A stretch of 64,000 nt of DNA, from positions 372,001 to 436,000 of the forward strand of contig NZ_WHOH01000001.1 of the NCBI RefSeq assembly GCF_009741735.1. Reading direction: 5' to 3'. This document shows positions 1-64,000 of the stretch, piece after piece. The stretch is from Lentibacillus sp. JNUCC-1. Lineage in GTDB: Bacteria > Bacillota > Bacilli > Bacillales > Amphibacillaceae. A program made the translations under genes and the position numbers. Under the pieces are notes generated by a model that saw nothing but the letters and a program-made list of their open reading frames with translations, was not told where the DNA came from and did not search any database. Position 1 is the first letter of the stretch; every line of letters begins with the position of its first letter.

Positions 1-361
1 TGGAGCGGAGGGAAGTCGACTCCTGCTGGAACAGCACGAGTCCGAAGACCCCACAGTGAGCATATTAAGGATCGTCGACTAAGACCGTCCTTTGCGGACA
101 ACGTCGACATACCCCTTGCCGGGGCAAGGAGGCGTCAGGGGATGTTCGATTAAAACCGGCGCGTCCTGCGCCAACATCGAACGACCTGCGTCCTGCAGGC
201 CCCTTGGCAAAGAAGACACTGTGAAAGTGGTTTTCTTGAACAGATGTCGCACTTGAGCTGTTATAAAGTTAAAGCGACTTCCCGGAGCGCAAATCACGGT
301 GCTCTTATATACATTGATGGGTTTTGACCTACTATGCTTTTTAGTTCGCAATTTACTTAAA
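1..361 (+). repeat. Bipartite hairpin repeat, copy A (left part cut by window edge)
   Basis: This is the right part of the repeat family seen six times here. It starts inside hairpin module 2 (the AGTCGACTCCTGC and GTCCGAAGACCCCACAG strings, as in the other copies). It ends at the terminal motif TTAGTTCGCAATTTACTTAA (341-360), the inverse of the left terminus of other copies. The module-2 loop carries an insert at about 57-205 with its own palindromes (GTCGAC, CCCCTTGCCGGGGCAAGG). A second insert at about 216-283 is shared with copies D and E. The minus-strand reading frame through this stretch is an artefact of the repeat and has no family resemblance. Confidence 0.9.
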
Positions 362-417
362 CTCTGACTAAGCTGTTTGTTGGTGATGATATGTATATCT
401 GGGTTTGAAGTGTTGGC

Positions 418-447
418 TTTACATATGGGTGTGTTCATCGCTACAAT
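418..447 (+). promoter_or_regulatory. Probable sigma-A promoter of hit
   Basis: A TTTACA -35 box (418-423) and TACAAT -10 box (442-447) are separated by 18 bases, each differing from consensus at one position. They lie 36 bases upstream of the hit start codon and outside the repeat. Prediction from sequence only. Confidence 0.5.
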
Positions 448-482
448 AGAAGCATCAAATTGTATACAAGGAGTCGATGTAA

Positions 483-908
483 ATGAGTCATGAAGATTGT
501 ATCTTTTGTAAAATCATTGATCAGGAACTGCCTTCTGCCAAGGTGTATGAAGACGAGCATGTGTATGCTTTTTTAGACCTCAGTCAGGTTACAAAGGGAC
601 ACACACTTGTTATTCCAAAGACGCATACGAAGGATATTTATAATACTTCTGACGATGTAGCTGCTGAACTTTTTGCACGTGTGCCTAAGATTGCGCGGGC
701 CATTAAAGAGACTTATAAGCCCGATGGTATCAATTTACTGAATAACAACGAAAAAGCTGCTGGACAAGCTGTATTCCATTACCACATCCATATATTGCCC
801 AGATATGGCACAGCCGATGGCTTCCAACCGAGCTGGGTTACACACGAGGATGACTATACACAACAAGACCTTCAGCAAATCGCAGCAGAAATCAACAAGC
901 ATATTTAA
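483..908 (+). CDS. hit: HIT family nucleotide-binding hydrolase (Hit)
   Basis: A 141-residue histidine-triad protein. The catalytic HxHxH motif is His99-His101-His103 in the string HYHIHILPRY, and the N-terminal CIFCKI (Cys6, Cys9) matches the zinc-binding start of bacterial Hint-like proteins. Family members hydrolyse nucleoside phosphoramidates or related dinucleotide substrates in the cytosol; the physiological substrate is unknown. The ATG is preceded by AAGGAG at good spacing. In B. subtilis hit sits beside ecsA and near trpP and prsA; here trpP follows on the same strand, so the neighbourhood is partly conserved. Confidence 0.93.
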   Translation: MSHEDCIFCKIIDQELPSAKVYEDEHVYAFLDLSQVTKGHTLVIPKTHTKDIYNTSDDVAAELFARVPKIARAIKETYKPDGINLLNNNEKAAGQAVFHYHIHILPRYGTADGFQPSWVTHEDDYTQQDLQQIAAEINKHI

Positions 909-975
909 TTCAAACTGATACTTTTTTTTATTAGAAAAGTCTGCTATAATGAAATCAGTTTCCGCAACTGACGAT

Positions 976-1033
976 GAGCGTACAGTTGGGAGATAAAATC
1001 ATTAGCCGAGCTTTAGCTTGAGCAGAGGAGAGG
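976..1033 (+). promoter_or_regulatory. TRAP-type (G/U)AG repeat leader overlapping the trpP ribosome binding site
   Basis: The trpP leader has (G/U)AG triplets beginning at 976, 990, 1003, 1008, 1014, 1020, 1025 and 1030. The last six are spaced by 2-3 bases, the spacing used by the ring-shaped tryptophan-activated RNA-binding protein TRAP (MtrB). The final triplets fall within the GAGGAGAGG ribosome binding site of trpP. B. subtilis trpP is known to be translationally repressed by TRAP in this way. The mtrB gene is not in this window, so use of the site is inferred. Confidence 0.85.
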
Positions 1034-1038
1034 TATAA

Positions 1039-1557
1039 ATGAATATTAGGATTTTGATTGTCATGTCGCTGTTGGTCAGTATGGGAGCCGTACTGCACGC
1101 CGTTGCACCGCCAATTCTGTTTGGAATGAGACCGGATATGCTTCTGGCAATGATGTTTTTGGGGATTATGATATTTCCAAAAGCAAAGTATGTGGTGCTC
1201 CTGTCTATCGTTACTGGCATTATGTCTGCTTTAACCACAACAGTGCCAGGTGGAGAAATCTCCAACTTAATTGATAAACCAATTACAGCCTTTGTGTTTT
1301 TTGGTTTGTTTTTACTGGTACGAAATAAGATTAACGGCCATATCAGTGCACCTGTTCTAACGGCTTTGGGAACCATTGTCAGCGGATCGATCTTTCTCTC
1401 AGTAGCATTATTTATTGTTGGATTGATGGAAGGCGCATTTATTCCCATGTTTGCAACTGTAGTCTTACCAGCTGCAGTGGTGAATACAATCGTAATGGCG
1501 GTCATCTATCCAGTTGTGCAAGGCATTCTGAAACGGCAGCCAATACCCGTTTCCTGA
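1039..1557 (+). CDS. trpP: Tryptophan transporter TrpP (YhaG)
   Basis: A 172-residue, very hydrophobic protein with about five predicted membrane segments. Length, location (between hit and yhaH, near prsA) and composition match Bacillus TrpP, the probable tryptophan importer. The ATG follows GAGGAGAGG at 1028-1036. Its leader carries eight (G/U)AG triplets typical of TRAP control, which supports the tryptophan assignment independently of the protein. A terminator follows at 1577-1612, so it is probably monocistronic. Confidence 0.9.
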   Translation: MNIRILIVMSLLVSMGAVLHAVAPPILFGMRPDMLLAMMFLGIMIFPKAKYVVLLSIVTGIMSALTTTVPGGEISNLIDKPITAFVFFGLFLLVRNKINGHISAPVLTALGTIVSGSIFLSVALFIVGLMEGAFIPMFATVVLPAAVVNTIVMAVIYPVVQGILKRQPIPVS

Positions 1558-1576
1558 CAGTAACAAACAATACACA

Positions 1577-1612
1577 AATCCTCTGGCACGGCTTTTGTCA
1601 GAGGATTTTTTT
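1577..1612 (+). terminator. Intrinsic terminator of trpP
   Basis: The stem ATCCTCTG / CAGAGGAT with a 13-base loop is followed directly by a run of seven T. Confidence 0.85.
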
Positions 1613-1692
1613 AACCATTTATGACAATGTTTATTGGTAGGTACTAACGAGGTACACACATATATAACCAAAATGAAGGAGTGTGCAAGAAT

Positions 1693-2061
1693 ATGGCAAA
1701 AAGCAAATCAATCTTACTGGGTTTTTTAATAGGCGGAACCGTTAGTGCTGCTGCAACACTATTAATGACCCCCTCTTCAGGAAGAGACTTGCGCATAAGA
1801 GCAAAAGAGCAAGGCACTGACCTAAAAGAGCTCATGTTAAAACTAAAAGAAGATAGCGTTCGTCTGAAACAGCAAATCTCTGACACTTCAAAAGAAGGCG
1901 TTACACTCATTAAAAATCTTACTAATGAAATGAAAGAATCCATTGAGGAATGGAAAACAGCCGTTGAACCCCATCAGGAAAATATTCAGGAATACTTAAA
2001 ACAAATTGAAGCCAGCTTAAAAGAGCTTGAAGAAAACGTCCAAAAGAAAAACGAAGCATAA
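1693..2061 (+). CDS. yhaH: YtxH-domain protein YhaH
   Basis: A 122-residue protein with one N-terminal hydrophobic segment (about residues 7-25, small-residue rich) followed by MTPSSGRDLR, a typical YtxH-domain turn, and then a long charged helical tail likely to form a coiled coil. It is probably a single-pass membrane protein with a cytosolic tail; family members in Bacillus are linked to stress and stationary phase, molecular role unknown. The ATG at 1693 was preferred over the GTG at 1681 because AAGGAG (1676-1681) would overlap the GTG. It lies between trpP and the betaine operon, as yhaH lies by trpP in B. subtilis. Confidence 0.85.
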   Translation: MAKSKSILLGFLIGGTVSAAATLLMTPSSGRDLRIRAKEQGTDLKELMLKLKEDSVRLKQQISDTSKEGVTLIKNLTNEMKESIEEWKTAVEPHQENIQEYLKQIEASLKELEENVQKKNEA

Positions 2062-2062
2062 A

Positions 2063-2090
2063 AAAACTGCCCGGTAAATCGGGCAGTTTT
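2063..2090. terminator. Bidirectional terminator between yhaH and the betaine operon
   Basis: AAAACTGCCCG / CGGGCAGTTTT around a six-base loop, with A and T runs on both sides. It serves the convergent yhaH (+) and substrate-binding protein gene (-). Confidence 0.88.
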
Positions 2091-2100
2091 CTTTATATCA

Positions 2101-3069
2101 TTATTCTGTTGGTACACCATCAAGCCATTCATCAACCAGATCAGGGTTGTTGTCAATAAATTCTTGAACAACGTCTTCTGGATCCTGGTCTTCAACATAG
2201 ACTTTAGGCATCATGCTATCGAGCATATCATACGTTTCGTCATATTGCTCGAGTACTTTGTATGCTCTCGGTGCATCTTCTTCAAGTCCACTGCGTGCTA
2301 CAGTGTAAATTTGGTCACCTTCACCGCCGTAGATTTCTTTTGGATCCTCAAGCATTTTCAGATCCATATCACCGAATGCCCAGTGTGGCTTCCACAATGG
2401 TACGATAATTGGCTTTTCATCTTTTATTGCAGACTGCAATTCAGCAAGCATAGCAGCTTCTGAACTTGTTGTCAGCTCCCATTTGTCAAGGCCATATTCT
2501 TCCAGTGCCTTTTCAGTATTCTGCATAATTCCGGCACCAGGGTCAATACCCGTAATCTTCCAATCTACTGATTCACCGAACTCTTCGTTATTCTTTAAAT
2601 CTTCCATTGTGTTGATGCCATCAACATAGCTTGGAACGACCAATGCAAGTGGTGCTTTATCAAGTACTTGGTTGACCTTTACGATGTCGCCTTCATACTT
2701 TTCCCAATAAGACTGGTGTGTTGCAGGCAGCCATGCAGATGTATGGAAATCAGCTGAACCATCAGCAACACTTGAGAACATTGGACCTGCTTCTACTTGT
2801 TTGACATCTACATTGTAGCCAACTTGTTCAAGCAGGTTTGCCAGCATGTACGTACTGAGTGTTTCTCTTGCCCAAGCAACATACGGTAATGTCAGGTCTT
2901 CCTGGCCGATGGCAAGTTCTCCATTATCATTTCCGGAATCGTTATTGTTTCCGGATGTGTCATTTGTCCCGTCTTCCTCAGCATTATTGCCACCGCAAGC
3001 TGCAAGCAGCATCGACAGCATTAAGATCAAAGCAAAAGCTGTCAGTTTAAGATTGAACTTTTTGTTCAT
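2101..3069 (-). CDS. opuAC: Glycine betaine/proline-type ABC transporter substrate-binding lipoprotein (OpuAC-like)
   Basis: A 322-residue lipoprotein. The signal peptide ends in the lipobox LLAAC with the acylated Cys at residue 25, followed by an Asn/Gly/Asp-rich linker and an OpuAC-type binding domain. It should capture glycine betaine or a related compatible solute outside the membrane and pass it to the permease at 3150-3992. It is the third gene of a minus-strand ATPase-permease-binding protein operon. An 81-base gap with a strong hairpin separates it from the permease gene, which may help differential expression. Substrate assignment is by family; proline betaine or carnitine are possible. 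Confidence 0.92.
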   Translation of the reverse strand: MNKKFNLKLTAFALILMLSMLLAACGGNNAEEDGTNDTSGNNNDSGNDNGELAIGQEDLTLPYVAWARETLSTYMLANLLEQVGYNVDVKQVEAGPMFSSVADGSADFHTSAWLPATHQSYWEKYEGDIVKVNQVLDKAPLALVVPSYVDGINTMEDLKNNEEFGESVDWKITGIDPGAGIMQNTEKALEEYGLDKWELTTSSEAAMLAELQSAIKDEKPIIVPLWKPHWAFGDMDLKMLEDPKEIYGGEGDQIYTVARSGLEEDAPRAYKVLEQYDETYDMLDSMMPKVYVEDQDPEDVVQEFIDNNPDLVDEWLDGVPTE

Positions 3070-3108
3070 AAACTAATTACCCCCTAAAATTTAATATATA
3101 TGCAATCC

Positions 3109-3138
3109 CTATGTGCCGGCTATAGATCCGGCACATAG
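3109..3138 (-). other. Intercistronic stem-loop in the betaine operon
   Basis: A perfect 11-bp stem CTATGTGCCGG / CCGGCACATAG with an 8-base loop lies between the permease and binding-protein genes. No T-run follows in the transcription direction, so it does not look like a terminator. Such hairpins are known to stabilise downstream mRNA of binding-protein genes; that role is inferred here. Confidence 0.7.
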
Positions 3139-3149
3139 AGTCATGCGCA

Positions 3150-3992
3150 TTACTTATTGGCACCTTGTGTGATTCGGTCCAGAAGCATAGCAATTATAAC
3201 AAGTGCCAGACCACCTTCAAATCCAAGACCGATTCTAACTTGTGTTACAGCCCGGTAAACAATTTCACCAAGACCAGGTGCCCCTACTAGAGAAGCAATA
3301 ACGACCATTGATAGAGAAAGCATGATCGTTTGGTTAATCCCTGCCATAATATTCGGCATTGCAAGCGGGATTTGTACTTTGCTCAGTTTTTGGGCTGTTG
3401 TTGACCCAAATGCACTGGAAGCTTCAATCAATTCTTCATCAACTTGGCGTATACCGAGGTTTGTCAATCTGACTGTTGGCGGCATCGAGAATATAATTGT
3501 TGCAATGACGCCAGGCACGACACCAAGCCCGAAGAACACAACGGCAGGTATCAGGTATACGAATGCAGGCATTGTCTGCATAAAGTCCAGTATCGGTGTG
3601 ATAATCGCCTGGACGGATCCTTTTTGGGACATCCAAATCCCAATAGGGACACCAATTACAATAGAAAATATGACCGACATGAAAATAAGTGCTAGTGTAT
3701 CCACTGTCTCCGGCCAATATCCAAGATTGTTAATCAACTCGAGACCAATCAGTGCAAACAGACCAACTTTCCAGCCTGCTACCCACCATGCCAAAATAGT
3801 AATTAGGGCAATGAGTATATACGGTGCAAAAGGGATTTCCCCAATTGATAATAACCATACAAGCCCTTCTGACAATGTCCCGATAAAAGATGATATACCA
3901 TCAAATACAGGACCGATCGTATCTGTAAGAAAATCAACAAATGATTCAACCCAGTCTTGCAACGGAAGCTTTGGCAACAATGGTTCATCCAT
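3150..3992 (-). CDS. opuAB: Glycine betaine ABC transporter permease (OpuAB-like)
   Basis: A 280-residue integral membrane protein with about six or seven membrane segments. The EAA-like loop is around VDEELIEASSAFGSTTAQKL, the coupling site to the ATPase in the ProW/OpuAB family. Its ATG lies within the end of the ATPase gene (ATGGATGA, 8-base overlap), which indicates translational coupling. It forms the channel of the importer together with the ATPase at 3985-5196 and the lipoprotein at 2101-3069. Confidence 0.92.
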   Translation of the reverse strand: MDEPLLPKLPLQDWVESFVDFLTDTIGPVFDGISSFIGTLSEGLVWLLSIGEIPFAPYILIALITILAWWVAGWKVGLFALIGLELINNLGYWPETVDTLALIFMSVIFSIVIGVPIGIWMSQKGSVQAIITPILDFMQTMPAFVYLIPAVVFFGLGVVPGVIATIIFSMPPTVRLTNLGIRQVDEELIEASSAFGSTTAQKLSKVQIPLAMPNIMAGINQTIMLSLSMVVIASLVGAPGLGEIVYRAVTQVRIGLGFEGGLALVIIAMLLDRITQGANK

Positions 3993-5196
3993 GATCTGTC
4001 ACCCCATTTCCGTTAATTATTTTTTCATCACCGGCCATGCCGCCCATGATGGCACCTTTTACAACGATGCCCTGAAGTCTGTTTTCTTCATCAACTACAG
4101 CCAGTGGAACATTTGATGTCGCTGCAGATTCAAACAGATCTGTGAGCAATGTATCCGGAGCTACTGTTGGTACATCGGTCGACATGACATCTTCAACCGA
4201 TTTCTTTTCTTTCACTGCCTCTGAAGCTTGATCAGCAGAGATATACCCGAGAAGTTTCTTCTTCTTATCAATTACGTAAAGTGTTGAAATGCCTTCTTCA
4301 CGCATGATTTCCAGTGCCACACGCGGGCCTCTGTCAGGCGTTATATTTTCTGCACGTTTCATTATGTGTGATGCAGTAAGAACTTTAGCCAAGTTAACAT
4401 CCTCAACGAAACGTTCGACATAATCATTGGCAGGATCCATCAAAATATCTTCTGCCGTACCGATCTGTACGATTGCTCCGTTTTTCATGAGTGCGATTCT
4501 ATCACCAATTCTAAGAGCCTCATCAAGATCGTGTGTGATAAAGATGATAGTCTTTCCGACAGATTGGTGCAAGTCCAGCAACTCATCCTGCATGTCTTTC
4601 CGTATTAGTGGATCAAGGGCACTGAACGCCTCGTCCATTAATAATATGTCTGGATCGTTTGCAAGCGCTCGTGCAAGACCGACACGCTGTTGCATACCGC
4701 CTGAAAGCTCTGTTGGATACTTATCCAAATAGCCTCCCAGACCAACCATTTCCAAGGCTTCTTGCGCTTTTTTACTTCGTTCACTTTTATCAACGCCTTG
4801 AATTTCCAATCCATATTCCGCATTCTCCATAATGGTCCTGTGTGGAAGTAAAGCGAAATTCTGAAATACCATACTCATTTTTTTACGGCGAAGATCACGA
4901 AGTTCTTCTTTCTTCATACTCGTGACATTTTTGTCTCCTACCCAAACTTCTCCGGCTGTCGGTTCAATCAAACGATTCAATAGTCTTACAAGCGTGGATT
5001 TACCACTACCTGACAGACCCATGATAACGAAAATTTCCCCTTCTTTTACTTCGAAAGAGGCCTGATTGACACCGACCGTCATGCCGGTTTCTTGCAAAAT
5101 TTCTTCTTTGGTTTTGTTTTGCTCTAAAAGTTCAAGAGCACGGCTAGGTTGCCTGCCAAAGACTTTGGTTAATTTTTCAACCTTAATCTCGCTCAC
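3985..5196 (-). CDS. opuAA: Glycine betaine ABC transporter ATPase with CBS pair (OpuAA-like)
   Basis: A 403-residue ATPase. Walker A is GLSGSGKST (60-68), the signature LSGGMQQR starts at 164, and Walker B is ILLMDEA (184-190). Residues from about 275 to 390 form a tandem CBS module, the part that in OpuA-type importers senses ionic strength. It powers uptake of compatible solutes. The start is a GTG preceded by AGAGGTGA. It is the first gene of the operon, with a candidate promoter at 5252-5280. A GbsR-like regulator is encoded divergently across a 430-base gap. Confidence 0.94.
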   Translation of the reverse strand: MSEIKVEKLTKVFGRQPSRALELLEQNKTKEEILQETGMTVGVNQASFEVKEGEIFVIMGLSGSGKSTLVRLLNRLIEPTAGEVWVGDKNVTSMKKEELRDLRRKKMSMVFQNFALLPHRTIMENAEYGLEIQGVDKSERSKKAQEALEMVGLGGYLDKYPTELSGGMQQRVGLARALANDPDILLMDEAFSALDPLIRKDMQDELLDLHQSVGKTIIFITHDLDEALRIGDRIALMKNGAIVQIGTAEDILMDPANDYVERFVEDVNLAKVLTASHIMKRAENITPDRGPRVALEIMREEGISTLYVIDKKKKLLGYISADQASEAVKEKKSVEDVMSTDVPTVAPDTLLTDLFESAATSNVPLAVVDEENRLQGIVVKGAIMGGMAGDEKIINGNGVTDHG

Positions 5197-5626
5197 GTTG
5201 TCACCTCTCTTAATTTTCTTTTGTCATATGCCCAAAAAAACCACATGATACAACATACAAAATCCATTAGCAGATGACAAACATTACGCTTATATTCACC
5301 AATGGACATGGGACATATGCATTATTTATTTATTTACGAGCTGTTTTATAGACCATGCATTTAAGGTTAACAATTATTCGCAACGCCCACAAACTTTATC
5401 AACTCTTTATATCACTATACTACTATATACCTAAAGCACTATATAACTCAAACAGTAAATACCATTGTTTTTGTACGTATAATCCATTCAGTTTATACTG
5501 TACGAACTTATAAAGGATTATCCTTTTATTTCCTTGCTTATGCTTCTATATACTATTCAAATGCCTATTTTTAAAAAAGATCACTTTCGTGTAACCTTAT
5601 ATTAGCATGGCTTTTAGGAGGTTAAT
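5197..5626. promoter_or_regulatory. AT-rich divergent control region between betaine operon and GbsR-like gene
   Basis: This 430-base gap has no gene. On the minus strand a TTGTCA -35 and TATGTT -10, 17 bases apart (5252-5280), could drive the betaine operon. Two dyads are visible: AAAGGAT-t-ATCCTTT at 5512-5526, and an imperfect GTACgTATA ... TATActGTAC at about 5473-5503. Both are candidate operators for the adjacent GbsR-type regulator. The remainder is AT-rich without clear structure. Confidence 0.45.
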
Positions 5627-6105
5627 ATGTTTCGATATACACAAGAGACTGTTTCTGATCAGATTATAATGGAGTTTGCCAAAACCGCTGAACTGTTTGG
5701 CCTGACAACACTGGAAGCCCGTTTATTCGCATATATGTATTTAGAGGACAGACCATTAACATTAGATGAGATGAGTGAGGCCATCGGAAAAAGCAGAACA
5801 TCAATGAGCAATGGCGTCCGAGGTCTGTTAGATCTAAAATTGGTGACACGTGTATGGAAAAAAGGAGAACGAAAAGATTTATATCAGGCTGCTTCCCCCT
5901 GTTTAATATATTCATGGATGCTTATTTACAAAAATGGGTCAGTGCTACGCAAAACCAGAAAGAAGCCTTAATGCATATAAAAGATACCACCCAACACGAA
6001 GATCTCAATCCTTCTACTCTAAAACAACTTGAACAAATGATCGATTTTCACCACAACATTAAAGACAGCTTCAGTCAGTTACGAAACATTTCAGCCAGTG
6101 AATAA
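5627..6105 (+). pseudogene. GbsR/OpcR-type winged-helix regulator, frame-broken
   Basis: The first frame (5627 on) gives a MarR/GbsR-type helix-turn-helix (LEARLFAYMYLEDRPL, then KSRTSMSNGVRGLLDLK) up to RKDLYQA. The family continues at once in the next frame with PLFNIFMDAYLQKWVSATQ and ends at 6105. The break lies at a run of five C (5895-5899). One missing or extra base there would restore a protein of about 160 residues. GbsR-type proteins repress choline/betaine uptake and synthesis genes, so the divergent position beside an OpuA-like operon fits. It may be a sequence error rather than real inactivation. The ATG follows AGGAGG. Confidence 0.82.
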
Positions 6106-6118
6106 CCTACAGAAAATG

Positions 6119-6142
6119 GCACCTAAAAAGGGTGCTTTTTTT
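6119..6142 (+). terminator. Terminator of the GbsR-like gene
   Basis: GCACC / GGTGC stem followed by a run of seven or eight T, directly behind the stop codon at 6105. Confidence 0.75.
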
Positions 6143-6327
6143 GTACCTATAACTACCTAAAAAACCTGTTATGATCTGCTTCCTGAAACATAATGAATCA
6201 AAGTTGAAACATGTCGAGAAAAAGTATGAAAAAATGGGTAAAAACCTATTGCTTTTTTGCTTAAAACATACTATGATTCATTAAGATTTCAAAGTCAGAA
6301 CTATGTAGGATAACAGGGGTGATCAAA

Positions 6328-6873
6328 ATGAATTGCTGGAAGTCGATTAATATTGAGAAAGATTATGGGAGCAACCGATTATATTTAATGTCTTCATTAA
6401 TCGGGTTAGGCTCTTTTATTATTTTGTTTGTGCCAGTTTCTATGATTCATGGAACAGATACAATTGCCGACCAAGGTATGGTTTTATTCATTTTGGCACT
6501 TGTTATGCTGCCCACACTGCATTCACTGGCTCATATACTGCCGCTTCTTATTACAAATAAGCCTGTAAAAATTAAATATAAAACACGCGTTAAATGTCTG
6601 CCAACGTTTCACTGCTATTCGGGAAGCTATTTGTCAAAAAAATTAGCATTGGCGATCATGCTTCTCCCAACACTCTTAATAACAATCCCCGGATTGGCCT
6701 TGAGTCTGGCATCCCCGTCTTTATTTGCGTATGCTCTCGTGTTTACTGCGCTTCATATTGGGGTGTCGTTCAGAGATTTTGTCTATATTGTCCACATTTT
6801 AAGAGCACCCAAATCAGCCGTTGTGGAAAATGGTGCGAATGATTTAGATATCCTTGTAAAAATGTCTAGATAA
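6328..6873 (+). CDS. DUF3267-like integral membrane protein
   Basis: A 181-residue protein with four or so hydrophobic segments. The overall pattern (CW..INIEKDYG start, HSLAHILPLL segment, C-terminal FRDFVYIVHILRAPKSAVVE) resembles DUF3267, a family suggested to contain zinc-metallopeptidase-like membrane proteins. The expected HExxH is not intact here (HSLAH), so peptidase activity should not be assumed. The ATG at 6328 has AGGGGTG at 6-base spacing; the GTG at 6319 would overlap that site. Similar proteins occur near prsA in bacilli. Function unknown. Confidence 0.65.
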   Translation: MNCWKSINIEKDYGSNRLYLMSSLIGLGSFIILFVPVSMIHGTDTIADQGMVLFILALVMLPTLHSLAHILPLLITNKPVKIKYKTRVKCLPTFHCYSGSYLSKKLALAIMLLPTLLITIPGLALSLASPSLFAYALVFTALHIGVSFRDFVYIVHILRAPKSAVVENGANDLDILVKMSR

Positions 6874-6883
6874 AAGTATTTCG

Positions 6884-6915
6884 GGTTCTGTCATTTTGTT
6901 ATGACAGAACCTTTA
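6884..6915 (+). terminator. Terminator behind the DUF3267-like gene
   Basis: Perfect 11-bp stem GGTTCTGTCAT / ATGACAGAACC with a 6-base loop, followed by TTTACTT. Confidence 0.75.
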
Positions 6916-7065
6916 CTTATAGCTCAGAATCCAATGAATGAACTGATCAGATCATGCTGATCATACTTACCACTTTCCACTGAGGGTTAATTTTGATAAA
7001 GTAGAGGTTGTAGAAAGACGCTTGGCAAATCAAATCGTATTACTGCTTAGCATCGGGGGATCAGT

Positions 7066-7251
7066 ATGGAGATTATTTTTTTAGTGTATGCTTTTGTAGT
7101 CTTTTTCATTTTTAATACACTCACACAAAATTTTTGCCTAAAAATGGAATTGAAGCCAGCTAAACAAAAAACATTTTTCCGCTTTATAAATATCATGATT
7201 TTAATCTTGCTTTTATCCTCATACGTCAGGGTTATAAATGTGACTGTTTAA
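7066..7251 (+). CDS. Small two-segment membrane protein, unknown
   Basis: A 61-residue frame with two hydrophobic segments (residues about 3-22 and 40-58) separated by a short basic linker (KMELKPAKQK). GGGGGA lies 7 bases before the ATG. I do not recognise a family. It sits between the DUF3267-like gene and prsA, on the same strand as both. The good ribosome binding site and the transmembrane pattern are the only support. Confidence 0.5.
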   Translation: MEIIFLVYAFVVFFIFNTLTQNFCLKMELKPAKQKTFFRFINIMILILLLSSYVRVINVTV

Positions 7252-7290
7252 TATTAAAAGTGTGGAAATCATTAAACACGCTATATTTTT

Positions 7291-7305
7291 TCACATTAGA
7301 TGTGA
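7291..7305. promoter_or_regulatory. Dyad upstream of prsA
   Basis: TCACAT-tag-ATGTGA, a perfect 6-3-6 palindrome, is directly followed by TATATT, 53 bases before the prsA start. It may be an operator; the regulator is unknown. Confidence 0.35.
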
Positions 7306-7357
7306 TATATTAACTAATGGTTGTACTAAAAACACATTTAAATTAGGAGTGTAACAT

Positions 7358-8296
7358 ATGAAAAAGGTACTTATTGCAGCAGTTGCAACAACCTCACTTT
7401 TCACACTGGGGGCATGCAGCAACGATGATTCTGAAGCAGTCGTTGAAACAGAAGCAGGAAATATTACTAAAAGTGAATTTTACGATGAATTAAAGGACCG
7501 TTACGGAGAGGATGTTCTCCGGGAAATGATTGAAGTCAAGGTTCTTAGCGATAAATATGAGGATGTTACGCAAGAAGATGCCGACGAAGAAGTTGATAAA
7601 ATGAAAGAACAGTACGGTGAGCAATTCCCTATGCTCCTTCAGCAACAGGGATTCGGAGATGAAGAAAACTTTCGTCGCCTGATGTATACAAGCATGCTAC
7701 GTGAAGCTGCTGCATCAGAGGATATTGAAATTACCGATAAAGAAATCGAAAAGCAGTACGAACTAATGAAAAAGGAAATCAAGGCCCAGCACATTCTTGT
7801 TGAAGATAAAGAAACTGCAAAAGAAGTAAAGAAAAAGCTTGAGGATGGTGCGGACTTTGCTAAGCTGGCCAAAGAATATTCAAAAGATCAGGGATCAGCT
7901 GAAAACGGTGGAGATCTTGGATATTTCTCAGTCGGTGTAACTGCCCCACAAGGACAGCGTATGGTGCCTGAATTTGAAGAGGCAGTTCTGAACCTTGAAG
8001 AAGGTAAAATCAGTGATCCAGTCGAAACATCTCATGGTTTCCATATCATTAAAGTAAATGATAAACGAGAAAAAGAAGAAGAAGTCGGTTCACTGGAAGA
8101 CAATAAAGAAGACATTCGTCGCGCGCTTTTAAATGAAAAAGTCGACATGCAAAAAGCACAAGAAAAACTTGATAAAATCATGGAAGAAGCAGATGTGAAG
8201 GTTAAAGCAGAGGGCATTGATGAAGATTTATTTAAATCAAACTCAGACCAAAAAGCGCCAGAAGAACAAGACAAAGAAAATAAAGACGAAAAATAA
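7358..8296 (+). CDS. prsA: Foldase lipoprotein PrsA (peptidyl-prolyl isomerase)
   Basis: A 312-residue lipoprotein. The signal peptide ends in LGAC with Cys20 as the lipid anchor. A parvulin domain occupies about residues 140-235 ([35 protein letters not shown]), flanked by helical, acidic N- and C-terminal segments. PrsA acts outside the membrane to fold secreted proteins and penicillin-binding proteins. The highly charged, Glu/Lys/Asp-rich tail is common in halophilic bacilli. AGGAG precedes the ATG. It keeps its B. subtilis neighbour yhaL, although repeat copy B is inserted between them. Confidence 0.96.
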
Positions 8297-8306
8297 CACC
8301 AAACAA

Positions 8307-8337
8307 AAAGGTTCATCCATGAGATGAACCTTTTTTT
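8307..8337 (+). terminator. Terminator of prsA
   Basis: AAGGTTCATC / GATGAACCTT with a 5-base loop and a run of seven or more T. Confidence 0.92.
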
Positions 8338-8345
8338 ATGCACAA

Positions 8346-8942
8346 TTTAAGTAAACTGCGAACTAACTAGTTAGATCTAATTTGGGATTTTATGACTGCC
8401 AATGGCAACCGCTCGGGGAAAACACTCCGCGTCCAGTGGGCGCTGATGAGCCTCCTCGCGCTGCGCGCTGTGGGGTCTCATCTAGGCTTTTGCTCCCACG
8501 GGAGTCTCCGTGTTTTCCCCGAGCTGAGTGAGAAGTGTCGACCTTCCTTCTCGCTTTCGTGGGTAGAACGGTTGAAAGTGTGAATCAGCATATAGGGATT
8601 GAAAAACATTAACGGAAATAAATCTCATAGTAAGCCAAGATTATGACTAATAAGGAACCTCACCTGTCAGTGGGCGGCCCAAGAAGTGTTCACGTTCATA
8701 CCTGATTTCTTAAGTAGAACCGTCCAAGTCACTGAAAGAACATAAAGTGATTGGAGCGGAGGGAAGTCGACTCCTGCGGGAACAGCACGAGTCCGAAGAC
8801 CCCGCAGAGGTGGTTTTCCTCGAGGAGGCTAAGGCCGTGCCCGCGGAAAGCGACTTCCCGCAGCGCAAATCACGATTCTCTCATTGTGGTGGTTAGTTGC
8901 CAGAAGCAGTCATTCAAGTTTTCATTAGTTCGCAGTTTGTGT
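8346..8942 (+). repeat. Bipartite hairpin repeat, copy B (long form, 597 bp)
   Basis: Complete copy. The left end has ACTGCGAACTAA (core of 8346-8366) and the right end TTAGTTCGCAGTTT (8925-8938) in inverse orientation. Module 1 (8411-8524, 114 bp) folds on itself through GCTCGGGGAAAACAC / GTGTTTTCCCCGAGC. Module 2 (8747-8873) is closed by GTGATT / AATCAC and GGAAGTCG / CGACTTCC. The spacer of about 220 bases is the long type also found in copy E. It lies between the convergent genes prsA and yhaL. Confidence 0.93.
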
Positions 8943-8963
8943 CGATTGTAAGGTGGTATTAGA

Positions 8964-9269
8964 TCAAACCGAGACTTGTTGGCGTTGTTGTTCTTTATCT
9001 TCTTTCATGTTTTCTGCTTCAATTTGACGTTCGTTGTCTTGTTCATAGATATGTTGTTCTTGTTCGGCTTCGTGCACCAAAGCTTCATTTCTTTCTTCTT
9101 TTCTCATCAATCGTTCATATTCCATACGTTCCATAAAAATACTGCCTTCACGCTCAATATACTGTTGCTCCAACTGTTTTTCTGCTCGGATTGCTCGAAA
9201 CGTCATATACCCACTGAAAAAAATGAAAGCAATCACCATATAGATCCACCAGGGTAAACCTAACAGCAT
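8964..9269 (-). CDS. yhaL: Sporulation-associated protein YhaL
   Basis: A 101-residue protein starting MLLGLPWWIYMVIAFIFFSG, one N-terminal membrane anchor, followed by a highly charged helical region rich in Glu, Arg and Gln. The start, the WW motif and position next to prsA and yhaM match B. subtilis YhaL, described as a sporulation protein of unknown mechanism. The C-terminal tail is longer than the roughly 70 residues of YhaL. The start at 9269 has GGGAGGGAA upstream; a 12-residue longer frame is unlikely. Confidence 0.8.
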   Translation of the reverse strand: MLLGLPWWIYMVIAFIFFSGYMTFRAIRAEKQLEQQYIEREGSIFMERMEYERLMRKEERNEALVHEAEQEQHIYEQDNERQIEAENMKEDKEQQRQQVSV

Positions 9270-9363
9270 GTTATTCCCTCCCTTGTCCACGGCTTCTGTT
9301 CTCATTTATATGAACAAGCATGTAAGAAAATAACCTGTTTTTATAATTTACAGCGGACTAATG

Positions 9364-10308
9364 TTAATCAAATACTGGTTTATAAAAGGAGCGATTATCA
9401 AGTGGAAACAGCCGCTCTGTAAACTCTCCTGGCTTCACCTTATCAAGTGCTCTATTCAGCATATTCATCTTTGCATCGATCAAATCAATGAGATGCAGCA
9501 ATTCAGCCTCTCTTACAAGCGGAGGACGCGGACTGCCCCATTCAGCTTTCCCATGATGTGACAAAACCATATGCTGAAGAATAAGGACTTCTTCTTCTCC
9601 CTCAATCTGGAGCTGTTCAGCCATGCGCCCGATATCTTCCACCATCATGGGAATATGTCCGATTAACTTTCCTTCAAGGGTATATGTTGTCGTCACCGTT
9701 CCCGACAATTCCTTCAACTTTCCAAGATCATGAAGTATGATCCCTGCATACAACAAATCTTTATTCACTTCAGGATACAGGCGATGCAGTTCTTTGGCAA
9801 TTGCCAGCATGCTCACGATATGATGCGCAAGTCCTGACACATATTCATGGTGGTTCTTCGCCGCTGCGGGATATAGCAATAAATCGTTCTGATGCTTTTT
9901 AAGAAAAGCTCGGACAAGTCGCTGTAAAACCGGATTTTGCATTTCAAAAATCGCTTCAGTAAGTTTTTCTGCAAGTTCATCCTTTTCTACAGGTGCTTTT
10001 TCAATGAAATCAGCCACTTGAACGCCCTCTGCTGTTTGAGCTTGACGTATCGACATAATTTTCAATTGAGATCGACCGCGGAATTGAGTGATTTCGCCAT
10101 TGATACGCACAATCGTTTCCGGAGTATAAGTTGTTTCGTCTTCTGTTTTTGCATCCCACAGTTTTGCTTCAATGTCTCCCGAAGTATCACATAAAATCAG
10201 CGTCATGAAGGGTTTTCCATTACTCGCAACGCCCTTTGCAGCGTCTTTAATCAGGAGAAAATCATCAAATGATTCTCCTACTTGGTGATGGCCGATACCT
10301 TTTTTCAT
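9364..10308 (-). CDS. yhaM: 3'-5' exoribonuclease YhaM
   Basis: A 314-residue protein with an N-terminal OB-fold (about 15-95) and a C-terminal HD domain (His163, then His193-Asp194 in ILHDLGK, and [13 protein letters not shown] later). B. subtilis YhaM is a Mn-dependent 3'-5' exonuclease acting on short RNA and single-stranded DNA and fine-tuning mRNA 3' ends. The start at 10308 follows GAGGAAC; longer frames to 10404 run into the upstream regulator gene. It is the last gene of the yhaO-yhaN-regulator-yhaM operon, 29 bases after the regulator. Confidence 0.94.
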
Positions 10309-10337
10309 ATGCCGTTCCTCCCCCTGAACATGCATGT

Positions 10338-10880
10338 CTATTTTTTTGGAATGTATTCGAATATCTTGCCTGATTCTATGACATGGATAAACTCCATAAG
10401 CCATTCATAATAGTTGCGGGCATATTCGAGACGTTCTATATCCTGGTCAATTTTAGATTGCAAACGTTCATCTCTCGTTTGTTCGCTGATTGTGCGAAGC
10501 TCTGCAATCGTCTCGTCCGCCTCTTCAATATTGGATTCCGTATATTGACGCCAACGATTGCCAAATAAAGATGTAAATGATTTATACCAATCCTCTTCAG
10601 ACTGATATAAATCTTTACGGATGCCGCGCCGGAATGTTGATTCCACCATTTTCATATCTGACAACGTTCTGACTCCTGTAGACATGCTTGTTTTACTCAT
10701 CTGAAGTGCATCGCGCATGTCATCAAGTGTCATCGGGTCACCGGAAAAGTACAGGACGCCATATAATCTGCCAATAGACGATGTGATTCCGTATAAATTC
10801 ATGTTTTTAGCGATCACTTGTATGAACTTCTCAATTTTCTCTTCATACAATTCCCAGTCCTTCTCATGCTGTTCAGTCAC
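10338..10880 (-). CDS. GbsR/MarR-type transcriptional regulator (second copy)
   Basis: A 180-residue winged-helix protein. The helix-turn-helix region covers about residues 28-80 ([38 protein letters not shown]), followed by RKDLYQ, the hallmark turn of the GbsR family, and a helical dimerisation tail. GbsR/OpcR relatives repress compatible-solute genes. The GTG at 10880 was chosen because GGAGGGG sits 8 bases upstream; the ATG pair before it lacks a site. It lies between yhaN and yhaM, an unusual place, so co-regulation with the nuclease genes or simple insertion are both possible. Confidence 0.87.
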
Positions 10881-10919
10881 TTGCCACCCCTCCATCACAC
10901 CTGATAAATTTTGCTAAAG

Positions 10920-13907
10920 CTATTCTATCACTAAATTATTAGCAATGCGAACGGATTCGTTCAAGTAAACTGTCTTTTCTTTTTTAACAGTTTGTACAAT
11001 TTCTTTTTTACAGGTGAATAGTATAATTTGTTGTTGTGAGCTGATTTTTTGAAGTAGACCCAGCACCTGACGCGTACGAACTGCGTCAAAGTGAACGAAG
11101 GCATCGTCAATCATATAAGGAAAATTGTGTGCATCGCTTATAACAGAGCCGATCGCAAGCCGCAAAGAGACATATAACTGATCAAGGGTGCCTTGAGATA
11201 ATTCTGTCACATTAAAGCGCATACCATCCTGCTGTTCTACACGAAACAGTTCACCCTTTTCAGGAGCAAACACATTTGAATATCGCCCGTCCGTTAAAGT
11301 CTTAAAGTATAACGTTGTCTGGCGCATTATTTTATCCATATACTTCTCACGAAACGTGCGCTTAGCGTCATTAAGCACACCTTTTGCAGTTGCGAGCACC
11401 GCCCATCTCTCAGCTTGTCTTCTTAATTCCTCCTGCTCACTGTTAAACTGATGTTGGCGTTGGGATAAGGTTTCAGCGGATTCCATTTGCTTCAATTCAG
11501 CGTACAACTGCGATTGGTTTGAACGTTCCTGTTCGAGCCTCTCTTCCAACCCTTCCTGCTGTACCTGCAAAACTTCGAATTCCTGCTGCCATTTCTTTTC
11601 GTCACGTGAAGCTTCAGTATACAAATAATGCTGTTCTTCCTTGGAAAAACGATTCGATAACTGGTCCGTAATACTTTTCAAATGATGCTTTAACTGTTGT
11701 TTGGATTCAAATTTGCTTGCCTTTTCCCAAAAGTCTTCTTCCTCTGACACCCCGGCTTGTCTAAACAATTGTGCTTGCTCATTCTCATACGTTTGCATTT
11801 TTTCCTTAAGTGCATCAAGAGCGGTTTGATGATCTTCTATGGAAACAATGTAAGAATCAATCCGATTTTCTATATTGCGTTGTTCGTCAAGATAAGCTGA
11901 CAACTCAGCCGCAACGTTTGTTTTCTCCTTTGAAAAAGGCCAGCCCTTTTCTTTATAAAATGCGGATGCCTGAGAATGAAGTTCATAGGATTTCTGTTCT
12001 GTGGCTGTACGTTCCTCAATAAGTATCGTTTTTTCCTCAAAACGTGATAACATATGGCGAAGTGTCAAATATAGTTCCGGCCAATAAGTGATATCAACTT
12101 GTCCCAGGAACGGATACGTTTGTTTCTCCACTGCCTCGGCTTGACTCTGCTGGCTTTTTTGAATGTCAAAGGTGTTCTTTCTTTCATCCCATTTAAGCCA
12201 TTCCAAGTGATTGGTTTTCTCAGCAGCTTTAAGGTCTTTAAGTGCATCTTGAGCTTCATTATGCCGTGTGAGATCAGCTTCAAATTGAGCACGTTCAGCT
12301 TCAGACAATGCTGTACGGCCGTCATGACCATTGTTTGTTGAAAACATCTCAGACATATCATTTAAAGATCGATTACCAAAGATGTATTGACCAATTCCGA
12401 AGACCCATATCAATCCTGCAGTAAACAACATCACGGTATTGGTCATAAATAGCCCAGCAAAAGCTACAGCAGCCCCGATGGTAAGCGCGGACCAAAGTGT
12501 TATGGATAAACGTTTCAGACGTTTCTGTTTCATTTGCTGCCACTGATCCTGTTGCTTGTTCGTCTGCTGAAGTAACGTTTCTGCGGTATTGTGTGCATCA
12601 TCCTCATCAATCAAAGCCTTAAGTTTCCTTACCTCTTTCTCATCAAGCAGCTGACGCGTCAGTTTCTCCTGATCTTGCTCCAGCACTTCTTGTTCGCGAA
12701 GCAGTATTAGATGTTGCTCTTGAAGGTTTTGTTCTTCTGAATCCAGCTCCATATGTCTTTCTTTTAAGGACTGCCAACGTTTTTCTGTTCCAAAAGGCAG
12801 TTCTATATGGACCAGTTCTTCTTGACCAAGATCAAGGCTGAGTGACTTGAGTTCGGCTTCAATCTGATGATGCAGTTGCTCAATTTGATCGCTTTGTCTC
12901 TTAATCTGCCGGTGCAGATCACTCCTTATATTTTGCTGTTCAAGAAGATATCGAACTGTTTGAAGGTGTTCTTCAGAGCACTTCTCTGCTTTCAACTGAC
13001 TTAGAATGTTTTTATATTGTGTCTTGGTCTTTTCAAGCGCGGCATATTCACCTCTCAATGGAAGCAGCTGGTCTGCCAATCTTTCAAAGCGCTCTGTGCC
13101 GTTATCAGGAAATCGGATTTCTTCAGGGAACGCCTCCAAGTCTCTCAAGCATGCATCATAATCTCTTAAAAGCGGCAGAGCTTCCACTTGTCTCTCCAAC
13201 ATTTGACGTTTGTCATGAAAGGTTTTTACGTGTTCTTTTAACTCTCGAAACGAGATTACAGACGCGTCTAAGCTTTGTTTTTTATCTCGGTACGTTTCTT
13301 CAGTTTCTTTGAGTTCAGAGATGTTTTTCTTAAGGTCGTCCAAGTGTCTCAGCTGTTTGTTAATGACCGGATTTTTTCCTGTTGGCTTAAACCATTCTCC
13401 CATTTCGTTTTCTAGTTTTTTCTCAATACGCTGTATGCCTGAGGATCCTGTAAGACCAACCCCTAAAAGTACATCTCCAAGATCTTCTGCTTTCATATTG
13501 CGAATTTCTGTCAAATCCAAGGCTGAAAAGGAGAAAATAGATTCATATGTCGCTTGAGTCATGCCATTTAATTGCGCTTTTAACCAGTCTTCCTGATAGA
13601 TTTCCCCATTTTCCATTTCGCAAACCGCTGCACCGTTACGTACATGGTGCATCCGTTCGATGGTGTATAATTGGTGATCTGAATCCTTCACTGTCAATCG
13701 CCCACCCATGCGGCTGCTTGCTTTCGGCTGATAAAACGCCCTTTTCTTCGGGGGAAATCCAAAAAGCATAAACAGCAAAAACGCCTGCAATGTAGATTTA
13801 CCGGCTTCATTTTCGCCATATAGGCAAATAAAATCTCGATTGGACAGATCAATCGTTTCATCAATCCAATTACCAAACCCGAAAATATGCGCTTTAACAA
13901 ATTGCAT
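10920..13907 (-). CDS. yhaN: SbcC/SMC-like ATPase YhaN
   Basis: A 995-residue ATPase. Walker A is GENEAGKST (31-39); the C-terminal half-site (VTELSQGTLDQLYVSLRLA, then FPYMIDDAFVHFD near residue 932) completes the ABC-type head. Between them are long Gln/Glu-rich coiled coils. A hydrophobic pair at about 468-512 in the middle looks like two membrane segments at the coiled-coil tip, as known for YhaN relatives. It likely works with the nuclease YhaO in DNA break processing, by analogy to SbcCD/Rad50-Mre11. The start follows GGGGAGGCA, one base after the yhaO stop. Confidence 0.92.
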   Translation of the reverse strand: MQFVKAHIFGFGNWIDETIDLSNRDFICLYGENEAGKSTLQAFLLFMLFGFPPKKRAFYQPKASSRMGGRLTVKDSDHQLYTIERMHHVRNGAAVCEMENGEIYQEDWLKAQLNGMTQATYESIFSFSALDLTEIRNMKAEDLGDVLLGVGLTGSSGIQRIEKKLENEMGEWFKPTGKNPVINKQLRHLDDLKKNISELKETEETYRDKKQSLDASVISFRELKEHVKTFHDKRQMLERQVEALPLLRDYDACLRDLEAFPEEIRFPDNGTERFERLADQLLPLRGEYAALEKTKTQYKNILSQLKAEKCSEEHLQTVRYLLEQQNIRSDLHRQIKRQSDQIEQLHHQIEAELKSLSLDLGQEELVHIELPFGTEKRWQSLKERHMELDSEEQNLQEQHLILLREQEVLEQDQEKLTRQLLDEKEVRKLKALIDEDDAHNTAETLLQQTNKQQDQWQQMKQKRLKRLSITLWSALTIGAAVAFAGLFMTNTVMLFTAGLIWVFGIGQYIFGNRSLNDMSEMFSTNNGHDGRTALSEAERAQFEADLTRHNEAQDALKDLKAAEKTNHLEWLKWDERKNTFDIQKSQQSQAEAVEKQTYPFLGQVDITYWPELYLTLRHMLSRFEEKTILIEERTATEQKSYELHSQASAFYKEKGWPFSKEKTNVAAELSAYLDEQRNIENRIDSYIVSIEDHQTALDALKEKMQTYENEQAQLFRQAGVSEEEDFWEKASKFESKQQLKHHLKSITDQLSNRFSKEEQHYLYTEASRDEKKWQQEFEVLQVQQEGLEERLEQERSNQSQLYAELKQMESAETLSQRQHQFNSEQEELRRQAERWAVLATAKGVLNDAKRTFREKYMDKIMRQTTLYFKTLTDGRYSNVFAPEKGELFRVEQQDGMRFNVTELSQGTLDQLYVSLRLAIGSVISDAHNFPYMIDDAFVHFDAVRTRQVLGLLQKISSQQQIILFTCKKEIVQTVKKEKTVYLNESVRIANNLVIE

Positions 13908-13908
13908 G

Positions 13909-15141
13909 TTATTGCCTCCCCTCAGAAAAAAGTGCCTGAACAAGCCACTGTTTCGCTTTTTCTTTAAGTGCCTGCTCTGTTTCTGAATTAATTGGCTTCA
14001 AGTATTTTCTGGCATGGCGATGACGATATAAATCATCTAAATACGATTGTACGGGAGCCTCATCTAATTCTCGTAAAAGCTCCCCTGCAAAATGGGAGCC
14101 TTGATACAGGTCTTCATATGAGATGTGTGTTGTCAGACGATATTGGTATATGTACTGCCATGGAGAATCGGACGTCATCTTTTCATTAATCAGCTCCATA
14201 CATTCTGAAAGCCGTCCATCCTGTTCCCAGGTGTCCAGTAAACGGTTTGTACTTGAAAGGGATAGATATATCAGCTGGTGTGTGTGATCTATGCGGTCAG
14301 TGAGAGCAGATGAAATGGCTTCTTCCAGGTGGAAAATGGTATCACACTCACCAGTTGCAACATGAACTTCCCTAAAAGTCACTGTGTTGAGTGGCATAAA
14401 GGTAAGGTTCACGTCATTAGGCGTCATTTTTACATAATAACACCCTTTCTCCCCCGTTTCTTTGCGGCTCCGGCCTTGGGTGTTCCCAGGGTACACAATA
14501 GCCGGATCTGTGTGTAAAATTTCTCGTTTGTGAATATGCCCAAGAGCCCAGTAATCCATCTCCACCTCCATCATATCCTTTAATTGAAAAGGTGCATAAA
14601 CATCATGCTCTGTATTGGATGCCAGACTACCGTGCAGCATAGCGATATGGTAGGGGATAGAGGGATCTTCTTTGTAATAAGAACCTGTTTTGTTCTCGGT
14701 TACTGAGCGATGTTCGTAACTGAATCCGTATATTGCTGCGAGTGGTATTCCTTTTTTATGAAAAACAATGCTCCGAACTTCTTCATCTGGAAATATATAA
14801 ACATTTTCAGGATATGTCACTGGATATTTATTTCCGCTTGTATAATCATGATTCCCATATAACATGTAAACATTAATCCCATGTTTTTCGAGGGTTTCAA
14901 AGGCTGTCCGTAACCTGACCTGGGCCTTTAAAGATTGATGGTCTTGGTCAAACACATCTCCTGAAATCAACACAAAGTCTACTTCATGCTCAATCGCTGC
15001 AATTACAAGATTTTGAAGTGCCTTAAATGTACTCTCCCGCACGTCTTGAAGCACTGAGTTTGGCGCTTCTCCCAGCCCCTTAAACGGACTGTCCAAATGC
15101 AGGTCGGCTGCATGGATAAATGAAATATGCGTTTCAGCCAT
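13909..15141 (-). CDS. yhaO: SbcD/Mre11-like DNA repair exonuclease YhaO
   Basis: A 410-residue metallophosphoesterase. Metal-binding motifs are DLHLD (13-17), GDVFD (61-65), GNHD (96-99) and GHIH (WALGHIHKRE). This is the SbcD/Mre11 nuclease set. It is the first gene of the operon and is nearly contiguous with yhaN (one base between stop and start), which supports a nuclease-ATPase complex. The ATG at 15141 has GGAGG at 8 bases. B. subtilis has the same yhaO-yhaN pair. Confidence 0.94.
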   Translation of the reverse strand: MAETHISFIHAADLHLDSPFKGLGEAPNSVLQDVRESTFKALQNLVIAAIEHEVDFVLISGDVFDQDHQSLKAQVRLRTAFETLEKHGINVYMLYGNHDYTSGNKYPVTYPENVYIFPDEEVRSIVFHKKGIPLAAIYGFSYEHRSVTENKTGSYYKEDPSIPYHIAMLHGSLASNTEHDVYAPFQLKDMMEVEMDYWALGHIHKREILHTDPAIVYPGNTQGRSRKETGEKGCYYVKMTPNDVNLTFMPLNTVTFREVHVATGECDTIFHLEEAISSALTDRIDHTHQLIYLSLSSTNRLLDTWEQDGRLSECMELINEKMTSDSPWQYIYQYRLTTHISYEDLYQGSHFAGELLRELDEAPVQSYLDDLYRHRHARKYLKPINSETEQALKEKAKQWLVQALFSEGRQ

Positions 15142-15310
15142 TATTATTACCTCCATCGATTAACTTTACGATCAACTGTTGTATGTTTTGATCTATTGTA
15201 TCAAACAGAAAAGGCGAATGCACGTTCGAAGGTGCAACTTTTAAGAAGATGTGTTATCTTTAGATTAAAAGGACTTATCGACAAATCTCTACATATGGAG
15301 GATGGGACAC

Positions 15311-15496
15311 ATGCAAACTTATGCTTTGACGGTTTTCGAAAAAAATGGAGACTTACTGCTCGACGAATCTTTCACTGCAGCTAATGATGACGAAGCAAAA
15401 GTAATTGGTGCCAAGAGACTTGAGGAAGAAGGGTTGAACGACAAAACACATCGTTGCGTCTCACCAGATGCAAAACTCATCCTGTTTCACAGATAA
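15311..15496 (+). CDS. yhzC: Small protein YhzC
   Basis: A 61-residue soluble protein (MQTYALTVFEKNGDLLLDES start, DDEAKVIGAKRLEEEG, DKTHRCVSPDAKLILFHR end) that matches the pattern I recall for B. subtilis YhzC, encoded in the same region. Role unknown. GGAGG (15297-15301) is 9 bases before the ATG at 15311; the ATG at 15302 overlaps that site. It is divergent from yhaO. Confidence 0.75.
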   Translation: MQTYALTVFEKNGDLLLDESFTAANDDEAKVIGAKRLEEEGLNDKTHRCVSPDAKLILFHR

Positions 15497-15511
15497 ACAG
15501 AACAAAGCAGA

Positions 15512-15607
15512 AACGCCTTGGTCACCCCCGAAAAGCATAAGCAAGAACGCGTAGTGGTGGGCTTTGACACGAAACGTTCTTGCTTATGACTCGATGGGGT
15601 AGGCGTT
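15512..15607. repeat. Long imperfect palindrome
   Basis: A perfect 14-bp inverted pair CATAAGCAAGAACG (15536-15549) / CGTTCTTGCTTATG (15575-15588) is nested in an outer pair AACGCC / GGCGTT and a CCCC / GGGG pair. No T-run follows. It stands between yhzC and the first group II intron. It may be another small repeat; only one copy is in this window. Confidence 0.7.
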
Positions 15608-15670
15608 GGAGCTGGACGTGGCCTTTGGAAATATTTGTTAACAGTTCGAAATTTTATAATTTCCTAAACA
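15608..15670. other. Gap between palindrome and intron copy 1
   Basis: No gene or clear signal seen; it holds the 3' exon side of the intron insertion. Confidence 0.5.
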
Positions 15671-17551
15671 ATCGAGTAGGAGGGGGTGACTAACCCCCGA
15701 CCTCTCACACCACCGTACGTACGGTTCCGTATACGGCGGTTTCATTTAAGTCCAACGCAACGTTTGATATCGTTTAAGCAGACTCTTAAGCCCTTGGATT
15801 GACCAGTATTGGTCACCAAGGGCTTTATGCAAGATGGGGCTTTTGGCAATCCGCCAATAAGCCTTTCTTGTGTTGGCCCATTCCCACGCTTTCTCTTTCT
15901 TCACGCCGTATTTCACAAGATTCTTGTACTTCGTTTTGACTAGCTTCCATTCTTTCCACCTAATCATTCGCAGTCTTCTTCGAATCCAGGCATCCAGTTT
16001 GTTGAATGTGGTTGGCGTTTCTGCCAGTTGATAATAACCAAGCCAGCCCACCAAATATCGATTGAGTTTCTCGATTCTATCTGTCATATTCATGGATTTT
16101 CTTCTGGATGTAAGAGCCCGGACACGTTGTTTGAAGCGTTTGATACTCTCTTTGGGTATCCGGATTTTCGGGTGATCTTTGTGAAACGTGAAGGAAAACC
16201 CCAGAAATTTACGTCTCCATGGGCGATCCACCGCACTTTTCTCTACGTTGACCTTCAGCTTGAGTTTACTTTCAATAAATTGTGTAATATTTTCCATTAC
16301 ACGCAACCCTGCACGTCTTGATTTGACGTATATATTACAGTCGTCCGCATAGCGGACGAAACGGAGTCCTCTTTTCTCCAATTCCTTGTCCAACTCATCT
16401 AAGACGATATTGGAAAGTAGTGGACTGAGCGGACCACCTTGCGGAGCTCCTTCTGTATTAGGACGCACTAAACCCTCTTCCATAATACCTGCCTGCAGGT
16501 ATCTTCGAATCAGCTTCAATAGATGTGGGTCCTCAATACGTTTGTTCAATGTGCGCATCAAACGATCGTGGTTGACTTTATCGAAGAATTTCTCTAGGTC
16601 CATGTCAACGACCCAACGGTAGCCTTCTTTCATGTATTGCCTTGCTTCTCTTACGGCATCATGTCCTCGCTTGTTTGGTCTAAATCCATAACTGTGTTTC
16701 GAGAACGTTGAGTCGTATTCTTCAGTGAGAACTTGTGCAATTGCTTGTTGGATGAATCTATCCAACACGGTTGGGATGCCTAACTTCCTCTTCCCGCCGT
16801 TTGGTTTCGGGATTTCGACACGACGGACAGGTTGAGGACGATAAGACCCCTCTTGGATTTCTTTTCGCAGGCTTGTCCAATGTTTCATGACATGCGCTCG
16901 TAGGTTTTGTACGGGCATTCCATCTACACCATGACTGCCTTTATTACGTTCAACGCGTTTTAGTGCGTTTATTAAGTTTTCCCGTGATAGAATTCGATCC
17001 AACATGATATCCAACTCCTGCGTGAATTGTTCTCTCCTCTTGTGTGGCAATCACTTTCAGCCCTTCTAATGTCCCCCACGGAATTCACCGTTTCCTCCAT
17101 TAGGAAGGATATATGTTTCTGCTTCATCAAGTGTTGCGTACGCGAAGCGACAATTCTCCTTAAATGATTCAGCCCTTCATGGGAACTCTAGATATCCCCA
17201 TTACTATGGCGTCTGCTGACTTCTGACAGTTCAGTGAGTACTTACGTACTCAGTTACACAATGGGTTGTGCATTTCTGCCAGACCTCCCAGGGTAAGCAC
17301 ACACCCTTCCTCCCCATGTCCCCGCTTCATCTACTTTATGCACCCTTTGGCAGTATGGGTTTTGGCTTGTTGTGCAGCCTCGTCCAAGTACATCTAGCCT
17401 TATGAAGTTCGTGTTCCTCGGGGCGGAGATTTGCCGCAGACTTCCTTCAGATTCCAGATTTCTCTGGACACCCTTGTCCTTGGCTAATCGCTACTACTGC
17501 CTTCACGATTCGGGACTTTAACCCTATAGAGTGTGCGCATGCCTGGCACAC
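15671..17551 (-). mobile_element. Group IIC intron, copy 1 (1881 bp)
   Basis: Boundaries come from comparison with copy 2. The RNA begins GTGTGCCAGGC (17551 downward) and ends CTACTCGAT (15671). Domain V is the hairpin ACCGCCGTATACGG / CCGTACGTACGGTGGT near 15702-15735, and domain VI with GGGGGTTAGTCACCCCC follows. It encodes a GsI-IIC-like reverse transcriptase. Directly upstream lies the yhaR terminator hairpin with its T-run, the typical target of group IIC introns. The 5' border is uncertain by two bases (repeated GT). Confidence 0.93.
15746..17005 (-). CDS. ltrA: Group II intron reverse transcriptase/maturase
   Basis: A 419-residue reverse transcriptase. RT block 4 includes DLEKFFDKVNHD, block 5 is the catalytic FVRYADD, and the C-terminal maturase (X) domain shows WIRRRLRMIRWKEWK and ANTRKAYWRI. 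There is no HNH endonuclease domain, as in group IIC enzymes such as GsI-IIC, which it resembles in length and sequence. It should bind the intron RNA, help splicing and reverse-transcribe during retrohoming. The ATG at 17005 (MLDRILSREN) has AGGAG upstream; a TTG start at 17050 is less likely. It differs from copy 2 by four residues. Confidence 0.95.
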   Translation of the reverse strand: MLDRILSRENLINALKRVERNKGSHGVDGMPVQNLRAHVMKHWTSLRKEIQEGSYRPQPVRRVEIPKPNGGKRKLGIPTVLDRFIQQAIAQVLTEEYDSTFSKHSYGFRPNKRGHDAVREARQYMKEGYRWVVDMDLEKFFDKVNHDRLMRTLNKRIEDPHLLKLIRRYLQAGIMEEGLVRPNTEGAPQGGPLSPLLSNIVLDELDKELEKRGLRFVRYADDCNIYVKSRRAGLRVMENITQFIESKLKLKVNVEKSAVDRPWRRKFLGFSFTFHKDHPKIRIPKESIKRFKQRVRALTSRRKSMNMTDRIEKLNRYLVGWLGYYQLAETPTTFNKLDAWIRRRLRMIRWKEWKLVKTKYKNLVKYGVKKEKAWEWANTRKAYWRIAKSPILHKALGDQYWSIQGLKSLLKRYQTLRWT

Positions 17552-17553
17552 AC

Positions 17554-17594
17554 AAAAAAGAACCCTGTGCTTCTTCCAAGGCACAGGGTTCTTT
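17554..17594 (-). terminator. Terminator of yhaR and insertion target of intron copy 1
   Basis: A 14-bp perfect stem AAAGAACCCTGTGC / GCACAGGGTTCTTT with a 10-base loop and a run of six T on the minus strand. The intron starts right after the T-run. Confidence 0.92.
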
Positions 17595-17611
17595 GATCTT
17601 GGTTTCGTGTT

Positions 17612-18388
17612 TTACAAGTTATTGTTAAAAACAGGCGCACGTTTTTCGATGAATGCCTTAACACCTTCTTGATGATTTTCAGAACGTCTCAATATGCGCT
17701 GGGCTTCCCTTTCTTCTGCCAGGTAATGTTTGAGTTCATTCAACTTCTGTTCATGGTAGATCTTCTTTGTCTTAAGCATCGTTTGAATTGGTGCAACAAG
17801 AATATGCTTGACCACTTGTTCTGCACGCTCGACTGCAGGCTTATCGGATACTATATCAACCAAGCCCATCTCTTCTGCATCGCTGGCCACTACTTGTTCC
17901 ATGCTCCAGATAAATTTCTTAGCAGCCACAGTGCCAAGTCTTTCCTTAAGCCAGAAGTGACCGCCGCCATCTGGAACAAGCCCAACACCTAAAAACAGCA
18001 TGCCCAGCCGTGACTTTGAATTCGCTACAACATAATCCCCTGCTAAAGCGAGACTCATACCCAAACCCGCTGCAGGCCCGTCAACTGCACTAATCACAAT
18101 TTTAGGCAGCATATACAACCGTCTCATGATGTCTTCAATGGTGTCCATGACGTTATCATATAATTCTTCATCAGCAAAGTCATGCTGCAACATGCTTACA
18201 TCACCGCCAGCTGAAAACGCCTTGCCTTCCCCGAAGATCATCACTACATGATCATCGTTTTTTTCCACTTGTTTAATGACATCCAACAGTTCATTCAGCA
18301 TCTCAACATTTAAAGCGTTATAGCTCTTGGGCCGATTGAGAGAAATATAAGAAACACCCTTTTTACTTTCCAATAAAACAGTATTCAT
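17612..18388 (-). CDS. yhaR: Enoyl-CoA hydratase/isomerase family protein (YhaR-like)
   Basis: A 258-residue crotonase-fold protein. FSAGGDVSML and AVDGPAAGLGMSLAL give the two oxyanion-hole loops, and LVPDGGGHFWL the active-site helix, where one of the usual catalytic Glu positions is not obvious, so isomerase or another crotonase reaction is possible. It acts on acyl-CoA in the cytosol. B. subtilis yhaR lies in the same region. AAGGGGAG precedes the ATG. A strong terminator follows at 17554-17594. Confidence 0.85.
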   Translation of the reverse strand: MNTVLLESKKGVSYISLNRPKSYNALNVEMLNELLDVIKQVEKNDDHVVMIFGEGKAFSAGGDVSMLQHDFADEELYDNVMDTIEDIMRRLYMLPKIVISAVDGPAAGLGMSLALAGDYVVANSKSRLGMLFLGVGLVPDGGGHFWLKERLGTVAAKKFIWSMEQVVASDAEEMGLVDIVSDKPAVERAEQVVKHILVAPIQTMLKTKKIYHEQKLNELKHYLAEEREAQRILRRSENHQEGVKAFIEKRAPVFNNNL

Positions 18389-18487
18389 TCTAACTCCCCT
18401 TGGAAATCAAATCGACGCTGGTGAGACGTTCATGGTGCAAATGCATGCGTCATGTCCATCATATCATGTCTTAGCGGGACAACCAAT

Positions 18488-20370
18488 TTAAGGCACCATT
18501 ACTTTACAGATGTCATTGGTGAATTCAACCGGATCATCAACCTGGATCCCTTCAATAAGCAACGCTTGGTTGTATAAAAGGTTTGTATACAACTTCAATT
18601 GATCAGGATCACTGTCGTACGCTTTCTGGAGAGCCTGGAATACATCATGATTTACGTTAATTTCCAGAACTTTTTCCGCTTGAACAGACTGATTATTCGG
18701 CATGGCACTCAAAACCTTTTCCATTTCAAGTGAAATCTCGCCATCAGCTGTCAGGCATACTGGATGTGATTTCAAACGTTTGGACGCACGGACATCTTTC
18801 ACTTTATTTGTTAGCAGATCTTTCATAGCTGAAAAAAGCGCTTTATTATCTGCTTCCTTCTCTTCTGCCTCTTGTTCTTCCGCATCGTCTTCAAAACCAA
18901 GATCCCCACTAGAGACAGAACGGAATTCTTTCTCCTTATAGGTCATCAGCATGCGAATCGCAAATTCATCGACATCTTCTGTAAAGAATAAGATGTCATA
19001 TCCTTTATCAGCAACCATTTCAGTTTGTGGCAGCTTTTCGATTCGCTCATAAGAATCGCCTGTTGCATAATAAATATACGGCTGATCTTCTGGCATGTTC
19101 TCAACGTATTCAGATAATGTGACAAGCTTCTTTTCTTTAGACGAATAGAACATCAGGAGGTCTTGGAGTGTGTCCTTATTTGCGCCAAAGTCCGAGTACA
19201 CACCGAATTTCAGCTGACGACCAAATGTTTTATAGAACGTCTCATATTTCTCCCGATCGTTTTTAATCATGTTTTCCAATTCTTTTTGATTTTACGGGTA
19301 ATGTTCTTCTCAATCAGTTTAAGCTGCCTGTCATGCTGCAGCATCTCACGCGAGATGTTTAAAGACAGGTCCTCGGAGTCCACAATCCCTTTGACAAAAC
19401 TGAAATAATCCGGCAAAAGATCGGCACATTTATCCATAATCAAGACACTGTTTGAATAAAGCTCCAGGCCTTTTTCATAATCCTGGGAGTAATAGTCGAA
19501 TGGCATGGTTTCTGGAATGTACAAAATCGCATGATAGCGAATCGTGCCGTCAACGTTTGTATGAATGTATGTGAGAGGCTTATCAAACCCAAACCGTTTC
19601 TCCTGGTAGAAGTTCTCATAGTCTTCATCAGTCAGCTCACTTTTATTTTTGCGCCAGATCGGAACCATGCTGTTGATGGTTTCCTCTTCGGTATACTCCA
19701 CATATTCTTCCTCGTCCTCATCTTTTGGCTTGGACTTCGTGACTTCCATTTTAATCGGATAGCGGATAAAGTCTGAGTATTTCTTTATAATTGTTGTGAG
19801 TTGATCTTCCTCAAGAAACTGATCATAATTATCCTCTTCACCATTTTCCTTGATGGTCAAAATAATGTCAGTCCCGACTGTGTCTTTTTGTGCAGGCTCG
19901 ATTGAATAGCCCTCTCTGCCTTCAGATTCCCATTTAAAAGCTTCATCACTGCCAAGTGGTTTGGTAACAACAGTCACTTTATCAGCTACCATAAATGCAG
20001 CATAAAAACCGACACCAAACTGCCCGATAATATCATAGCCATCTTTGAGTTCTGTTTCATTCTTAAATGCAAAAGACCCACTCTGAGCAATGGTTCCAAG
20101 GTTATCTTCCAGTTCTTCTTGAGTCATACCGATTCCTGTGTCTGAAACCCGTAATGTTCGAGCGTCTTTATCTGCTTCTATTTCTATATAGTAGTCCGCC
20201 TGATTGAAAGACAGGTTATCGTCTGTAAGAGCTCTGTAATAGATTTTGTCAATCGCATCGCTCGCATTGGATATCAGTTCCCTGAGAAACACTTCCTTCT
20301 GTGAATAAATCGAGTTAATCACCAGATCTAGCAGGCGCTTTGATTCAGCTTGAAATGCTTTTTGTGCCAT
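18488..20370 (-). pseudogene. htpG: Chaperone HtpG (Hsp90), interrupted by one frameshift
   Basis: The N-terminal part (20370-19267) holds the ATPase domain ([34 protein letters not shown]) and middle domain. After KNITRKIKK the frame ends, while [20 protein letters not shown] and the rest of the middle and C-terminal domains continue in the next frame to 18488. Adding one A to the run of five (19283-19287) restores [13 protein letters not shown] and a protein of about 627 residues, the normal length. Both halves are fully conserved, so a sequence error is more likely than decay. The ATG follows GGAGAG. The gene stands alone. Confidence 0.93.
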
Positions 20371-20468
20371 TTACATTCTCTCCTTTGTTATATTAATCCC
20401 TTACTTATTATATAAGAAATAAGAATTTGAGCAAAGAAATTAGCACTCGACATGATCAAGTGCTAAGA

Positions 20469-20831
20469 TTACGCGAAAATATGCATTCCCAACCACGCAG
20501 CCAGAGTACAAACGATAACCGAACCTGCTACGTATGAAGCTGCTGCATATGTTTTCTTCAATTGTAATAGAGTAATGGTTTCATGACCAAACGTGGAGAA
20601 TGTCGTAAAAGCTCCGCAAAAGCCAACTCCAAGCAAGAACCATAGTGGGTCGGTTATGACCTGATTCACGTGAAGGCTGTACAAAGCCCCGAGGGTAAAC
20701 GATCCAACGGCATTGACAAACCAAGTTCCAACGGGAATAAAAGTACGGTGTTCCATGTTACGGTTGATTAAACTTGCCAGAGTGTATCTGAAGACCGCAC
20801 CGAACGCACCGCCGATACCGGTCATAATCAT
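20469..20831 (-). CDS. crcB2: Fluoride channel subunit CrcB/FluC (second gene)
   Basis: A 120-residue, four-helix membrane protein with GGAFGAVFRYTLA near the N terminus, GTWFVNAVGSFTLG, and the diagnostic GVGFCGAFTTFSTFGHET, which carries the Phe/Thr fluoride-pore motif. Fluc proteins export fluoride passively as dual-topology dimers. Two different crcB genes in tandem usually form a heterodimer. Its ATG overlaps the stop of the upstream crcB (ATGA), with GGAGGTGA in front. Confidence 0.93.
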   Translation of the reverse strand: MIMTGIGGAFGAVFRYTLASLINRNMEHRTFIPVGTWFVNAVGSFTLGALYSLHVNQVITDPLWFLLGVGFCGAFTTFSTFGHETITLLQLKKTYAAASYVAGSVIVCTLAAWLGMHIFA

Positions 20832-21208
20832 GCTTTTTCACCTCCGTCTCTAAGGGCAAGTTTAACACCCGCGTAAGCAAGTATAAGCCCAGCCCCAATG
20901 GAAAGAGTCACATAAATCAATGCGCGACCGATCATATCGTTTTCCAGCAGCTGTACCGTTTCAAATGAAAATGCGGAAAATGTTGTAAATGATCCAAGCA
21001 GGCCAGTACCCAGCAGGAGACTCCAGTCCGGATGCAACTTCTTTTTAACTTTTCCCAGTGTTAAAAGCCATCCGAGCAAAAAACAGCCCAACATATTAAC
21101 CAGAAGCGTTGCATATGGAAATGCATCGTAGGAAACAAAAGCGCCTATCCCATAACGCAACACAGCTCCGATCGTTCCGCCAGCCATAACCAATAATAGT
21201 TGCTTCAT
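20828..21208 (-). CDS. crcB1: Fluoride channel subunit CrcB/FluC (first gene)
   Basis: A 126-residue, four-helix protein with GGTIGAVLRYGIGAF, TLLVNMLGCFLLG and GTGLLGSFTTFSAFSFET. It pairs with the downstream crcB2 (4-base overlap), presumably a heterodimeric fluoride exporter. The ATG at 21208 has AAAAGGATG at suitable spacing, whereas the ATG at 21217 touches that site. No fluoride riboswitch could be recognised in the 100-base leader. Confidence 0.92.
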   Translation of the reverse strand: MKQLLLVMAGGTIGAVLRYGIGAFVSYDAFPYATLLVNMLGCFLLGWLLTLGKVKKKLHPDWSLLLGTGLLGSFTTFSAFSFETVQLLENDMIGRALIYVTLSIGAGLILAYAGVKLALRDGGEKA

Positions 21209-21263
21209 ACCGCTCATCCTTTTAATTCCGAAATAGAAGTCATCGATGCTATTTATTGTACAC

Positions 21264-21297
21264 TAAAAAACCTTTGGAGCAAAAACGCTCCAAAGGT
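21264..21297 (-). terminator. Terminator of ddh
   Basis: ACCTTTGGAGC / GCTCCAAAGGT 11-bp stem, 6-base loop, six T on the minus strand. It separates ddh from crcB1. Confidence 0.92.
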
Positions 21298-21325
21298 CAG
21301 CTCTCAGTATAAAACCAATTCTAGC

Positions 21326-22312
21326 TTAAAGCATCTCTCGGATTACATCGCGGATTGGACGGGAGGTTAAATAAGTAAGCGGAATATCGAAAACAGTTTT
21401 TGCACCTGTTTGCCTATTTGATTGCATAAGACAGGCGGCACGGGCATAAGCAGCCATCACACTCCCAGTAAATTCGGGATTACTGTCAAATTTTGCGGTC
21501 AACTCTACATATTGATGGTGTGATTTCTCTGTATAACCAGACCTGATTACGTGACCGCCATGCTTTTTTTGATGATGATTTGTTCTTAATTCATCCAAGC
21601 TGATAAAATGAACCGTCGTTCGGTAATCAGCGAAATAATGCGGCATTGTCTTGATCTCATGGGCAATTCTTTTTTCTTCGCTTGGATTGTCAGCCACTAC
21701 ATAACACATCCTTTCATGCCGTTCTGTCGCGTTAAACGATAATTTTCTGCCCGACCGCGCCGCTTCTAATGCATCTTGATTAGGAATTGTATACTGAACA
21801 GCATCTGTCACGCCAGCAACATCCTTTACAGCAGCAGTATGTCCTTGACTCAACCCCTCACCCCAGAACGTATCTGTTTGACCGTTCGGAAGCAAGACTT
21901 CTCCCAACAGACGCTGCATGGAGAAAATCCCCGGGTCCCACCCCACTCCAATAATCGCGGTTTTCCCGCCCTTCTCAGCAGCTGCATCCACTGCATCAAG
22001 GTGCTCAACAATTTCAGCATGGATATCATAGCTATCAACCATATTAAACATGGAAGCAACATGCGGACTCATCTCAGGAAGATCTGCTTTTGATTGTGCA
22101 CAAACAATCATGACATCAATATCATCTTCATACAATGCCATGTCATTGTAATCTCTTACAACTGTATCGCTAAAATAAGGTTTAATCACATTAGGCCGCC
22201 TTCGCGTAAATACTGCCCCGAGCGTCATATCTCTCTGTTGCTTCAATGCAATTTCTACGCCTCTTCCCACTTGACCATATCCGACAATCCCTGCACGTAT
22301 CAGTCTGTTCAT
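21326..22312 (-). CDS. ddh: meso-Diaminopimelate D-dehydrogenase
   Basis: A 328-residue NADP-dependent dehydrogenase. The Rossmann loop is GIVGYGQVGRG, and the family marks GVGWDPGIFSMQRLLGE, FWGEGLSQGHTAAVKDV and AVQYTIPNQDALEAAR are present. The enzyme makes meso-diaminopimelate in one step from tetrahydrodipicolinate and ammonia, giving cell-wall precursor and lysine. It is found in only some bacilli (for example Lysinibacillus and Ureibacillus relatives), which otherwise use the acetylase route. The ATG at 22312 was chosen by spacing from GAGGG; the GTG at 22321 is too close. The gene stands alone with its own terminator. Confidence 0.92.
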   Translation of the reverse strand: MNRLIRAGIVGYGQVGRGVEIALKQQRDMTLGAVFTRRRPNVIKPYFSDTVVRDYNDMALYEDDIDVMIVCAQSKADLPEMSPHVASMFNMVDSYDIHAEIVEHLDAVDAAAEKGGKTAIIGVGWDPGIFSMQRLLGEVLLPNGQTDTFWGEGLSQGHTAAVKDVAGVTDAVQYTIPNQDALEAARSGRKLSFNATERHERMCYVVADNPSEEKRIAHEIKTMPHYFADYRTTVHFISLDELRTNHHQKKHGGHVIRSGYTEKSHHQYVELTAKFDSNPEFTGSVMAAYARAACLMQSNRQTGAKTVFDIPLTYLTSRPIRDVIREML

Positions 22313-22474
22313 GATGATCACGACCCTCTGAAGTTTTTCGAAGCATCACATCATGCATTATATGAGTTGTCATCATTTAACATGCTGTTTTTTATCAAGT
22401 TCTCATTTTTAAGGTTCATTTTCTCTTCCTGTTATGCTATGTTTAGATACGGATGAATTCAAAGGGTGATCGGT

Positions 22475-23575
22475 TTGATAATTAAAGATTTATTTACCAA
22501 CTTGGCTATCATTGTAGCTATGCTTTTCCTTTATACACAATTTATTAATAAACATCCGCTTAACAGGCAGTCCGCTTTTAGAGAAAAAGTCATTGCCGGC
22601 TTTCTCGGTGGGCTGCTTGGATTTGTGCTGATGTTTTTCAGTATGAATATTGATACAACTATTATAGATTTGCGGCATATCCCAGTTGTCTTGATGTCAT
22701 ACTACGGAGGCCCGGTCCCAGCTCTTACTGCGGCATTTGTGATCATTGCGGGCCGTCTCTTGATCGGATTCAATTTATCAAGTGTGTTTGGTATCCTGTT
22801 CATCCTGTTGACAACAGGGTTTTCGATTTTCATTATGAAACAGCACCTTGCCAAAAAATTTAAGCTCTTAAGCATTATGACTTTTTCTAACATCATATTT
22901 ACAAGCCTAGTCGCTATCTTAATTAAGCCGACTGATCTTGTGATTATCATACCCGCATTTTGGCTGATTTCATATCTGGCCGGTTTTATTGCTTTTTATG
23001 TTGCTGAGTTTTTGCTGAACTCTCATATACTTTATACAAAGTATATGAATGAGGCTAAAATAGATGGACTTACGGGGTTAAATAACCATCGCAGCTTTGA
23101 CCACACGTTCAACCAGTTAATTGAGCATGCTAATGAAAAACATCCTATTTCACTTCTTTATATTGACATCGACTTTTTCAAGCAGGTTAATGATACATAC
23201 GGCCATAGCGAAGGGGATCTGGTTCTGCAAGAGCTTGGCATGATTCTGGCCCGCTCGGTCCGTTCTACTGATATTGTAAGCCGCAAAGGCGGTGAAGAAT
23301 TTACAATAATACTCACAGAATGTCCGTTAGCATATGCACAAGATATTGCAGAATCAATTCGCCAAGCTGTTGAAGCCGAGCCTTTCTTACTCAGTTCGGG
23401 AACAAAAATTTATTTAACCGTTTCAATAGGAGTAGCAACATTTCCTGAAACGACCCAAAACGCCTATCATTTAATTGAAGACGCAGATCATGCTTTATAT
23501 AACGCTAAGCAAACCGGACGAAACAAAGTCTCTTCAATAGATACCGTTCATAATACGAAAGAAACACAACGCTGA
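22475..23575 (+). CDS. Membrane diguanylate cyclase (5TM-LytS type sensor plus GGDEF)
   Basis: A 366-residue protein. About six membrane segments (1-190) match the 5TM-5TMR_LYT sensor. The GGDEF domain (about 205-360) has DGLTGLNNHRSF, the metal-binding IDIDFFKQVND and the active loop RKGGEEF. The inhibitory I-site RSTD lies five residues before GGEEF. It should make cyclic di-GMP with product inhibition. Architecture resembles B. subtilis DgcK. The TTG at 22475 has AAGGGTGA in front; a GTG at 22466 overlaps it. It is convergent with the DUF1028 gene. Confidence 0.9.
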   Translation: MIIKDLFTNLAIIVAMLFLYTQFINKHPLNRQSAFREKVIAGFLGGLLGFVLMFFSMNIDTTIIDLRHIPVVLMSYYGGPVPALTAAFVIIAGRLLIGFNLSSVFGILFILLTTGFSIFIMKQHLAKKFKLLSIMTFSNIIFTSLVAILIKPTDLVIIIPAFWLISYLAGFIAFYVAEFLLNSHILYTKYMNEAKIDGLTGLNNHRSFDHTFNQLIEHANEKHPISLLYIDIDFFKQVNDTYGHSEGDLVLQELGMILARSVRSTDIVSRKGGEEFTIILTECPLAYAQDIAESIRQAVEAEPFLLSSGTKIYLTVSIGVATFPETTQNAYHLIEDADHALYNAKQTGRNKVSSIDTVHNTKETQR

Positions 23576-23597
23576 AATCAGCGTTGTGTTTCTTGTT
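23561..23597. terminator. Bidirectional terminator between diguanylate cyclase and DUF1028 gene
   Basis: A perfect 14-bp stem GAAACACAACGCTG / CAGCGTTGTGTTTC with a 4-base loop overlaps the stop codons of both convergent genes. Confidence 0.85.
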
Positions 23598-24435
23598 TGG
23601 ACTTTAAAAAACCCAGTACTTTCGCATCAATCTGTCCTTCTTTCAGTTCCCTGTTTTCGAAATTCTCTTTATGAATGAAGGCAGTCAATGCTTCGATTAA
23701 ACGACTTTCATCTATTTTGTTAGAAGAAATATAACCAAGACGCCGCAAATGAAATGCAACATCATTTTTTATTTCATCTTTCACTAACAGCACATCATCT
23801 GGCTGTGTCACACCAAAATAAAGCTGATGAAGCAGATAGATGCGCTGCAGTTCATTGATGGGCTCTGAGTGATCATCAACTCGAAGGTCGATATAATGAT
23901 CATTGACCCCGAGATAACCTCCGTGCTTTTTCACCACATAAAGAGCTGCTGACTGCTGTCCCCGCTTATCGCCTCCTGCTTCCTGCCCCGCAGCTAGAGC
24001 GGCAAGCAACCTATCCGCAAGAGAGCCTGAAGTTCTTTCAAATGTTTCGGCCATTTTATCGACTGTATTTTCGTCAACAAGAATATTCCCCTGAGCAGCA
24101 TAATGCTTTCCTGTTCTGCCACCAGCCCAGTTATAACAATGTTCACCAGTAAAGGTCGCAGCGTTCCCGTTTGAATCGACAATACCAACCTGACGATAAG
24201 CACGGCCCTCATCCTGAGATGTTAAAATGTCGATCGTCTCCTGGGCACTTTTATCCTGTTCCAAAAGGTCCAGTCCCATGGGTCCATAGGCGGGATTGGC
24301 ATAGGATTGTGTGGCCACTGCACCAACACCAGATTTTGCCCACGGTACTACCGAACCAACCCCCAGAAACTTTGATTGAACAGCCACACCGAGTTCACCT
24401 GTTTCGGGATCATACCCTGCAATTGAAAAAGTCAT
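23578..24435 (-). CDS. DUF1028 family protein (putative Ntn-hydrolase fold)
   Basis: A 285-residue protein. MTFSIAGYDPETGELGVAVQ and the repeated AVATQSYANPAYGPMGLDLL, GEHCYNWAGGRTG and ALAAGQEAGGDKRGQQSAAL are diagnostic of DUF1028, a family with an Ntn-hydrolase-like fold. A C-terminal extension of about 65 residues (from QLYFGVTQPDD) is helical and may be the small peptidoglycan-binding-like module annotated on some members. Enzymatic role unknown. The start at 24435 has GGGTGGGGTGG; the longer frame to 24543 has none. Confidence 0.87.
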   Translation of the reverse strand: MTFSIAGYDPETGELGVAVQSKFLGVGSVVPWAKSGVGAVATQSYANPAYGPMGLDLLEQDKSAQETIDILTSQDEGRAYRQVGIVDSNGNAATFTGEHCYNWAGGRTGKHYAAQGNILVDENTVDKMAETFERTSGSLADRLLAALAAGQEAGGDKRGQQSAALYVVKKHGGYLGVNDHYIDLRVDDHSEPINELQRIYLLHQLYFGVTQPDDVLLVKDEIKNDVAFHLRRLGYISSNKIDESRLIEALTAFIHKENFENRELKEGQIDAKVLGFLKSKQETQR

Positions 24436-24544
24436 GTCCACCCCACCCTTGTCGTTGAATCTATCACGGAATGTGTTATCATAATTATACAATTTTTCCA
24501 GTGAATAACAACCATTATGAGAGAAGTGAAAGCATTTCTTCATA

Positions 24545-25308
24545 TTAATTCATGACGAGTCCGCCATCAACAATCAAGTTTTGTCCGGTAACGCCACGGC
24601 TCCAAGGTGATGCGAAAAACAAAATAGCATCTGCAACCTCTTCCGGGGATGTTACTTTTTGAAGGGGTGTTTGCTCTCGAATCAAGTCAAACACAACATC
24701 AGGTGTTGCTGCACTGGCGTTCGTTTTATCGAGAAGCCCACCCGAGGCCATATTAACCGTTATACCATGCGGTCCCAGTTCTTTCGCAACATTTCGGGTG
24801 AAACTCAGAAGTGCAGCCTTGCTTGTGTTGTAGTCGTGATAGGGAACAACCGGATTCTGGAATAAGTTAGTCCCAATATTGATGAATCGCCCAAACCCGG
24901 CATCAATCATATCTTCACGACCTGCTTGGACCGTATTCAGTGCTGCTTTAATACTACCTTCAAATTGAGTTTGGAAGTCCCCCAAGCAATCGAATTGATT
25001 TGTTTGCGCAAATCTCCATTAAATTTAAAGCCAATCAATGCATTATTCACAACCGTTGTCACCGGTGAGCCGAAATGGTCTTTGGCTTTGGCAAACATAA
25101 GCTTGACCGCATCTTGATCGCGCACATCTGCCTTTAATGCAATAGCACGGTCAGCTCCAATCTCCTGTACCACAGCTTCAGCCAGATCTTCGCTAGCCAA
25201 ATAATTCACGACCACCTTTGCGCCCTCGTGTCCAAACGCTTTGGCAATTGCCGCTCCTAGCCCTCTGCTCGCACCTGTGACCAAAACAATCTGTTCATTT
25301 AATTTCAT
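24545..25308 (-). pseudogene. Short-chain dehydrogenase under TPP riboswitch, one frameshift
   Basis: The 5' frame begins MKLNEQIVLVTGASRGLGAA (glycine-rich NAD(P) motif) and runs to INSIAWG. The rest (DFQTQFEGSIKAALNTVQAG, catalytic YHDYNTSKAAL, the C-terminal GQNLIVDGG) is in the next frame. One G added to the run of five (24979-24983) restores WGDF and a 254-residue FabG-like protein. Placement behind a TPP riboswitch points to a thiamine-related oxidoreductase; genes of this kind were noted in thiamine regulon surveys, I believe as oarX. Substrate unknown. Probably intact in the organism. Confidence 0.88.
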
Positions 25309-25332
25309 GATATCCTTCTCCCCTTTCCCCAT

Positions 25333-25359
25333 AAAAAAAGACCACCAGGAACGGTGGAC
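25333..25359 (-). terminator. Expression-platform terminator of the TPP riboswitch
   Basis: CCACC / GGTGG stem with adjoining pairs and seven T, between the aptamer and the SDR start codon. It fits a transcription-attenuation switch. Confidence 0.82.
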
Positions 25360-25389
25360 GTGTTTGATCGCATATGTATTCATGCCTCA

Positions 25390-25484
25390 ATTTAGACGCC
25401 ACTTCCCTACGCCAGCGTTAACTGGATCAGGTTCCAAGGGTCAGAGTCTCCTCTTCTCAGCTTGCGCTCCCCCAGTGATCGGTT
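25390..25484 (-). ncRNA. TPP (THI-box) riboswitch aptamer
   Basis: On the minus strand the conserved THI-box parts appear in order: GGGGGAGC, GCTGAGAAG, GACCCTTGGAACCTGATC, CAGTTAACGCTGGCGTAGGG. These form the P2-P5 core that binds thiamine pyrophosphate. A terminator follows at 25333-25359, then the SDR gene. Under high thiamine the downstream gene would be switched off. Confidence 0.96.
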
Positions 25485-25545
25485 TTATGATATGGTATGC
25501 TTTCATTCTAGCACAATGGTTTATTTGTGCAACATTAGACACTGT

Positions 25546-26398
25546 TCATCCTTTTATATACGAATATCTTTCCCGCAAATCGCTCAAATACTTTTCACTG
25601 CAGCATGATTCCCCGCCTCTTAAAATTTCCTTCATATAATGCCATGGCGGCGCAGTTTCAGCCTCTTTATAACGGACAATAAAGGTCAACGCCTCCTTAG
25701 TCTCTTCATTTTGGAAGCCGACAGACACAACAGCCGGACGATATATGCCCGCATGAACCCCTCACGCTTATACAAATAAGGCAAAACTTCAGGTGTTACA
25801 CGATACACCTTCCCTTCAACAACACCTCCCTCTTCAACAATATCTGCACGCCCCCCGTCATGCTGTTTGCGTGTGAAGCGTAGTGTATAACCCTTCAGTA
25901 CTCCTTGCCCGAGAACATCTGTAAAAAACTGATCTGCCTGCTGCGCTTTAAATCGTGCGTCATCCATACAACTCCCGTAGGCAAAGTAAAGAAATGAAGG
26001 CTGTTTGATTAAATGGTGTACTTTCCAGTCGCCTCCCTTTATCACATTCTTTTTGAGCTGATCCGTTTGTGAGGCGAGCACGTACATAATTGCTTCGTAG
26101 TGTCCTGCATCTGTGTATACGGTCTGTTCAACGCGGTCATACAGGTTATCGAAAGCATCTGCTCGATAACCCTCCAATGCATCCAGCTCTTTCAGTGTTG
26201 CCTCTGAAACTCTGTACAGTTCCCCAAATACAGTATCTTCATTAGTCGGTTCCATTACAGGAAAGTCATGCCGTGTCTCATACAACCTGCCAGCTGTCCA
26301 GGCCTCTTTTGAAACGAGAAAAGCTTGGTTTAAGAAATAATGATGCGTTCATGTTGTCTCAACGTGCCATAAACAAAGACAAACTTCTTACTGTTCAT
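25546..26398 (-). pseudogene. ykqA: Tandem gamma-glutamylcyclotransferase-like protein (YkqA-like), two frame breaks
   Basis: Read across frames, the protein is about 280 residues with two GGCT-like domains. The N-terminal one starts MNSKKFVFVYGTLRQHER; the C-terminal one has FLYFAYGSCMDDARF. The first break is at about 26347-26350, after HER, before HHYFLNQAF. The second is at the G run 25758-25761, where KREG continues as VHAGIYRPAVVSVGFQ in another frame, ending at 25546. Length and duplication fit B. subtilis YkqA. Such domains cleave gamma-glutamyl bonds, releasing 5-oxoproline; the actual substrate is unknown. AAAGGAGG precedes the ATG at 26398. One-base errors are likely. Confidence 0.8.
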
Positions 26399-26465
26399 TA
26401 AAACAGGCCTCCTTTACTGCTAATATCACAATTTTGTAGTTTATACCTTACCCATTTTTCATCAT

Positions 26466-26946
26466 TATCTCCACACTTTATCTATCTGTGTAGAATAGAA
26501 GAGTATTGCTTTTTTATAGTTTAATATATCTTTATTTCGTGTTGTGTTCACCACACTATTTAATAATATTGATATTGATTGATGGTATTCTTCCAAATTA
26601 TAAAGACACATCGCATAGAAAATCTTGATAGCATGATTATCAGAATACAGATTGATCCCTTTCTCAAGTACGTTCTTTGCTTTATCATAATCCCCAATGT
26701 ACGGTATGTACTGCCAAGCTGCAATAACGTCTTTTCCTGTTCGGCATCTGGTAAACCCAACTGAAGCGCCTTTTCATAAAGTACAACCGCTCTTGACTCT
26801 TCCCCTAGTAAATCATAGTTCCAAGCAGCATGAAAACAAACCAATGCTTCCTCAGGTGTTACTTCCAATAAATGTTCAAGCAAAGCATTGGATTCTGTAA
26901 TATTCCCCTTCTCCCTTAATTGAATGGCTTTTTTTAATGTAATAAT
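26466..26946 (-). pseudogene. TPR-repeat protein, one frameshift and no ATG start
   Basis: In-frame reading starts TLKKAIQLREKGNITESNAL and passes through tetratricopeptide-like helices (CFHAAWNYDLLGEESRAVVLYEKAL, LLQLGSTYRTLG). After RTLG the similarity continues in the next frame as DYDKAKNVLEKGINLYSDNH and ends at 26466 (IDKVWR). A G run of four at the break would need one more G. No ATG, GTG or TTG is in frame at the 5' end; an ATT (26943 or 26946) lies behind GAGAGGTG. The product would be about 158 residues, a small cytosolic TPR protein of unknown role. Confidence 0.7.
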
Positions 26947-27128
26947 GAAACACCTCTCTGGATTTAGCTGACTGTTTGTTTTCCCACTAGTATATCATGT
27001 CCAGCTTTCCATAAGATCAAATTTCCGCCTTAGATTTAAACAGGGATCAATGAGACACCATCGTGGCATGGAATGTTTAAGGCATGCTACAATATTTGAA
27101 GTAACTTATTTGAAATGGGGTTTTCAAT

Positions 27129-27659
27129 ATGTCTCTGAATAAAGATAAAAACTATGCAGGGCCTGTAATTACACTCACCATAATCGTAAACGGTATGATC
27201 GCTTTCTTATTTTTCATGCCAAAGCAGGACCGTTCCATCCCGTTTGACGTAACGATCCTGCCAAGATTGAACGCCATTTTTAATGCTTTCACGTTTATTT
27301 TTCTCTTAGCAGCACTCTTTTTTATTTTGAGGAAAAATATTGCGATGCATCGTAATTTTATTTTTGCGGCTTTCACAACAACAACTTTGTTCATCGTCTC
27401 ATACCTGACGTACCATTATCTTGCACCGAGCACATCTTTTGGCGGCGAAGGGATAGTTAAATCCATCTATTACTTCGTGCTGATATCTCATATTGTATTG
27501 GCGCCAATAGTCGTGGCCCTCGCCTTGTTTTCTCTCGTTTGGGGACTGACTCGACAAGTGAAAAAGCATCGAAAAATCGTACGCTGGACAATGCCCATCT
27601 GGCTCTATGTCAGCCTCAGCGGCGTCATCGTCTACTTCATGATCTCACCATACTATTAA
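27129..27659 (+). CDS. ctaM: DUF420 membrane protein (YozB/CtaM-like)
   Basis: A 176-residue protein with five predicted membrane segments. Conserved family features are RLNAIFNAFTFIFLL, AMHRNFIFAAF, a buried SYLTYHYLAPSTSFGGEG loop and ISHIVLAPIVVALALF near the end, with His residues that could bind metal or heme. DUF420 proteins such as Staphylococcus aureus CtaM are needed for assembly or activity of heme-A terminal oxidases. The gene stands alone; AATGGGG precedes the ATG weakly. Repeat copy C begins 30 bases after the stop. Confidence 0.85.
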   Translation: MSLNKDKNYAGPVITLTIIVNGMIAFLFFMPKQDRSIPFDVTILPRLNAIFNAFTFIFLLAALFFILRKNIAMHRNFIFAAFTTTTLFIVSYLTYHYLAPSTSFGGEGIVKSIYYFVLISHIVLAPIVVALALFSLVWGLTRQVKKHRKIVRWTMPIWLYVSLSGVIVYFMISPYY

Positions 27660-27689
27660 AAAATCACCCTACCATCAATCAAGGCACAG

Positions 27690-28115
27690 TTTAAGTAAAC
27701 TGCGAACTAAAAAGCATAGTAGGTCAAAACCCATCAATGTATATAAGAGCACCGTGATTTGCGCTCCAGGAAGTCGCTTTCCGCGGGCACGGCCTCAGCC
27801 TCCTCGCTCGCAAAGACCGCTCACTGTGGGGTCTTCGGACTCGTGCTGTTCCCGCAGGAGTCGACTTCCCCTCCGCTCCAATCACTTTATGTTAATCAGT
27901 GCTTGAGCTGTTTGCTCACAAAAGCAAAAGAAATGATAAACACTCCTTACCAAGCTCGGGGAAAACACGGAGACTCCTGTGGGAGGAAAAGCCTCGGTGA
28001 GACCCCACAGCGCGCAGCGCGAGGAGGCTCAGCAGCGCCCACTGGACGCGGAGTGTTTTCCCCGAGCGGTTGCCAGAAGCAGTCATTCAAGTTTTCATTA
28101 GTTCGCAGTTTGTGT
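27690..28115 (-). repeat. Bipartite hairpin repeat, copy C (short form, 426 bp, inverted)
   Basis: Complete copy in the opposite orientation to B, D and F: module 2 (about 27760-27888) comes first, then module 1 (27954-28067). Ends are ACTGCGAACTAA (27699-27710) and TTAGTTCGCAGTTT (28098-28111). The spacer is short (about 65 bases). Module 1 keeps the closing stem GCTCGGGGAAAACAC / GTGTTTTCCCCGAGC. It lies between ctaM and the second intron. Confidence 0.93.
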
Positions 28116-28144
28116 CGAATGTGTATGTTGAAATGACAATGACA

Positions 28145-28188
28145 AAAAGGTGGGGCATCATGTTGGTTCGCATGGTGCGCCACCTTTT
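28145..28188. terminator. Hairpin with T-runs on both strands; target of intron copy 2
   Basis: AAAAGGTGGGGCATCATG pairs with CATGGTGCGCCACCTTTT (two mismatches) around an 8-base loop. T-runs follow in both directions. The intron begins right after it on the plus strand. On the minus strand it would have terminated the antiporter gene before the intron came between them. Confidence 0.8.
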
Positions 28189-28190
28189 GT

Positions 28191-30071
28191 GTGTGCCAGG
28201 CATGCACACACTCTATAGGGTTAAAGTCCCGAATCGTGAAGGCAGTAGTAGCGATTAGCCAAGGACAAGGGTGTCCAGAGAAATCTGGAATCTGAAGGAA
28301 GTCTGCGGCAAATCTCCGCCCCGAGGAACACGAACTTCATAAGGCTAGATGTACTTGGACGAGGCTGCGCAACAAGCCAAAACCCATACTGCCAAAGGGT
28401 GCATAAAGTAGATGAAGCGGGGACATGGGGAGGAAGGGTGTGTGCTTACCCTGGGAGGTCTGGCAGAAATGCACAACCCATTGTGTAACTGAGTACGTAA
28501 GTACTCACTGAACTGTCAGAAGTCAGCAGACGCCATAGTAATGGGGATATCTAGAGTTCCCATGAAGGGCTGAATCATTTAAGGAGAATTGTCGCTTCGC
28601 GTACGCAACACTTGATGAAGCAGAAACATATATCCTTCCTAATGGAGGAAACGGTGAATTCCGTGGGGGACATTAGAAGGGCTGAAAGTGATTGCCACAC
28701 AAGAGGAGAGAACAATTCACGCAGGAGTTGGATATCATGTTGGATCGAATTCTATCACGGGAAAACTTAATAAACGCACTAAAACGCGTTGAACGCAATA
28801 AAGGCAGTCATGGTGTAGATGGAATGCCCGTACAAAACCTACGAGCGCATGTCATGAAACATTGGATAAGCCTGCGAAAAGAAATCCAAGAGGGGTCTTA
28901 TCGTCCTCAACCTGTCCGTCGTGTCGAAATCCCGAAACCAAACGGCGGGAAGAGGAAGTTAGGCATCCCAACCGTGTTGGATAGATTCATCCAACAAGCA
29001 ATTGCACAAGTTCTCACTGAAGAATACGACTCAACGTTCTCGAAACACAGTTATGGATTTAGACCAAACAAGCGAGGACATGATGCCGTAAGAGAAGCAA
29101 GGCAATACATGAAAGAAGGCTACCGTTGGGTCGTTGACATGGACCTAGAGAAATTCTTCGATAAAGTCAACCACGATCGTTTGATGCGCACATTGAACAA
29201 ACGTATTGAGGACCCACATCTATTGAAGCTGATTCGAAGATACCTGCAGGCAGGTATTATGGAAGAGGGTTTAGTGCGTCCTAATACAGAAGGAGCTCCG
29301 CAAGGTGGTCCGCTCAGTCCACTACTTTCCAATATCGTCTTAGATGAGTTGGACAAGGAATTGGAGAAAAGAGGACTCCGTTTCGTCCGCTATGCGGACG
29401 ACTGTAATATATACGTCAAATCAAGACGTGCAGGGTTGCGTGTAATGGAAAATATTACACAATTTATTGAAAATAAACTCAAGCTGAAGGTCAACGTAGA
29501 GAAAAGTGCGGTGGATCGCCCATGGAGACGTAAATTTCTGGGGTTTTCCTTCACGTTTCACAAAGATCACCCGAAAATCCGGATACCCAAAGAGAGTATC
29601 AAACGCTTCAAACAACGTGTCCGGGCTCTTACATCCAGAAGAAAATCCATGAATATGAAAGATAGAATCGAGAAACTCAATCGATATTTGGTGGGCTGGC
29701 TTGGTTATTATCAACTGGCAGAAACGCCAACCACATTCAACAAACTGGATGCCTGGATTCGAAGAAGACTGCGAATGATTAGGTGGAAAGAATGGAAGCT
29801 AGTCAAAACGAAGTACAAGAATCTTGTGAAATACGGCGTGAAGAAAGAGAAAGCGTGGGAATGGGCCAACACAAGAAAGGCTTATTGGCGGATTGCCAAA
29901 AGCCCTATCTTGCATAAAGCCCTTGGTGACCAATACTGGTCAACCCAAGGGCTTAAGAGTCTGCTTAAACGATATCAAACGTTGCGTTGGACTTAAATGA
30001 AACCGCCGTATACGGAACCGTACGTACGGTGGTGTGAGAGGTCGGGGGTTAATCACCCCCTCCTACTCGAT
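28191..30071 (+). mobile_element. Group IIC intron, copy 2 (1881 bp)
   Basis: Begins GTGTGCCAGGC behind a terminator-like hairpin and ends CTACTCGAT two bases before the stop codon of the antiporter gene (complement strand). Same length as copy 1 and nearly identical sequence. Domain V lies at about 30000-30034 and domain VI (GGGGGTTAATCACCCCC) at about 30045-30062. It is oriented antisense to the antiporter gene. Confidence 0.94.
28737..29996 (+). CDS. ltrA: Group II intron reverse transcriptase/maturase
   Basis: A 419-residue GsI-IIC-like reverse transcriptase, with YADD (FVRYADDCNIYVKS) and the thumb/maturase domain intact. Compared with copy 1 it differs at four positions (Ile for Thr after KHW, Asn for Ser in FIENKL, Lys for Thr in MNMKDR, Thr for Ile in YWSTQG). 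All catalytic strings are unchanged, so both copies look functional. The ATG at 28737 follows AGGAG at 9 bases. Confidence 0.95.
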   Translation: MLDRILSRENLINALKRVERNKGSHGVDGMPVQNLRAHVMKHWISLRKEIQEGSYRPQPVRRVEIPKPNGGKRKLGIPTVLDRFIQQAIAQVLTEEYDSTFSKHSYGFRPNKRGHDAVREARQYMKEGYRWVVDMDLEKFFDKVNHDRLMRTLNKRIEDPHLLKLIRRYLQAGIMEEGLVRPNTEGAPQGGPLSPLLSNIVLDELDKELEKRGLRFVRYADDCNIYVKSRRAGLRVMENITQFIENKLKLKVNVEKSAVDRPWRRKFLGFSFTFHKDHPKIRIPKESIKRFKQRVRALTSRRKSMNMKDRIEKLNRYLVGWLGYYQLAETPTTFNKLDAWIRRRLRMIRWKEWKLVKTKYKNLVKYGVKKEKAWEWANTRKAYWRIAKSPILHKALGDQYWSTQGLKSLLKRYQTLRWT

Positions 30072-30073
30072 GC

Positions 30074-31873
30074 TTAATGAGATTGTGTTTCTGCTAGGAC
30101 AACGAGCTGATCTCCTTCTTCTAGAGTGATCTTTTTACTTTCCGTGACAAAGTTAAGCTTTTCATTATTTCGTTTAATAAACAACGGTATGGATTTTTTT
30201 CTGAAAGCATCTGTATTTGTTGGGTCCCCTTCAGCAATGGCATGTGTTACAAGGGAATAGGTGGTATTGATTTTTTTATTTAATTCAGGAAACACGGCTG
30301 CTTCTCCAAATAACAAATGAGCTTTGACCGCATAAGGCAGTTCACCCTGGTTCACCTGAGCATGCTGGGAACTAGGCAGACTAAATGTATGATTAAACCC
30401 GAATTCAGGTGCAAACGTCTGAGAAACCAGAGCATTATACGAAGCATCTGCTGTCATAACCAAGATGGTGTCATATGGCGTCAAATCTGCTTCATATTGA
30501 GCATGTTCCGATAAAATCTCTCCCTTATATGTTTCAAGACCGGCATTGATTGCAGGACGTAAGCGGCCCTCTGAAGAATCAGCAAGCAACACGGGATGAC
30601 CCAATTCTTTAATCTTTTGACCTAATGCAATCGAAAAGCTGCTGGCCCCGACAATTAAAACGCCGGGGGGCTGCGTATTAGCCAGGTTTAATTTTTTTGC
30701 GAGAGGGCCTAGAGTAAACCCATGCGCACATACAGTAATAAACACAAGCGCAAACGTGAGCGCCATAAGCAGTGAAGCCTCTTCATAGCCATCATTAATT
30801 AATATGGAAGCAAAATAACCAGCTACAGTCAGGGCTACAATTCCTCGTGGAGCAATCCAGCCAATAAGGGTTTTCTCCTGTTTGGTCAGTTCTGTCCCGA
30901 TTGTCGGCAGCCAGATGGACAGAGGTCGAACGATAAATAACATAGCCAATACAAACCCGATAATCGGGAGTGTAAATACTTCTGCAATCGTTTCACGTGA
31001 GAGTGAGGCAGTTAATAATATAAATACGGTGGACGTCAGTAAAACTGAAATGTTTTCAACGAAATGGCTGACATTGCCAATCGATGAGACGTAACGCTTC
31101 ATTCTAGCCATGGTGAGTCCCATAACGGTCACCGTTAACATGCCAGTTTCATGCATAATAATTTCGGCGCCAGTAAACGACAACAATACTGCTGAAAGAA
31201 TGATGGGCGATTTTAAGTACTCAGGAAAGAATCCTTTATTAGCCAAAATGCTGATTCCCACGCCTGCAATAAATCCAAGGAGGGCCGCTAGAAATGCCGC
31301 ACCAATGAATTGCAGCAAATAAGTCGCTGTTAGTGTTTCATGGGTCAGCACTTTAATCACTTCATAAGCAAATAACGCCAGCAGCGGGCCAGCAGGGTCT
31401 ACAATAATTCCTTCCCACTTTAAGACAGCAGCAGTTCTTTGTTTAAGTTTCGCATTTCTGAGAAGTGGAATAATAACTGTAGGACCAGTCACAATGAACA
31501 ATCCGCCTATTATAAAAGAAACTTCCAAGGTTAAGCCGGCAATATAATGGGCGGCAAGTGACCCCAGAATCCAGGACATAAACGCACCAAAGGTAATGAT
31601 TCGAAATATTGATTTGGAAACGCCTTTGATTTCCCGTATATCCAGACTCGAACTTCCTTCAAATAAAATAATGGCTACAGCTAGTGATATCATTGGGCTA
31701 TACAGGTCGCCCAAGGCTGTTTGCGGATTAATTAAACCTAGAATCGGGCCAATTAATAAACCACAGACCGACATTATGACGATTGAGGGCCATTGAATCC
31801 GCCATGCCAGCCACTGTGAGAATATGCCAAGCGCTAGAATTACAACGATACTTATGAGGGCTGCTTCTTCCAT
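30074..31873 (-). CDS. CPA1-type cation/proton antiporter with C-terminal NAD-binding (RCK-like) domain
   Basis: A 599-residue protein. Residues 1 to about 395 form a 12-13 segment Na+(K+)/H+ antiporter core with the functional string EGIIVDPAGPLLALFAYE and RGIVALTVAGYFA. The rest carries a TrkA-N-like Rossmann domain (GVLIVGASSFSIALGQKIKE, then LLADSSEGRL) and a TrkA-C-like end (FRKKSIPLFIKRN ... EEGDQLVVLAE). It should exchange monovalent cations for protons, useful in salty or alkaline media, with nucleotide control through the C-terminal part. The start is preceded by AAGGTG. The second intron lies two bases beyond the stop. Confidence 0.9.
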   Translation of the reverse strand: MEEAALISIVVILALGIFSQWLAWRIQWPSIVIMSVCGLLIGPILGLINPQTALGDLYSPMISLAVAIILFEGSSSLDIREIKGVSKSIFRIITFGAFMSWILGSLAAHYIAGLTLEVSFIIGGLFIVTGPTVIIPLLRNAKLKQRTAAVLKWEGIIVDPAGPLLALFAYEVIKVLTHETLTATYLLQFIGAAFLAALLGFIAGVGISILANKGFFPEYLKSPIILSAVLLSFTGAEIIMHETGMLTVTVMGLTMARMKRYVSSIGNVSHFVENISVLLTSTVFILLTASLSRETIAEVFTLPIIGFVLAMLFIVRPLSIWLPTIGTELTKQEKTLIGWIAPRGIVALTVAGYFASILINDGYEEASLLMALTFALVFITVCAHGFTLGPLAKKLNLANTQPPGVLIVGASSFSIALGQKIKELGHPVLLADSSEGRLRPAINAGLETYKGEILSEHAQYEADLTPYDTILVMTADASYNALVSQTFAPEFGFNHTFSLPSSQHAQVNQGELPYAVKAHLLFGEAAVFPELNKKINTTYSLVTHAIAEGDPTNTDAFRKKSIPLFIKRNNEKLNFVTESKKITLEEGDQLVVLAETQSH

Positions 31874-32051
31874 TTAAACACCTTCTTAGAAATATTATTG
31901 AGCATTATACATTGAATATGTATTGATATTTTACCAAAAGTTGACTTAAACAGACAGTTCAGATGTCGTATAAGCAGGAATTTCACTTCTGGTTGTTGAA
32001 TCATATGCGGGAAAGATGATTTAATAAAAGCTGTTGAAAGGGGTATTGACA

Positions 32052-32705
32052 ATGATTATGTACCGGATGCCTATTCTAATTGCACTTATGAGTATTGTCT
32101 ATGTTTATATCGTTCCCTTAGAACCATTTGGCATTAAACTCGTATTCAAATTGATTCCCATGCTGATGATTTTTTATTACGCTGTCAGGATGTCTCCCAA
32201 AGAAAAACAGCCTGTTCACTGGCTGATATTATTTGCTCTCATCTTCTCAATGATTGGGGATGCCACCATCCAATGGTTTACGATTGGCTTGATTGCATTT
32301 TTCATTGGGCATGTGTTTTATATATGCGGTTTTCTAACACAATTTCGTTTCTCTGTTGTCAAAAGTCTTATCATCGTGCCTCTCGCCATTTATGGAATTT
32401 GGTTTTCAATGCGCATGGTCGAAGCTTTGCAACTGGATGACTCACAAGCTCTTATTATTCCAGTCATCCTCTATATAGCCGCCATATCGCTTATGGCCTT
32501 AACAGCCTTTATGACAGGCAGCAAGTGGGCAATGTTGGGAAGCCTTTTATTTATTGTGTCAGATTCAATCCTTGCCTGGAACAAATTTATTGGCGGCATT
32601 GACCATTCACATGCCCTTATTATGCTCACTTATTATGGGGCTCAATTCTTCATTGCCCACAGCTTGCATAACTTGGACGGCCGCAGACGCAGGTTCATAT
32701 GGTAA
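32052..32705 (+). CDS. YhhN/TMEM86-family membrane protein (lysoplasmalogenase-like)
   Basis: A 217-residue protein with about eight membrane segments. The family marks FKLIPMLMIFYYA, ALIFSMIGDATI, GHVFYICGFL and LGSLLFIVSDSILAWNKF with conserved acidic residues are present. Eukaryotic TMEM86 and some bacterial members cleave the vinyl-ether bond of lysoplasmalogens; the role in aerobic bacilli is unknown. The ATG at 32052 has GAAAGGGG at good spacing. It is divergent from the antiporter gene and convergent with the MMPL gene. Confidence 0.85.
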   Translation: MIMYRMPILIALMSIVYVYIVPLEPFGIKLVFKLIPMLMIFYYAVRMSPKEKQPVHWLILFALIFSMIGDATIQWFTIGLIAFFIGHVFYICGFLTQFRFSVVKSLIIVPLAIYGIWFSMRMVEALQLDDSQALIIPVILYIAAISLMALTAFMTGSKWAMLGSLLFIVSDSILAWNKFIGGIDHSHALIMLTYYGAQFFIAHSLHNLDGRRRRFIW

Positions 32706-32746
32706 CAAACAGCCGACCGGCCACAATGCCGATCGGCTGTTTGTTT
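32705..32746. terminator. Bidirectional terminator
   Basis: ACAAACAGCCGA / TCGGCTGTTTGT stem between the convergent lysoplasmalogenase-like and MMPL genes. Confidence 0.85.
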
Positions 32747-32749
32747 CAG

Positions 32750-34969
32750 TTAATCCTTGTTTCGTGAAGTTTGCCTCCATAATTTTCCTGGCCAGAAAGC
32801 GTAACGGCCAAACACAGTTGTGATGGACGGAACAAGCAGCGGACGGACTATAAAGGTATCAATCAGAATACCAATTGCGGTAATTGTCCCGAAATGCACA
32901 AGAACCTGTAACGGTAAAACGGCTAATACTGAGAAGGTCCCAGCCAGAATAAGTCCCGCAGAGCTAATCACACTCCCGGTTTCTCCAACCCCTTCATCGA
33001 TTGCTTGTGTAATCGGAAAACGTTTAGCCTTGTTCCATATATTGGAGACCAGAAAGATATTATAATCCACGCCAAGTGCGACCAGAAACACAAATGAATA
33101 AAGTGGGATCAAGCCTTGTATAGCCGAAACCCCAAAGATATAATGAAGCACAAGCCAGCCGATCCCAAGCGCACTTCCGTATGACAATACAACCGTCGCT
33201 AGTAAATATAAGGTTGCAACCAATGAACGTAAGTAAACAAACAGTAAGGCGCCAATGATCAGTAAAACGATCGGAATAATAATATCCTGGTCACGGCTGG
33301 TGATTTCTTCTGTTTCATAGAGTGTGGCAGTTTCTCCCCCTACCCAGACAACATCCTCTACTTGGTTAATTCCAGCTGCTTTAAGCGCATTTTCCGTGGT
33401 CATGACGATTTCAGGAATCTGTTTAATTGCTTTATCTGAATAGGGATCAATATTAAGTGTCGCTTCCACTTGCATATAGTCACTGTTTTCAGATCCTATA
33501 TGGGGATCACTAACTTTTTCAATATGGTTCATGTCAGAAAAAGCTTCTGCCAGTGGCACATCTTTCCCCTTCGTATTCACAATGACATTCACAGGAGCGG
33601 CTTCCCCTGGAGGATAATGTTCCTGAATGATTTCAAATCCTTCACGTGACGGCATGTTTTCAGGGAAAGAGTCCAAAAGTCCATAAGTGAACTGCATTTT
33701 TGGAATTACAGCGGCAAATGCACCAAATATCAGTACAAGGCTGATAATGATTCGCCATGGTTTTTCGGTTACAAGCTTGCCTAACCAACTGCTAAAACGC
33801 GTCCTTTCTTTAGGGCGGCGCAGTTTTTTTCTTTTTTTCTTCTCTAGTGCTTGAATCATTTTTTCTGTGCGTGGGATGAATGGAATAAATGCGATTCTAC
33901 CCAGTAAGGAAAGTATAGCAGGCAATGCGGTCACGGCTGTAATGCCCATAATAAAGATCGCAAGGCTAAATGGCACAGCAAAACGGTTATAGGAAGCGTA
34001 AAGTGCAAGCCCCAAGGTAAGCAGGCCGAGCATTGTGGTTAATGAGCTCATCATAATTGCCCCACCGGAGTGCTTCAGTGCACGTTCAAGTGCAGTATAT
34101 TTGTCTTCAACATGTCTTAATTCATCACGATAGCGGGATATAAGGAACAAGCAATAGTCCGTCCCCGCCCCGAATAAAAGGACTGTCATAATCGAAGTTG
34201 TTTGTGCATCTACCACAATCCAGCCCCATTTTGCCATAAAACCAAGGAGCGGATTAATCACGCCATAGGCAAATCCGACTGCAACAAGCGGCACAACAGC
34301 CAAAATCGGCGATCGATAGAGAACAATTAATAATACGAGCACAAGGATAACGGTAGCTATAAGCAGGGTGATATCTGCATTACCGAACAAAGCACCCGCA
34401 TCAAGCTGTATTCCCACGGGACCGCTGAAGCGAACATGGAGACCTGATGCGCCCAAGTCTTTTTCAGTTAACTGTTCACCCGTGATGTCGGTTATGTATT
34501 GTTCAATTGTATCGAGACCTTTCTGCAGTTCTTCCTCGTTTGCCCCTTCATCAAAAAAAACCGGTGTTGATAATGCAGCTTGATCCTCCGAAGCTGATCC
34601 CTCCAATGCCTGGGGCGGTGCTTCTCCAAATGGAGGGATGAATTTTTGCTCTGTAATTGGTGATTCTTTAAGCTTTTTGTACAGCGACTGAACTGCTTCA
34701 AAATCCTCAGTTGTTAAACCAGACTCCCGGTACCAGACAAGCAAAAGCGGCTTTCCTGCGTCATTTGAGAATTGTTCATCCATTATTTGTGAGGCCTCGA
34801 CTGACATCGCATCATCCGGCAGAAGCTGATTGGTATCGGTGGTTTGACTGTTTACTTGCGGCCAAATAACTGAAATAAGAGCAATTATGGCGATCCACAA
34901 TCCCAATACCGCCCAGCGTGTTCGTTTCCCAGTCACACCCTTAGACCAAAAGTTGAGCCATTTCTTCAT
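32750..34969 (-). CDS. MMPL/RND-family membrane exporter (YdfJ-like)
   Basis: A 739-residue protein with two repeats of one plus five membrane segments and large extracytoplasmic loops after segments 1 and 7. The segment-4 string GAGTDYCLFLISRYRDEL and the repeat GVDYNIFLVSNIWNKAK are the proton-relay marks of MMPL transporters. A basic loop (EKKKRKKLRRPKERTRF) separates the halves. It probably exports lipids or hydrophobic compounds by proton motive force; substrate unknown. The ATG at 34969 follows AAGGGGG. Some bacillal homologues are linked to antibiotic tolerance. Confidence 0.9.
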   Translation of the reverse strand: MKKWLNFWSKGVTGKRTRWAVLGLWIAIIALISVIWPQVNSQTTDTNQLLPDDAMSVEASQIMDEQFSNDAGKPLLLVWYRESGLTTEDFEAVQSLYKKLKESPITEQKFIPPFGEAPPQALEGSASEDQAALSTPVFFDEGANEEELQKGLDTIEQYITDITGEQLTEKDLGASGLHVRFSGPVGIQLDAGALFGNADITLLIATVILVLVLLIVLYRSPILAVVPLVAVGFAYGVINPLLGFMAKWGWIVVDAQTTSIMTVLLFGAGTDYCLFLISRYRDELRHVEDKYTALERALKHSGGAIMMSSLTTMLGLLTLGLALYASYNRFAVPFSLAIFIMGITAVTALPAILSLLGRIAFIPFIPRTEKMIQALEKKKRKKLRRPKERTRFSSWLGKLVTEKPWRIIISLVLIFGAFAAVIPKMQFTYGLLDSFPENMPSREGFEIIQEHYPPGEAAPVNVIVNTKGKDVPLAEAFSDMNHIEKVSDPHIGSENSDYMQVEATLNIDPYSDKAIKQIPEIVMTTENALKAAGINQVEDVVWVGGETATLYETEEITSRDQDIIIPIVLLIIGALLFVYLRSLVATLYLLATVVLSYGSALGIGWLVLHYIFGVSAIQGLIPLYSFVFLVALGVDYNIFLVSNIWNKAKRFPITQAIDEGVGETGSVISSAGLILAGTFSVLAVLPLQVLVHFGTITAIGILIDTFIVRPLLVPSITTVFGRYAFWPGKLWRQTSRNKD

Positions 34970-35054
34970 AAAATACCCCCTTTTTTCGTATTTCTCGTTA
35001 TTCATAAAACAGCATTTCAAACTATACCCCTTTAAGTTGATTCATACACCTGGA

Positions 35055-36752
35055 TCAATAAATAATGCCTGTTCTGGTATGGGTTTCTGCCAACAATTCA
35101 GGATCAGGATCAAAATAGACCTCCGTATACGCCGGATAAAACGTGTTATTTTCTACATAACCCGCTCCCCATGTCGGGTCCATCTCAATCCACTCCCCAT
35201 TTATAAAAGCTTCCACCCAAGCATGACGCTCGACTGCTTCACCTGTCACATAATGTGCTTTTATATTTGCCGCACGCAATAAGGCTGTTGCAAGATATGC
35301 ATAATCCTGACAGACGCCAGTGCCGGATTCGAGCGCAGAGAGCGCACTGTCATCAGCTCTGAAAGTATTTTGTTCTGCTTTATCCACATCATAAGCAATA
35401 TGTTGTGCAACAAAACGATAAATCGCTTTTGCTTTAGATCGGTCATCCTTTTTGCCAGTCGTTAATTCTTCAGCCCATTGCTTAATAGCAGGATGTTCAG
35501 ACTGGATTCCCCAGGACGGCAAAAGATCGCGGTGATCGGGCACATCGGCAACTGTATGAGTGAAGTGTGCAATCGGCTGATAATGATAGGCAGAAGGATC
35601 ATCCCCCTTTTCAACATCAGGAATGCTGAATATAACCTCATATTCCCCCGGACCAAACCGAAAATACGCCTCCCCTGAAAACCGCCCGTTTTCAACAGGT
35701 ATCAGGTAATTGGCTTCTAATTCTTCATCAAGAAGCACCACAGTGGCAATCACATAATCCACATCGCTGGATAATGGGGCTTCCGGTACAACTTTTCCTG
35801 AAATTGGATAAATGGCCTCATCAATTAAGGCTTCTTTGTGAAGACTTGGCTCTTCTAAAGCCACTCCGCTTGCCAAGTAGAGTTCGCTTTTTTGAAACTC
35901 GGCAAAGTCAATATCAGACTGATTATCTATGAAAAATGAAGCCGTTTCATAATAATTATCATCCTCTTTATATAGGGTAAACAACTTAATATGGTGCCGT
36001 CCTTTACCAAGATATAATGGAATCTGTTCCTCGAAATAGCCGTCATAAAGGGGCAATACCACCAATTCACTTTCCTCTCCTTTGTACATTTCAACAACCA
36101 GTTCCTCACCAGGAGAAGGGTTTCCTACCCGACCTTTCAATGCAAATGTGCCATCATCTGAAGTGATCATACCTTTTTCTGGTGTCGTAATTGTTAATCC
36201 GTTTACAAAGGCCAGTTCGTGATACAGGATATCGCGCCCAATTTCCTGATCTTTATTTTTTACAGTAAACTTAGCGCCATCATAATACTGATCTGCTTCT
36301 TCTTTTTTTGAGCTTGGAATCAGAATCGAAACTTGATAATCTCCAGCACCGTGATGCATATTAACTTGAGTGGAAAACTTCCCATCTTCAATGGGGATGT
36401 AATAATGAAAGTTCTCATCGTCAAGGTCATCTATGATTGCTTTTGGTATTACTTTAACCCAAATATACACAGGCGAATCAGTTTTTGGCACATCTCTCAA
36501 TTCACCAGAAAGCGTAAAGCCTGTGTTGACCTCCATTGGGTCTTGTAATGGGGAATCAAGCTTTAATCCGGCACGTTCTGCATAAGAGGTCAGTTTAACA
36601 GGAGTTACTTCAGACGAGACTTTTTGATTGGACGCGGTTTTCTCCTCAGTGTTCTCAGGAGCGGTGTGTTCTTTTGATAAAGGCTCGTTATCATGACCCA
36701 AACAACCTGTAAGCATCAAACTCAAGATAAAGATGACTCCAGAACGCCTCAT
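35055..36752 (-). CDS. Transglutaminase-like domain lipoprotein
   Basis: A 565-residue lipoprotein: lipobox LTGC with Cys17, a Glu/Thr-rich linker, three or so Ig-like beta domains (about 60-400, each with a FSGEAYFRFGPGEYEV or similar motif), and a C-terminal transglutaminase-like domain. The catalytic triad is visible as Cys in GTGVCQDYAYLA, His in RHAWVEAF and Asp in EMDPTWG. Such domains in bacteria are mostly cysteine proteases or unknown hydrolases in the cell envelope. No gene partner is obvious; it is 85 bases from the MMPL gene on the same strand, so the two may be co-transcribed. Confidence 0.87.
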   Translation of the reverse strand: MRRSGVIFILSLMLTGCLGHDNEPLSKEHTAPENTEEKTASNQKVSSEVTPVKLTSYAERAGLKLDSPLQDPMEVNTGFTLSGELRDVPKTDSPVYIWVKVIPKAIIDDLDDENFHYYIPIEDGKFSTQVNMHHGAGDYQVSILIPSSKKEEADQYYDGAKFTVKNKDQEIGRDILYHELAFVNGLTITTPEKGMITSDDGTFALKGRVGNPSPGEELVVEMYKGEESELVVLPLYDGYFEEQIPLYLGKGRHHIKLFTLYKEDDNYYETASFFIDNQSDIDFAEFQKSELYLASGVALEEPSLHKEALIDEAIYPISGKVVPEAPLSSDVDYVIATVVLLDEELEANYLIPVENGRFSGEAYFRFGPGEYEVIFSIPDVEKGDDPSAYHYQPIAHFTHTVADVPDHRDLLPSWGIQSEHPAIKQWAEELTTGKKDDRSKAKAIYRFVAQHIAYDVDKAEQNTFRADDSALSALESGTGVCQDYAYLATALLRAANIKAHYVTGEAVERHAWVEAFINGEWIEMDPTWGAGYVENNTFYPAYTEVYFDPDPELLAETHTRTGIIY

Positions 36753-36883
36753 TCAAAATACCCCCTGTGCCCAAACGAATTTCAAGAAAATAGTATAAAT
36801 ATTTTACCACATATTCAATTTCTAACCAACAACCCCACCCTCCAAAAGAGGACGACTCTAGACAACACTCCCCAACTCCTAAG

Positions 36884-37430
36884 TTTAAGTAAACTGCGAA
36901 CTAACTAGACAGATCTAATGAATGCCACTGGCAACCGCTCGGGGAAAACACTCCGCGTCCAGTGGGCGCTGATGAGCCTCCTCGCGCTGCGCGCTGTGGG
37001 GTCTCATCTAGGCTTTTGCTCCCACGGGAGTCTCCGTGTTTTCCCCGAGCTAGATATGAGAGGTTATTCTCTAACTCTTATGTGAGTAAAACCGTCCATG
37101 CCACTTAATAACATAGAGTGATTGGAGCGGAGGGAAGTCGACTCCTGCGGGAACAGCACGAGTCTGAAGACCCCACAGCGAGTACATTAAGGAGGGTCGA
37201 CTAAGACCGCCCTTTGCGGGCAACGTCGACATACCCCTTGCCGGGGCAAAGAGGCTGAGGCCGTGCCAGTGGCTAGAAGACACTGTGAAAGTGGGTTTCT
37301 TGAACAGATGTCGCACTTGAGCTGTGATAAAGTTAAAGCGACTTCCTGCATCGGAAATCACGACGCTCTCATTGTAGTGGTTAGTTTCCAGAAGCAGTCA
37401 TTCAAGTTTTCATTAGTTCGCAGGTTGTGT
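36884..37430 (+). repeat. Bipartite hairpin repeat, copy D (547 bp)
   Basis: Complete copy in the orientation of B. Ends: ACTGCGAACTAA (36893-36904) and TTAGTTCGCAGG (37413-37424). Module 1 (about 36937-37050) looks base-for-base identical to that of copy B. The spacer is short. Module 2 carries the two inserts also seen in copy A: one with GTCGACTAAGACCG and CCCCTTGCCGGGGCAA in its loop, one with AGAAGACACTGTGAAAGTG in its 3' arm. Confidence 0.93.
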
Positions 37431-37465
37431 CTACTGTACTTTAGGGGAAGGGGGGTTAGGGACGT

Positions 37466-37493
37466 AAAAAAGAAGCGTTTGGGATACGCTTCT
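37466..37493 (-). terminator. Terminator of the XRE-cupin gene
   Basis: AGAAGCGT / ACGCTTCT with a 7-base loop, six T on the minus strand. Confidence 0.82.
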
Positions 37494-37499
37494 TGTTGG

Positions 37500-38054
37500 T
37501 TAGGGGTTTTCTATAAATATTGTTAATACTTTTGCTCCGATGTTATCCACTGGGACAAATAAATGAGGTTTACTGCCTTTAAAATAGGCTGTATCTCCTT
37601 GGCTCATTTCATATGTATCGTCGTCATAAAATAATTCGATCGTCCCCTGCAAAATATAAATAAACTCATCTTCGGTATGTGTGTAAGGATCATGGCGCAC
37701 GTTCTGGTCTTTCGGTGTAACATGTACAATCGTTGGTTCTACAGAAGAAAAACGTGATTTAGCCAACAATTCATAGGAGTAACCCATATGCTCATCACCG
37801 ATTACATGCTGTCGTTTGGATTGTTCCAATAAAACAAGATCTGTTTCAGGCTGATCATCAAGTACCCAGGATAAGGGGATTTCCAGTGCCTCAGAAATCT
37901 TGGATAAAGTAGCGACAGCTGAGGCTGTTTGTCCATTCTCTATTTTCGATAATAAGCTTTTGGAAATGCCGCATTGGTCGGCGATTTGCTGCTGTGTTTG
38001 TTTACTGCGTTGTCGTGCTTGTTTTATTTTTGTTCCGATGTGTTGTAGATTGAT
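37500..38054 (-). CDS. XRE-family helix-turn-helix regulator with cupin domain, non-canonical start
   Basis: Open reading runs from about 38054 and gives 184 residues: an HTH_3 domain (IGTKIKQARQRSKQTQQQIA, CGISKSLLSKIENGQ) and a cupin_2 domain (HTEDEFIYILQGTIELFYDD, QGDTAYFKGSKPHLF). No ATG, GTG or TTG is in frame before the HTH. AAGGGGG lies 7 bases ahead of an ATC codon at 38054, where an ATG is expected. The TTG at 37829 would give only the cupin part. Such regulators control small-molecule metabolism, often polyamine or amino-acid genes. The target is unknown. Confidence 0.82.
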   Translation of the reverse strand: MNLQHIGTKIKQARQRSKQTQQQIADQCGISKSLLSKIENGQTASAVATLSKISEALEIPLSWVLDDQPETDLVLLEQSKRQHVIGDEHMGYSYELLAKSRFSSVEPTIVHVTPKDQNVRHDPYTHTEDEFIYILQGTIELFYDDDTYEMSQGDTAYFKGSKPHLFVPVDNIGAKVLTIFIENP

Positions 38055-38266
38055 GGTGATTCCCCCTTCCCAACCCTTTATCTCGAATAGAATTATAATC
38101 TATATCATAGAGGAGTGAGCAACATGCGTCAATTTAAACTACAAGCCAGCCTATTGAGTACGGTCATTCCGTCACATCAACAGACTGGCTCATATTCTCC
38201 AGGCTCGCTGGTATAGCCGGCCCCAGCAAATCAGCTGTCTCTCTTACCCGCATCTATCATCCCCTG
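38055..38266. other. Gap between XRE-cupin gene and HMG-CoA lyase
   Basis: It holds a 30-residue plus-strand frame (38124-38216) with a GAGGAG site 8 bases ahead of ATG but no recognised family; I do not call it a gene. AT-rich stretches near 38090 could contain the minus-strand promoter. Confidence 0.35.
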
Positions 38267-39172
38267 TTACTCCTGAGCGAGGGCAGAAGCGAGCGATTTA
38301 CTGGGTAATGTCTTTCCCAATTTATTCTGCATCATAAGCGCTGCTTCCTGCATGCTTCGTTCATCTATACCCGTTTTAATACCCATCCCGTGTAAAAGAT
38401 ACAAAACATCATTCGTTGCTACATTTCCAGCAGCTCCGGGAGCAAATGGACATCCGCCCAGACCACCAACTGAGCTGTCAAAACGTGTAATACCATATCT
38501 TAATGATGCCATGATATTCGCTATTGCCATCCCACGTGTATCATGAAAATGCATAATAATTCTGTCCTTCGAATACCGCTGCATGACAGTGTCCAATAGG
38601 GTTTCGACCTCTGATGGCACAGCGGTTCCGATCGTGTCCCCAAGAGATAAATCATCTACACCTGCTTCGAGCAGCTCGTCACAGACTCTTATGACTGCAT
38701 CAGGTTTAATTTTTCCTTCATATGGACAATCAAAGACAGTAGAGACATAGCCAGTAACGTGCTTCCCGGCTGACTTAGCTTCCTTGATCACCTCACCCAG
38801 AACAGGAAAAGTTTGGCTAATGGTTTTATTAATATTTTTTTTGTTATGAGTTTCACTGGCAGACATAAAAACAGATGCCCCATCAATTCCTGTTTCAAGT
38901 GCCAATTCAAGACCTTTCATATTTGGAACAAGCGCTGAGTATCTCACACCTTCCCGCCGTTTAATTTGACGCCCTACATCATGCGCATCTGATAATTGCG
39001 GCACCCATTTTGGATGAACAAAAGATGAGTATTCTATTTCTTTAACGCCGGAGTCAGATAGCATATCAATCCATGCCACTTTATCTGCCGTGGACACCTG
39101 CTTTTTTTCATTTTGCAGGCCATCTCTTGGTCCGACTTCCTTTACTTGAACAAATTCAGGCAAACGTCCCAC
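38267..39172 (-). CDS. mvaB: Hydroxymethylglutaryl-CoA lyase
   Basis: A 301-residue TIM-barrel enzyme. VKEVGPRDGLQNE, the metal-ligand string MHFHDTRGMA, and the catalytic-loop Cys in GGLGGCPFAPGAAGNVATND are all present. It cleaves HMG-CoA to acetoacetate and acetyl-CoA, the last step of leucine breakdown (B. subtilis YngG). The GTG at 39172 has GGAGGGG close ahead and gives the usual family length; a longer frame to 39274 adds a non-homologous tail. In other bacilli it sits in a leucine/isovalerate operon, but here it stands alone. Confidence 0.9.
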   Translation of the reverse strand: MGRLPEFVQVKEVGPRDGLQNEKKQVSTADKVAWIDMLSDSGVKEIEYSSFVHPKWVPQLSDAHDVGRQIKRREGVRYSALVPNMKGLELALETGIDGASVFMSASETHNKKNINKTISQTFPVLGEVIKEAKSAGKHVTGYVSTVFDCPYEGKIKPDAVIRVCDELLEAGVDDLSLGDTIGTAVPSEVETLLDTVMQRYSKDRIIMHFHDTRGMAIANIMASLRYGITRFDSSVGGLGGCPFAPGAAGNVATNDVLYLLHGMGIKTGIDERSMQEAALMMQNKLGKTLPSKSLASALAQE

Positions 39173-39399
39173 AAAACCCCTCCTCACTTTTTTGAATTCG
39201 CTTACAAAATAGCTGCTCCCACCCCTAAGCTTTGCTAAAAAAGATATATTGCTACTTGTATTTATATTCATCACTGTTTACTTTTATTCAACCTTGTTGA
39301 ATTCACTATAGCTGAACACAAACCCATTTGTCAAATCAGACATTTCCGTTTATTTATATGAACAAAATAATCGGATGTCTACTCACCCGATTTTTTGCT

Positions 39400-41043
39400 T
39401 CACATATCAATTAACATCTTTTTCTGTCGGAATACCATTTTCCAACTTACGATTGTAGCAATTAGTAAAATGGCTATATAAATATACACACCATAATCAA
39501 TTTTCGATGACAGCCAGTGGAAAACGAAAAATATCCCCGTAAAAAACATCATCAAAAAGAACTTCATAGTGCTCCCGGCCTGTTGTGCTGTTTCAAATGG
39601 CCTTGAAAATGGAAAAACATCATTATTCGTCAGCTTATAAGAAATCAGCGTCTGCAAGATAATAGCGATAGCAACGGCGATTAAGTCTGGTATGATCCGA
39701 CCGGAGAAAATCCATACAAAAGCAATTGCAACTACGAAATAAACTGGAAAATATAATAAAATAAGAAACGCCTTTAGAGTCGCACTGTAGAACATTGATT
39801 TATTTTTAATTGGACTTGCGAAAAATATCCAACTTCCTTTATATCTGCTGGAGTGTCTTAGCATGTATACAACCGGCCCAATGACAATCGCAGTAAAATA
39901 AATATTAAAATGCATGTTACTCTCTCGAAGCGCATCAAAAGACTCCATACTTACAAAATTCATCAGAAAAATGAATGGAAAGACGAGCGCCATGCCAAGT
40001 GATGGGTATACCCGCAATTTGAAATCACGTTCCCGCTTAATCATTGAGGCTGAAAAACGGAAAAACGACTGCTCTTCCCTTGAGCGACAAAGCATCCGTG
40101 CCCATAAATCTGATAAATTCCAGCGTGATCCTTTGCTGGTGGAGGAACTTGACATCAGTTTTTGCAAATTCCTTTCAAACGAAGGTACAAGACGGTAATA
40201 TAACATGAACGCACTAATCGGTACGACAATCGCTAATACAGTCATTAAACCAGCTGCGCCTGATTGGTTACTCTGGAAAAACAGATCAAATGGCCCGGCA
40301 AACCAAATTGGCGGAAGTACCACATGCCACCATTCGAACGTATAGACAAAATTCATATCGGTGAATTCAAACATGCGGATCACAATCTGATACCCTATTA
40401 CAATGCTGACGGACAACAAGATTTGTACATAATTGATAATGTCCCGCAATTTCTCTGCTGTAAAAAACTGCAGTATATAGATATAGATCAAAGCTGTTAA
40501 AGCCACCACAAACAAAACGAGTAAAACGATTTCTGCGATCAATAAAAGGAAAAACAATATCCCTTTAGCAAAAATCGCTACGATTAATGGTATAAATAAA
40601 AATGCACCAGTCAATTGGCTGATATATATAACGACGTGAACGAATTTAGCAGCATTAACCGTCCGCTCATCCACAGGCTTTGTATTGAGCAATGTTTTAT
40701 CACGAACATCCAAAAGCACTGAGGAGAAATCAGAAATCAGTGATGTCATTAAAATAAACATTGACACACCGAAAAAAAGGCTCATTTCAAAATAGTAATC
40801 CCCTAAAAACAAAAAAGGCACCAATATCAAGCCATAAAGCACATATATTCCAAGTGATTTGAGTAATTGATTATCCTTTTCCTTTTTCTCTGTCATGTTC
40901 GCTTGAAACATTGTTGGAACACGGCGTTGATCCATCGTCAATTTAACTTGGAGAATTTTGCGCATCGTTGGATAATCAATTTTCAGAGCCTTAAAGATCC
41001 CACTGATTAAATCGAGCAGCTGAAGTATTTTAAAGTTCTGCAT
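39400..41043 (-). CDS. ABC-2 type transporter permease
   Basis: A 547-residue membrane protein with about twelve to fourteen hydrophobic segments in two halves, split by a basic loop (about 300-345, KGSRWNLSDLWARMLCRSRE). It overlaps the ATPase gene by 14 bases, so the two form an exporter. The ATG at 41043 was chosen over the one at 41052 because GGACGGTG is better placed. The substrate is unknown; related bacillal transporters export lipids, peptides or drugs. Confidence 0.83.
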   Translation of the reverse strand: MQNFKILQLLDLISGIFKALKIDYPTMRKILQVKLTMDQRRVPTMFQANMTEKKEKDNQLLKSLGIYVLYGLILVPFLFLGDYYFEMSLFFGVSMFILMTSLISDFSSVLLDVRDKTLLNTKPVDERTVNAAKFVHVVIYISQLTGAFLFIPLIVAIFAKGILFFLLLIAEIVLLVLFVVALTALIYIYILQFFTAEKLRDIINYVQILLSVSIVIGYQIVIRMFEFTDMNFVYTFEWWHVVLPPIWFAGPFDLFFQSNQSGAAGLMTVLAIVVPISAFMLYYRLVPSFERNLQKLMSSSSTSKGSRWNLSDLWARMLCRSREEQSFFRFSASMIKRERDFKLRVYPSLGMALVFPFIFLMNFVSMESFDALRESNMHFNIYFTAIVIGPVVYMLRHSSRYKGSWIFFASPIKNKSMFYSATLKAFLILLYFPVYFVVAIAFVWIFSGRIIPDLIAVAIAIILQTLISYKLTNNDVFPFSRPFETAQQAGSTMKFFLMMFFTGIFFVFHWLSSKIDYGVYIYIAILLIATIVSWKMVFRQKKMLIDM

Positions 41044-41830
41044 CGGCAGCACCGTCCATGATAATATCCACGAATTTACGGGCAGTTTCTTTATGTTCGT
41101 TAAACCCTGTCAATTCATTAAATACAGCTTCCAGTGAGCCTGCCTTGCTCTGTTCCCTTAACTCTTCAAATGAGCCATCTGCCTTGATCTGCCCATCAAC
41201 AATCAATACGATGCGATTACTGATCTTCTCAACGACATCCATAATATGAGAGGAATAAAAAATCGTTTTCCCCTTGGCTGCCAACTGCTCGAGTACATCT
41301 TTAACAACCATGACACTGTTAGCATCCAAGCCGTTCAAGGGCTCATCAAGGAAAATCAAATCCGGGTCATGAAGTAAGCTCGAAATCAACAGCACTTTTT
41401 GTCGCATCCCTTTTGAAAAAGAAGATAAACGCGTGTCACATACATCGAGCATGTCAAATTCATTTAGCAGTTGACGGGCCTTAGTTTCAGCATTTTCTCG
41501 AGCTAAACCATACAATTCTCCAGAGAACACCAGATACTCACAAGCGGTGAGGTTGTCGTAAAGATCCGCGTTCTCAGGCACATAGCCGATTTTACGTTTG
41601 TATGTATGATCACTCTTGGCAATATCTTGGCCGAGTATTTCAACATGGCCTTTATAACCGTCCAAAAGACCAAGCATGATCTTCAGCGTTGTACTCTTTC
41701 CCGCACCATTGGGGCCAATATAGCCTATTATTTGTCCCCTGTACACGTCCAGGTTAATGCCTTTTAACACTGTTTTTCCAGGAAATGTCATCGTTAAGTC
41801 TTCAAGTGACAATACTTTCTCATCAACCAT
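41030..41830 (-). CDS. ABC transporter ATP-binding protein
   Basis: A 266-residue ATPase. Walker A GPNGAGKST, Q-loop in YVPENADLYDNLT, signature FSKGMRQKV (a variant of LSGGQ), Walker B LIFLDEPLNGLDA and the switch His in FYSSHIMD are present. This is the ABC-2 exporter type. It pairs with the overlapping permease gene. The ATG at 41830 follows AGGGGG; the frame upstream to 41947 runs into the yheA terminator and is not used. Confidence 0.9.
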   Translation of the reverse strand: MVDEKVLSLEDLTMTFPGKTVLKGINLDVYRGQIIGYIGPNGAGKSTTLKIMLGLLDGYKGHVEILGQDIAKSDHTYKRKIGYVPENADLYDNLTACEYLVFSGELYGLARENAETKARQLLNEFDMLDVCDTRLSSFSKGMRQKVLLISSLLHDPDLIFLDEPLNGLDANSVMVVKDVLEQLAAKGKTIFYSSHIMDVVEKISNRIVLIVDGQIKADGSFEELREQSKAGSLEAVFNELTGFNEHKETARKFVDIIMDGAADAEL

Positions 41831-41904
41831 CCTTATCCCCCTATTTTCTATAGTCTCCTTCTTCTTTACGTGTATATAACGATAAAAGTTTCTACTCCAT
41901 ATAG

Positions 41905-41937
41905 AAAACACCCGCAAGAAGTAATTTTCTGCGGGTG
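41905..41937 (-). terminator. Terminator of the YheA-like gene
   Basis: CACCCGCA / TGCGGGTG stem, 13-base loop, short T-run on the minus strand. Confidence 0.75.
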
Positions 41938-41953
41938 CTTTTTTCATAAATGA

Positions 41954-42316
41954 TTAGTTGTTTTCATTTTCAGCTTGTGTTCCGTAAAGGTCTTCCAGGG
42001 GCTTAGTAATGATCTGGCTGATTTCGTTAACAACCTGATTCATTTGTTCTTCCTTTTCCATCAGTGCTGAAATGCCTTCATGCTGTTGAACACGCTCAAC
42101 CACTTGTTTGGCGTTTTGCACTTCTTCTTCTGTTATATCTTCGCCCATCATTTGTTTTTCCTGAAGTGTCATTTGCGTGTTGCGAAACTCATGAAACATG
42201 TTGCGCGCGATATCATCTTGCATAACAACTTCAAAGGCAGACTGAAGCGCCTGAAATTCCTCGCTGTCTCTGATGGCTTGTTCAAGATCGTGCGCACGTT
42301 CTGTAATATTAGCCAT
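41954..42316 (-). CDS. yheA: YlbF/YmcA/YheA family protein
   Basis: A 120-residue, all-helical acidic protein (MANITERAHDLEQAIRDSEE, then FHEFRNTQMTLQEKQMMGED). It belongs to DUF964, which includes B. subtilis YlbF and YmcA, partners of RNase Y, and YheA. By length and sequence it is closest to YheA, whose job is unknown. It lacks the Cys ligands used by YlbF and YmcA for their Fe-S clusters. GGAGG precedes the ATG at 42316; the longer frame has no site. Confidence 0.83.
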   Translation of the reverse strand: MANITERAHDLEQAIRDSEEFQALQSAFEVVMQDDIARNMFHEFRNTQMTLQEKQMMGEDITEEEVQNAKQVVERVQQHEGISALMEKEEQMNQVVNEISQIITKPLEDLYGTQAENENN

Positions 42317-42436
42317 AATGCATCCTCCTTCGTTCTTTTGTTTGGCAGGTGAAAGTATCCGTCCAAATGTTTTCAAAACATGAAAATTCGTTTATACCGG
42401 CCGAAATACGAACACTAAACATACTATAACAAAGGC

Positions 42437-42493
42437 AGGAATTGATGTATACCAATAACATCAATTCCTATTCACAGTTACAACTGGTATACT
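42437..42493 (+). promoter_or_regulatory. Dyad plus extended -10 promoter of the PucR-like gene
   Basis: A perfect 12-bp inverted repeat AGGAATTGATGT (42437-42448) / ACATCAATTCCT (42458-42469) lies just ahead of an extended -10 element TGGTATACT (42485-42493), covering the -35 position. It is 60 bases from the start codon. It looks like an operator, perhaps for the regulator encoded by the next gene. Confidence 0.55.
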
Positions 42494-42528
42494 GACATCA
42501 TAAAACCCGCATAAAGGATCGATTAAAT

Positions 42529-43425
42529 ATGAAAGCAAATTTACAAAAATTGTTTCCTGAACTTGTCGATATCGCTGATCAGCCTGACGTTGCCTACGAA
42601 GCGTATGAGTGGTTTAAAACACCTGCAGAAGAAGTGCTTGGGTTTCCAAAAGCGGCACTGACGGAACGTGATTCCATGTATCTTGCCACATTTATGAAAA
42701 CAGTAAATCCCGTATTGCCGAACATGACAGCAAATGAACGCTTTTGGAATGATCTGGTCCATCGGCGCTCCCGGAAAGAAACAGTCAATAATAATAAGCA
42801 ATCTTATCGATTTGTATATTTTGCTTTTCCTCCAGATCGAATTCATCCGGATGTATTTAAAGAAGCCATACAAGAACTGTTTAATAAGGAAATACCAATG
42901 CTATGGATTACGGATTACTCTGGCGTTTTAATTGAATCTCCCGTCGAAAATGGTGAAGAAGCCATTTCATATGAGCAGATAATTGACATTCTTATGAGTG
43001 ATTTATACATGAAACTCCACTTTTTCGTGGGCCCGATTACAACAGATTATACGACCGCACCAGACCTTTACAACAATATTATTGTCGCAGCAGAAACAGC
43101 TTTTCAATCATCTGATCAAGCTGTGTTGTCATATACGGAAGCTTTGCCTGCTGTTCTGCTGAACCACTTGTCTATGAAAAAACAGCAATTAATTGAACAA
43201 GCTGTCCTCGGTGAGTTTGCGGAAGATCCAGACATGCTTAAGACATTAGGTGCCTTTGTGAGCTGCAATATGAATGTTTCGACTACAGCTAAAAAGCTTT
43301 ATATGCACCGTAACAGTCTACAATATCGATTGGACAAGTTTATAGAAAAAACAGGGATTGACATTCGGCAGTTCCCTGAGGCCGTCAGTGTCCACTTGGC
43401 TCTATTGGCTAATAAAATACACTAA
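42529..43425 (+). CDS. PucR-type C-terminal helix-turn-helix regulator (YxkF-like)
   Basis: A 298-residue protein. The C-terminal region MNVSTTAKKLYMHRNSLQYR (about 250-270) is the PucR/CdaR-type HTH. The N-terminal part is a sensor-like region of unknown fold. B. subtilis YxkF, of similar kind, is encoded next to msmX, and here the MsmX-like gene follows 114 bases later, so YxkF is the likely orthologue. It may control carbohydrate uptake; direct evidence is lacking. Confidence 0.8.
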   Translation: MKANLQKLFPELVDIADQPDVAYEAYEWFKTPAEEVLGFPKAALTERDSMYLATFMKTVNPVLPNMTANERFWNDLVHRRSRKETVNNNKQSYRFVYFAFPPDRIHPDVFKEAIQELFNKEIPMLWITDYSGVLIESPVENGEEAISYEQIIDILMSDLYMKLHFFVGPITTDYTTAPDLYNNIIVAAETAFQSSDQAVLSYTEALPAVLLNHLSMKKQQLIEQAVLGEFAEDPDMLKTLGAFVSCNMNVSTTAKKLYMHRNSLQYRLDKFIEKTGIDIRQFPEAVSVHLALLANKIH

Positions 43426-43482
43426 AACGAAGACTGGAACACATGCACAAAAAACGCTTACATAGTTCGTGCACATTGTCCA

Positions 43483-43511
43483 TTTACCCCCTCCATTGGC
43501 TGTTGTACAAT
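43483..43511 (+). promoter_or_regulatory. Probable promoter of msmX
   Basis: TTTACC (43483-43488), 17 bases, TACAAT (43506-43511), 28 bases ahead of the start. Confidence 0.45.
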
Positions 43512-43539
43512 AAAATCAGAACAACTTGGAGGGATTACA

Positions 43540-44637
43540 ATGGCTGAACTGAGATTAGATAAAATTAAAAAAGTATTCGACAAAGACGTCGTTGCGGTGA
43601 ATGATTTTGATTTACATATTAAAGACAAGGAGTTCATCGTATTCGTCGGGCCTTCAGGGTGCGGTAAATCAACCACATTGCGTATGGTGGCCGGACTTGA
43701 AGAAATTTCAGAAGGTGAATTGTATATTGATGACAAGAAAATGAACGATGTTGCTCCTAAAGACCGTGATATTGCGATGGTATTCCAGAACTATGCGCTC
43801 TATCCACACATGAACGTTTACGATAACATGGCATTCGGTCTTAAGCTCCGTAAGTTTAAAAAGGATGAAATTAAAGAACGCGTTGATAACGCCGCCAAAA
43901 TACTCGGATTGGAAGGGTATTTGGACAGAAAACCAAAAGCACTTTCTGGTGGTCAGCGCCAGCGTGTTGCACTTGGCCGGGCTATTGTTCGTGACGCCAA
44001 GGTCTTCCTCATGGACGAACCGTTATCAAACCTGGACGCAAAGTTACGTGTGCAAATGCGTGCTGAAATTCAAAAATTGCACCGCCGTCTGCAAACAACA
44101 ACGATCTATGTGACACACGACCAGACAGAAGCAATGACCATGGCCACGCGCCTTGTTGTTATGAAGGATGGTATTATTCAGCAGGTTGGAGCTCCAAAAG
44201 AAGTTTACGACCTCCCTGAGAATGTCTTTGTCGGTGGCTTCATTGGTTCCCCGTCCATGAACTTCCTAACCGGAAAATTGGAAGAAGGATACTTTTTAAT
44301 GGGGGATCTGCGTATTAAAGTACCTGAAGGCAAGATGAAGATGCTGCGTGAACAAAACTTTGTTAATAAAGACGTTATACTTGGAATCCGTCCTGAGGAC
44401 ATTCACGACGAACTGGCATTTATCAATTCATCTCCAGAAACAAAAATCACAGCAGACATTGATGTCGCTGAACTCATGGGTTCCGAATCATTCCTTTATT
44501 CCAAAGTAGACGAACAGGACTTCGTAGCCCGCATTGACTCAAGAACCGACATCGACGGCGGCGACTCAATCGACCTCGCCCTCGACATGAACCGCGTACA
44601 CTTCTTCGATCCCGAAACAGAATTAAGAATCCGATAA
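43540..44637 (+). CDS. msmX: Carbohydrate ABC transporter ATPase (MsmX/UgpC type)
   Basis: A 365-residue ATPase. Walker [11 protein letters not shown]-loop [16 protein letters not shown], signature [14 protein letters not shown], Walker [17 protein letters not shown] and His in [12 protein letters not shown] are all canonical. The C-terminal regulatory TOBE domain begins near residue 245. B. subtilis MsmX serves many sugar importers in common and is encoded away from them, as here: no permease or binding protein lies nearby. AGGGAT precedes the ATG. A strong terminator follows. Confidence 0.93.
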
Positions 44638-44642
44638 ACACC

Positions 44643-44672
44643 AAAAAAGAGACGGCCCACCGTCTCTTTTTT
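44643..44672 (+). terminator. Terminator of msmX
   Basis: AAAAAAGAGACGG / CCGTCTCTTTTTT, a 4-base loop and six T. Confidence 0.93.
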
Positions 44673-44719
44673 CATTATAATTATCACACCTTCAAAAAAC
44701 CCGACCTATGACACAATTG

Positions 44720-45356
44720 ACACAAACTACGAACCAGAGAAAACTTGGCTATACTTAAGATGAGAGGGTCGTGATTTCCGCTGCGGGAAGTCGCTTTAAC
44801 TTTATCACAGCTCAAGTGCAACATCTGTTCAAGAAGGACACTTTCACAGTGTCTTCTAGCCGCGGGCACGGCCTCAGCCTCCCCGCTCGCAAAAACCGCT
44901 CGCTGTGGGGTCTTCAGACTCGTGCTGTTCCCGCAGAAGTTGACTTCCCTCCGCTCCAATCACTATATATTAAAGTGGTGTTTGGACGGTTCTGCTCAAA
45001 ATTCAAGTAAGAACGTAAACACTTCTTTAGCAGTTAGTACTAGGTCCACTTATGCATATTAATTTCGATTTATGCGTAACCACGGCTTGCTTATGAGCAT
45101 TTATTTCCGTTTATAAGGGATCCCAGCTCCTATATGCGCATTCACACCTCCAACCATTCTGCTTACGCAAGAGAAAGAAGGTGAGCATTCCACACCTAGC
45201 TCGGGGGAAACACGGAGACTCCTGCGGGATGCAAAGCCTCGATGAGACCCCGGAGGTCGGCAGACCGAGGAGGCTCAGCAGCGCCCGCGGAAAGCGCAGT
45301 GTTTCCCCCGAGCGGCTGCATGGGGCAGTCATAAGTTAGTTCGCAGTTTACTTAAA
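44720..45356 (-). repeat. Bipartite hairpin repeat, copy E (long form, 637 bp, inverted)
   Basis: Inverted like copy C. Ends: ACACAAACTACGAACC (44720-44735) and TTAGTTCGCAGTTTACTT (45336-45353). Module 2 holds the AGAAGACACTGTGAAAGTG insert but not the loop insert. The long spacer (about 250 bases) is homologous to that of copy B. Module 1 closes with GCTCGGGGGAAACAC / GTGTTTCCCCCGAGC, where one A-T pair of the other copies is replaced by a G-C pair. It lies between the convergent msmX and SASP genes. Confidence 0.93.
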
Positions 45357-45380
45357 TTGTGATGGAGTTTATTCCATTTG

Positions 45381-45408
45381 AAAAAGGAGGGCGTTTTGCC
45401 CTCCTTTT
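45381..45408. terminator. Terminator of the SASP gene
   Basis: AAAAAGGAGGGC / GCCCTCCTTTT around GTTTT, with A/T runs on both sides. Confidence 0.85.
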
Positions 45409-45440
45409 ATAGCCATTCGCTATTCAGTTACATAACTCAA

Positions 45441-45638
45441 TTAATATTGTCCACCCATTTGCTGCTGTGCAGTTTGAACAAGACGCTTAGTGATTTCACC
45501 ACCGACTGAACCGTTTGCACGGGAAGTCGTGTCAGGACCAAGGCTTACACCGAACTCCTGGGCAATTTCTGTTTTCATTTGGTCAAGAGCCTGCTGTGCA
45601 CCAGGTACGACCAACTGGTTTGAATTATTGTTTGCCAT
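45441..45638 (-). CDS. sspA: Alpha/beta-type small acid-soluble spore protein
   Basis: A 65-residue protein with the two family signatures, [20 protein letters not shown] (GPR cleavage region, EFG) and [20 protein letters not shown]. These proteins coat and protect DNA in the dormant spore and are made in the forespore under sigma-G. A very strong AGGAGGTGAT lies before the ATG. It proves a sporulating lineage. Which of several paralogues it represents cannot be told, so the symbol is generic. Confidence 0.95.
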
Positions 45639-45760
45639 GTCTTATCACCTCCTGTAACCATATTGTCTGCAGAACCCAAAAACTTATCACATATATTAAC
45701 TGGTAAATAGTGTGTAAGTTGACAATCGGTCCCTAGACTAAAGAGGTGACGTGCATGGCA

Positions 45761-47146
45761 TTATTTTGGATAAGTCATTTCTTTTGGGTTAACATATTCT
45801 TCAAACTGGTCCTCGGTTAACAGACCTAATTCAACAGCAGTTTCTTTTAATGTTTTTTGCTCTTCAAAAGCCGTTTTAGCTATTTTCGCAGCATTTTCAT
45901 ACCCGATGTGCGGATTCAAAGCTGTAACAAGCATCAAAGAATCGTTAAGGTATTGATCAATCTTTTCCTGATTGGGTTCAATCCCCTGCACACACCGTTC
46001 ATCAAAAGATAGCATACTATCAGCAAGGATCTGACAGGATTGCAGGAAATTATAAGCGATCACAGGTTTGAATACATTCAGTTCAAAATTCCCTTGACTT
46101 GCAGCAAATCCGATGGTCGCATCGTTCCCCATAACCTGAGCAGAAACCATCGTAACAGCTTCACTTTGTGTCGGGTTAACTTTGCCAGGCATAATTGAAC
46201 TTCCAGGCTCATTTGCCGGTATCGTAATCTCACCGATTCCGCAACGTGGTCCGCTTGCAAGCCAGCGCACATCGTTGGCAATCTTCATCAAATCAGCAGC
46301 AAGGGCCTTTAATGCACCATGGGCATGAACTGTTTCATCATGGCTTGTCAATGCATGAAATTTATTTGGAGCAGATATGAAATTAGTACCTGTTTCAGTA
46401 CTTATCGTTTCACAAACACGCTCAGACAATTCAGGATGCGCATTCAATCCTGTCCCAACAGCTGTGCCGCCAATAGCCAATTCGCGCAAATAAGTCAGGC
46501 TTTCCTGAACCATCCGTTCAGACTTTTCCAGCATCCGGTGCCAGCCGCTGATTTCTTGGCCGAGTGTTAATGGAGTTGCATCCTGAAGGTGGGTTCTTCC
46601 GATCTTTACGATATCCATGAAAGCATCCATTTTTTCTTTCAAAGTCGCCTTAATTTGCTTTACACCCGGCAAGACATCTTGTTCCAGCTTCAAAACAAAG
46701 GAAATATGCATTGCTGTCGGATATGTATCATTTGAACTTTGTGATTTATTGACATCATCATTCGGATGAAGCTTTAAATCGCTATTCTGTTCTTTCAGCC
46801 ACTCATTCCCGACATATGCAATGACTTCATTTACGTTCATATTGGACTGCGTGCCGCTGCCTGTTTGCCAGACAACAAGCGGAAAATGTTCATTCAGTTC
46901 ACCTTTTTGAATTTTGTCTGCTGCATATGCAATGGCATCTGCTTTCTCTTTTTCCAAAATTCCCAGGTCGTAGTTTACCTTGGCCACGCTTTTTTTAAGG
47001 ATTGAAAAAGCTTTTACAATCTCAATAGGCATAGTTTCGTTACCGATTGGAAAGTTTTGTTTACTGCGTTGCGTCTGGGCTCCCCAGAATTTATCTGCCG
47101 GTACTTTCACTTCTCCAAACGTATCATGTTCACTCCGATAATCCAT
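45761..47146 (-). CDS. fumC: Fumarate hydratase, class II
   Basis: A 461-residue enzyme of the fumarase/aspartase superfamily with the signature [31 protein letters not shown] and [14 protein letters not shown]. It interconverts fumarate and malate in the TCA cycle. The ATG at 47146 ([13 protein letters not shown]) has GGGAGGATC upstream; the longer frame to 47236 is not credible. It is divergent from the phospholipase-like gene and forms no operon. Confidence 0.95.
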
Positions 47147-47256
47147 AATGTGATCCTCCCTTTGTATGTTGTATACCCAACAACATTGTACCAAACTTTT
47201 GGTTAAAGGATAAATACAACGTGTTCGTTCTGACACAAATTCGTGCCTTTTTCTGG

Positions 47257-47285
47257 TAGTCAGTACATGTCGTATCTATTATAAT
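47257..47285 (+). promoter_or_regulatory. Possible promoter of the phospholipase C-like gene
   Basis: TATAAT (47280-47285) with a weak TAGTCA -35 at 17-base spacing, 34 bases ahead of the start. Confidence 0.35.
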
Positions 47286-47319
47286 ACAGACAAGAATAGC
47301 ACGAGAGGAGGTTTTCGTG

Positions 47320-48234
47320 ATGCCTAATATATGGACCCATATGCTTTTTTGTGAAGATGTCATCGATTCGATTGACAATCCAAATCCTTTTATGCAGTAT
47401 GATACATTTATGAAATTAGGAGCTCAAGGTCCAGACCCTTTCTTTTATCATAATTTCTGGCCATGGATTAAAAACGATCCTGTCAAAAATATCGGGAACA
47501 AACTCCACACTGAGCAATGCGGCCCCATTTTAATGGATTTAATCAAGAAAGCTAAAGACATGAAACCTCATGTCCGTGCATATATTTTTGGCTTTGTGAC
47601 ACATCATATCCTTGATCGTAATACACACCCCTACATTCACTACAAGGCGGGATATGCCGGCAGTGACCACCAAAAACTTGAAGTGATTATTGATACCATC
47701 ATGATGGAAAAATACCACAAGCTTAAAACGTGGAAAGCCCCTGTTTATAAAGAAATTGATGTTGGAAAAAATTTGCCGGATGACATCGTCTTTTTATTGG
47801 ACAACACGATGCGAGCTTATTATACAGAGCTACCGGCTCAGGACACAAACTACATTCAAAAATCATACAAAGATATGAAGCTGGCACTTAAGCTTTTGAA
47901 AGATCCTATTGGATGGAAAAACACCTTTTTTAAGTCAGTGGTCGGGCCGTATTCCCATCGTCCAATCAAAGGTGAAGTGGATTACTTAAACTTGAATCAT
48001 CAGCCATGGTATCACTCCGCCACTAATGAATACCATACAGAGAGCTTTGTGGACCTGTATTGTAAGAGCAGGGATGAAGGCATTGCCATTATGACAGAAA
48101 TCCTCATGTACTGGCGCGCACATAGCAAAGCATCTGAACAAAGACTTCAGAGTATGATAGGAAATATCTCATACGATACAGGTGAACCACTTGATTTAAA
48201 CCTGGAAAACCGATACTGCAGGCCCATTGTATAA
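47320..48234 (+). CDS. Zinc-dependent phospholipase C-like protein
   Basis: A 304-residue protein of the zinc-dependent phospholipase C/S1-P1-like helical fold. MPNIWTHMLFCEDVID, LGAQGPDPFFYHNFWP, FGFVTHHILDRNTHPYIHY and DHQKLEVIID supply the Trp/His/Asp metal ligands. No signal peptide is seen, so it is probably cytosolic and its substrate unknown. GAGGAGG lies ahead; the ATG at 47320 is preferred over the GTG at 47317. A bidirectional terminator follows. Confidence 0.87.
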   Translation: MPNIWTHMLFCEDVIDSIDNPNPFMQYDTFMKLGAQGPDPFFYHNFWPWIKNDPVKNIGNKLHTEQCGPILMDLIKKAKDMKPHVRAYIFGFVTHHILDRNTHPYIHYKAGYAGSDHQKLEVIIDTIMMEKYHKLKTWKAPVYKEIDVGKNLPDDIVFLLDNTMRAYYTELPAQDTNYIQKSYKDMKLALKLLKDPIGWKNTFFKSVVGPYSHRPIKGEVDYLNLNHQPWYHSATNEYHTESFVDLYCKSRDEGIAIMTEILMYWRAHSKASEQRLQSMIGNISYDTGEPLDLNLENRYCRPIV

Positions 48235-48239
48235 AGTCA

Positions 48240-48276
48240 AAAACATCCGGTCGTCATACTGACAACCGGATGTTTT
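48240..48276. terminator. Bidirectional terminator
   Basis: AAAACATCCGGT / ACCGGATGTTTT with an inner GTC/GAC pair between convergent genes. Confidence 0.83.
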
Positions 48277-48283
48277 GCTTTCA

Positions 48284-49587
48284 TCATTTAGGATTGATCT
48301 CCGTTCGATCGGACCATGAAGTTTGTGATGCAGCTTCTCGTACCCCTTTATCAATATCGACAAATTTGAGTAAAATAATGCCGCCAATAAAGAAGAAAAT
48401 CAGTGACATGATTCCAAGTCTGCTTGATCCGGTTAACTGCCCGACGAGTGCAAAGACAAACGGCCCAACAATTGCCGCGAACTTTGACGATATGCCATAA
48501 AATCCGAAGAACTCAGCATGTTTATTAGCTGGGACTAACCGGCCGTATATTGAACGGCTTAATGACTGTGCACCGCCTTGAACAAGACCAACACAAATGG
48601 CCAGTAAGTAAAAATGTAGCGCCGATGACATGAAATACCCGAGTACGACAATCCCTAAATAGACGTATAAGGCAAGAAAAAGTGCACGTTTAGCCGTTAT
48701 TTTATTGGCCAGATAACCAAAGAAGAACGTACAGGGAATCCCGACAAATTGTGTGATTAAAAGTGCAATAATTAATGAATTCGTATCAATACCAATATCT
48801 TTGCCATAAATAGTGGCCATCTTAATAATCGTTGAGATCCCGTCATTATACATCCAAAATGCCAAGAGAAAAATCAGCAATTGCTTGTATTGCTTGATTT
48901 CCTTAAACGTGTTTCCCACCCGTGAAAAACCAATCGCGATATAGGAACGTTCCCGTTTAACTGCCGTTTTCTTTTCTTCACGAATATGCTTGAAGAGCGG
49001 AATGGAAAAAACAAACCACCATACGCCGACAGAAGCAAAAGCAGCCTGACTCGCCGCCGTGACGCTTGGCAATCCAAACCAGTCATGCTTCAGAATCATT
49101 AACACATTAATAGCCAAAAGCAGGCCGCCCCCAATATAACCCATGCGAAGCCAGCAGTTGACACCTTGTCTATTTCTTCTTCTCCTGCAATTTCGGGCAG
49201 AAAGGCATCATAAAACACATTACCACCTGAGAAACCAATAGTGCCCACAATCAGTAAGATCGATGCAAACAGGTAATCACCTTCACCTACGAAAGCCAAT
49301 AGGATACTCGCAATAATCCCCATGTAAGCAAAAAAACGCAGGAACTTTTTCTTGGCGGCTGAGTAGTCGCTGATTGCGCCTAATATCGGAGCGAGGATTG
49401 CTACAATTAAAACAGCAATGGATTGAGAATATCCCCAATAACTTGCAGCCTGTGATTCTCCCAAGCCTTTAGCAGCGACATCATAATAAAATGTTGGCAA
49501 TACCGCAGCCATGATTGTTGTTGCAAAAGCCGAGTTACCAAAATCGTACAGGATCCAACTAAATTTGGTCTTTTTGTTTCTCTCCAA
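48284..49587 (-). pseudogene. UMF1-family (Atg22-like) MFS transporter, one frameshift
   Basis: The 5' frame (49587-49099) begins MERNKKTKFSWILYDFGNSA, typical of UMF1/BtlA-type MFS, and reads to VSTAGFA. The rest (MGYIGGGLLLAINVLMILKH onward to 48284) is in the next frame. One base added near 49144 (AA instead of A in GCATGGG) restores AGFAMGYIGG and a protein of about 434 residues with twelve membrane segments. Relatives are linked to amino acid efflux; substrate unknown. Probably a sequencing artefact, since both parts are complete. Confidence 0.88.
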
Positions 49588-49679
49588 TTAATTCACCCCT
49601 TTTATTTATATTCATGTTTAAGCATAACAAAAACCATGATTAAATGGTGATCCATGTCTGGTTTTCATCTTGACGCATT

Positions 49680-51137
49680 TTATGTTTGCAACGCAGCCGC
49701 GGTTTGATTTGTTTCCTCAATAGCGCGTGATAAATGGTTCATCCGGTCTACCTGCTGATGAACAACTGCTGCCAGTTCTTCTATCGTTGCGGTGGTTTCC
49801 TCAATCAACGAAGCCAACTGATCAACAGATCCGTCAATAGATTGCGATGCTGACTGAATCTCCGTTGCTTGCTTTTGCAAATAACCCAGATATTGAATGA
49901 AATTTATCAGCTGTTTTGTGATATGTTCGAAGTTATTCCTGGCTTCTGATATATATGTCTGACTTTCGTTTAACTGATGTGTGTTATGTACCATTTCTTC
50001 GCGAACATTCAAGGCATCTTCTTCGACAGCATTTAAATTGTTGCGGATCAACTCGGCTGTTTGCTGTGAAACTTCAGCAAGCTTCCTTACTTCTTTGGCA
50101 ACAACCGTGAAACCATTTCCGGCCTCCCCTGCTCTCGCCGCCTCAATACTGGCATTCAGTGCAAGGAGGTTTGTCTGTTCTGCAATGCTTTGAATATCGG
50201 CTGTAAACTGACTGTTTTCTTTCATATGTTTAACAAGCTGTTCCATATTTTTATGCAATTCGTTAAACGACTGGTGGAAACCAGACATAGTATGAGTAAG
50301 TTTATTGAGAGAGGATTCCCCTGCTTGCGATAAGTCGATCAATTCTTTTCCGTCTTGTGTACTTCTTGCAAAAGAACCAAGCATCTTATCCAAACGTGAA
50401 TTTGTTTGATTGGTTTCTGATGAAATATGTGTTGCACCATCTGCCTGCTGCTGGCTTGCCGCCGCAATATCGCTAAAAGCTGCAAGCATTTCATTCATTG
50501 AATGTGTATAATCTGTACTGTCTTTTTCCATCGTTGCCATCTGCTGCTGAACAGCTACAGCACTTTCTTCCATCAGTTTTTGCTGATGCTGCAGCAGCTC
50601 CTCTCTCTTCTTTCCTTCCTCTATAGCCGTTTCCGACGCCAGCAAAAGTTTACGGGCAGTTTTAACCTGCATGAAAAGAACGGCAAATATCAGGACATAA
50701 AAAACGATCGTAATTGTTGCTGCTCTCCCTGTGAAGCCTAACGCTTCCCCTTTTTCAGAAACAAAAAATGCCAGCAGCAAAAGTCCTAATACGCCCCCGG
50801 TTGCCAGCGTTCTTGCTGAAAGAGAAATAGCTGAAACAGCCAATATAAAAAACACAAACAGCATATTTGTTACATAATTAGAGCTCATAATCACAATAAG
50901 TGAAACCACCCCAATGAACACAATGGCCAGATATGGAATAAGATCAAGCAGTCTTTGCTTTACTTGTAGAAACGTTAAAAAAGCTATACAAATGGCTCCG
51001 CCGCCACCAATTGCCCAAATGTTTTCTTTAGGTGCCCCGACAACGATTTCCGCTGTAAATCCGAGTAAAACTGAAAAGACGAGTATGTAAATCATAATCT
51101 TGTTCTGTCGCAATAATATATTCTCATGACCCCGCAT
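49680..51137 (-). CDS. Methyl-accepting chemotaxis protein with multi-pass membrane sensor
   Basis: A 485-residue chemoreceptor. Six hydrophobic segments fill residues about 15-165 with almost no outer loop, then a coiled-coil signalling domain with the hairpin tip [26 protein letters not shown]. There is no HAMP domain. It should sense a membrane or intracellular cue and talk to CheA/CheW. GGGGGAAAC precedes the ATG at 51137. No other chemotaxis gene lies near. Confidence 0.92.
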
Positions 51138-51180
51138 GCTGTTTCCCCCTATATGTAACCGCATTATATTTCGAGCACAG

Positions 51181-51212
51181 AAAAAGCGTCTTGCCAGGAT
51201 GCAGCAAGACGT
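51181..51212 (-). terminator. Terminator of the IDEAL gene
   Basis: GCGTCTTGC / GCAAGACGT, 9-base loop, five T on the minus strand. Confidence 0.78.
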
Positions 51213-51221
51213 CCAAAAGCA

Positions 51222-51455
51222 TTACTCCCGTATAAAAGGTTTGTATTGTAACCCTAACTCTATAAAGCGTTCTCGGTCTCCATGATCAATCGCTTTGTTA
51301 ATTTCTTCTTCCAAATATGCTTTGTTCCAATTAAAACATAGTTCATCCATAATCAATCGGGCTGACACTTGCAGTTCGTACGGGATCTCCCGTCTCGCCC
51401 GAATCATCGGACCAGTGTAACGAACGTACGTGCAAATTGCTGTTTGTTTTGGCAT
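51222..51455 (-). CDS. IDEAL domain protein
   Basis: A 77-residue protein ending in an IDEAL domain (ARLIMDELCFNWNKAYLEEE, then INKAIDHGDRERFIEL), a short motif found at the C terminus of several Firmicute proteins such as YpiB. The N-terminal part is short and basic. The function is unknown. AAAGGGGTG precedes the ATG at 51455. Confidence 0.8.
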   Translation of the reverse strand: MPKQTAICTYVRYTGPMIRARREIPYELQVSARLIMDELCFNWNKAYLEEEINKAIDHGDRERFIELGLQYKPFIRE

Positions 51456-51563
51456 GGCACACACCCCTTTGGTCCCTTTTTACCATTATGCTTAATGTTT
51501 AGAATAATTGCAAGCATAAAAAGCAAAAATGTGTGTTTTACCTAGAAAAAACTTTGCAATTTG

Positions 51564-52784
51564 CTATGGTTTAATATTTCTGTATGCGAGCCACCCCGCT
51601 CCAAGTGCAAACACCGCAAGCAAACCAGCAATCCATGCAATTTCTTTTGTCATTAAAAACGCAATGACCGGCGGGCCTGCTGCAACACCTATGAAACGCA
51701 TTGCACTGTAAATTGAAGTTACAATGCCTCTCACATCTTTCTCAAGACTCTTTGTAATTAAAGCATCAAGTGCAGGCAGCGACATGCCTATGCCTGTTCC
51801 GCAAACAAAGAAAATGGCCAGCAAATATACAGGTGAAGCTTTAAGAGGAATTAAAACCACTGCACTACCTGCCAGGATAATACCGATAAATGTGATCCAC
51901 TTCATTACTTTCAGATCGTCTTTTATTTTTTTTCCGGAAATGTATGATGCTACTGCAAGAGCGAGCAACGGAACAGCCAGCATTAAACCCTTCCATACCC
52001 CTGTGTATCCATACTGATCTTCAAGAACACTGGATAAATAAAACAAAAAGCCAAACAATATAAACATTAATATGGCACCGATTATAAAGACGGCCACCAG
52101 CCATCTGGCATGTTCAGCAAATACATCTTTAATTAATTGAAGATATTTTTTAAATGTAAATGGCTCTTCTTCCTCACCCTGATCATCACTTGCTTTTATT
52201 AAAAATATAACCAGCAAAACAGATATAAGACTGAATACCGGAATGGACAGGAATGGCAAAAACCATACGACCAGTGCTAGAAGTGACCCAAGAATGGGAC
52301 TGAGAACTTTGCCGGCCGTGTTGGACGTTTCGATAATGCCCATAGTAGAACTTGCATCTTCATCCCGCTGAAACATATCTCCAACAAGTGGAAGAACAAT
52401 TGGGGCCGCTCCGGAAGATCCAACACCTTGCAGGATCCTTCCAAGTAAAATCACCATGAATGGATCATCCATTTTCCAGGAAGCAACTCCTGCTACCAGA
52501 CCGCCAATGCCAGTGATAATCAACGCTGGAACAATGATGACTTTCCGGCCGTACCGATCTGATAAGAACCCGGCAATAGGTATCAGAATAATGGCGACGA
52601 TTGAATAGGCAGTGATAATATAACTTGATTGCAGTGCAGTAATGCCGAGTTCCTTTTCCATAAGCGGCAAAATTGGAATCAGCATTGAATTGCCAAGCGT
52701 CATAATCAACGGTATGGAAGCTAAAGAAATGATTGCCCATCTTCTTTTATCCTGATCCACACCGGACTGATTGGTATGTGTCAT
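51564..52784 (-). CDS. MFS (DHA1-type) multidrug-like transporter
   Basis: A 406-residue MFS protein with twelve membrane segments. The loop 2-3 motif GFLSDRYGRKVII and motif C-like GTGIGMSLPALD fit the drug/proton antiporter (DHA1) group. An acidic central loop (DDQGEEEE) separates the halves. It is probably a drug or metabolite exporter, substrate unknown. The ATG has only a weak GGATG upstream. It stands alone. Confidence 0.88.
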   Translation of the reverse strand: MTHTNQSGVDQDKRRWAIISLASIPLIMTLGNSMLIPILPLMEKELGITALQSSYIITAYSIVAIILIPIAGFLSDRYGRKVIIVPALIITGIGGLVAGVASWKMDDPFMVILLGRILQGVGSSGAAPIVLPLVGDMFQRDEDASSTMGIIETSNTAGKVLSPILGSLLALVVWFLPFLSIPVFSLISVLLVIFLIKASDDQGEEEEPFTFKKYLQLIKDVFAEHARWLVAVFIIGAILMFILFGFLFYLSSVLEDQYGYTGVWKGLMLAVPLLALAVASYISGKKIKDDLKVMKWITFIGIILAGSAVVLIPLKASPVYLLAIFFVCGTGIGMSLPALDALITKSLEKDVRGIVTSIYSAMRFIGVAAGPPVIAFLMTKEIAWIAGLLAVFALGAGWLAYRNIKP

Positions 52785-52995
52785 ATGCCATGCATCCTTT
52801 ACTTTAAACTATGATTACTATGCACACTCGCGCTCGTTTTATGCTCGCTGGAAAGACCGAATTTTTTCCAGTGGTGATTAAGTTTGACTCAGACCAAGAA
52901 GTGTAACTCAGGGCTTCAATGTTTCTCTCGACCCACCATGAAACGGTCTGATACACTATATGATGCACTTAGGAATTGAGATGGAGGTCACATTT

Positions 52996-53877
52996 ATGAA
53001 TAGGGCTGATGACTTAAAAAAAGGGGAAAGAGGCGCTTGGGTCAGTATTATCGCCTACTTAATACTGGCATTCGCAAAAATTTTTATATCATATGTTGGA
53101 CAATCCCATGCTTTAAGAGCTGACGGGTTGAACAATGCTACCGATGTTATTGCCTCCGTCGCAGTCCTCATCGGGCTGAGAATCTCCCGGCGCCCCCCTG
53201 ATGAAGATCATCACTATGGGCACTACCGTGCAGAAACAATTGCTTCCTTATTCGCTGGGTTTGTTATGGCAGCCGTTGGTTTACAGGTCATTGTAAATAC
53301 CGTGCAAAAGTTGTTTGTTTCTGGTCATACACAACCAAGCATGCTGGCAACTTGGGTCGCTCTCGGCGGCGCAATTACCATGTATGCCGTTTACAGATTT
53401 AACTTGAATTTATCCCGTAAAGTTGACAGCACTTCACTGCATGCTGCTGCACAAGATAATCGTTCAGATGCCTTGGTGAGTATTGGTGCCTTTCTTGGAA
53501 TCACAGGGGCACAGTTTGGTATATTCTGGCTTGACCCACTGACAGGGCTGATCGTTGGACTGATCATTTGTAAAACAGCTTGGGATATTTTCAGTGACTC
53601 CGCCCATGCTTTAACAGACGGATTTGATGAACAGTTGATAAGGGAAATAGAAGAAAGCATTGCACAAGTTTCTGATGTGAAGAAAGTGGAAGATGTTAAA
53701 GGTCGGATTCATGGAAATATGCCACTAATTGATATTACCATTCTCGTTGATCCAGAAATGAACGTGAAAAAAAGTCATGATATTACTATGCGTGTAGAGC
53801 AGCTGCTGGAAGATAAACACGGGGTTTCACACGCTCATATACACATCGAACCATTTGAAAAAAAGCCAAAAACATAG
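52996..53877 (+). CDS. Cation diffusion facilitator, probably manganese (MneP-like)
   Basis: A 293-residue CDF protein with about six membrane segments and a C-terminal metal-binding domain (MPLIDITILVDPEMNVKKSH, ending HAHIHIEP). Site A reads ADGLNNATD, with Asn where zinc exporters carry His or Asp, the pattern of manganese CDFs such as MntE/MneP. The next motif is AAQDNRSDALVS. It should export Mn2+ for proton exchange. GGAGG is 9 bases ahead of the ATG at 52996. A recognisable yybP-ykoY manganese riboswitch was not seen in the leader. Confidence 0.88.
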   Translation: MNRADDLKKGERGAWVSIIAYLILAFAKIFISYVGQSHALRADGLNNATDVIASVAVLIGLRISRRPPDEDHHYGHYRAETIASLFAGFVMAAVGLQVIVNTVQKLFVSGHTQPSMLATWVALGGAITMYAVYRFNLNLSRKVDSTSLHAAAQDNRSDALVSIGAFLGITGAQFGIFWLDPLTGLIVGLIICKTAWDIFSDSAHALTDGFDEQLIREIEESIAQVSDVKKVEDVKGRIHGNMPLIDITILVDPEMNVKKSHDITMRVEQLLEDKHGVSHAHIHIEPFEKKPKT

Positions 53878-53910
53878 AGCGAAGGCAGTATCTGCCTTCG
53901 CTCTTATTCT
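53877..53910. terminator. Terminator of the CDF gene
   Basis: A perfect 12-bp stem GAGCGAAGGCAG / CTGCCTTCGCTC with a 3-base loop and T-rich tail. Confidence 0.87.
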
Positions 53911-53916
53911 TCGTAT

Positions 53917-54456
53917 TTACACCGGCTGATTCAGCATATGAAGCAATTCATCCAGTGTATCCCAGCCGTATGCTGTTTCTTGATATGTGCCTTCTCCAAT
54001 TGTTGTTGCTTCTTTTCCAACAGGCTCTGCCTTGTATCGCTCATAAAACCGGCTGGATGGATTCTGTGTTAAGATCCAGACGAGCAAAGAACTAAAGCCA
54101 AACGCTTTCATTTCTGTGGCAAAAGCTTTCAACAAGCGAGTTCCGAGTCCCTGTTTCTGATAAGCATCAAGTAAATAAATCGTATAGATTTCACAATCGT
54201 GTTTAAATCGTTTTGTACGTTCAGGCCCCCCAGAAACGAATCCTACAATCTTTCCATCCTGTTCGATCACTAATGTGCACTGATTGGGCTTCTGTACCCG
54301 AAGCACTGTTTCCCATAAAGTTTTCCGGTTTTCATATGTTGTATTCGATAAGTCCTGTTCATCTATAAGCTCTTGATAGGTATTTTTCCAACTCCGGATA
54401 TGAACATCAGCAATCGCTGCAGCGTCTTCATCCCGGGCTTTGCGTATGGTATACAT
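53917..54456 (-). CDS. GNAT family N-acetyltransferase
   Basis: A 179-residue protein of GCN5-like fold. The acetyl-CoA-binding motif A is IYTIYLLDAYQKQGLGTRLL, with the QxxGxG/A pattern, and the C-terminal SSRFYERYKAEPVG is typical. The acceptor substrate is unknown. AGGAGG is 7 bases from the ATG at 54456. It is 24 bases after azlD on the same strand, so it may be the third gene of the azlC-azlD operon. Confidence 0.87.
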   Translation of the reverse strand: MYTIRKARDEDAAAIADVHIRSWKNTYQELIDEQDLSNTTYENRKTLWETVLRVQKPNQCTLVIEQDGKIVGFVSGGPERTKRFKHDCEIYTIYLLDAYQKQGLGTRLLKAFATEMKAFGFSSLLVWILTQNPSSRFYERYKAEPVGKEATTIGEGTYQETAYGWDTLDELLHMLNQPV

Positions 54457-54480
54457 CAAACGTCCTCCTGACAGACTAAT

Positions 54481-54774
54481 TTACATGGACAAAAGAAAAA
54501 CGGTCGCAATGGCTCCAAAAACAACAATGATCACATTTAGACCAAGCAAGGCGAGACCAACAGCAACAAGCCCTCCAAGCAGCCCTATGGATGGATTATC
54601 GGTATTCACAGACATAATTCCCGGAAAAATCAGAGCACCAAGCGCTGCATAAGGAACCGCATTCAACCATCTGTTGACCCAATCGCGAAACTCTAGTTTT
54701 TCAACGATAATGGCAGGAATCATCCTGGGAATCATTGTCACAAGTGCCATACCTAAAATGATGATAAAAATCAT
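54481..54774 (-). CDS. azlD: Branched-chain amino acid exporter subunit AzlD
   Basis: A 97-residue protein with three or four membrane segments (MALVTMIPRMIPAIIVEKLE, LNAVPYAALGALIFPG). This is the small subunit of the AzlCD branched-chain amino acid exporter; B. subtilis AzlCD exports branched-chain analogues such as 4-azaleucine. Its ATG overlaps the azlC stop (ATGA), so the two are coupled. Confidence 0.9.
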   Translation of the reverse strand: MIFIIILGMALVTMIPRMIPAIIVEKLEFRDWVNRWLNAVPYAALGALIFPGIMSVNTDNPSIGLLGGLVAVGLALLGLNVIIVVFGAIATVFLLSM

Positions 54775-55496
54775 GATTGATCCTCCTTCAGCAGAAACAC
54801 ACCAGAAAAACCGCTTATAACCGTAGCCAGGACAATCGACCATCCTTCGCTTAAATACAAGCCAAATAAATAGTTCAGAAGCATTGCAAAAAGCGCAATC
54901 AGGCCAACTTTAAGTTCTTTTTTTACTGAAGGGATAAGGAGCCCTATGAACATGGCGTACAAAGCAATTCCCATACTCTCACTTAAACGCGGCGGTATCA
55001 CTTCACCGAGGAGTCCCCCCAGCAGCGATCCAATTACCCATGAAGAATAGGCCGTTAAAATAAGTGCTGCATAAAAATAGCGACCATAAGCCTTTTTGCC
55101 TTCGTCTTTATGTATGGCTGAGACGGCAAAGGTTTCATCCGTCAATCCTAATGATAAAGGAACTTTCCAAGAACGTCCAATATCTCGGGCATGATTGGAG
55201 TAGGATAGGCTCATGACGAAATGTCGAAAATTCAGCACAAGTGTTGCGATAATGATTTCCACTGCACCTGCACCAATCGCAATCATATTCGCCGCCATAA
55301 ATTGACTTGCCCCTGCAAATACAAGTGCACTCATAGACGTTAATTCAAGAAGTGACAACCCTGCCTGTTTAGCCAGAACCCCATATGTTATGGCAATTGG
55401 CAAATATCCAAGCATGATCGGAAACCCAACCCAAAATCCCCTTTTTATCATATCTTTCGCAGTTGTACCAGACGTTCCAGCCATCTGTCTCTCCAT
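54771..55496 (-). CDS. azlC: Branched-chain amino acid exporter subunit AzlC
   Basis: A 241-residue membrane protein of the AzlC family with about five to eight hydrophobic segments. VGFPIMLGYLPIAITYGVLA, MSALVFAGASQFMAANM and LVLNFRHFVMSLSYSNH are diagnostic. It forms the exporter with AzlD. The ATG at 55496 has AAGGGGG 5 bases ahead; 55502 is too close. Confidence 0.92.
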   Translation of the reverse strand: MERQMAGTSGTTAKDMIKRGFWVGFPIMLGYLPIAITYGVLAKQAGLSLLELTSMSALVFAGASQFMAANMIAIGAGAVEIIIATLVLNFRHFVMSLSYSNHARDIGRSWKVPLSLGLTDETFAVSAIHKDEGKKAYGRYFYAALILTAYSSWVIGSLLGGLLGEVIPPRLSESMGIALYAMFIGLLIPSVKKELKVGLIALFAMLLNYLFGLYLSEGWSIVLATVISGFSGVFLLKEDQS

Positions 55497-55652
55497 CCTC
55501 ATCCCCCTTGCTGCAATAAATACAAACCATATTATTTAGAAATATTACACCATTATATCCGAAACCAGAAAAAAGATAAACCACCAAATCCAAAGTGTGG
55601 GGTAGTGAAATTTAAAACCGAATTGCCAACGGCGATCTATGGGTTCTATAAA

Positions 55653-55683
55653 TAACCCCGCAATTGTATCTATTGCGGGGTTA
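55653..55683 (-). terminator. Terminator of the methionine aminopeptidase gene
   Basis: TAACCCCGCAAT / ATTGCGGGGTTA, 12-bp stem with a 7-base loop. Confidence 0.8.
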
Positions 55684-55692
55684 AAGGAAGTT

Positions 55693-56445
55693 TTATTGAT
55701 CTTGGTCGGTCGTAATGATGGGCTCACCTTTTGTAACAATGAGGGTATGTTCGTATTGGGCTGAACGTCCCTTATCGATTGTTCGGGCCGTCCAATTGTT
55801 ATCATCCATCTTGCTTTTCCAATCACCTTCATTAATCATGGGCTCAATTGTAATCGCCATGCCCTCTTTTAATCTGAGTCCTTTATTTGGGAGTCCAAAA
55901 TGTGGAATGTGCGGCTCTTCGTGAATGGTTGGTCCGATCCCATGACCGGTAAAGTCACGCACCACTGAAAAGCCTTCTCCTTCAGCGTATGCTTGAATGG
56001 CATGGCCGATATCTCCAATTCGATTCCCGGCCTTGGCCTGCTCAATGCCTTTATAAAGTGCAGTCTTTGTTACGTCCATTAACTGTTTTCCTTTTTCATC
56101 AACATTCCCAACTGCGTATGTCCAGGCTGAATCCGCCAAGCCGCCGTTAAGATTGACAACCATGTCTATGGTTACTATATCACCGTCTTTAAGTTGGGTA
56201 TCTCTCGGGAATCCGTGACATATTTCATCATTGATGGAAGCACATGTGGCATATGGATAGTCGCTGTAGCCTTTTTGCTCAGGGGTTGCCCCGTGTTCGG
56301 CCAAGTACTTTTCAACAAACTGCTCAATCTCCATTGTTGTAATGCCTGGTTTGATCATTTTTTTTATCTCTTTATGGCAGGCAACAAGAAGGTCACCTGC
56401 CTTCTGCATTTTTTCAATTTCCCGTTTGCTTTTTCTTGTTATCAT
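55693..56445 (-). CDS. map: Methionine aminopeptidase, type I (MapB/YflG-like)
   Basis: A 250-residue enzyme. The metal ligands of type I MetAP are visible: Asp in VTIDMVVNLNGGLADSAWTY (both Asp), His in DFTGHGIGPTIHEEPHIPHF, Glu in TIEPMINEG and Glu in QYEHTLIV. It removes the first Met from new proteins. It is not in the ribosomal-protein cluster where the essential map usually sits, so it is probably a second copy such as B. subtilis MapB (YflG). AGGAAGAAG precedes the ATG at 56445. Confidence 0.93.
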   Translation of the reverse strand: MITRKSKREIEKMQKAGDLLVACHKEIKKMIKPGITTMEIEQFVEKYLAEHGATPEQKGYSDYPYATCASINDEICHGFPRDTQLKDGDIVTIDMVVNLNGGLADSAWTYAVGNVDEKGKQLMDVTKTALYKGIEQAKAGNRIGDIGHAIQAYAEGEGFSVVRDFTGHGIGPTIHEEPHIPHFGLPNKGLRLKEGMAITIEPMINEGDWKSKMDDNNWTARTIDKGRSAQYEHTLIVTKGEPIITTDQDQ

Positions 56446-56608
56446 TGATGTCTTCTTCCTTTCATAAAAATTAATCACAACGTACGAATATCCCTGTTAA
56501 AGTGTACCACAAATCACAAGAATCATCATCACCACTGAATTTAATCTCTATGAACAACATGCACGTTGATAAGTTTCGGTTCATGTACATTTTATGTCAT
56601 TGAGACAG

Positions 56609-57058
56609 TTTAAGTAGACTGCGAACTAACTGGGTAGCTCAAACTAAGCATTTTATGACTGCTCCTGGCAACCGCTCGGGGAAAACACTCCGCATTCCGT
56701 GGGCGCTGCTGAGCCTCCTCGCGCTACCGCGCTCCGGGGTCTCACCGAGGCTTGTCCTCCCACTGGAGTCTCCGTGTATTCCCGAGCTTTGTTAGAGCTC
56801 ATAAATGTCCCGGATGAATATGTGTGCTGGGACGTCCAAGCCACTGACTAACATAGAGTGATTGGAGCGGAGGGAAGTCGACTCCTGCGGGAACAGCACG
56901 AGTCCGAAGACCCCACAGCGAGCGGTTTTTGCGAGCGAGGAGGCTGAGGCCGTGCCCGCGGAAAGCGACTTCCCGGAGCGCAAATCACGATACTGTCATT
57001 GTGGTGGTTTGTTGCCAGAAGCAGTTACTCCAAGTTTTCGCTAGTTCGGAGTTTGTGT
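56609..57058 (+). repeat. Bipartite hairpin repeat, copy F (short form, 450 bp)
   Basis: Complete copy oriented like B and D. Ends: ACTGCGAACTAA (56618-56629) and CTAGTTCGGAGTTTGTGT (57041-57058). Module 1 is the most divergent (stem closes with GTGTATTCCCGAGC). Module 2 is a clean form without inserts, with CGAGCGGTTTTTGCGAGC in its loop. It lies between the yueD-like gene and map. Confidence 0.92.
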
Positions 57059-57113
57059 CGACTTTTGTTAATGGGTTTTGGAGCGGGTCTGGAATAAGGG
57101 GGTTCCTAATAGT

Positions 57114-57144
57114 AAAGCAATCTGCCTGGATAGCAGATTGCTTT
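57114..57144 (-). terminator. Hairpin downstream of the benzil reductase-like gene
   Basis: AAAGCAATCTGC / GCAGATTGCTTT, 12-bp stem; T-run is short, so termination is probable but not certain. Confidence 0.65.
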
Positions 57145-57171
57145 GTTCTGAAGCCCTGTTATCATGTTCTG

Positions 57172-57933
57172 TTAGGACAAGTAGTCACGAACGTTGTAGA
57201 TTTTGCCGCTGTCGATCTTGCTCTCATTTGTTATGATATCTGCCAAAACGCCTGCTACTTCTTCCGGTGCACGCAGCATTCCTTTTTCTTTGTAGGCTCG
57301 GAATGTTTCTCGCTCCGCAAATGCCTCTTCGGAAGTTTTCCTGATTTCACTTTGCATATCTGTGTCCATAATACCCGGACTAAACGCGAACACTTTGTGG
57401 CCTGTTCTGAGTTGTTTCTGTTCCAGCGCCAAAGTTTCGGTATACATGTTAATGCTGGCTTTCGTACTGCAATAAGCACTCCAGCTATACATGGGACGTT
57501 CAGCAGCCCCGGAGGTAACCGTCGCTCCTACAAATGTTAATCCGTTCTCAGTGGCATATTTCAAGCTCATATTCATGAGGACCATAGGCGCCAAAGTGTT
57601 AATCATCACATGATCTTTCAAGGCCTGATGATCAATATTCATGCTGTGATCAATCGGTTCCACAACACCAGCATTGTTAATGAGATAAAGCTTCTTCGGT
57701 CGGTTGTTCATCAGTATTTCTGATATGCGGTTAAATGCTTTTTCTATCTCTTCAAGATTGGACAAATCACAGCGTTCATCCTTGTATTTAACACCCTTTG
57801 AAGTGGCTATATCGGATAATTCAGAGTTGCCTTTTCGAGATACGCCAATAACGTGGACGCCTGTTTCAAGCAATCGCTTTGCCACCGCGGCGCCGAGTCC
57901 GCGAGATACACCTGTTACAACAGCGTAAATCAT
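57172..57933 (-). CDS. yueD: SDR family oxidoreductase ((S)-benzoin-forming benzil reductase, YueD-like)
   Basis: A 253-residue short-chain dehydrogenase. TGVSRGLGAAVA is the NADP motif, INNAGVVEPI follows strand 4, and the catalytic Tyr/Lys is in SWSAYCSTKASINMY. It resembles sepiapterin reductase-like SDRs such as B. subtilis YueD, which reduces benzil to (S)-benzoin; the natural substrate is unknown. AAGGAGG precedes the ATG. The dipeptidase gene ends 17 bases upstream, so the two may share a transcript. Confidence 0.85.
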   Translation of the reverse strand: MIYAVVTGVSRGLGAAVAKRLLETGVHVIGVSRKGNSELSDIATSKGVKYKDERCDLSNLEEIEKAFNRISEILMNNRPKKLYLINNAGVVEPIDHSMNIDHQALKDHVMINTLAPMVLMNMSLKYATENGLTFVGATVTSGAAERPMYSWSAYCSTKASINMYTETLALEQKQLRTGHKVFAFSPGIMDTDMQSEIRKTSEEAFAERETFRAYKEKGMLRAPEEVAGVLADIITNESKIDSGKIYNVRDYLS

Positions 57934-57949
57934 GCCGTTCTCCTCCTTG

Positions 57950-59320
57950 TTAATTCTGGCTTACTTTTGTCCAGTAGTGTGCCAATGTTTCCATCCCTTG
58001 GTCAAAACTATCCAGCGGGAAGCTTTCATTTGGTGAATGCAATCTGTCATCTGGAGTGCCAAAGCCCATTAAGACAATCGGGGCACCATAAATAGCATCA
58101 AGCCATTCTACCACAGGTATGGAGCCGCCCATACGCACATAAACCGTTTCTTTCCCGAACGCTTCTGTATAGCTCTCAGCGGCTTTTTTAATAAGAGGAT
58201 GGTCAGGTGATACCTTATAGGCTTTGGCTGACAAATTCTCTTTTTTCACATGAACACTGACACCTGATGGAGCGGCTTTATGAATGTGATCCTCAAGCAG
58301 CTGTTGGATTTGTTCGGGATCCTGTCCAGGAACAAGGCGACATGTCAATTTTGCTGTGGCGGATGCAGGGATAATCGTTTTCGTTCCCTCGCCTTGATAC
58401 CCGCCATACATGCCATTCACTTCCAGAGTTGGTCGTCCCATTGTATGTTCTTTAGGCGTATAGCCTTTCTCTGATGCTGTTTCCGGGATGTTTAGTGTTT
58501 CTTGATAATCTTCCCCAGGAACATCTTGGATTAAGCGTCTTCCTTCTTCAGACAATGGCTCAACATGGTCATAAAAACCATCAACTGTGACAATTTCATC
58601 AACATCTTTCATTGAAGCCAGGATATGACTCAGCGCCATGAGTGGGTTACGAACGGCACCGCCATAAAGTCCGGAGTGAATATCATGGTCAGGGCCATCC
58701 ACAGTCACTTCCAGTCCAGTAAATCCTTTTAGACCGTAAAGAATCGTAGGCTGGTTTTTAGCCACCATGCCTGAATCAGAAATGACGGTAAAGTCTGCTT
58801 TGAAAAGATCTTGTTGTTCGTGAAGCACACGGTATAAATTCTCACTTCCGATTTCTTCCTCACCTTCAATACACACTTTCACATTAACCGGCAAATAGCC
58901 TTCAGTTCTCATGAACGCTTCAAATACTGCAAGGTGCATAAAGACTTGACCTTTGTCATCACTGGCACCTCTTGCGTACAAGCGTCCTTCTCGAACTTCT
59001 GGCCTAAATGGATCACTGTCCCATTCATCAATTGGGTCAACGGGCTGCACATCATAGTGACCATAAAATAAAACCGTTGGAGCATCCAGTCCTGCTTCAT
59101 TATACTCAGCAAATACCAGGGGATGACCGCCCGTATCGATTTGCTGAACCCCGGAGAACCCGATATCTGTTAAGTATGTCTCTAAAAAGCTGGCCGCATC
59201 AGCAATATCCTGTTTATGTACGCTATCTGTACTTACACTCGGAATGCTTAAAAATTCATTTAGTTTATTGAGTAAGGCATCACGATTTTCTTGCAAGTAC
59301 GTTATTGCTTGTTTACTCAT
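57950..59320 (-). CDS. M20 family dipeptidase
   Basis: A 456-residue zinc peptidase. The metal-site strings are LFYGHYDVQPVDP, ARGASDDKGQVFMH, CIEGEEEIGSENL (catalytic Glu pair) and the final LHSPNESFPLD. A dimerisation domain lies in the middle (residues about 200-370). It cleaves dipeptides or related acyl amino acids in the cytosol. The ATG at 59320 has GGAGGGATG; the frame upstream has no homology. Confidence 0.92.
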   Translation of the reverse strand: MSKQAITYLQENRDALLNKLNEFLSIPSVSTDSVHKQDIADAASFLETYLTDIGFSGVQQIDTGGHPLVFAEYNEAGLDAPTVLFYGHYDVQPVDPIDEWDSDPFRPEVREGRLYARGASDDKGQVFMHLAVFEAFMRTEGYLPVNVKVCIEGEEEIGSENLYRVLHEQQDLFKADFTVISDSGMVAKNQPTILYGLKGFTGLEVTVDGPDHDIHSGLYGGAVRNPLMALSHILASMKDVDEIVTVDGFYDHVEPLSEEGRRLIQDVPGEDYQETLNIPETASEKGYTPKEHTMGRPTLEVNGMYGGYQGEGTKTIIPASATAKLTCRLVPGQDPEQIQQLLEDHIHKAAPSGVSVHVKKENLSAKAYKVSPDHPLIKKAAESYTEAFGKETVYVRMGGSIPVVEWLDAIYGAPIVLMGFGTPDDRLHSPNESFPLDSFDQGMETLAHYWTKVSQN

Positions 59321-59390
59321 CGAACATCCCTCCATTTGATTTTGATCTATTTTATCACAAAGAGATGAGGTATGACGACTTAAAGGGTTT

Positions 59391-59422
59391 AAAAAAGGCC
59401 CCGCCTGTGTAGGCGGGACCTT
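59391..59422 (-). terminator. Terminator of the YhcN-like gene
   Basis: AAGGtCCCGCC / GGCGGGgCCTT stem with T6 on the minus strand. Confidence 0.85.
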
Positions 59423-59432
59423 GTCAGTGTTA

Positions 59433-60074
59433 TTAACGATTTTGTGGGAACAGTCTTTCAATCATATTGCCCATTTGGTCAAACATACCCTCCACAGGGT
59501 TTCCTCTGTCCACATCATTAATATAGTTATTCGTTAAATCAATAAAGTCAGGGTTTGTTGACACGTAAACATTGTCAATGTCACCGTCGACTTTTTTAAC
59601 GATATCTGAAATTTCCTTTTTAACATCGTCTGTTAACTCATCCCCGCGGTCATTATTTTTTTGTGAATTCCCACGGTTATTATCGTTATCAAGCATTGCT
59701 GCGACATAAGCGTTATTATTTGTTGTAAGCACATATGCAGAGTCAATACCGTCTACTTGGTCCGCAATTTTGTCAGCTGCTTCATCAGCAACCTCATAGC
59801 GGTTATCGTTATTGCCGTTATTACGGTCGTTGTTCAATTGTCTGTTGTTTCTGTCCATGTCTGAGTCACGGTTCCGGTCCATGAGTGGCGTGTCGGTATC
59901 GTTTGCATCATTTCTTCCGTCATTCCCATATCTTGTTTGCTCGACACCATCGCGACCATTGTCACGATCTAACATGCCTTGTTCCATATTGTCTTCATCA
60001 CCCGTATTTTGACACGCAGCAAAAATCACAAGCACAAAAACGAGCATCAAACTTATATTGATCCATTTCTTCAT
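59433..60074 (-). CDS. YhcN/YlaJ family sporulation lipoprotein
   Basis: A 213-residue lipoprotein with lipobox FAAC (Cys21). A low-complexity Asn/Asp/Arg region (about 25-92) precedes the YhcN/YlaJ domain (ADEAADKIADQVDGIDSAYV, NNAYVAAML, then VKKVDGDIDNVYVSTNPDF). Members are forespore lipoproteins important for spore germination or outgrowth in bacilli. AGGAGG lies before the ATG. It is placed as a single gene with its own terminator. Confidence 0.88.
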   Translation of the reverse strand: MKKWINISLMLVFVLVIFAACQNTGDEDNMEQGMLDRDNGRDGVEQTRYGNDGRNDANDTDTPLMDRNRDSDMDRNNRQLNNDRNNGNNDNRYEVADEAADKIADQVDGIDSAYVLTTNNNAYVAAMLDNDNNRGNSQKNNDRGDELTDDVKKEISDIVKKVDGDIDNVYVSTNPDFIDLTNNYINDVDRGNPVEGMFDQMGNMIERLFPQNR

Positions 60075-60283
60075 ATTACAAACCTCCTTTATGTTTTGAG
60101 GTTAGTATGAATCGGACCTGCTTTTTTTATGCCCTGTAATCATGAAACCTTAAATTGGCACAGGCACCATTTTTCTGTTTGTAAATATAATGGTTTCAAG
60201 GGGAAGCTAATTTATATTCACCTGTTCTGGTGACTGATTTTGCCGAACGCCTTACAACCCTTGGATACAAGGAGGGCAATAGC

Positions 60284-60520
60284 ATGGATATACCTGATTA
60301 CGATAAAGCATTATATTATACTTTATGGGGACATTGGGATGATTTGCTTGTATTAATGGTCCGGACAGAAGATGACTTGTTGTCAAAAAAGATCCAGTTT
60401 TTTTTACAGGCTTATCAGCATTCCCTTGACGAGCAGCACATTTTATCGGCGCATGATGATTTATTGTACTATATTGATCATGCCATGAAACATGTTCCAA
60501 CATTCGCCTTAGAGTTATAA
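60284..60520 (+). CDS. yhdB: YhdB-like small protein
   Basis: A 78-residue protein. DYDKALYYTLWGHWDDLLVL and the RTEDDLLSKKI string agree with B. subtilis YhdB as I recall it; function unknown. AAGGAGG precedes the ATG at 60284; the longer frame from 60230 has no site. Confidence 0.75.
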   Translation: MDIPDYDKALYYTLWGHWDDLLVLMVRTEDDLLSKKIQFFLQAYQHSLDEQHILSAHDDLLYYIDHAMKHVPTFALEL

Positions 60521-60522
60521 CC

Positions 60523-60556
60523 AAAGCCAGCTGTTCCCAATAACAGCTGGCTTTTA
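60523..60556. terminator. Bidirectional terminator
   Basis: AAAGCCAGCTGTT / AACAGCTGGCTTT with a 6-base loop between convergent yhdB and the serine protease gene. Confidence 0.88.
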
Positions 60557-61381
60557 GTGTTCAAAGTACTTATAATAATAATCGATTGGTACAACGAGTC
60601 CAACTTTCCCCTTATCATCATGGTTCAATGTTGCAAATACAACTCCAATCACCTGCCCATTATGCCGGATTACTGGGCTCCCGCTGTTACCATTATAAAT
60701 CGGAGCTTTAATCATAAGAACCGGTTCTTCCCAGCCAGACAGCTCGGTATAACCAAGCACTTCACCTTCGTTTGCTATACCTTGAAACCTCAATGGGTTA
60801 CCGATAAAATAAACGTTTTCATGATCCTTAAAAGTGGTTTCTTTTGCAAGGTTAAGATGTGGAAATGATTGCCCTGAATCGATCACTTGAAGGATTGCCA
60901 GATCAATGTCAGGATTGGTTTGTATGACCTCTGCTCTGTACAGTCCTTCATCTGGAAAAGCAACCGTTACTTCATCTTGTCCTTCGATCACATGATGATT
61001 CGTAATTAGTTTTCCGTCTTGAGATATGGCAAACCCGGTTCCGCGCCCATCTTCGGTTTCAACCACTGCGACAGCTTTTTTATAGGCCTGAATATCATCC
61101 TGAGAAGATAAACTTGCAGATGTTTTTATGAAATCAAACACCGGTAATGCGAATGTCTGGGGCAGAAGCGCCATAATATTTAATACCATCGCCATCGCAA
61201 TGATCCAGAAGACCCATTTTGGAAAAGGACGTTTCGGTTTGGGGTTGTGCCGCTCTTCACGTGCTCGATTTAATGCTTTTTGGCGTTCGGCCTCAACCAG
61301 TTCATATAATTCCTCATCATCAAATTCCTCATACAAGTCTTCATCGATAATATCATGCTCATCCTGTTTATGATGTGTCAT
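60554..61381 (-). CDS. Membrane-anchored trypsin-like serine protease (HtrA-like, no PDZ)
   Basis: A 275-residue protein with an acidic cytosolic N-terminal tail, one membrane segment (about 55-77) and an outer trypsin-like domain. The triad is His in LITNHHVIEG, Asp in NPDIDLAIL and Ser in IYNGNSGSPV. It lacks the PDZ domain of HtrA. It may take part in envelope quality control. The gene lies 21 bases after the ABC exporter genes on the same strand and could be co-transcribed with them. Confidence 0.88.
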   Translation of the reverse strand: MTHHKQDEHDIIDEDLYEEFDDEELYELVEAERQKALNRAREERHNPKPKRPFPKWVFWIIAMAMVLNIMALLPQTFALPVFDFIKTSASLSSQDDIQAYKKAVAVVETEDGRGTGFAISQDGKLITNHHVIEGQDEVTVAFPDEGLYRAEVIQTNPDIDLAILQVIDSGQSFPHLNLAKETTFKDHENVYFIGNPLRFQGIANEGEVLGYTELSGWEEPVLMIKAPIYNGNSGSPVIRHNGQVIGVVFATLNHDDKGKVGLVVPIDYYYKYFEH

Positions 61382-61402
61382 GCCATCACCCTGTCCAGGT
61401 AG

Positions 61403-63430
61403 TTAATTCACGTGCTTCGACTGGCCTTGCTGCATTTGATACATATGGTAATAGATTCCTTTTTGGCCGATCAAAACAGCGTGATTTCCTTGTTCCACTA
61501 TTCTACCACTTTCAAGCACAAAAATCGCATCTGCCTGCTGAATGGTCGATAATCGATGAGCAATGACCAATGTTGTGCGGCCTTCTTTTAAAACATCGAG
61601 GGCTTTTTGAATGATCATTTCAGTCTCTGTATCAATGTTCGCCGTGGCTTCGTCAAGAATCAGAACAGCGGGGTCAAATGCCAAAGCTCTCGCAAATGAA
61701 ATCAGTTGTCGTTCCCCCAAAGAAAAGCTCTTCCCGCCTTCCGATACTGGTTCGTCATACCCCTGAGGCAGTTTTTCAATAAAGTGATCTGCACCGACAG
61801 CTTTTAAAGCCGCTATAGCCTTATCTTGAGATACAGTTTCATCATTTAATGTGACATTAGAAAGAATGGTGCCGCTGAACAAGAACGGATCCTGTAACAC
61901 GATGCCCATGTGGTGTCTGACCTGTTGTCGAGAACATTTTTGAATGTCCTGTCCATCGATTGTAATCGCGCCATGCTGCGGATCATAAAAACGGAACAGC
62001 AGATTCATGATCGAACTCTTGCCTGAACCGGTATGACCGACGAAAGCAGCCGTCTGGCCTGGTTTAATCTCAAGAGTAATATGATTGAGCACATAATCCG
62101 TTTCATTATAACTGAAAGATACATCGTCAAATCGAATATGACCCCGGTATTTGGCCACTTCTGTGTTATTAATCGTTTCTCCTTCATGATCCATCAGTTC
62201 AAATACACGCCGTCCAGCTACCCGTGCCTGTTCAATGAGGGGAAGCTGGTTAACAATATCAGTCACAGGCTCAAACAGCCTGTTCAGCAAATCAACCACC
62301 GCATAGAGCATTCCAATTGATAAAAGAGCTTCCGGCTCAAAGGAAAATATACCGAAATACCAGATGAACCCAACAAATGCTAAATTACGGATGACTGTAA
62401 CGAGGTTATAAGAAGTCAATGCATTTAGTTTCACCAATTTACGCTGATATGTGTAATGACGTTCATTAAGTACGTCGAATTCCTGTTTGGTTGCTTTTTG
62501 TCTTAAGAAAGCCTGGATAATTGGCATGCCTTGGATGGCTTCATTAATATGAGCATTCAGGGAGCTGATCGTCGAGCGAATAACCGTGTTATAACGGGTT
62601 CCAAAAGCCTTATACGCTCTCATCCATCCAAATATAATGGGAATGAGGACCAAGGAAAAGGCACCTAGTTTCGCATCGAGAATAAATAAAGCGACAAATA
62701 TTCCTGCCATATAGATCAAACTCGCTACAACAATGGATAGAACCCGTTCGTATAAATCCCTGATTGCTTCTGTATCATTCGTTACCCTCGAGACAATCGC
62801 TCCAGCCGGTTCATTAACATAATAGTCGATCGGAATGCGCTCCGTATGTGCGAAAATATCATTTCGCATTTGTTGCACAATACGATTGGACGCTTCCTGA
62901 AGCTTGTAAGTCTGGTAATACTGAAACACCCCTGCAATCAGAAGCAGCCCCATATACAAACCTAGCAATAATAATATGGGCTTTTGCTCAGGCTTGAAAA
63001 ATGGATACATGTCTTTTAAGGATAACCTCTCCCCTGAAAAGGTTTGGGTAGTTTCGCCGGTTTCAATCGAAATAACCCCGTCTTTTACAGAGCGTTTGCC
63101 ATTAAGTGGGACTGCTTCGTCCACCATGTAGTAACTTCTGTCTGCTTGCAGAATGGTAACCTTTCCAGTTGTTTCTTCGCCTTTAATACGATCCGTTCGT
63201 TTATACAATTGATTATCATATTCGACCGTATACCGGTCATTTTCAACTTTAACCTGAGACCATTCCCCTTCCACCCCTAGAATATGGTCATCGATGACGG
63301 TCTTGGCGATCAGCGGACCTGCCAGTTCTAATGCTGTCGCAATGACAAGGCAAACGATTCCAATTAAGATGCCTTTTCTAAACGACCAGGCATAGCGCAT
63401 CAACCGCATCTCAGCAGAACGTTTTTTCAC
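61403..63430 (-). CDS. bmrD: Heterodimeric ABC exporter, canonical subunit (BmrD/YheH-like)
   Basis: A 675-residue half-transporter. After membrane helix 1 a long extracellular insert (about residues 45-150, GVEGEWSQVKVEN ... GETTQTFSGERL) is characteristic of BmrD/YheH. The ATPase domain has Walker A GHTGSGKSS, signature FSLGERQLISF (variant of LSGGQ), and Walker B ILDEATANID with the catalytic Glu. It works with the upstream BmrC-like subunit to export drugs. The GTG start overlaps the stop of that gene (GTGA). Confidence 0.9.
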   Translation of the reverse strand: MKKRSAEMRLMRYAWSFRKGILIGIVCLVIATALELAGPLIAKTVIDDHILGVEGEWSQVKVENDRYTVEYDNQLYKRTDRIKGEETTGKVTILQADRSYYMVDEAVPLNGKRSVKDGVISIETGETTQTFSGERLSLKDMYPFFKPEQKPILLLLGLYMGLLLIAGVFQYYQTYKLQEASNRIVQQMRNDIFAHTERIPIDYYVNEPAGAIVSRVTNDTEAIRDLYERVLSIVVASLIYMAGIFVALFILDAKLGAFSLVLIPIIFGWMRAYKAFGTRYNTVIRSTISSLNAHINEAIQGMPIIQAFLRQKATKQEFDVLNERHYTYQRKLVKLNALTSYNLVTVIRNLAFVGFIWYFGIFSFEPEALLSIGMLYAVVDLLNRLFEPVTDIVNQLPLIEQARVAGRRVFELMDHEGETINNTEVAKYRGHIRFDDVSFSYNETDYVLNHITLEIKPGQTAAFVGHTGSGKSSIMNLLFRFYDPQHGAITIDGQDIQKCSRQQVRHHMGIVLQDPFLFSGTILSNVTLNDETVSQDKAIAALKAVGADHFIEKLPQGYDEPVSEGGKSFSLGERQLISFARALAFDPAVLILDEATANIDTETEMIIQKALDVLKEGRTTLVIAHRLSTIQQADAIFVLESGRIVEQGNHAVLIGQKGIYYHMYQMQQGQSKHVN

Positions 63431-64000
63431 TGCTCCACCTCCTCATCTGACCCTTCAAGCTGCTGTTGAATATACTGTCGACTATACCAGCCGCCTTCAC
63501 CCATGAGTGTGTCATGAGTTCCCTTTTCAGTGATTTTTCCGTTTTCAATCACAATAATCTGGTCTGCATGCCGAACGGCTGATAACCGGTGGGCTGCGAT
63601 AAACGTTGTTTTACTCTGGCGCTCTTTTCGCAGATGGGCAATGATATTCGCTTCGGTTTTACCGTCCACAGCAGATAAGGCATCATCCAATATTAAAATA
63701 TCAGGATCTTTAATAAACGCCCGTGCCAGGGCCACACGCTGTTTCTGGCCGCCTGAAAGCGTCACACCACTTTCCCCGACCTCTGTATCCAGACCTTTGG
63801 GCAAGGCTTTAATGTCATCCAGAAAATGAGCGAGCTCCATTACTCGAAAAATCTCTTGATCAGTAGCATCAGCTTTGCCGAATTGTATGTTTTCCCGAAT
63901 GGTTTTGGAGAACATCATTTGATCTTGTGGAACATATCCAATCCATGAACGGATGTCAGTAAGTCGGATGCGTGATAATTCAACACCAGCAATCTCAATT
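63427..64000 (-). CDS. bmrC: Heterodimeric ABC exporter, degenerate subunit (BmrC/YheI-like), 5' end outside window
   Basis: The C-terminal 190 residues are visible; the gene continues past the window. Q-loop GYVPQDQMMFS, signature LSGGQKQRVALARA, Walker B ILILDDALSAVDG (Asp in place of the catalytic Glu) and His in FIAAHRLS are present. The Glu-to-Asp change marks the degenerate site of BmrC-type subunits, so the consensus ATP site would use the partner's Glu. It shares a 4-base overlap with bmrD. In B. subtilis the pair is controlled by a leader peptide gene upstream, outside this window. Confidence 0.87.
   Translation of the reverse strand, partial: IEIAGVELSRIRLTDIRSWIGYVPQDQMMFSKTIRENIQFGKADATDQEIFRVMELAHFLDDIKALPKGLDTEVGESGVTLSGGQKQRVALARAFIKDPDILILDDALSAVDGKTEANIIAHLRKERQSKTTFIAAHRLSAVRHADQIIVIENGKITEKGTHDTLMGEGGWYSRQYIQQQLEGSDEEVEQ

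Follow-up and report, generated by a model that had tools for sequence, protein, structure and literature searches.

Dispersed elements carrying paired structured modules are probably old insertions of a non-autonomous DNA transposon

What kind of element recurs six times within a 64,000-nucleotide stretch of bacterial DNA, here called the window? The preliminary description of this stretch left several answers open, which included a MITE-like mobile unit, a structured RNA and a nucleoid or terminator role. All six copies that it reported are present (Table 1). Copy 1 is truncated by the start of the window, and its remaining half lies upstream in the genome, from G000:C1:371792. Each element consists of two ends that enclose module M1, a spacer and module M2, in this order. 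The terminal core that the copies were said to share matches exactly at most ends, and three ends deviate, with one change in the right end of copy 1, two changes in the right end of copy 6 and three changes in the left end of copy 5, where it reads CTACGAACCAG. The two internal modules and their mutual resemblance were recovered by R1, a covariance model built from 40 module copies of class Bacilli, which detects two modules in each complete element. Scanning the window with R1 yielded 11 modules (worst E 2.1e-7), one of which, M2 of copy 6, also belongs to the R1 training set. M1 and M2 form a single structured family with a module length of 115-135 bp, and they are arranged head to head with sense strands outward in 5/5 complete window copies. 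The elements are modular: at fixed positions, M2 often holds nested pieces, namely Rfam Bacillaceae-1 and a piece X of 73 bp.

Table 1. Positions of the six copies in the window and of the pieces nested within them.
Feature	Position	Strand	Parts
Copy 1, right part only	1..361	+	M2 fragment 1-61; nested pieces; M2 3' piece 271-298; end type LT2 301-361
Copy 1 M2, nested Bacillaceae-1 hairpin pair	64..125	+	Rfam RF01690 above gathering score; second one 134-199
Copy 1 M2, nested piece X	211..276	+	
Copy 2, complete	8346..8942	+	LT 8346-8412; M1 8414-8525 (sense -); M2 8746-8874 (sense +); RT 8878-8942
Copy 3, complete	27690..28115	-	LT2 27690-27750; M2 27753-27886 (sense -); M1 27953-28064 (sense +); RT 28069-28115
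Copy 4, complete	36884..37430	+	LT 36884-36919; M1 36940-37051 (sense -); M2 from 37117 (sense +); RT 37366-37430
Copy 4 M2, nested pieces			Bacillaceae-1 37186-37247; X 37268-37340
Copy 5, complete	44720..45356	-	RT 44720-44747; M2 44770-44964 (sense -); M1 45198-45310 (sense +); LT 45334-45356
Copy 5 M2, nested piece X	44792-44861		
Copy 6, complete, without nested pieces	56609..57058	+	LT 56609-56675; M1 56677-56788 (sense -); M2 56857-56989 (sense +); RT 56993-57058

We evaluated the fold of the module in the alignment of 40 copies from class Bacilli. Compensatory, two-sided changes were observed at 24 of the 30 predicted pairs, 95.8% of cells were paired, and covariation reached 0.411, as compared with 0.156 for shuffled and at most 0.071 for slid alignments, which indicates that the structure of the module is conserved. 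The module is present in 132 of 146 genomes of the family and in 41 of 299 sampled genomes of the class. A divergent pair of modules occupies 20 of 29 loci within the family, with a single module in the other nine. In other families, solitary and tandem modules occur without these ends, which suggests that the module is not bound to one transposon. When an M2 copy (L095) was compared with plasmids and phages, 6 of 72,556 plasmid records and 0 of 50,697 phage records matched.

Two catalogued RNA families touch these elements. One is tsr24 (RF02577), a small RNA of S. aureus, which shares with the module conserved blocks in the same order and on the same strand (model positions 130-203) and differs from it in approximately 130 extra upstream positions and a shorter apical part. 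R1 recovered 15/15 tested tsr24 loci that score above the cut-off, one per genome, and the tsr24 model detected the module below its gathering cut-off (30.6 bits vs 50 for module copy L113). Over 398 genomes of the class, tsr24 matches were above the cut-off in 15 and at E<=0.001 in 54, and the two matches in the window's genome were both below it. By gathering score, the module copies tested fall outside tsr24; the matches in both directions indicate a common structured core. The other family, Bacillaceae-1 (RF01690), has three matches above the cut-off in the window, all nested within these elements. It differs from the element in being a small insert in M2, which in relatives also occurs outside any module. 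We rejected the idea that Bacillaceae-1 forms the element's core, as a module overlaps it in just 7 of the 20 loci scanned with R1 (L232, L233, L237, L239, L246, L247 and L250), a set that includes one locus from the window's own genome. By eye, module-like flanks surround Bacillaceae-1 at L249, and further loci are found in other settings, such as next to 5S rRNA at L236 and L248.

The mobile form of the element is apparent in relatives. There it has two distinct ends, A and B, of approximately 56-62 bp that both begin GGCT, and all 18 element pairs consist of one A and one B end. Target duplications of 8 bp were perfect in 7/18 pairs and matched at 7/8 or better in 12/18, as compared with 0.3% and 2.9%, respectively, of 306 mispaired controls. 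We also compared orthologous sites at one of four prepared insertions. The sites in G135 and G092 that correspond to the L181 insertion in G138 lack any module, and their flanks and junction have diverged; G038 has an end-like remnant there, and G128 has a decayed copy in opposite orientation. The paired ends and target duplications support the MITE-like option, by descent, and the orthologous sites that lack a module may represent empty sites. The conserved structure of the modules supports a second of the options left open. The elements are short, lack a transposase and have terminal inverted repeats (18 pairs in relatives and, for the inner part of the ends, 59 pairs in the window's genome), as is typical of MITEs, and the accompanying target-site duplication is seen in relatives and not in the window's genome. 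The preliminary description would have given up a single element if other copies showed no common ends, no empty sites and no conserved structure, and that combination did not occur.

In the window's genome, the outer ends and target duplications have decayed. Three scans for target duplications in this genome found nothing above control: 8-bp flanks matched at 7/8 or better in 1/59 pairs, as compared with 0.85% of mispaired flanks, shared flank words showed no excess, and the maximum of one of these scans (z of 3.6) is approximately the expectation from thousands of overlapping tests. Interiors, in contrast, can be closely alike. The copies at C1:1986127 and C1:2030031 share an interior of 429 bp at 100% identity, with identities of 0.39 and 0.32 in the outer 41 bases. 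Among 170 length-matched pairs, 29 have interiors that are at least 93% identical, with mean identities outside of 0.31 and 0.30, which are the same as those of the 57 pairs with interiors below 85% (0.32 and 0.33). Identity of interiors thus reaches 100% although the flanks are unrelated, and resident copies therefore appear to exchange sequence with one another.

We searched for an autonomous partner with these ends and found none among the ISL3 copies examined in the window's genome (G000) and in G128, or in the relatives G066, which has many TIR matches and no ISL3 match, and G138, which has an ISL3 fragment only. ISL3-type insertion sequences and their MITEs resemble the element in GGCT-starting ends and 8-bp duplications: the ISL3 copies of G128 have one GCTTCC and one GGCTAT end, and 5/5 are flanked by such duplications. 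In contrast to these insertion sequences, the element has no transposase gene, and its ends agree with those of the ISL3 copies in G000 and G128 in the first bases only, which sets it apart from MITEs that share the ends of an autonomous ISL3. The ISL3 genes examined in the window's genome and in relatives were rejected as drivers, as they lack the element's ends. We also rejected the contents of long end pairs. Those opened contained IS110, an element with an rve/HTH_21 match that we take to be of IS3 type, a DDE transposase (presumably IS1182-like) together with a group II intron, and group II introns; these are nested and of different families, which suggests that none resembles the driver.

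To place the copies in the genome, we counted end motifs with at most one mismatch, which gave 149 matches genome-wide vs 8 for a reversed control pattern, and we collected 59 two-ended copies in 291 kb examined of the 3.69-Mb genome. The density of about one copy per 10 kb that was first proposed applies locally, but genome-wide the 149 ends correspond to approximately 75 copies, or one per 50 kb. Convergent genes had been described at three of the five complete copies, which is correct by the ORFs when the group II intron next to copy 3 is disregarded. With a crude ORF caller, the neighbours of the 59 copies were convergent at 12, tandem at 35 and divergent at 8, with 4 unscored. The 59 gaps between genes in the window include 10 convergent, 39 tandem and 10 divergent gaps, and the 39 gaps of at least 50 bases include 3, 28 and 8, respectively. 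The convergent share of copies is therefore close to that of all gaps and above that of gaps of at least 50 bases (12/55 scored vs 3/39), which makes a modest preference for convergent genes possible. Over the genome as a whole, any link between the element and convergent genes is at best weak.

These comparisons bear on an explanation that we consider unlikely, in which the module works at the DNA level or as a structure at mRNA 3' ends, in the manner of REP/BIME repeats, with a role in the nucleoid, in supercoiling or as a terminator hairpin, and as a landing pad for mobile elements. REP/BIME repeats are dispersed, structured and intergenic, and they are targets of IS110-family elements such as IS621. 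In the window's genome, the GACTCCT/G.GGG motif that is conserved in M2 is likewise the site of an IS110 element and of a derivative with an internal deletion. A similar insert lies at the corresponding motif of M1, and a group II intron breaks M1 a few bases or less from that motif. Furthermore, the region of copy 4 has four terminator-like sites (shuffle mean 0.7), two of which are within the element, and convergent neighbours exceed those of the longer gaps. However, the region of copy 6 has no terminator-like site, the excess largely disappears against all gaps (10/59), and RNA explains a structure with compensatory changes equally well. The modules also differ from REP/BIME repeats in being longer and in lying within a transposon whose long ends are accompanied by 8-bp duplications. 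We find no clear support for a role at convergent genes or in termination.

Slightly less unlikely is a reading in which the sense strand of the module gives rise to a functional small RNA, or else to a 3'-UTR or an antisense RNA, that is kept by selection, with the transposon as a mere vehicle. Strong covariation and the kinship to tsr24 in both directions argue for such an RNA, as does the ratio of G-T to A-C cells at paired columns (29 vs 13), which is expected for sense-strand RNA, although the cells depend on one another and G-U pairs are favoured by the folding program itself. Conversely, neither promoter-like sites nor central divergent promoters were found in the two regions scanned, those of copies 4 and 6, copies occur in all gene orientations, and the counts of ends and the first-look counts of modules differ widely among genomes, as in mobile DNA. 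The exchange between resident copies could also be site-specific, with the 14-mer AAACTGCGAACTAA, which is conserved in both ends, as a putative recombinase site and interiors swapped as cassettes between fixed sites. Within the ends, conservation is highest in the 14-mer, and the identical interiors of C1:1986127 and C1:2030031 end near it, but ordinary gene conversion gives the same prediction. Moreover, the exact 14-mer occurs in 28/146 family genomes vs 132/146 for the module, and G043, the sample's second genome from this genus, has modules without the 14-mer. We consider cassette exchange very improbable.

Taken together, we conclude that the copies probably stem from a MITE, a non-autonomous DNA transposon, of approximately 400-650 bp that inserted long ago. 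A transposase of ISL3-like specificity would have bound the paired ends and moved the element into AT-rich DNA, at some sites, as judged by eye, directly after a terminator. Its cargo is the head-to-head pair of the conserved structured module, which occurs elsewhere in class Bacilli as well. In the window's genome, the family may have stopped transposing so long ago that its outer ends and duplications have since decayed, recombination among resident copies would keep the interiors alike, and the module may persist because of a structure formed in RNA or single-stranded DNA. More tentatively, we can entertain a single RNA-like module family, with tsr24 as a member, that extends from Oceanobacillus-type bacteria to the genomes bearing tsr24 and has repeatedly come to lie in GGCT-ended MITEs at tens of copies per genome; in some genomes, where the transposon is worn and exchange keeps the modules uniform, it would amount to a dispersed, concertedly evolving family of RNA genes.

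Among the open-access matches listed, the module and the element are undescribed beyond fragments (tsr24 and Bacillaceae-1), and neither the table rows of PMC2864571 nor a passage of PMC13340242 describes them. The finding would tie these two catalogued RNA families to mobile DNA, and it would provide a series that leads from fresh insertions in Lentibacillus to the worn but homogenised copies of the window's genome. It would also open the choice between RNA genes and selfish DNA, as the nature of such modules, to a direct test in cultured bacteria.

Each of the six copies that the preliminary description had located in the window was confirmed at its position. When the modules of copies 2 and 6 were used for mapping, a single layout emerged, in which an end is followed by module M1 (112 bp), a spacer, module M2 (133 bp) and a second end; in every copy where both modules were mapped, the order M1-M2 was the same. 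The outer ends fall into three types (LT, LT2 and RT). Two inserts can interrupt M2, each at its own fixed position: Bacillaceae-1 (RF01690), for which the window contains three matches above cut-off, and X, a piece of 73 bp. Across the genome (3.69 Mb, three contigs), the end motif occurred 76 + 73 times with at most one mismatch, versus 5 + 3 times for the reversed pattern, and DNA searches with 40 candidates scored in each gave at least 85 and at least 67 matches. Using a pairing rule that required ends with at most three mismatches, 330-1000 bp apart, with a module between them, we identified 59 paired-end copies in the 291 kb fetched of this genome.

A structured RNA was among the possibilities raised in the preliminary description, and a covariation check disclosed conserved structure in the modules. 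Aligning 40 M2-type copies, drawn from many families, yielded a 30-pair consensus in which 24 pairs show compensatory changes and 95.8% of cells are paired. Its covariation score was 0.411, versus 0.156 (sd 0.009) for shuffled and at most 0.071 for slid versions. Because the consensus structure came from the very alignment on which it was scored, it has an advantage over slid versions, and the two-sided changes carry more weight as evidence. The covariance model built from this alignment, R1, detects M1 as well as M2. It found 11 modules in the window, where each of the five complete elements has a minus-strand module followed by a plus-strand module, and 122 matches in 75 loci of relatives, many of which include training rows. 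Among 29 loci of the family (L092-L120), 20 contained the divergent pair and nine a single module, and other families contained solitary and tandem modules. At L226 and L227, in genomes outside the family, three modules follow one another in tandem in the same direction, spaced about 200 bp apart. Counting the window's own genome, 132 of the 146 genomes of the family and 41 of the 299 of the class had M2 matches. Among the matches listed, the hosts named for an exact core were Oceanobacillus, Virgibacillus, Lentibacillus, Paucisalibacillus, Ornithinibacillus, Aquibacillus, Gracilibacillus, Halobacillus, Pseudalkalibacillus, Pullulanibacillus, Cerasibacillus and Candidatus Avamphibacillus.

Two genomes of the same family, G138 and G066, carry the same M1-M2 unit between long ends of two kinds, A and B, with the element boundary placed at GGCT from a reading of the flanks. 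A script that compared two end consensus sequences with 30 loci (from G138 and G066, and one from G132) returned 18 end pairs once duplicates were removed, each with one A and one B end, and no pair in L184, L189, L196, L197 and L200; because L192 has two alternative left ends, only one of which can be right, these pairs represent 17 elements. The 8-bp flanks were identical in 7 of 18 pairs and matched at seven or more bases in 12, versus 0.3% and 2.9% of 306 mispaired ends. Target-site duplications, sought on the MITE-like reading in the preliminary description, are thus seen in relatives, but none was detectable in scans of the copies in the window's genome. Sites lacking the element were likewise recovered in part. 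The joined flanks of the insertion at L181 were searched against 12 genomes of that genus, and the alignments of four loci were inspected: G092 and G135 have a terminator hairpin and then the next gene with no module, G038 retains a remnant that resembles an end, and in G128 the site holds a decayed copy in the opposite orientation. The model found modules in 2 of 11 loci corresponding to this site (L265 and L272).

In the window's genome, conservation of the ends begins at about position -14 and continues inwards; their outer parts are recognisable in single copies only. Interior identity was at least 93% in 29 of 170 length-matched pairs and reached 100% over 429 bp in the best pair; a copy on contig 3 shares 99.3% identity with the window copy at 8346. 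Flank similarity in the pairs at or above 93% did not exceed that in pairs below 85%. Positions -12 to -5 remain conserved across all ends, which suggests that both partners are long-standing residents, and we infer that the near-identical interiors reflect exchange between resident copies.

A transposase with ISL3-like habits would move the MITE in trans. However, G066 has no ISL3 gene, G138 has only a fragment, and the ends of the ISL3 copies examined agree with those of the element in their first bases only, which argues against a full ISL3 assignment.

The modules also relate to tsr24 (RF02577), a small RNA of S. aureus. At an E-value threshold, the Rfam model matched the module in 3 of 7 loci, although the module of L113 scored 30.6 bits, under the gathering score of 50. 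Among 398 class genomes, tsr24 was above cut-off in 15, which from the name of the RNA family are presumably staphylococci, and at E<=0.001 in 54; many weaker matches are limited to about model positions 123-216, and others span the model. Two matches lie in the window's genome, one at C3:270510 and the other covering M2 in the copy at C1:1388523. R1, whose training set contained none of them, recovered all 15 above-cut-off loci given (L378-L392, one per genome; E 6e-16 to 4e-5). By eye, some solitary modules and tsr24 loci (L206, L209, L379, L382 and L384) have GGCTGGGACATAA-like sequences at one or both flanks. Such flanks at several tsr24 loci suggest a second GGCT-ended carrier, which may be a further MITE family that carries this cargo.

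This relation to tsr24 and the covariation slightly favour a role of the modules as RNA, as does an excess of G-T over A-C cells (29 versus 13, binomial p 0.02, with cells that are not independent). A role as DNA or terminator is suggested by IS110 and its deleted derivatives, which sit at the conserved GACTCCT/G.GGG motif of the modules, by group II introns located in M1, and by two terminator-like sites within copy 4, although copy 6 has none. Convergent neighbours may point the same way, with 12 of 55 scored copies versus 3 of 39 window gaps of at least 50 bases; against window gaps of any length, the comparison is with 10 of 59.

Several other features lie in the copies or elsewhere in the genome (see table). 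The deleted IS110 derivative lacks a transposase but retains the two ends of the full-length IS110 found in L031 (97% over 250 bp and 75% over 88 bp). Its three copies, which are 99.8-100% identical, all occupy one conserved motif of M2, and the corresponding motif of M1 holds a similar insert. The two group II introns in the window are 99% alike, inversely oriented and 10.6 kb apart, and the second begins 70 bp beyond the edge of copy 3, close to a hairpin that by eye resembles a terminator. Bacillaceae-1 is present in 61 of 80 family genomes, with up to at least 55 matches per genome. Its sites (L231-L250) lie inside modules and, by eye, next to 5S rRNA and at other places, many of them with what by eye is a GG/CCYGAG-like junction, and Bacillaceae-1 itself resembles a very small mobile unit of two hairpins.

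Coordinates of inserts in module motifs and of further features in the window (C1 and C3, contigs of the window's genome)
Feature	Locus	Sequence	Position	Strand
Deleted IS110 derivative	L035	C1	1220101-1220495	
Deleted IS110 derivative	L041/L072	C3	506718-507112	
Deleted IS110 derivative	L078	C3	914384-914778	
Similar insert	L034	C1	367182-367579	
Group II intron		window	15658-17557	
Group II intron		window	28185-30084	
TPP riboswitch		window	25387-25483	minus

A MITE, a small structured RNA and an IS110 target are known kinds when taken singly, and the open-access literature searched held no description of their combination or of the module family. Taken together, the best supported conclusion is that the element is a MITE whose cargo is two divergently oriented structured modules and which has become worn out and homogenised in the genome of Lentibacillus sp. 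JNUCC-1.
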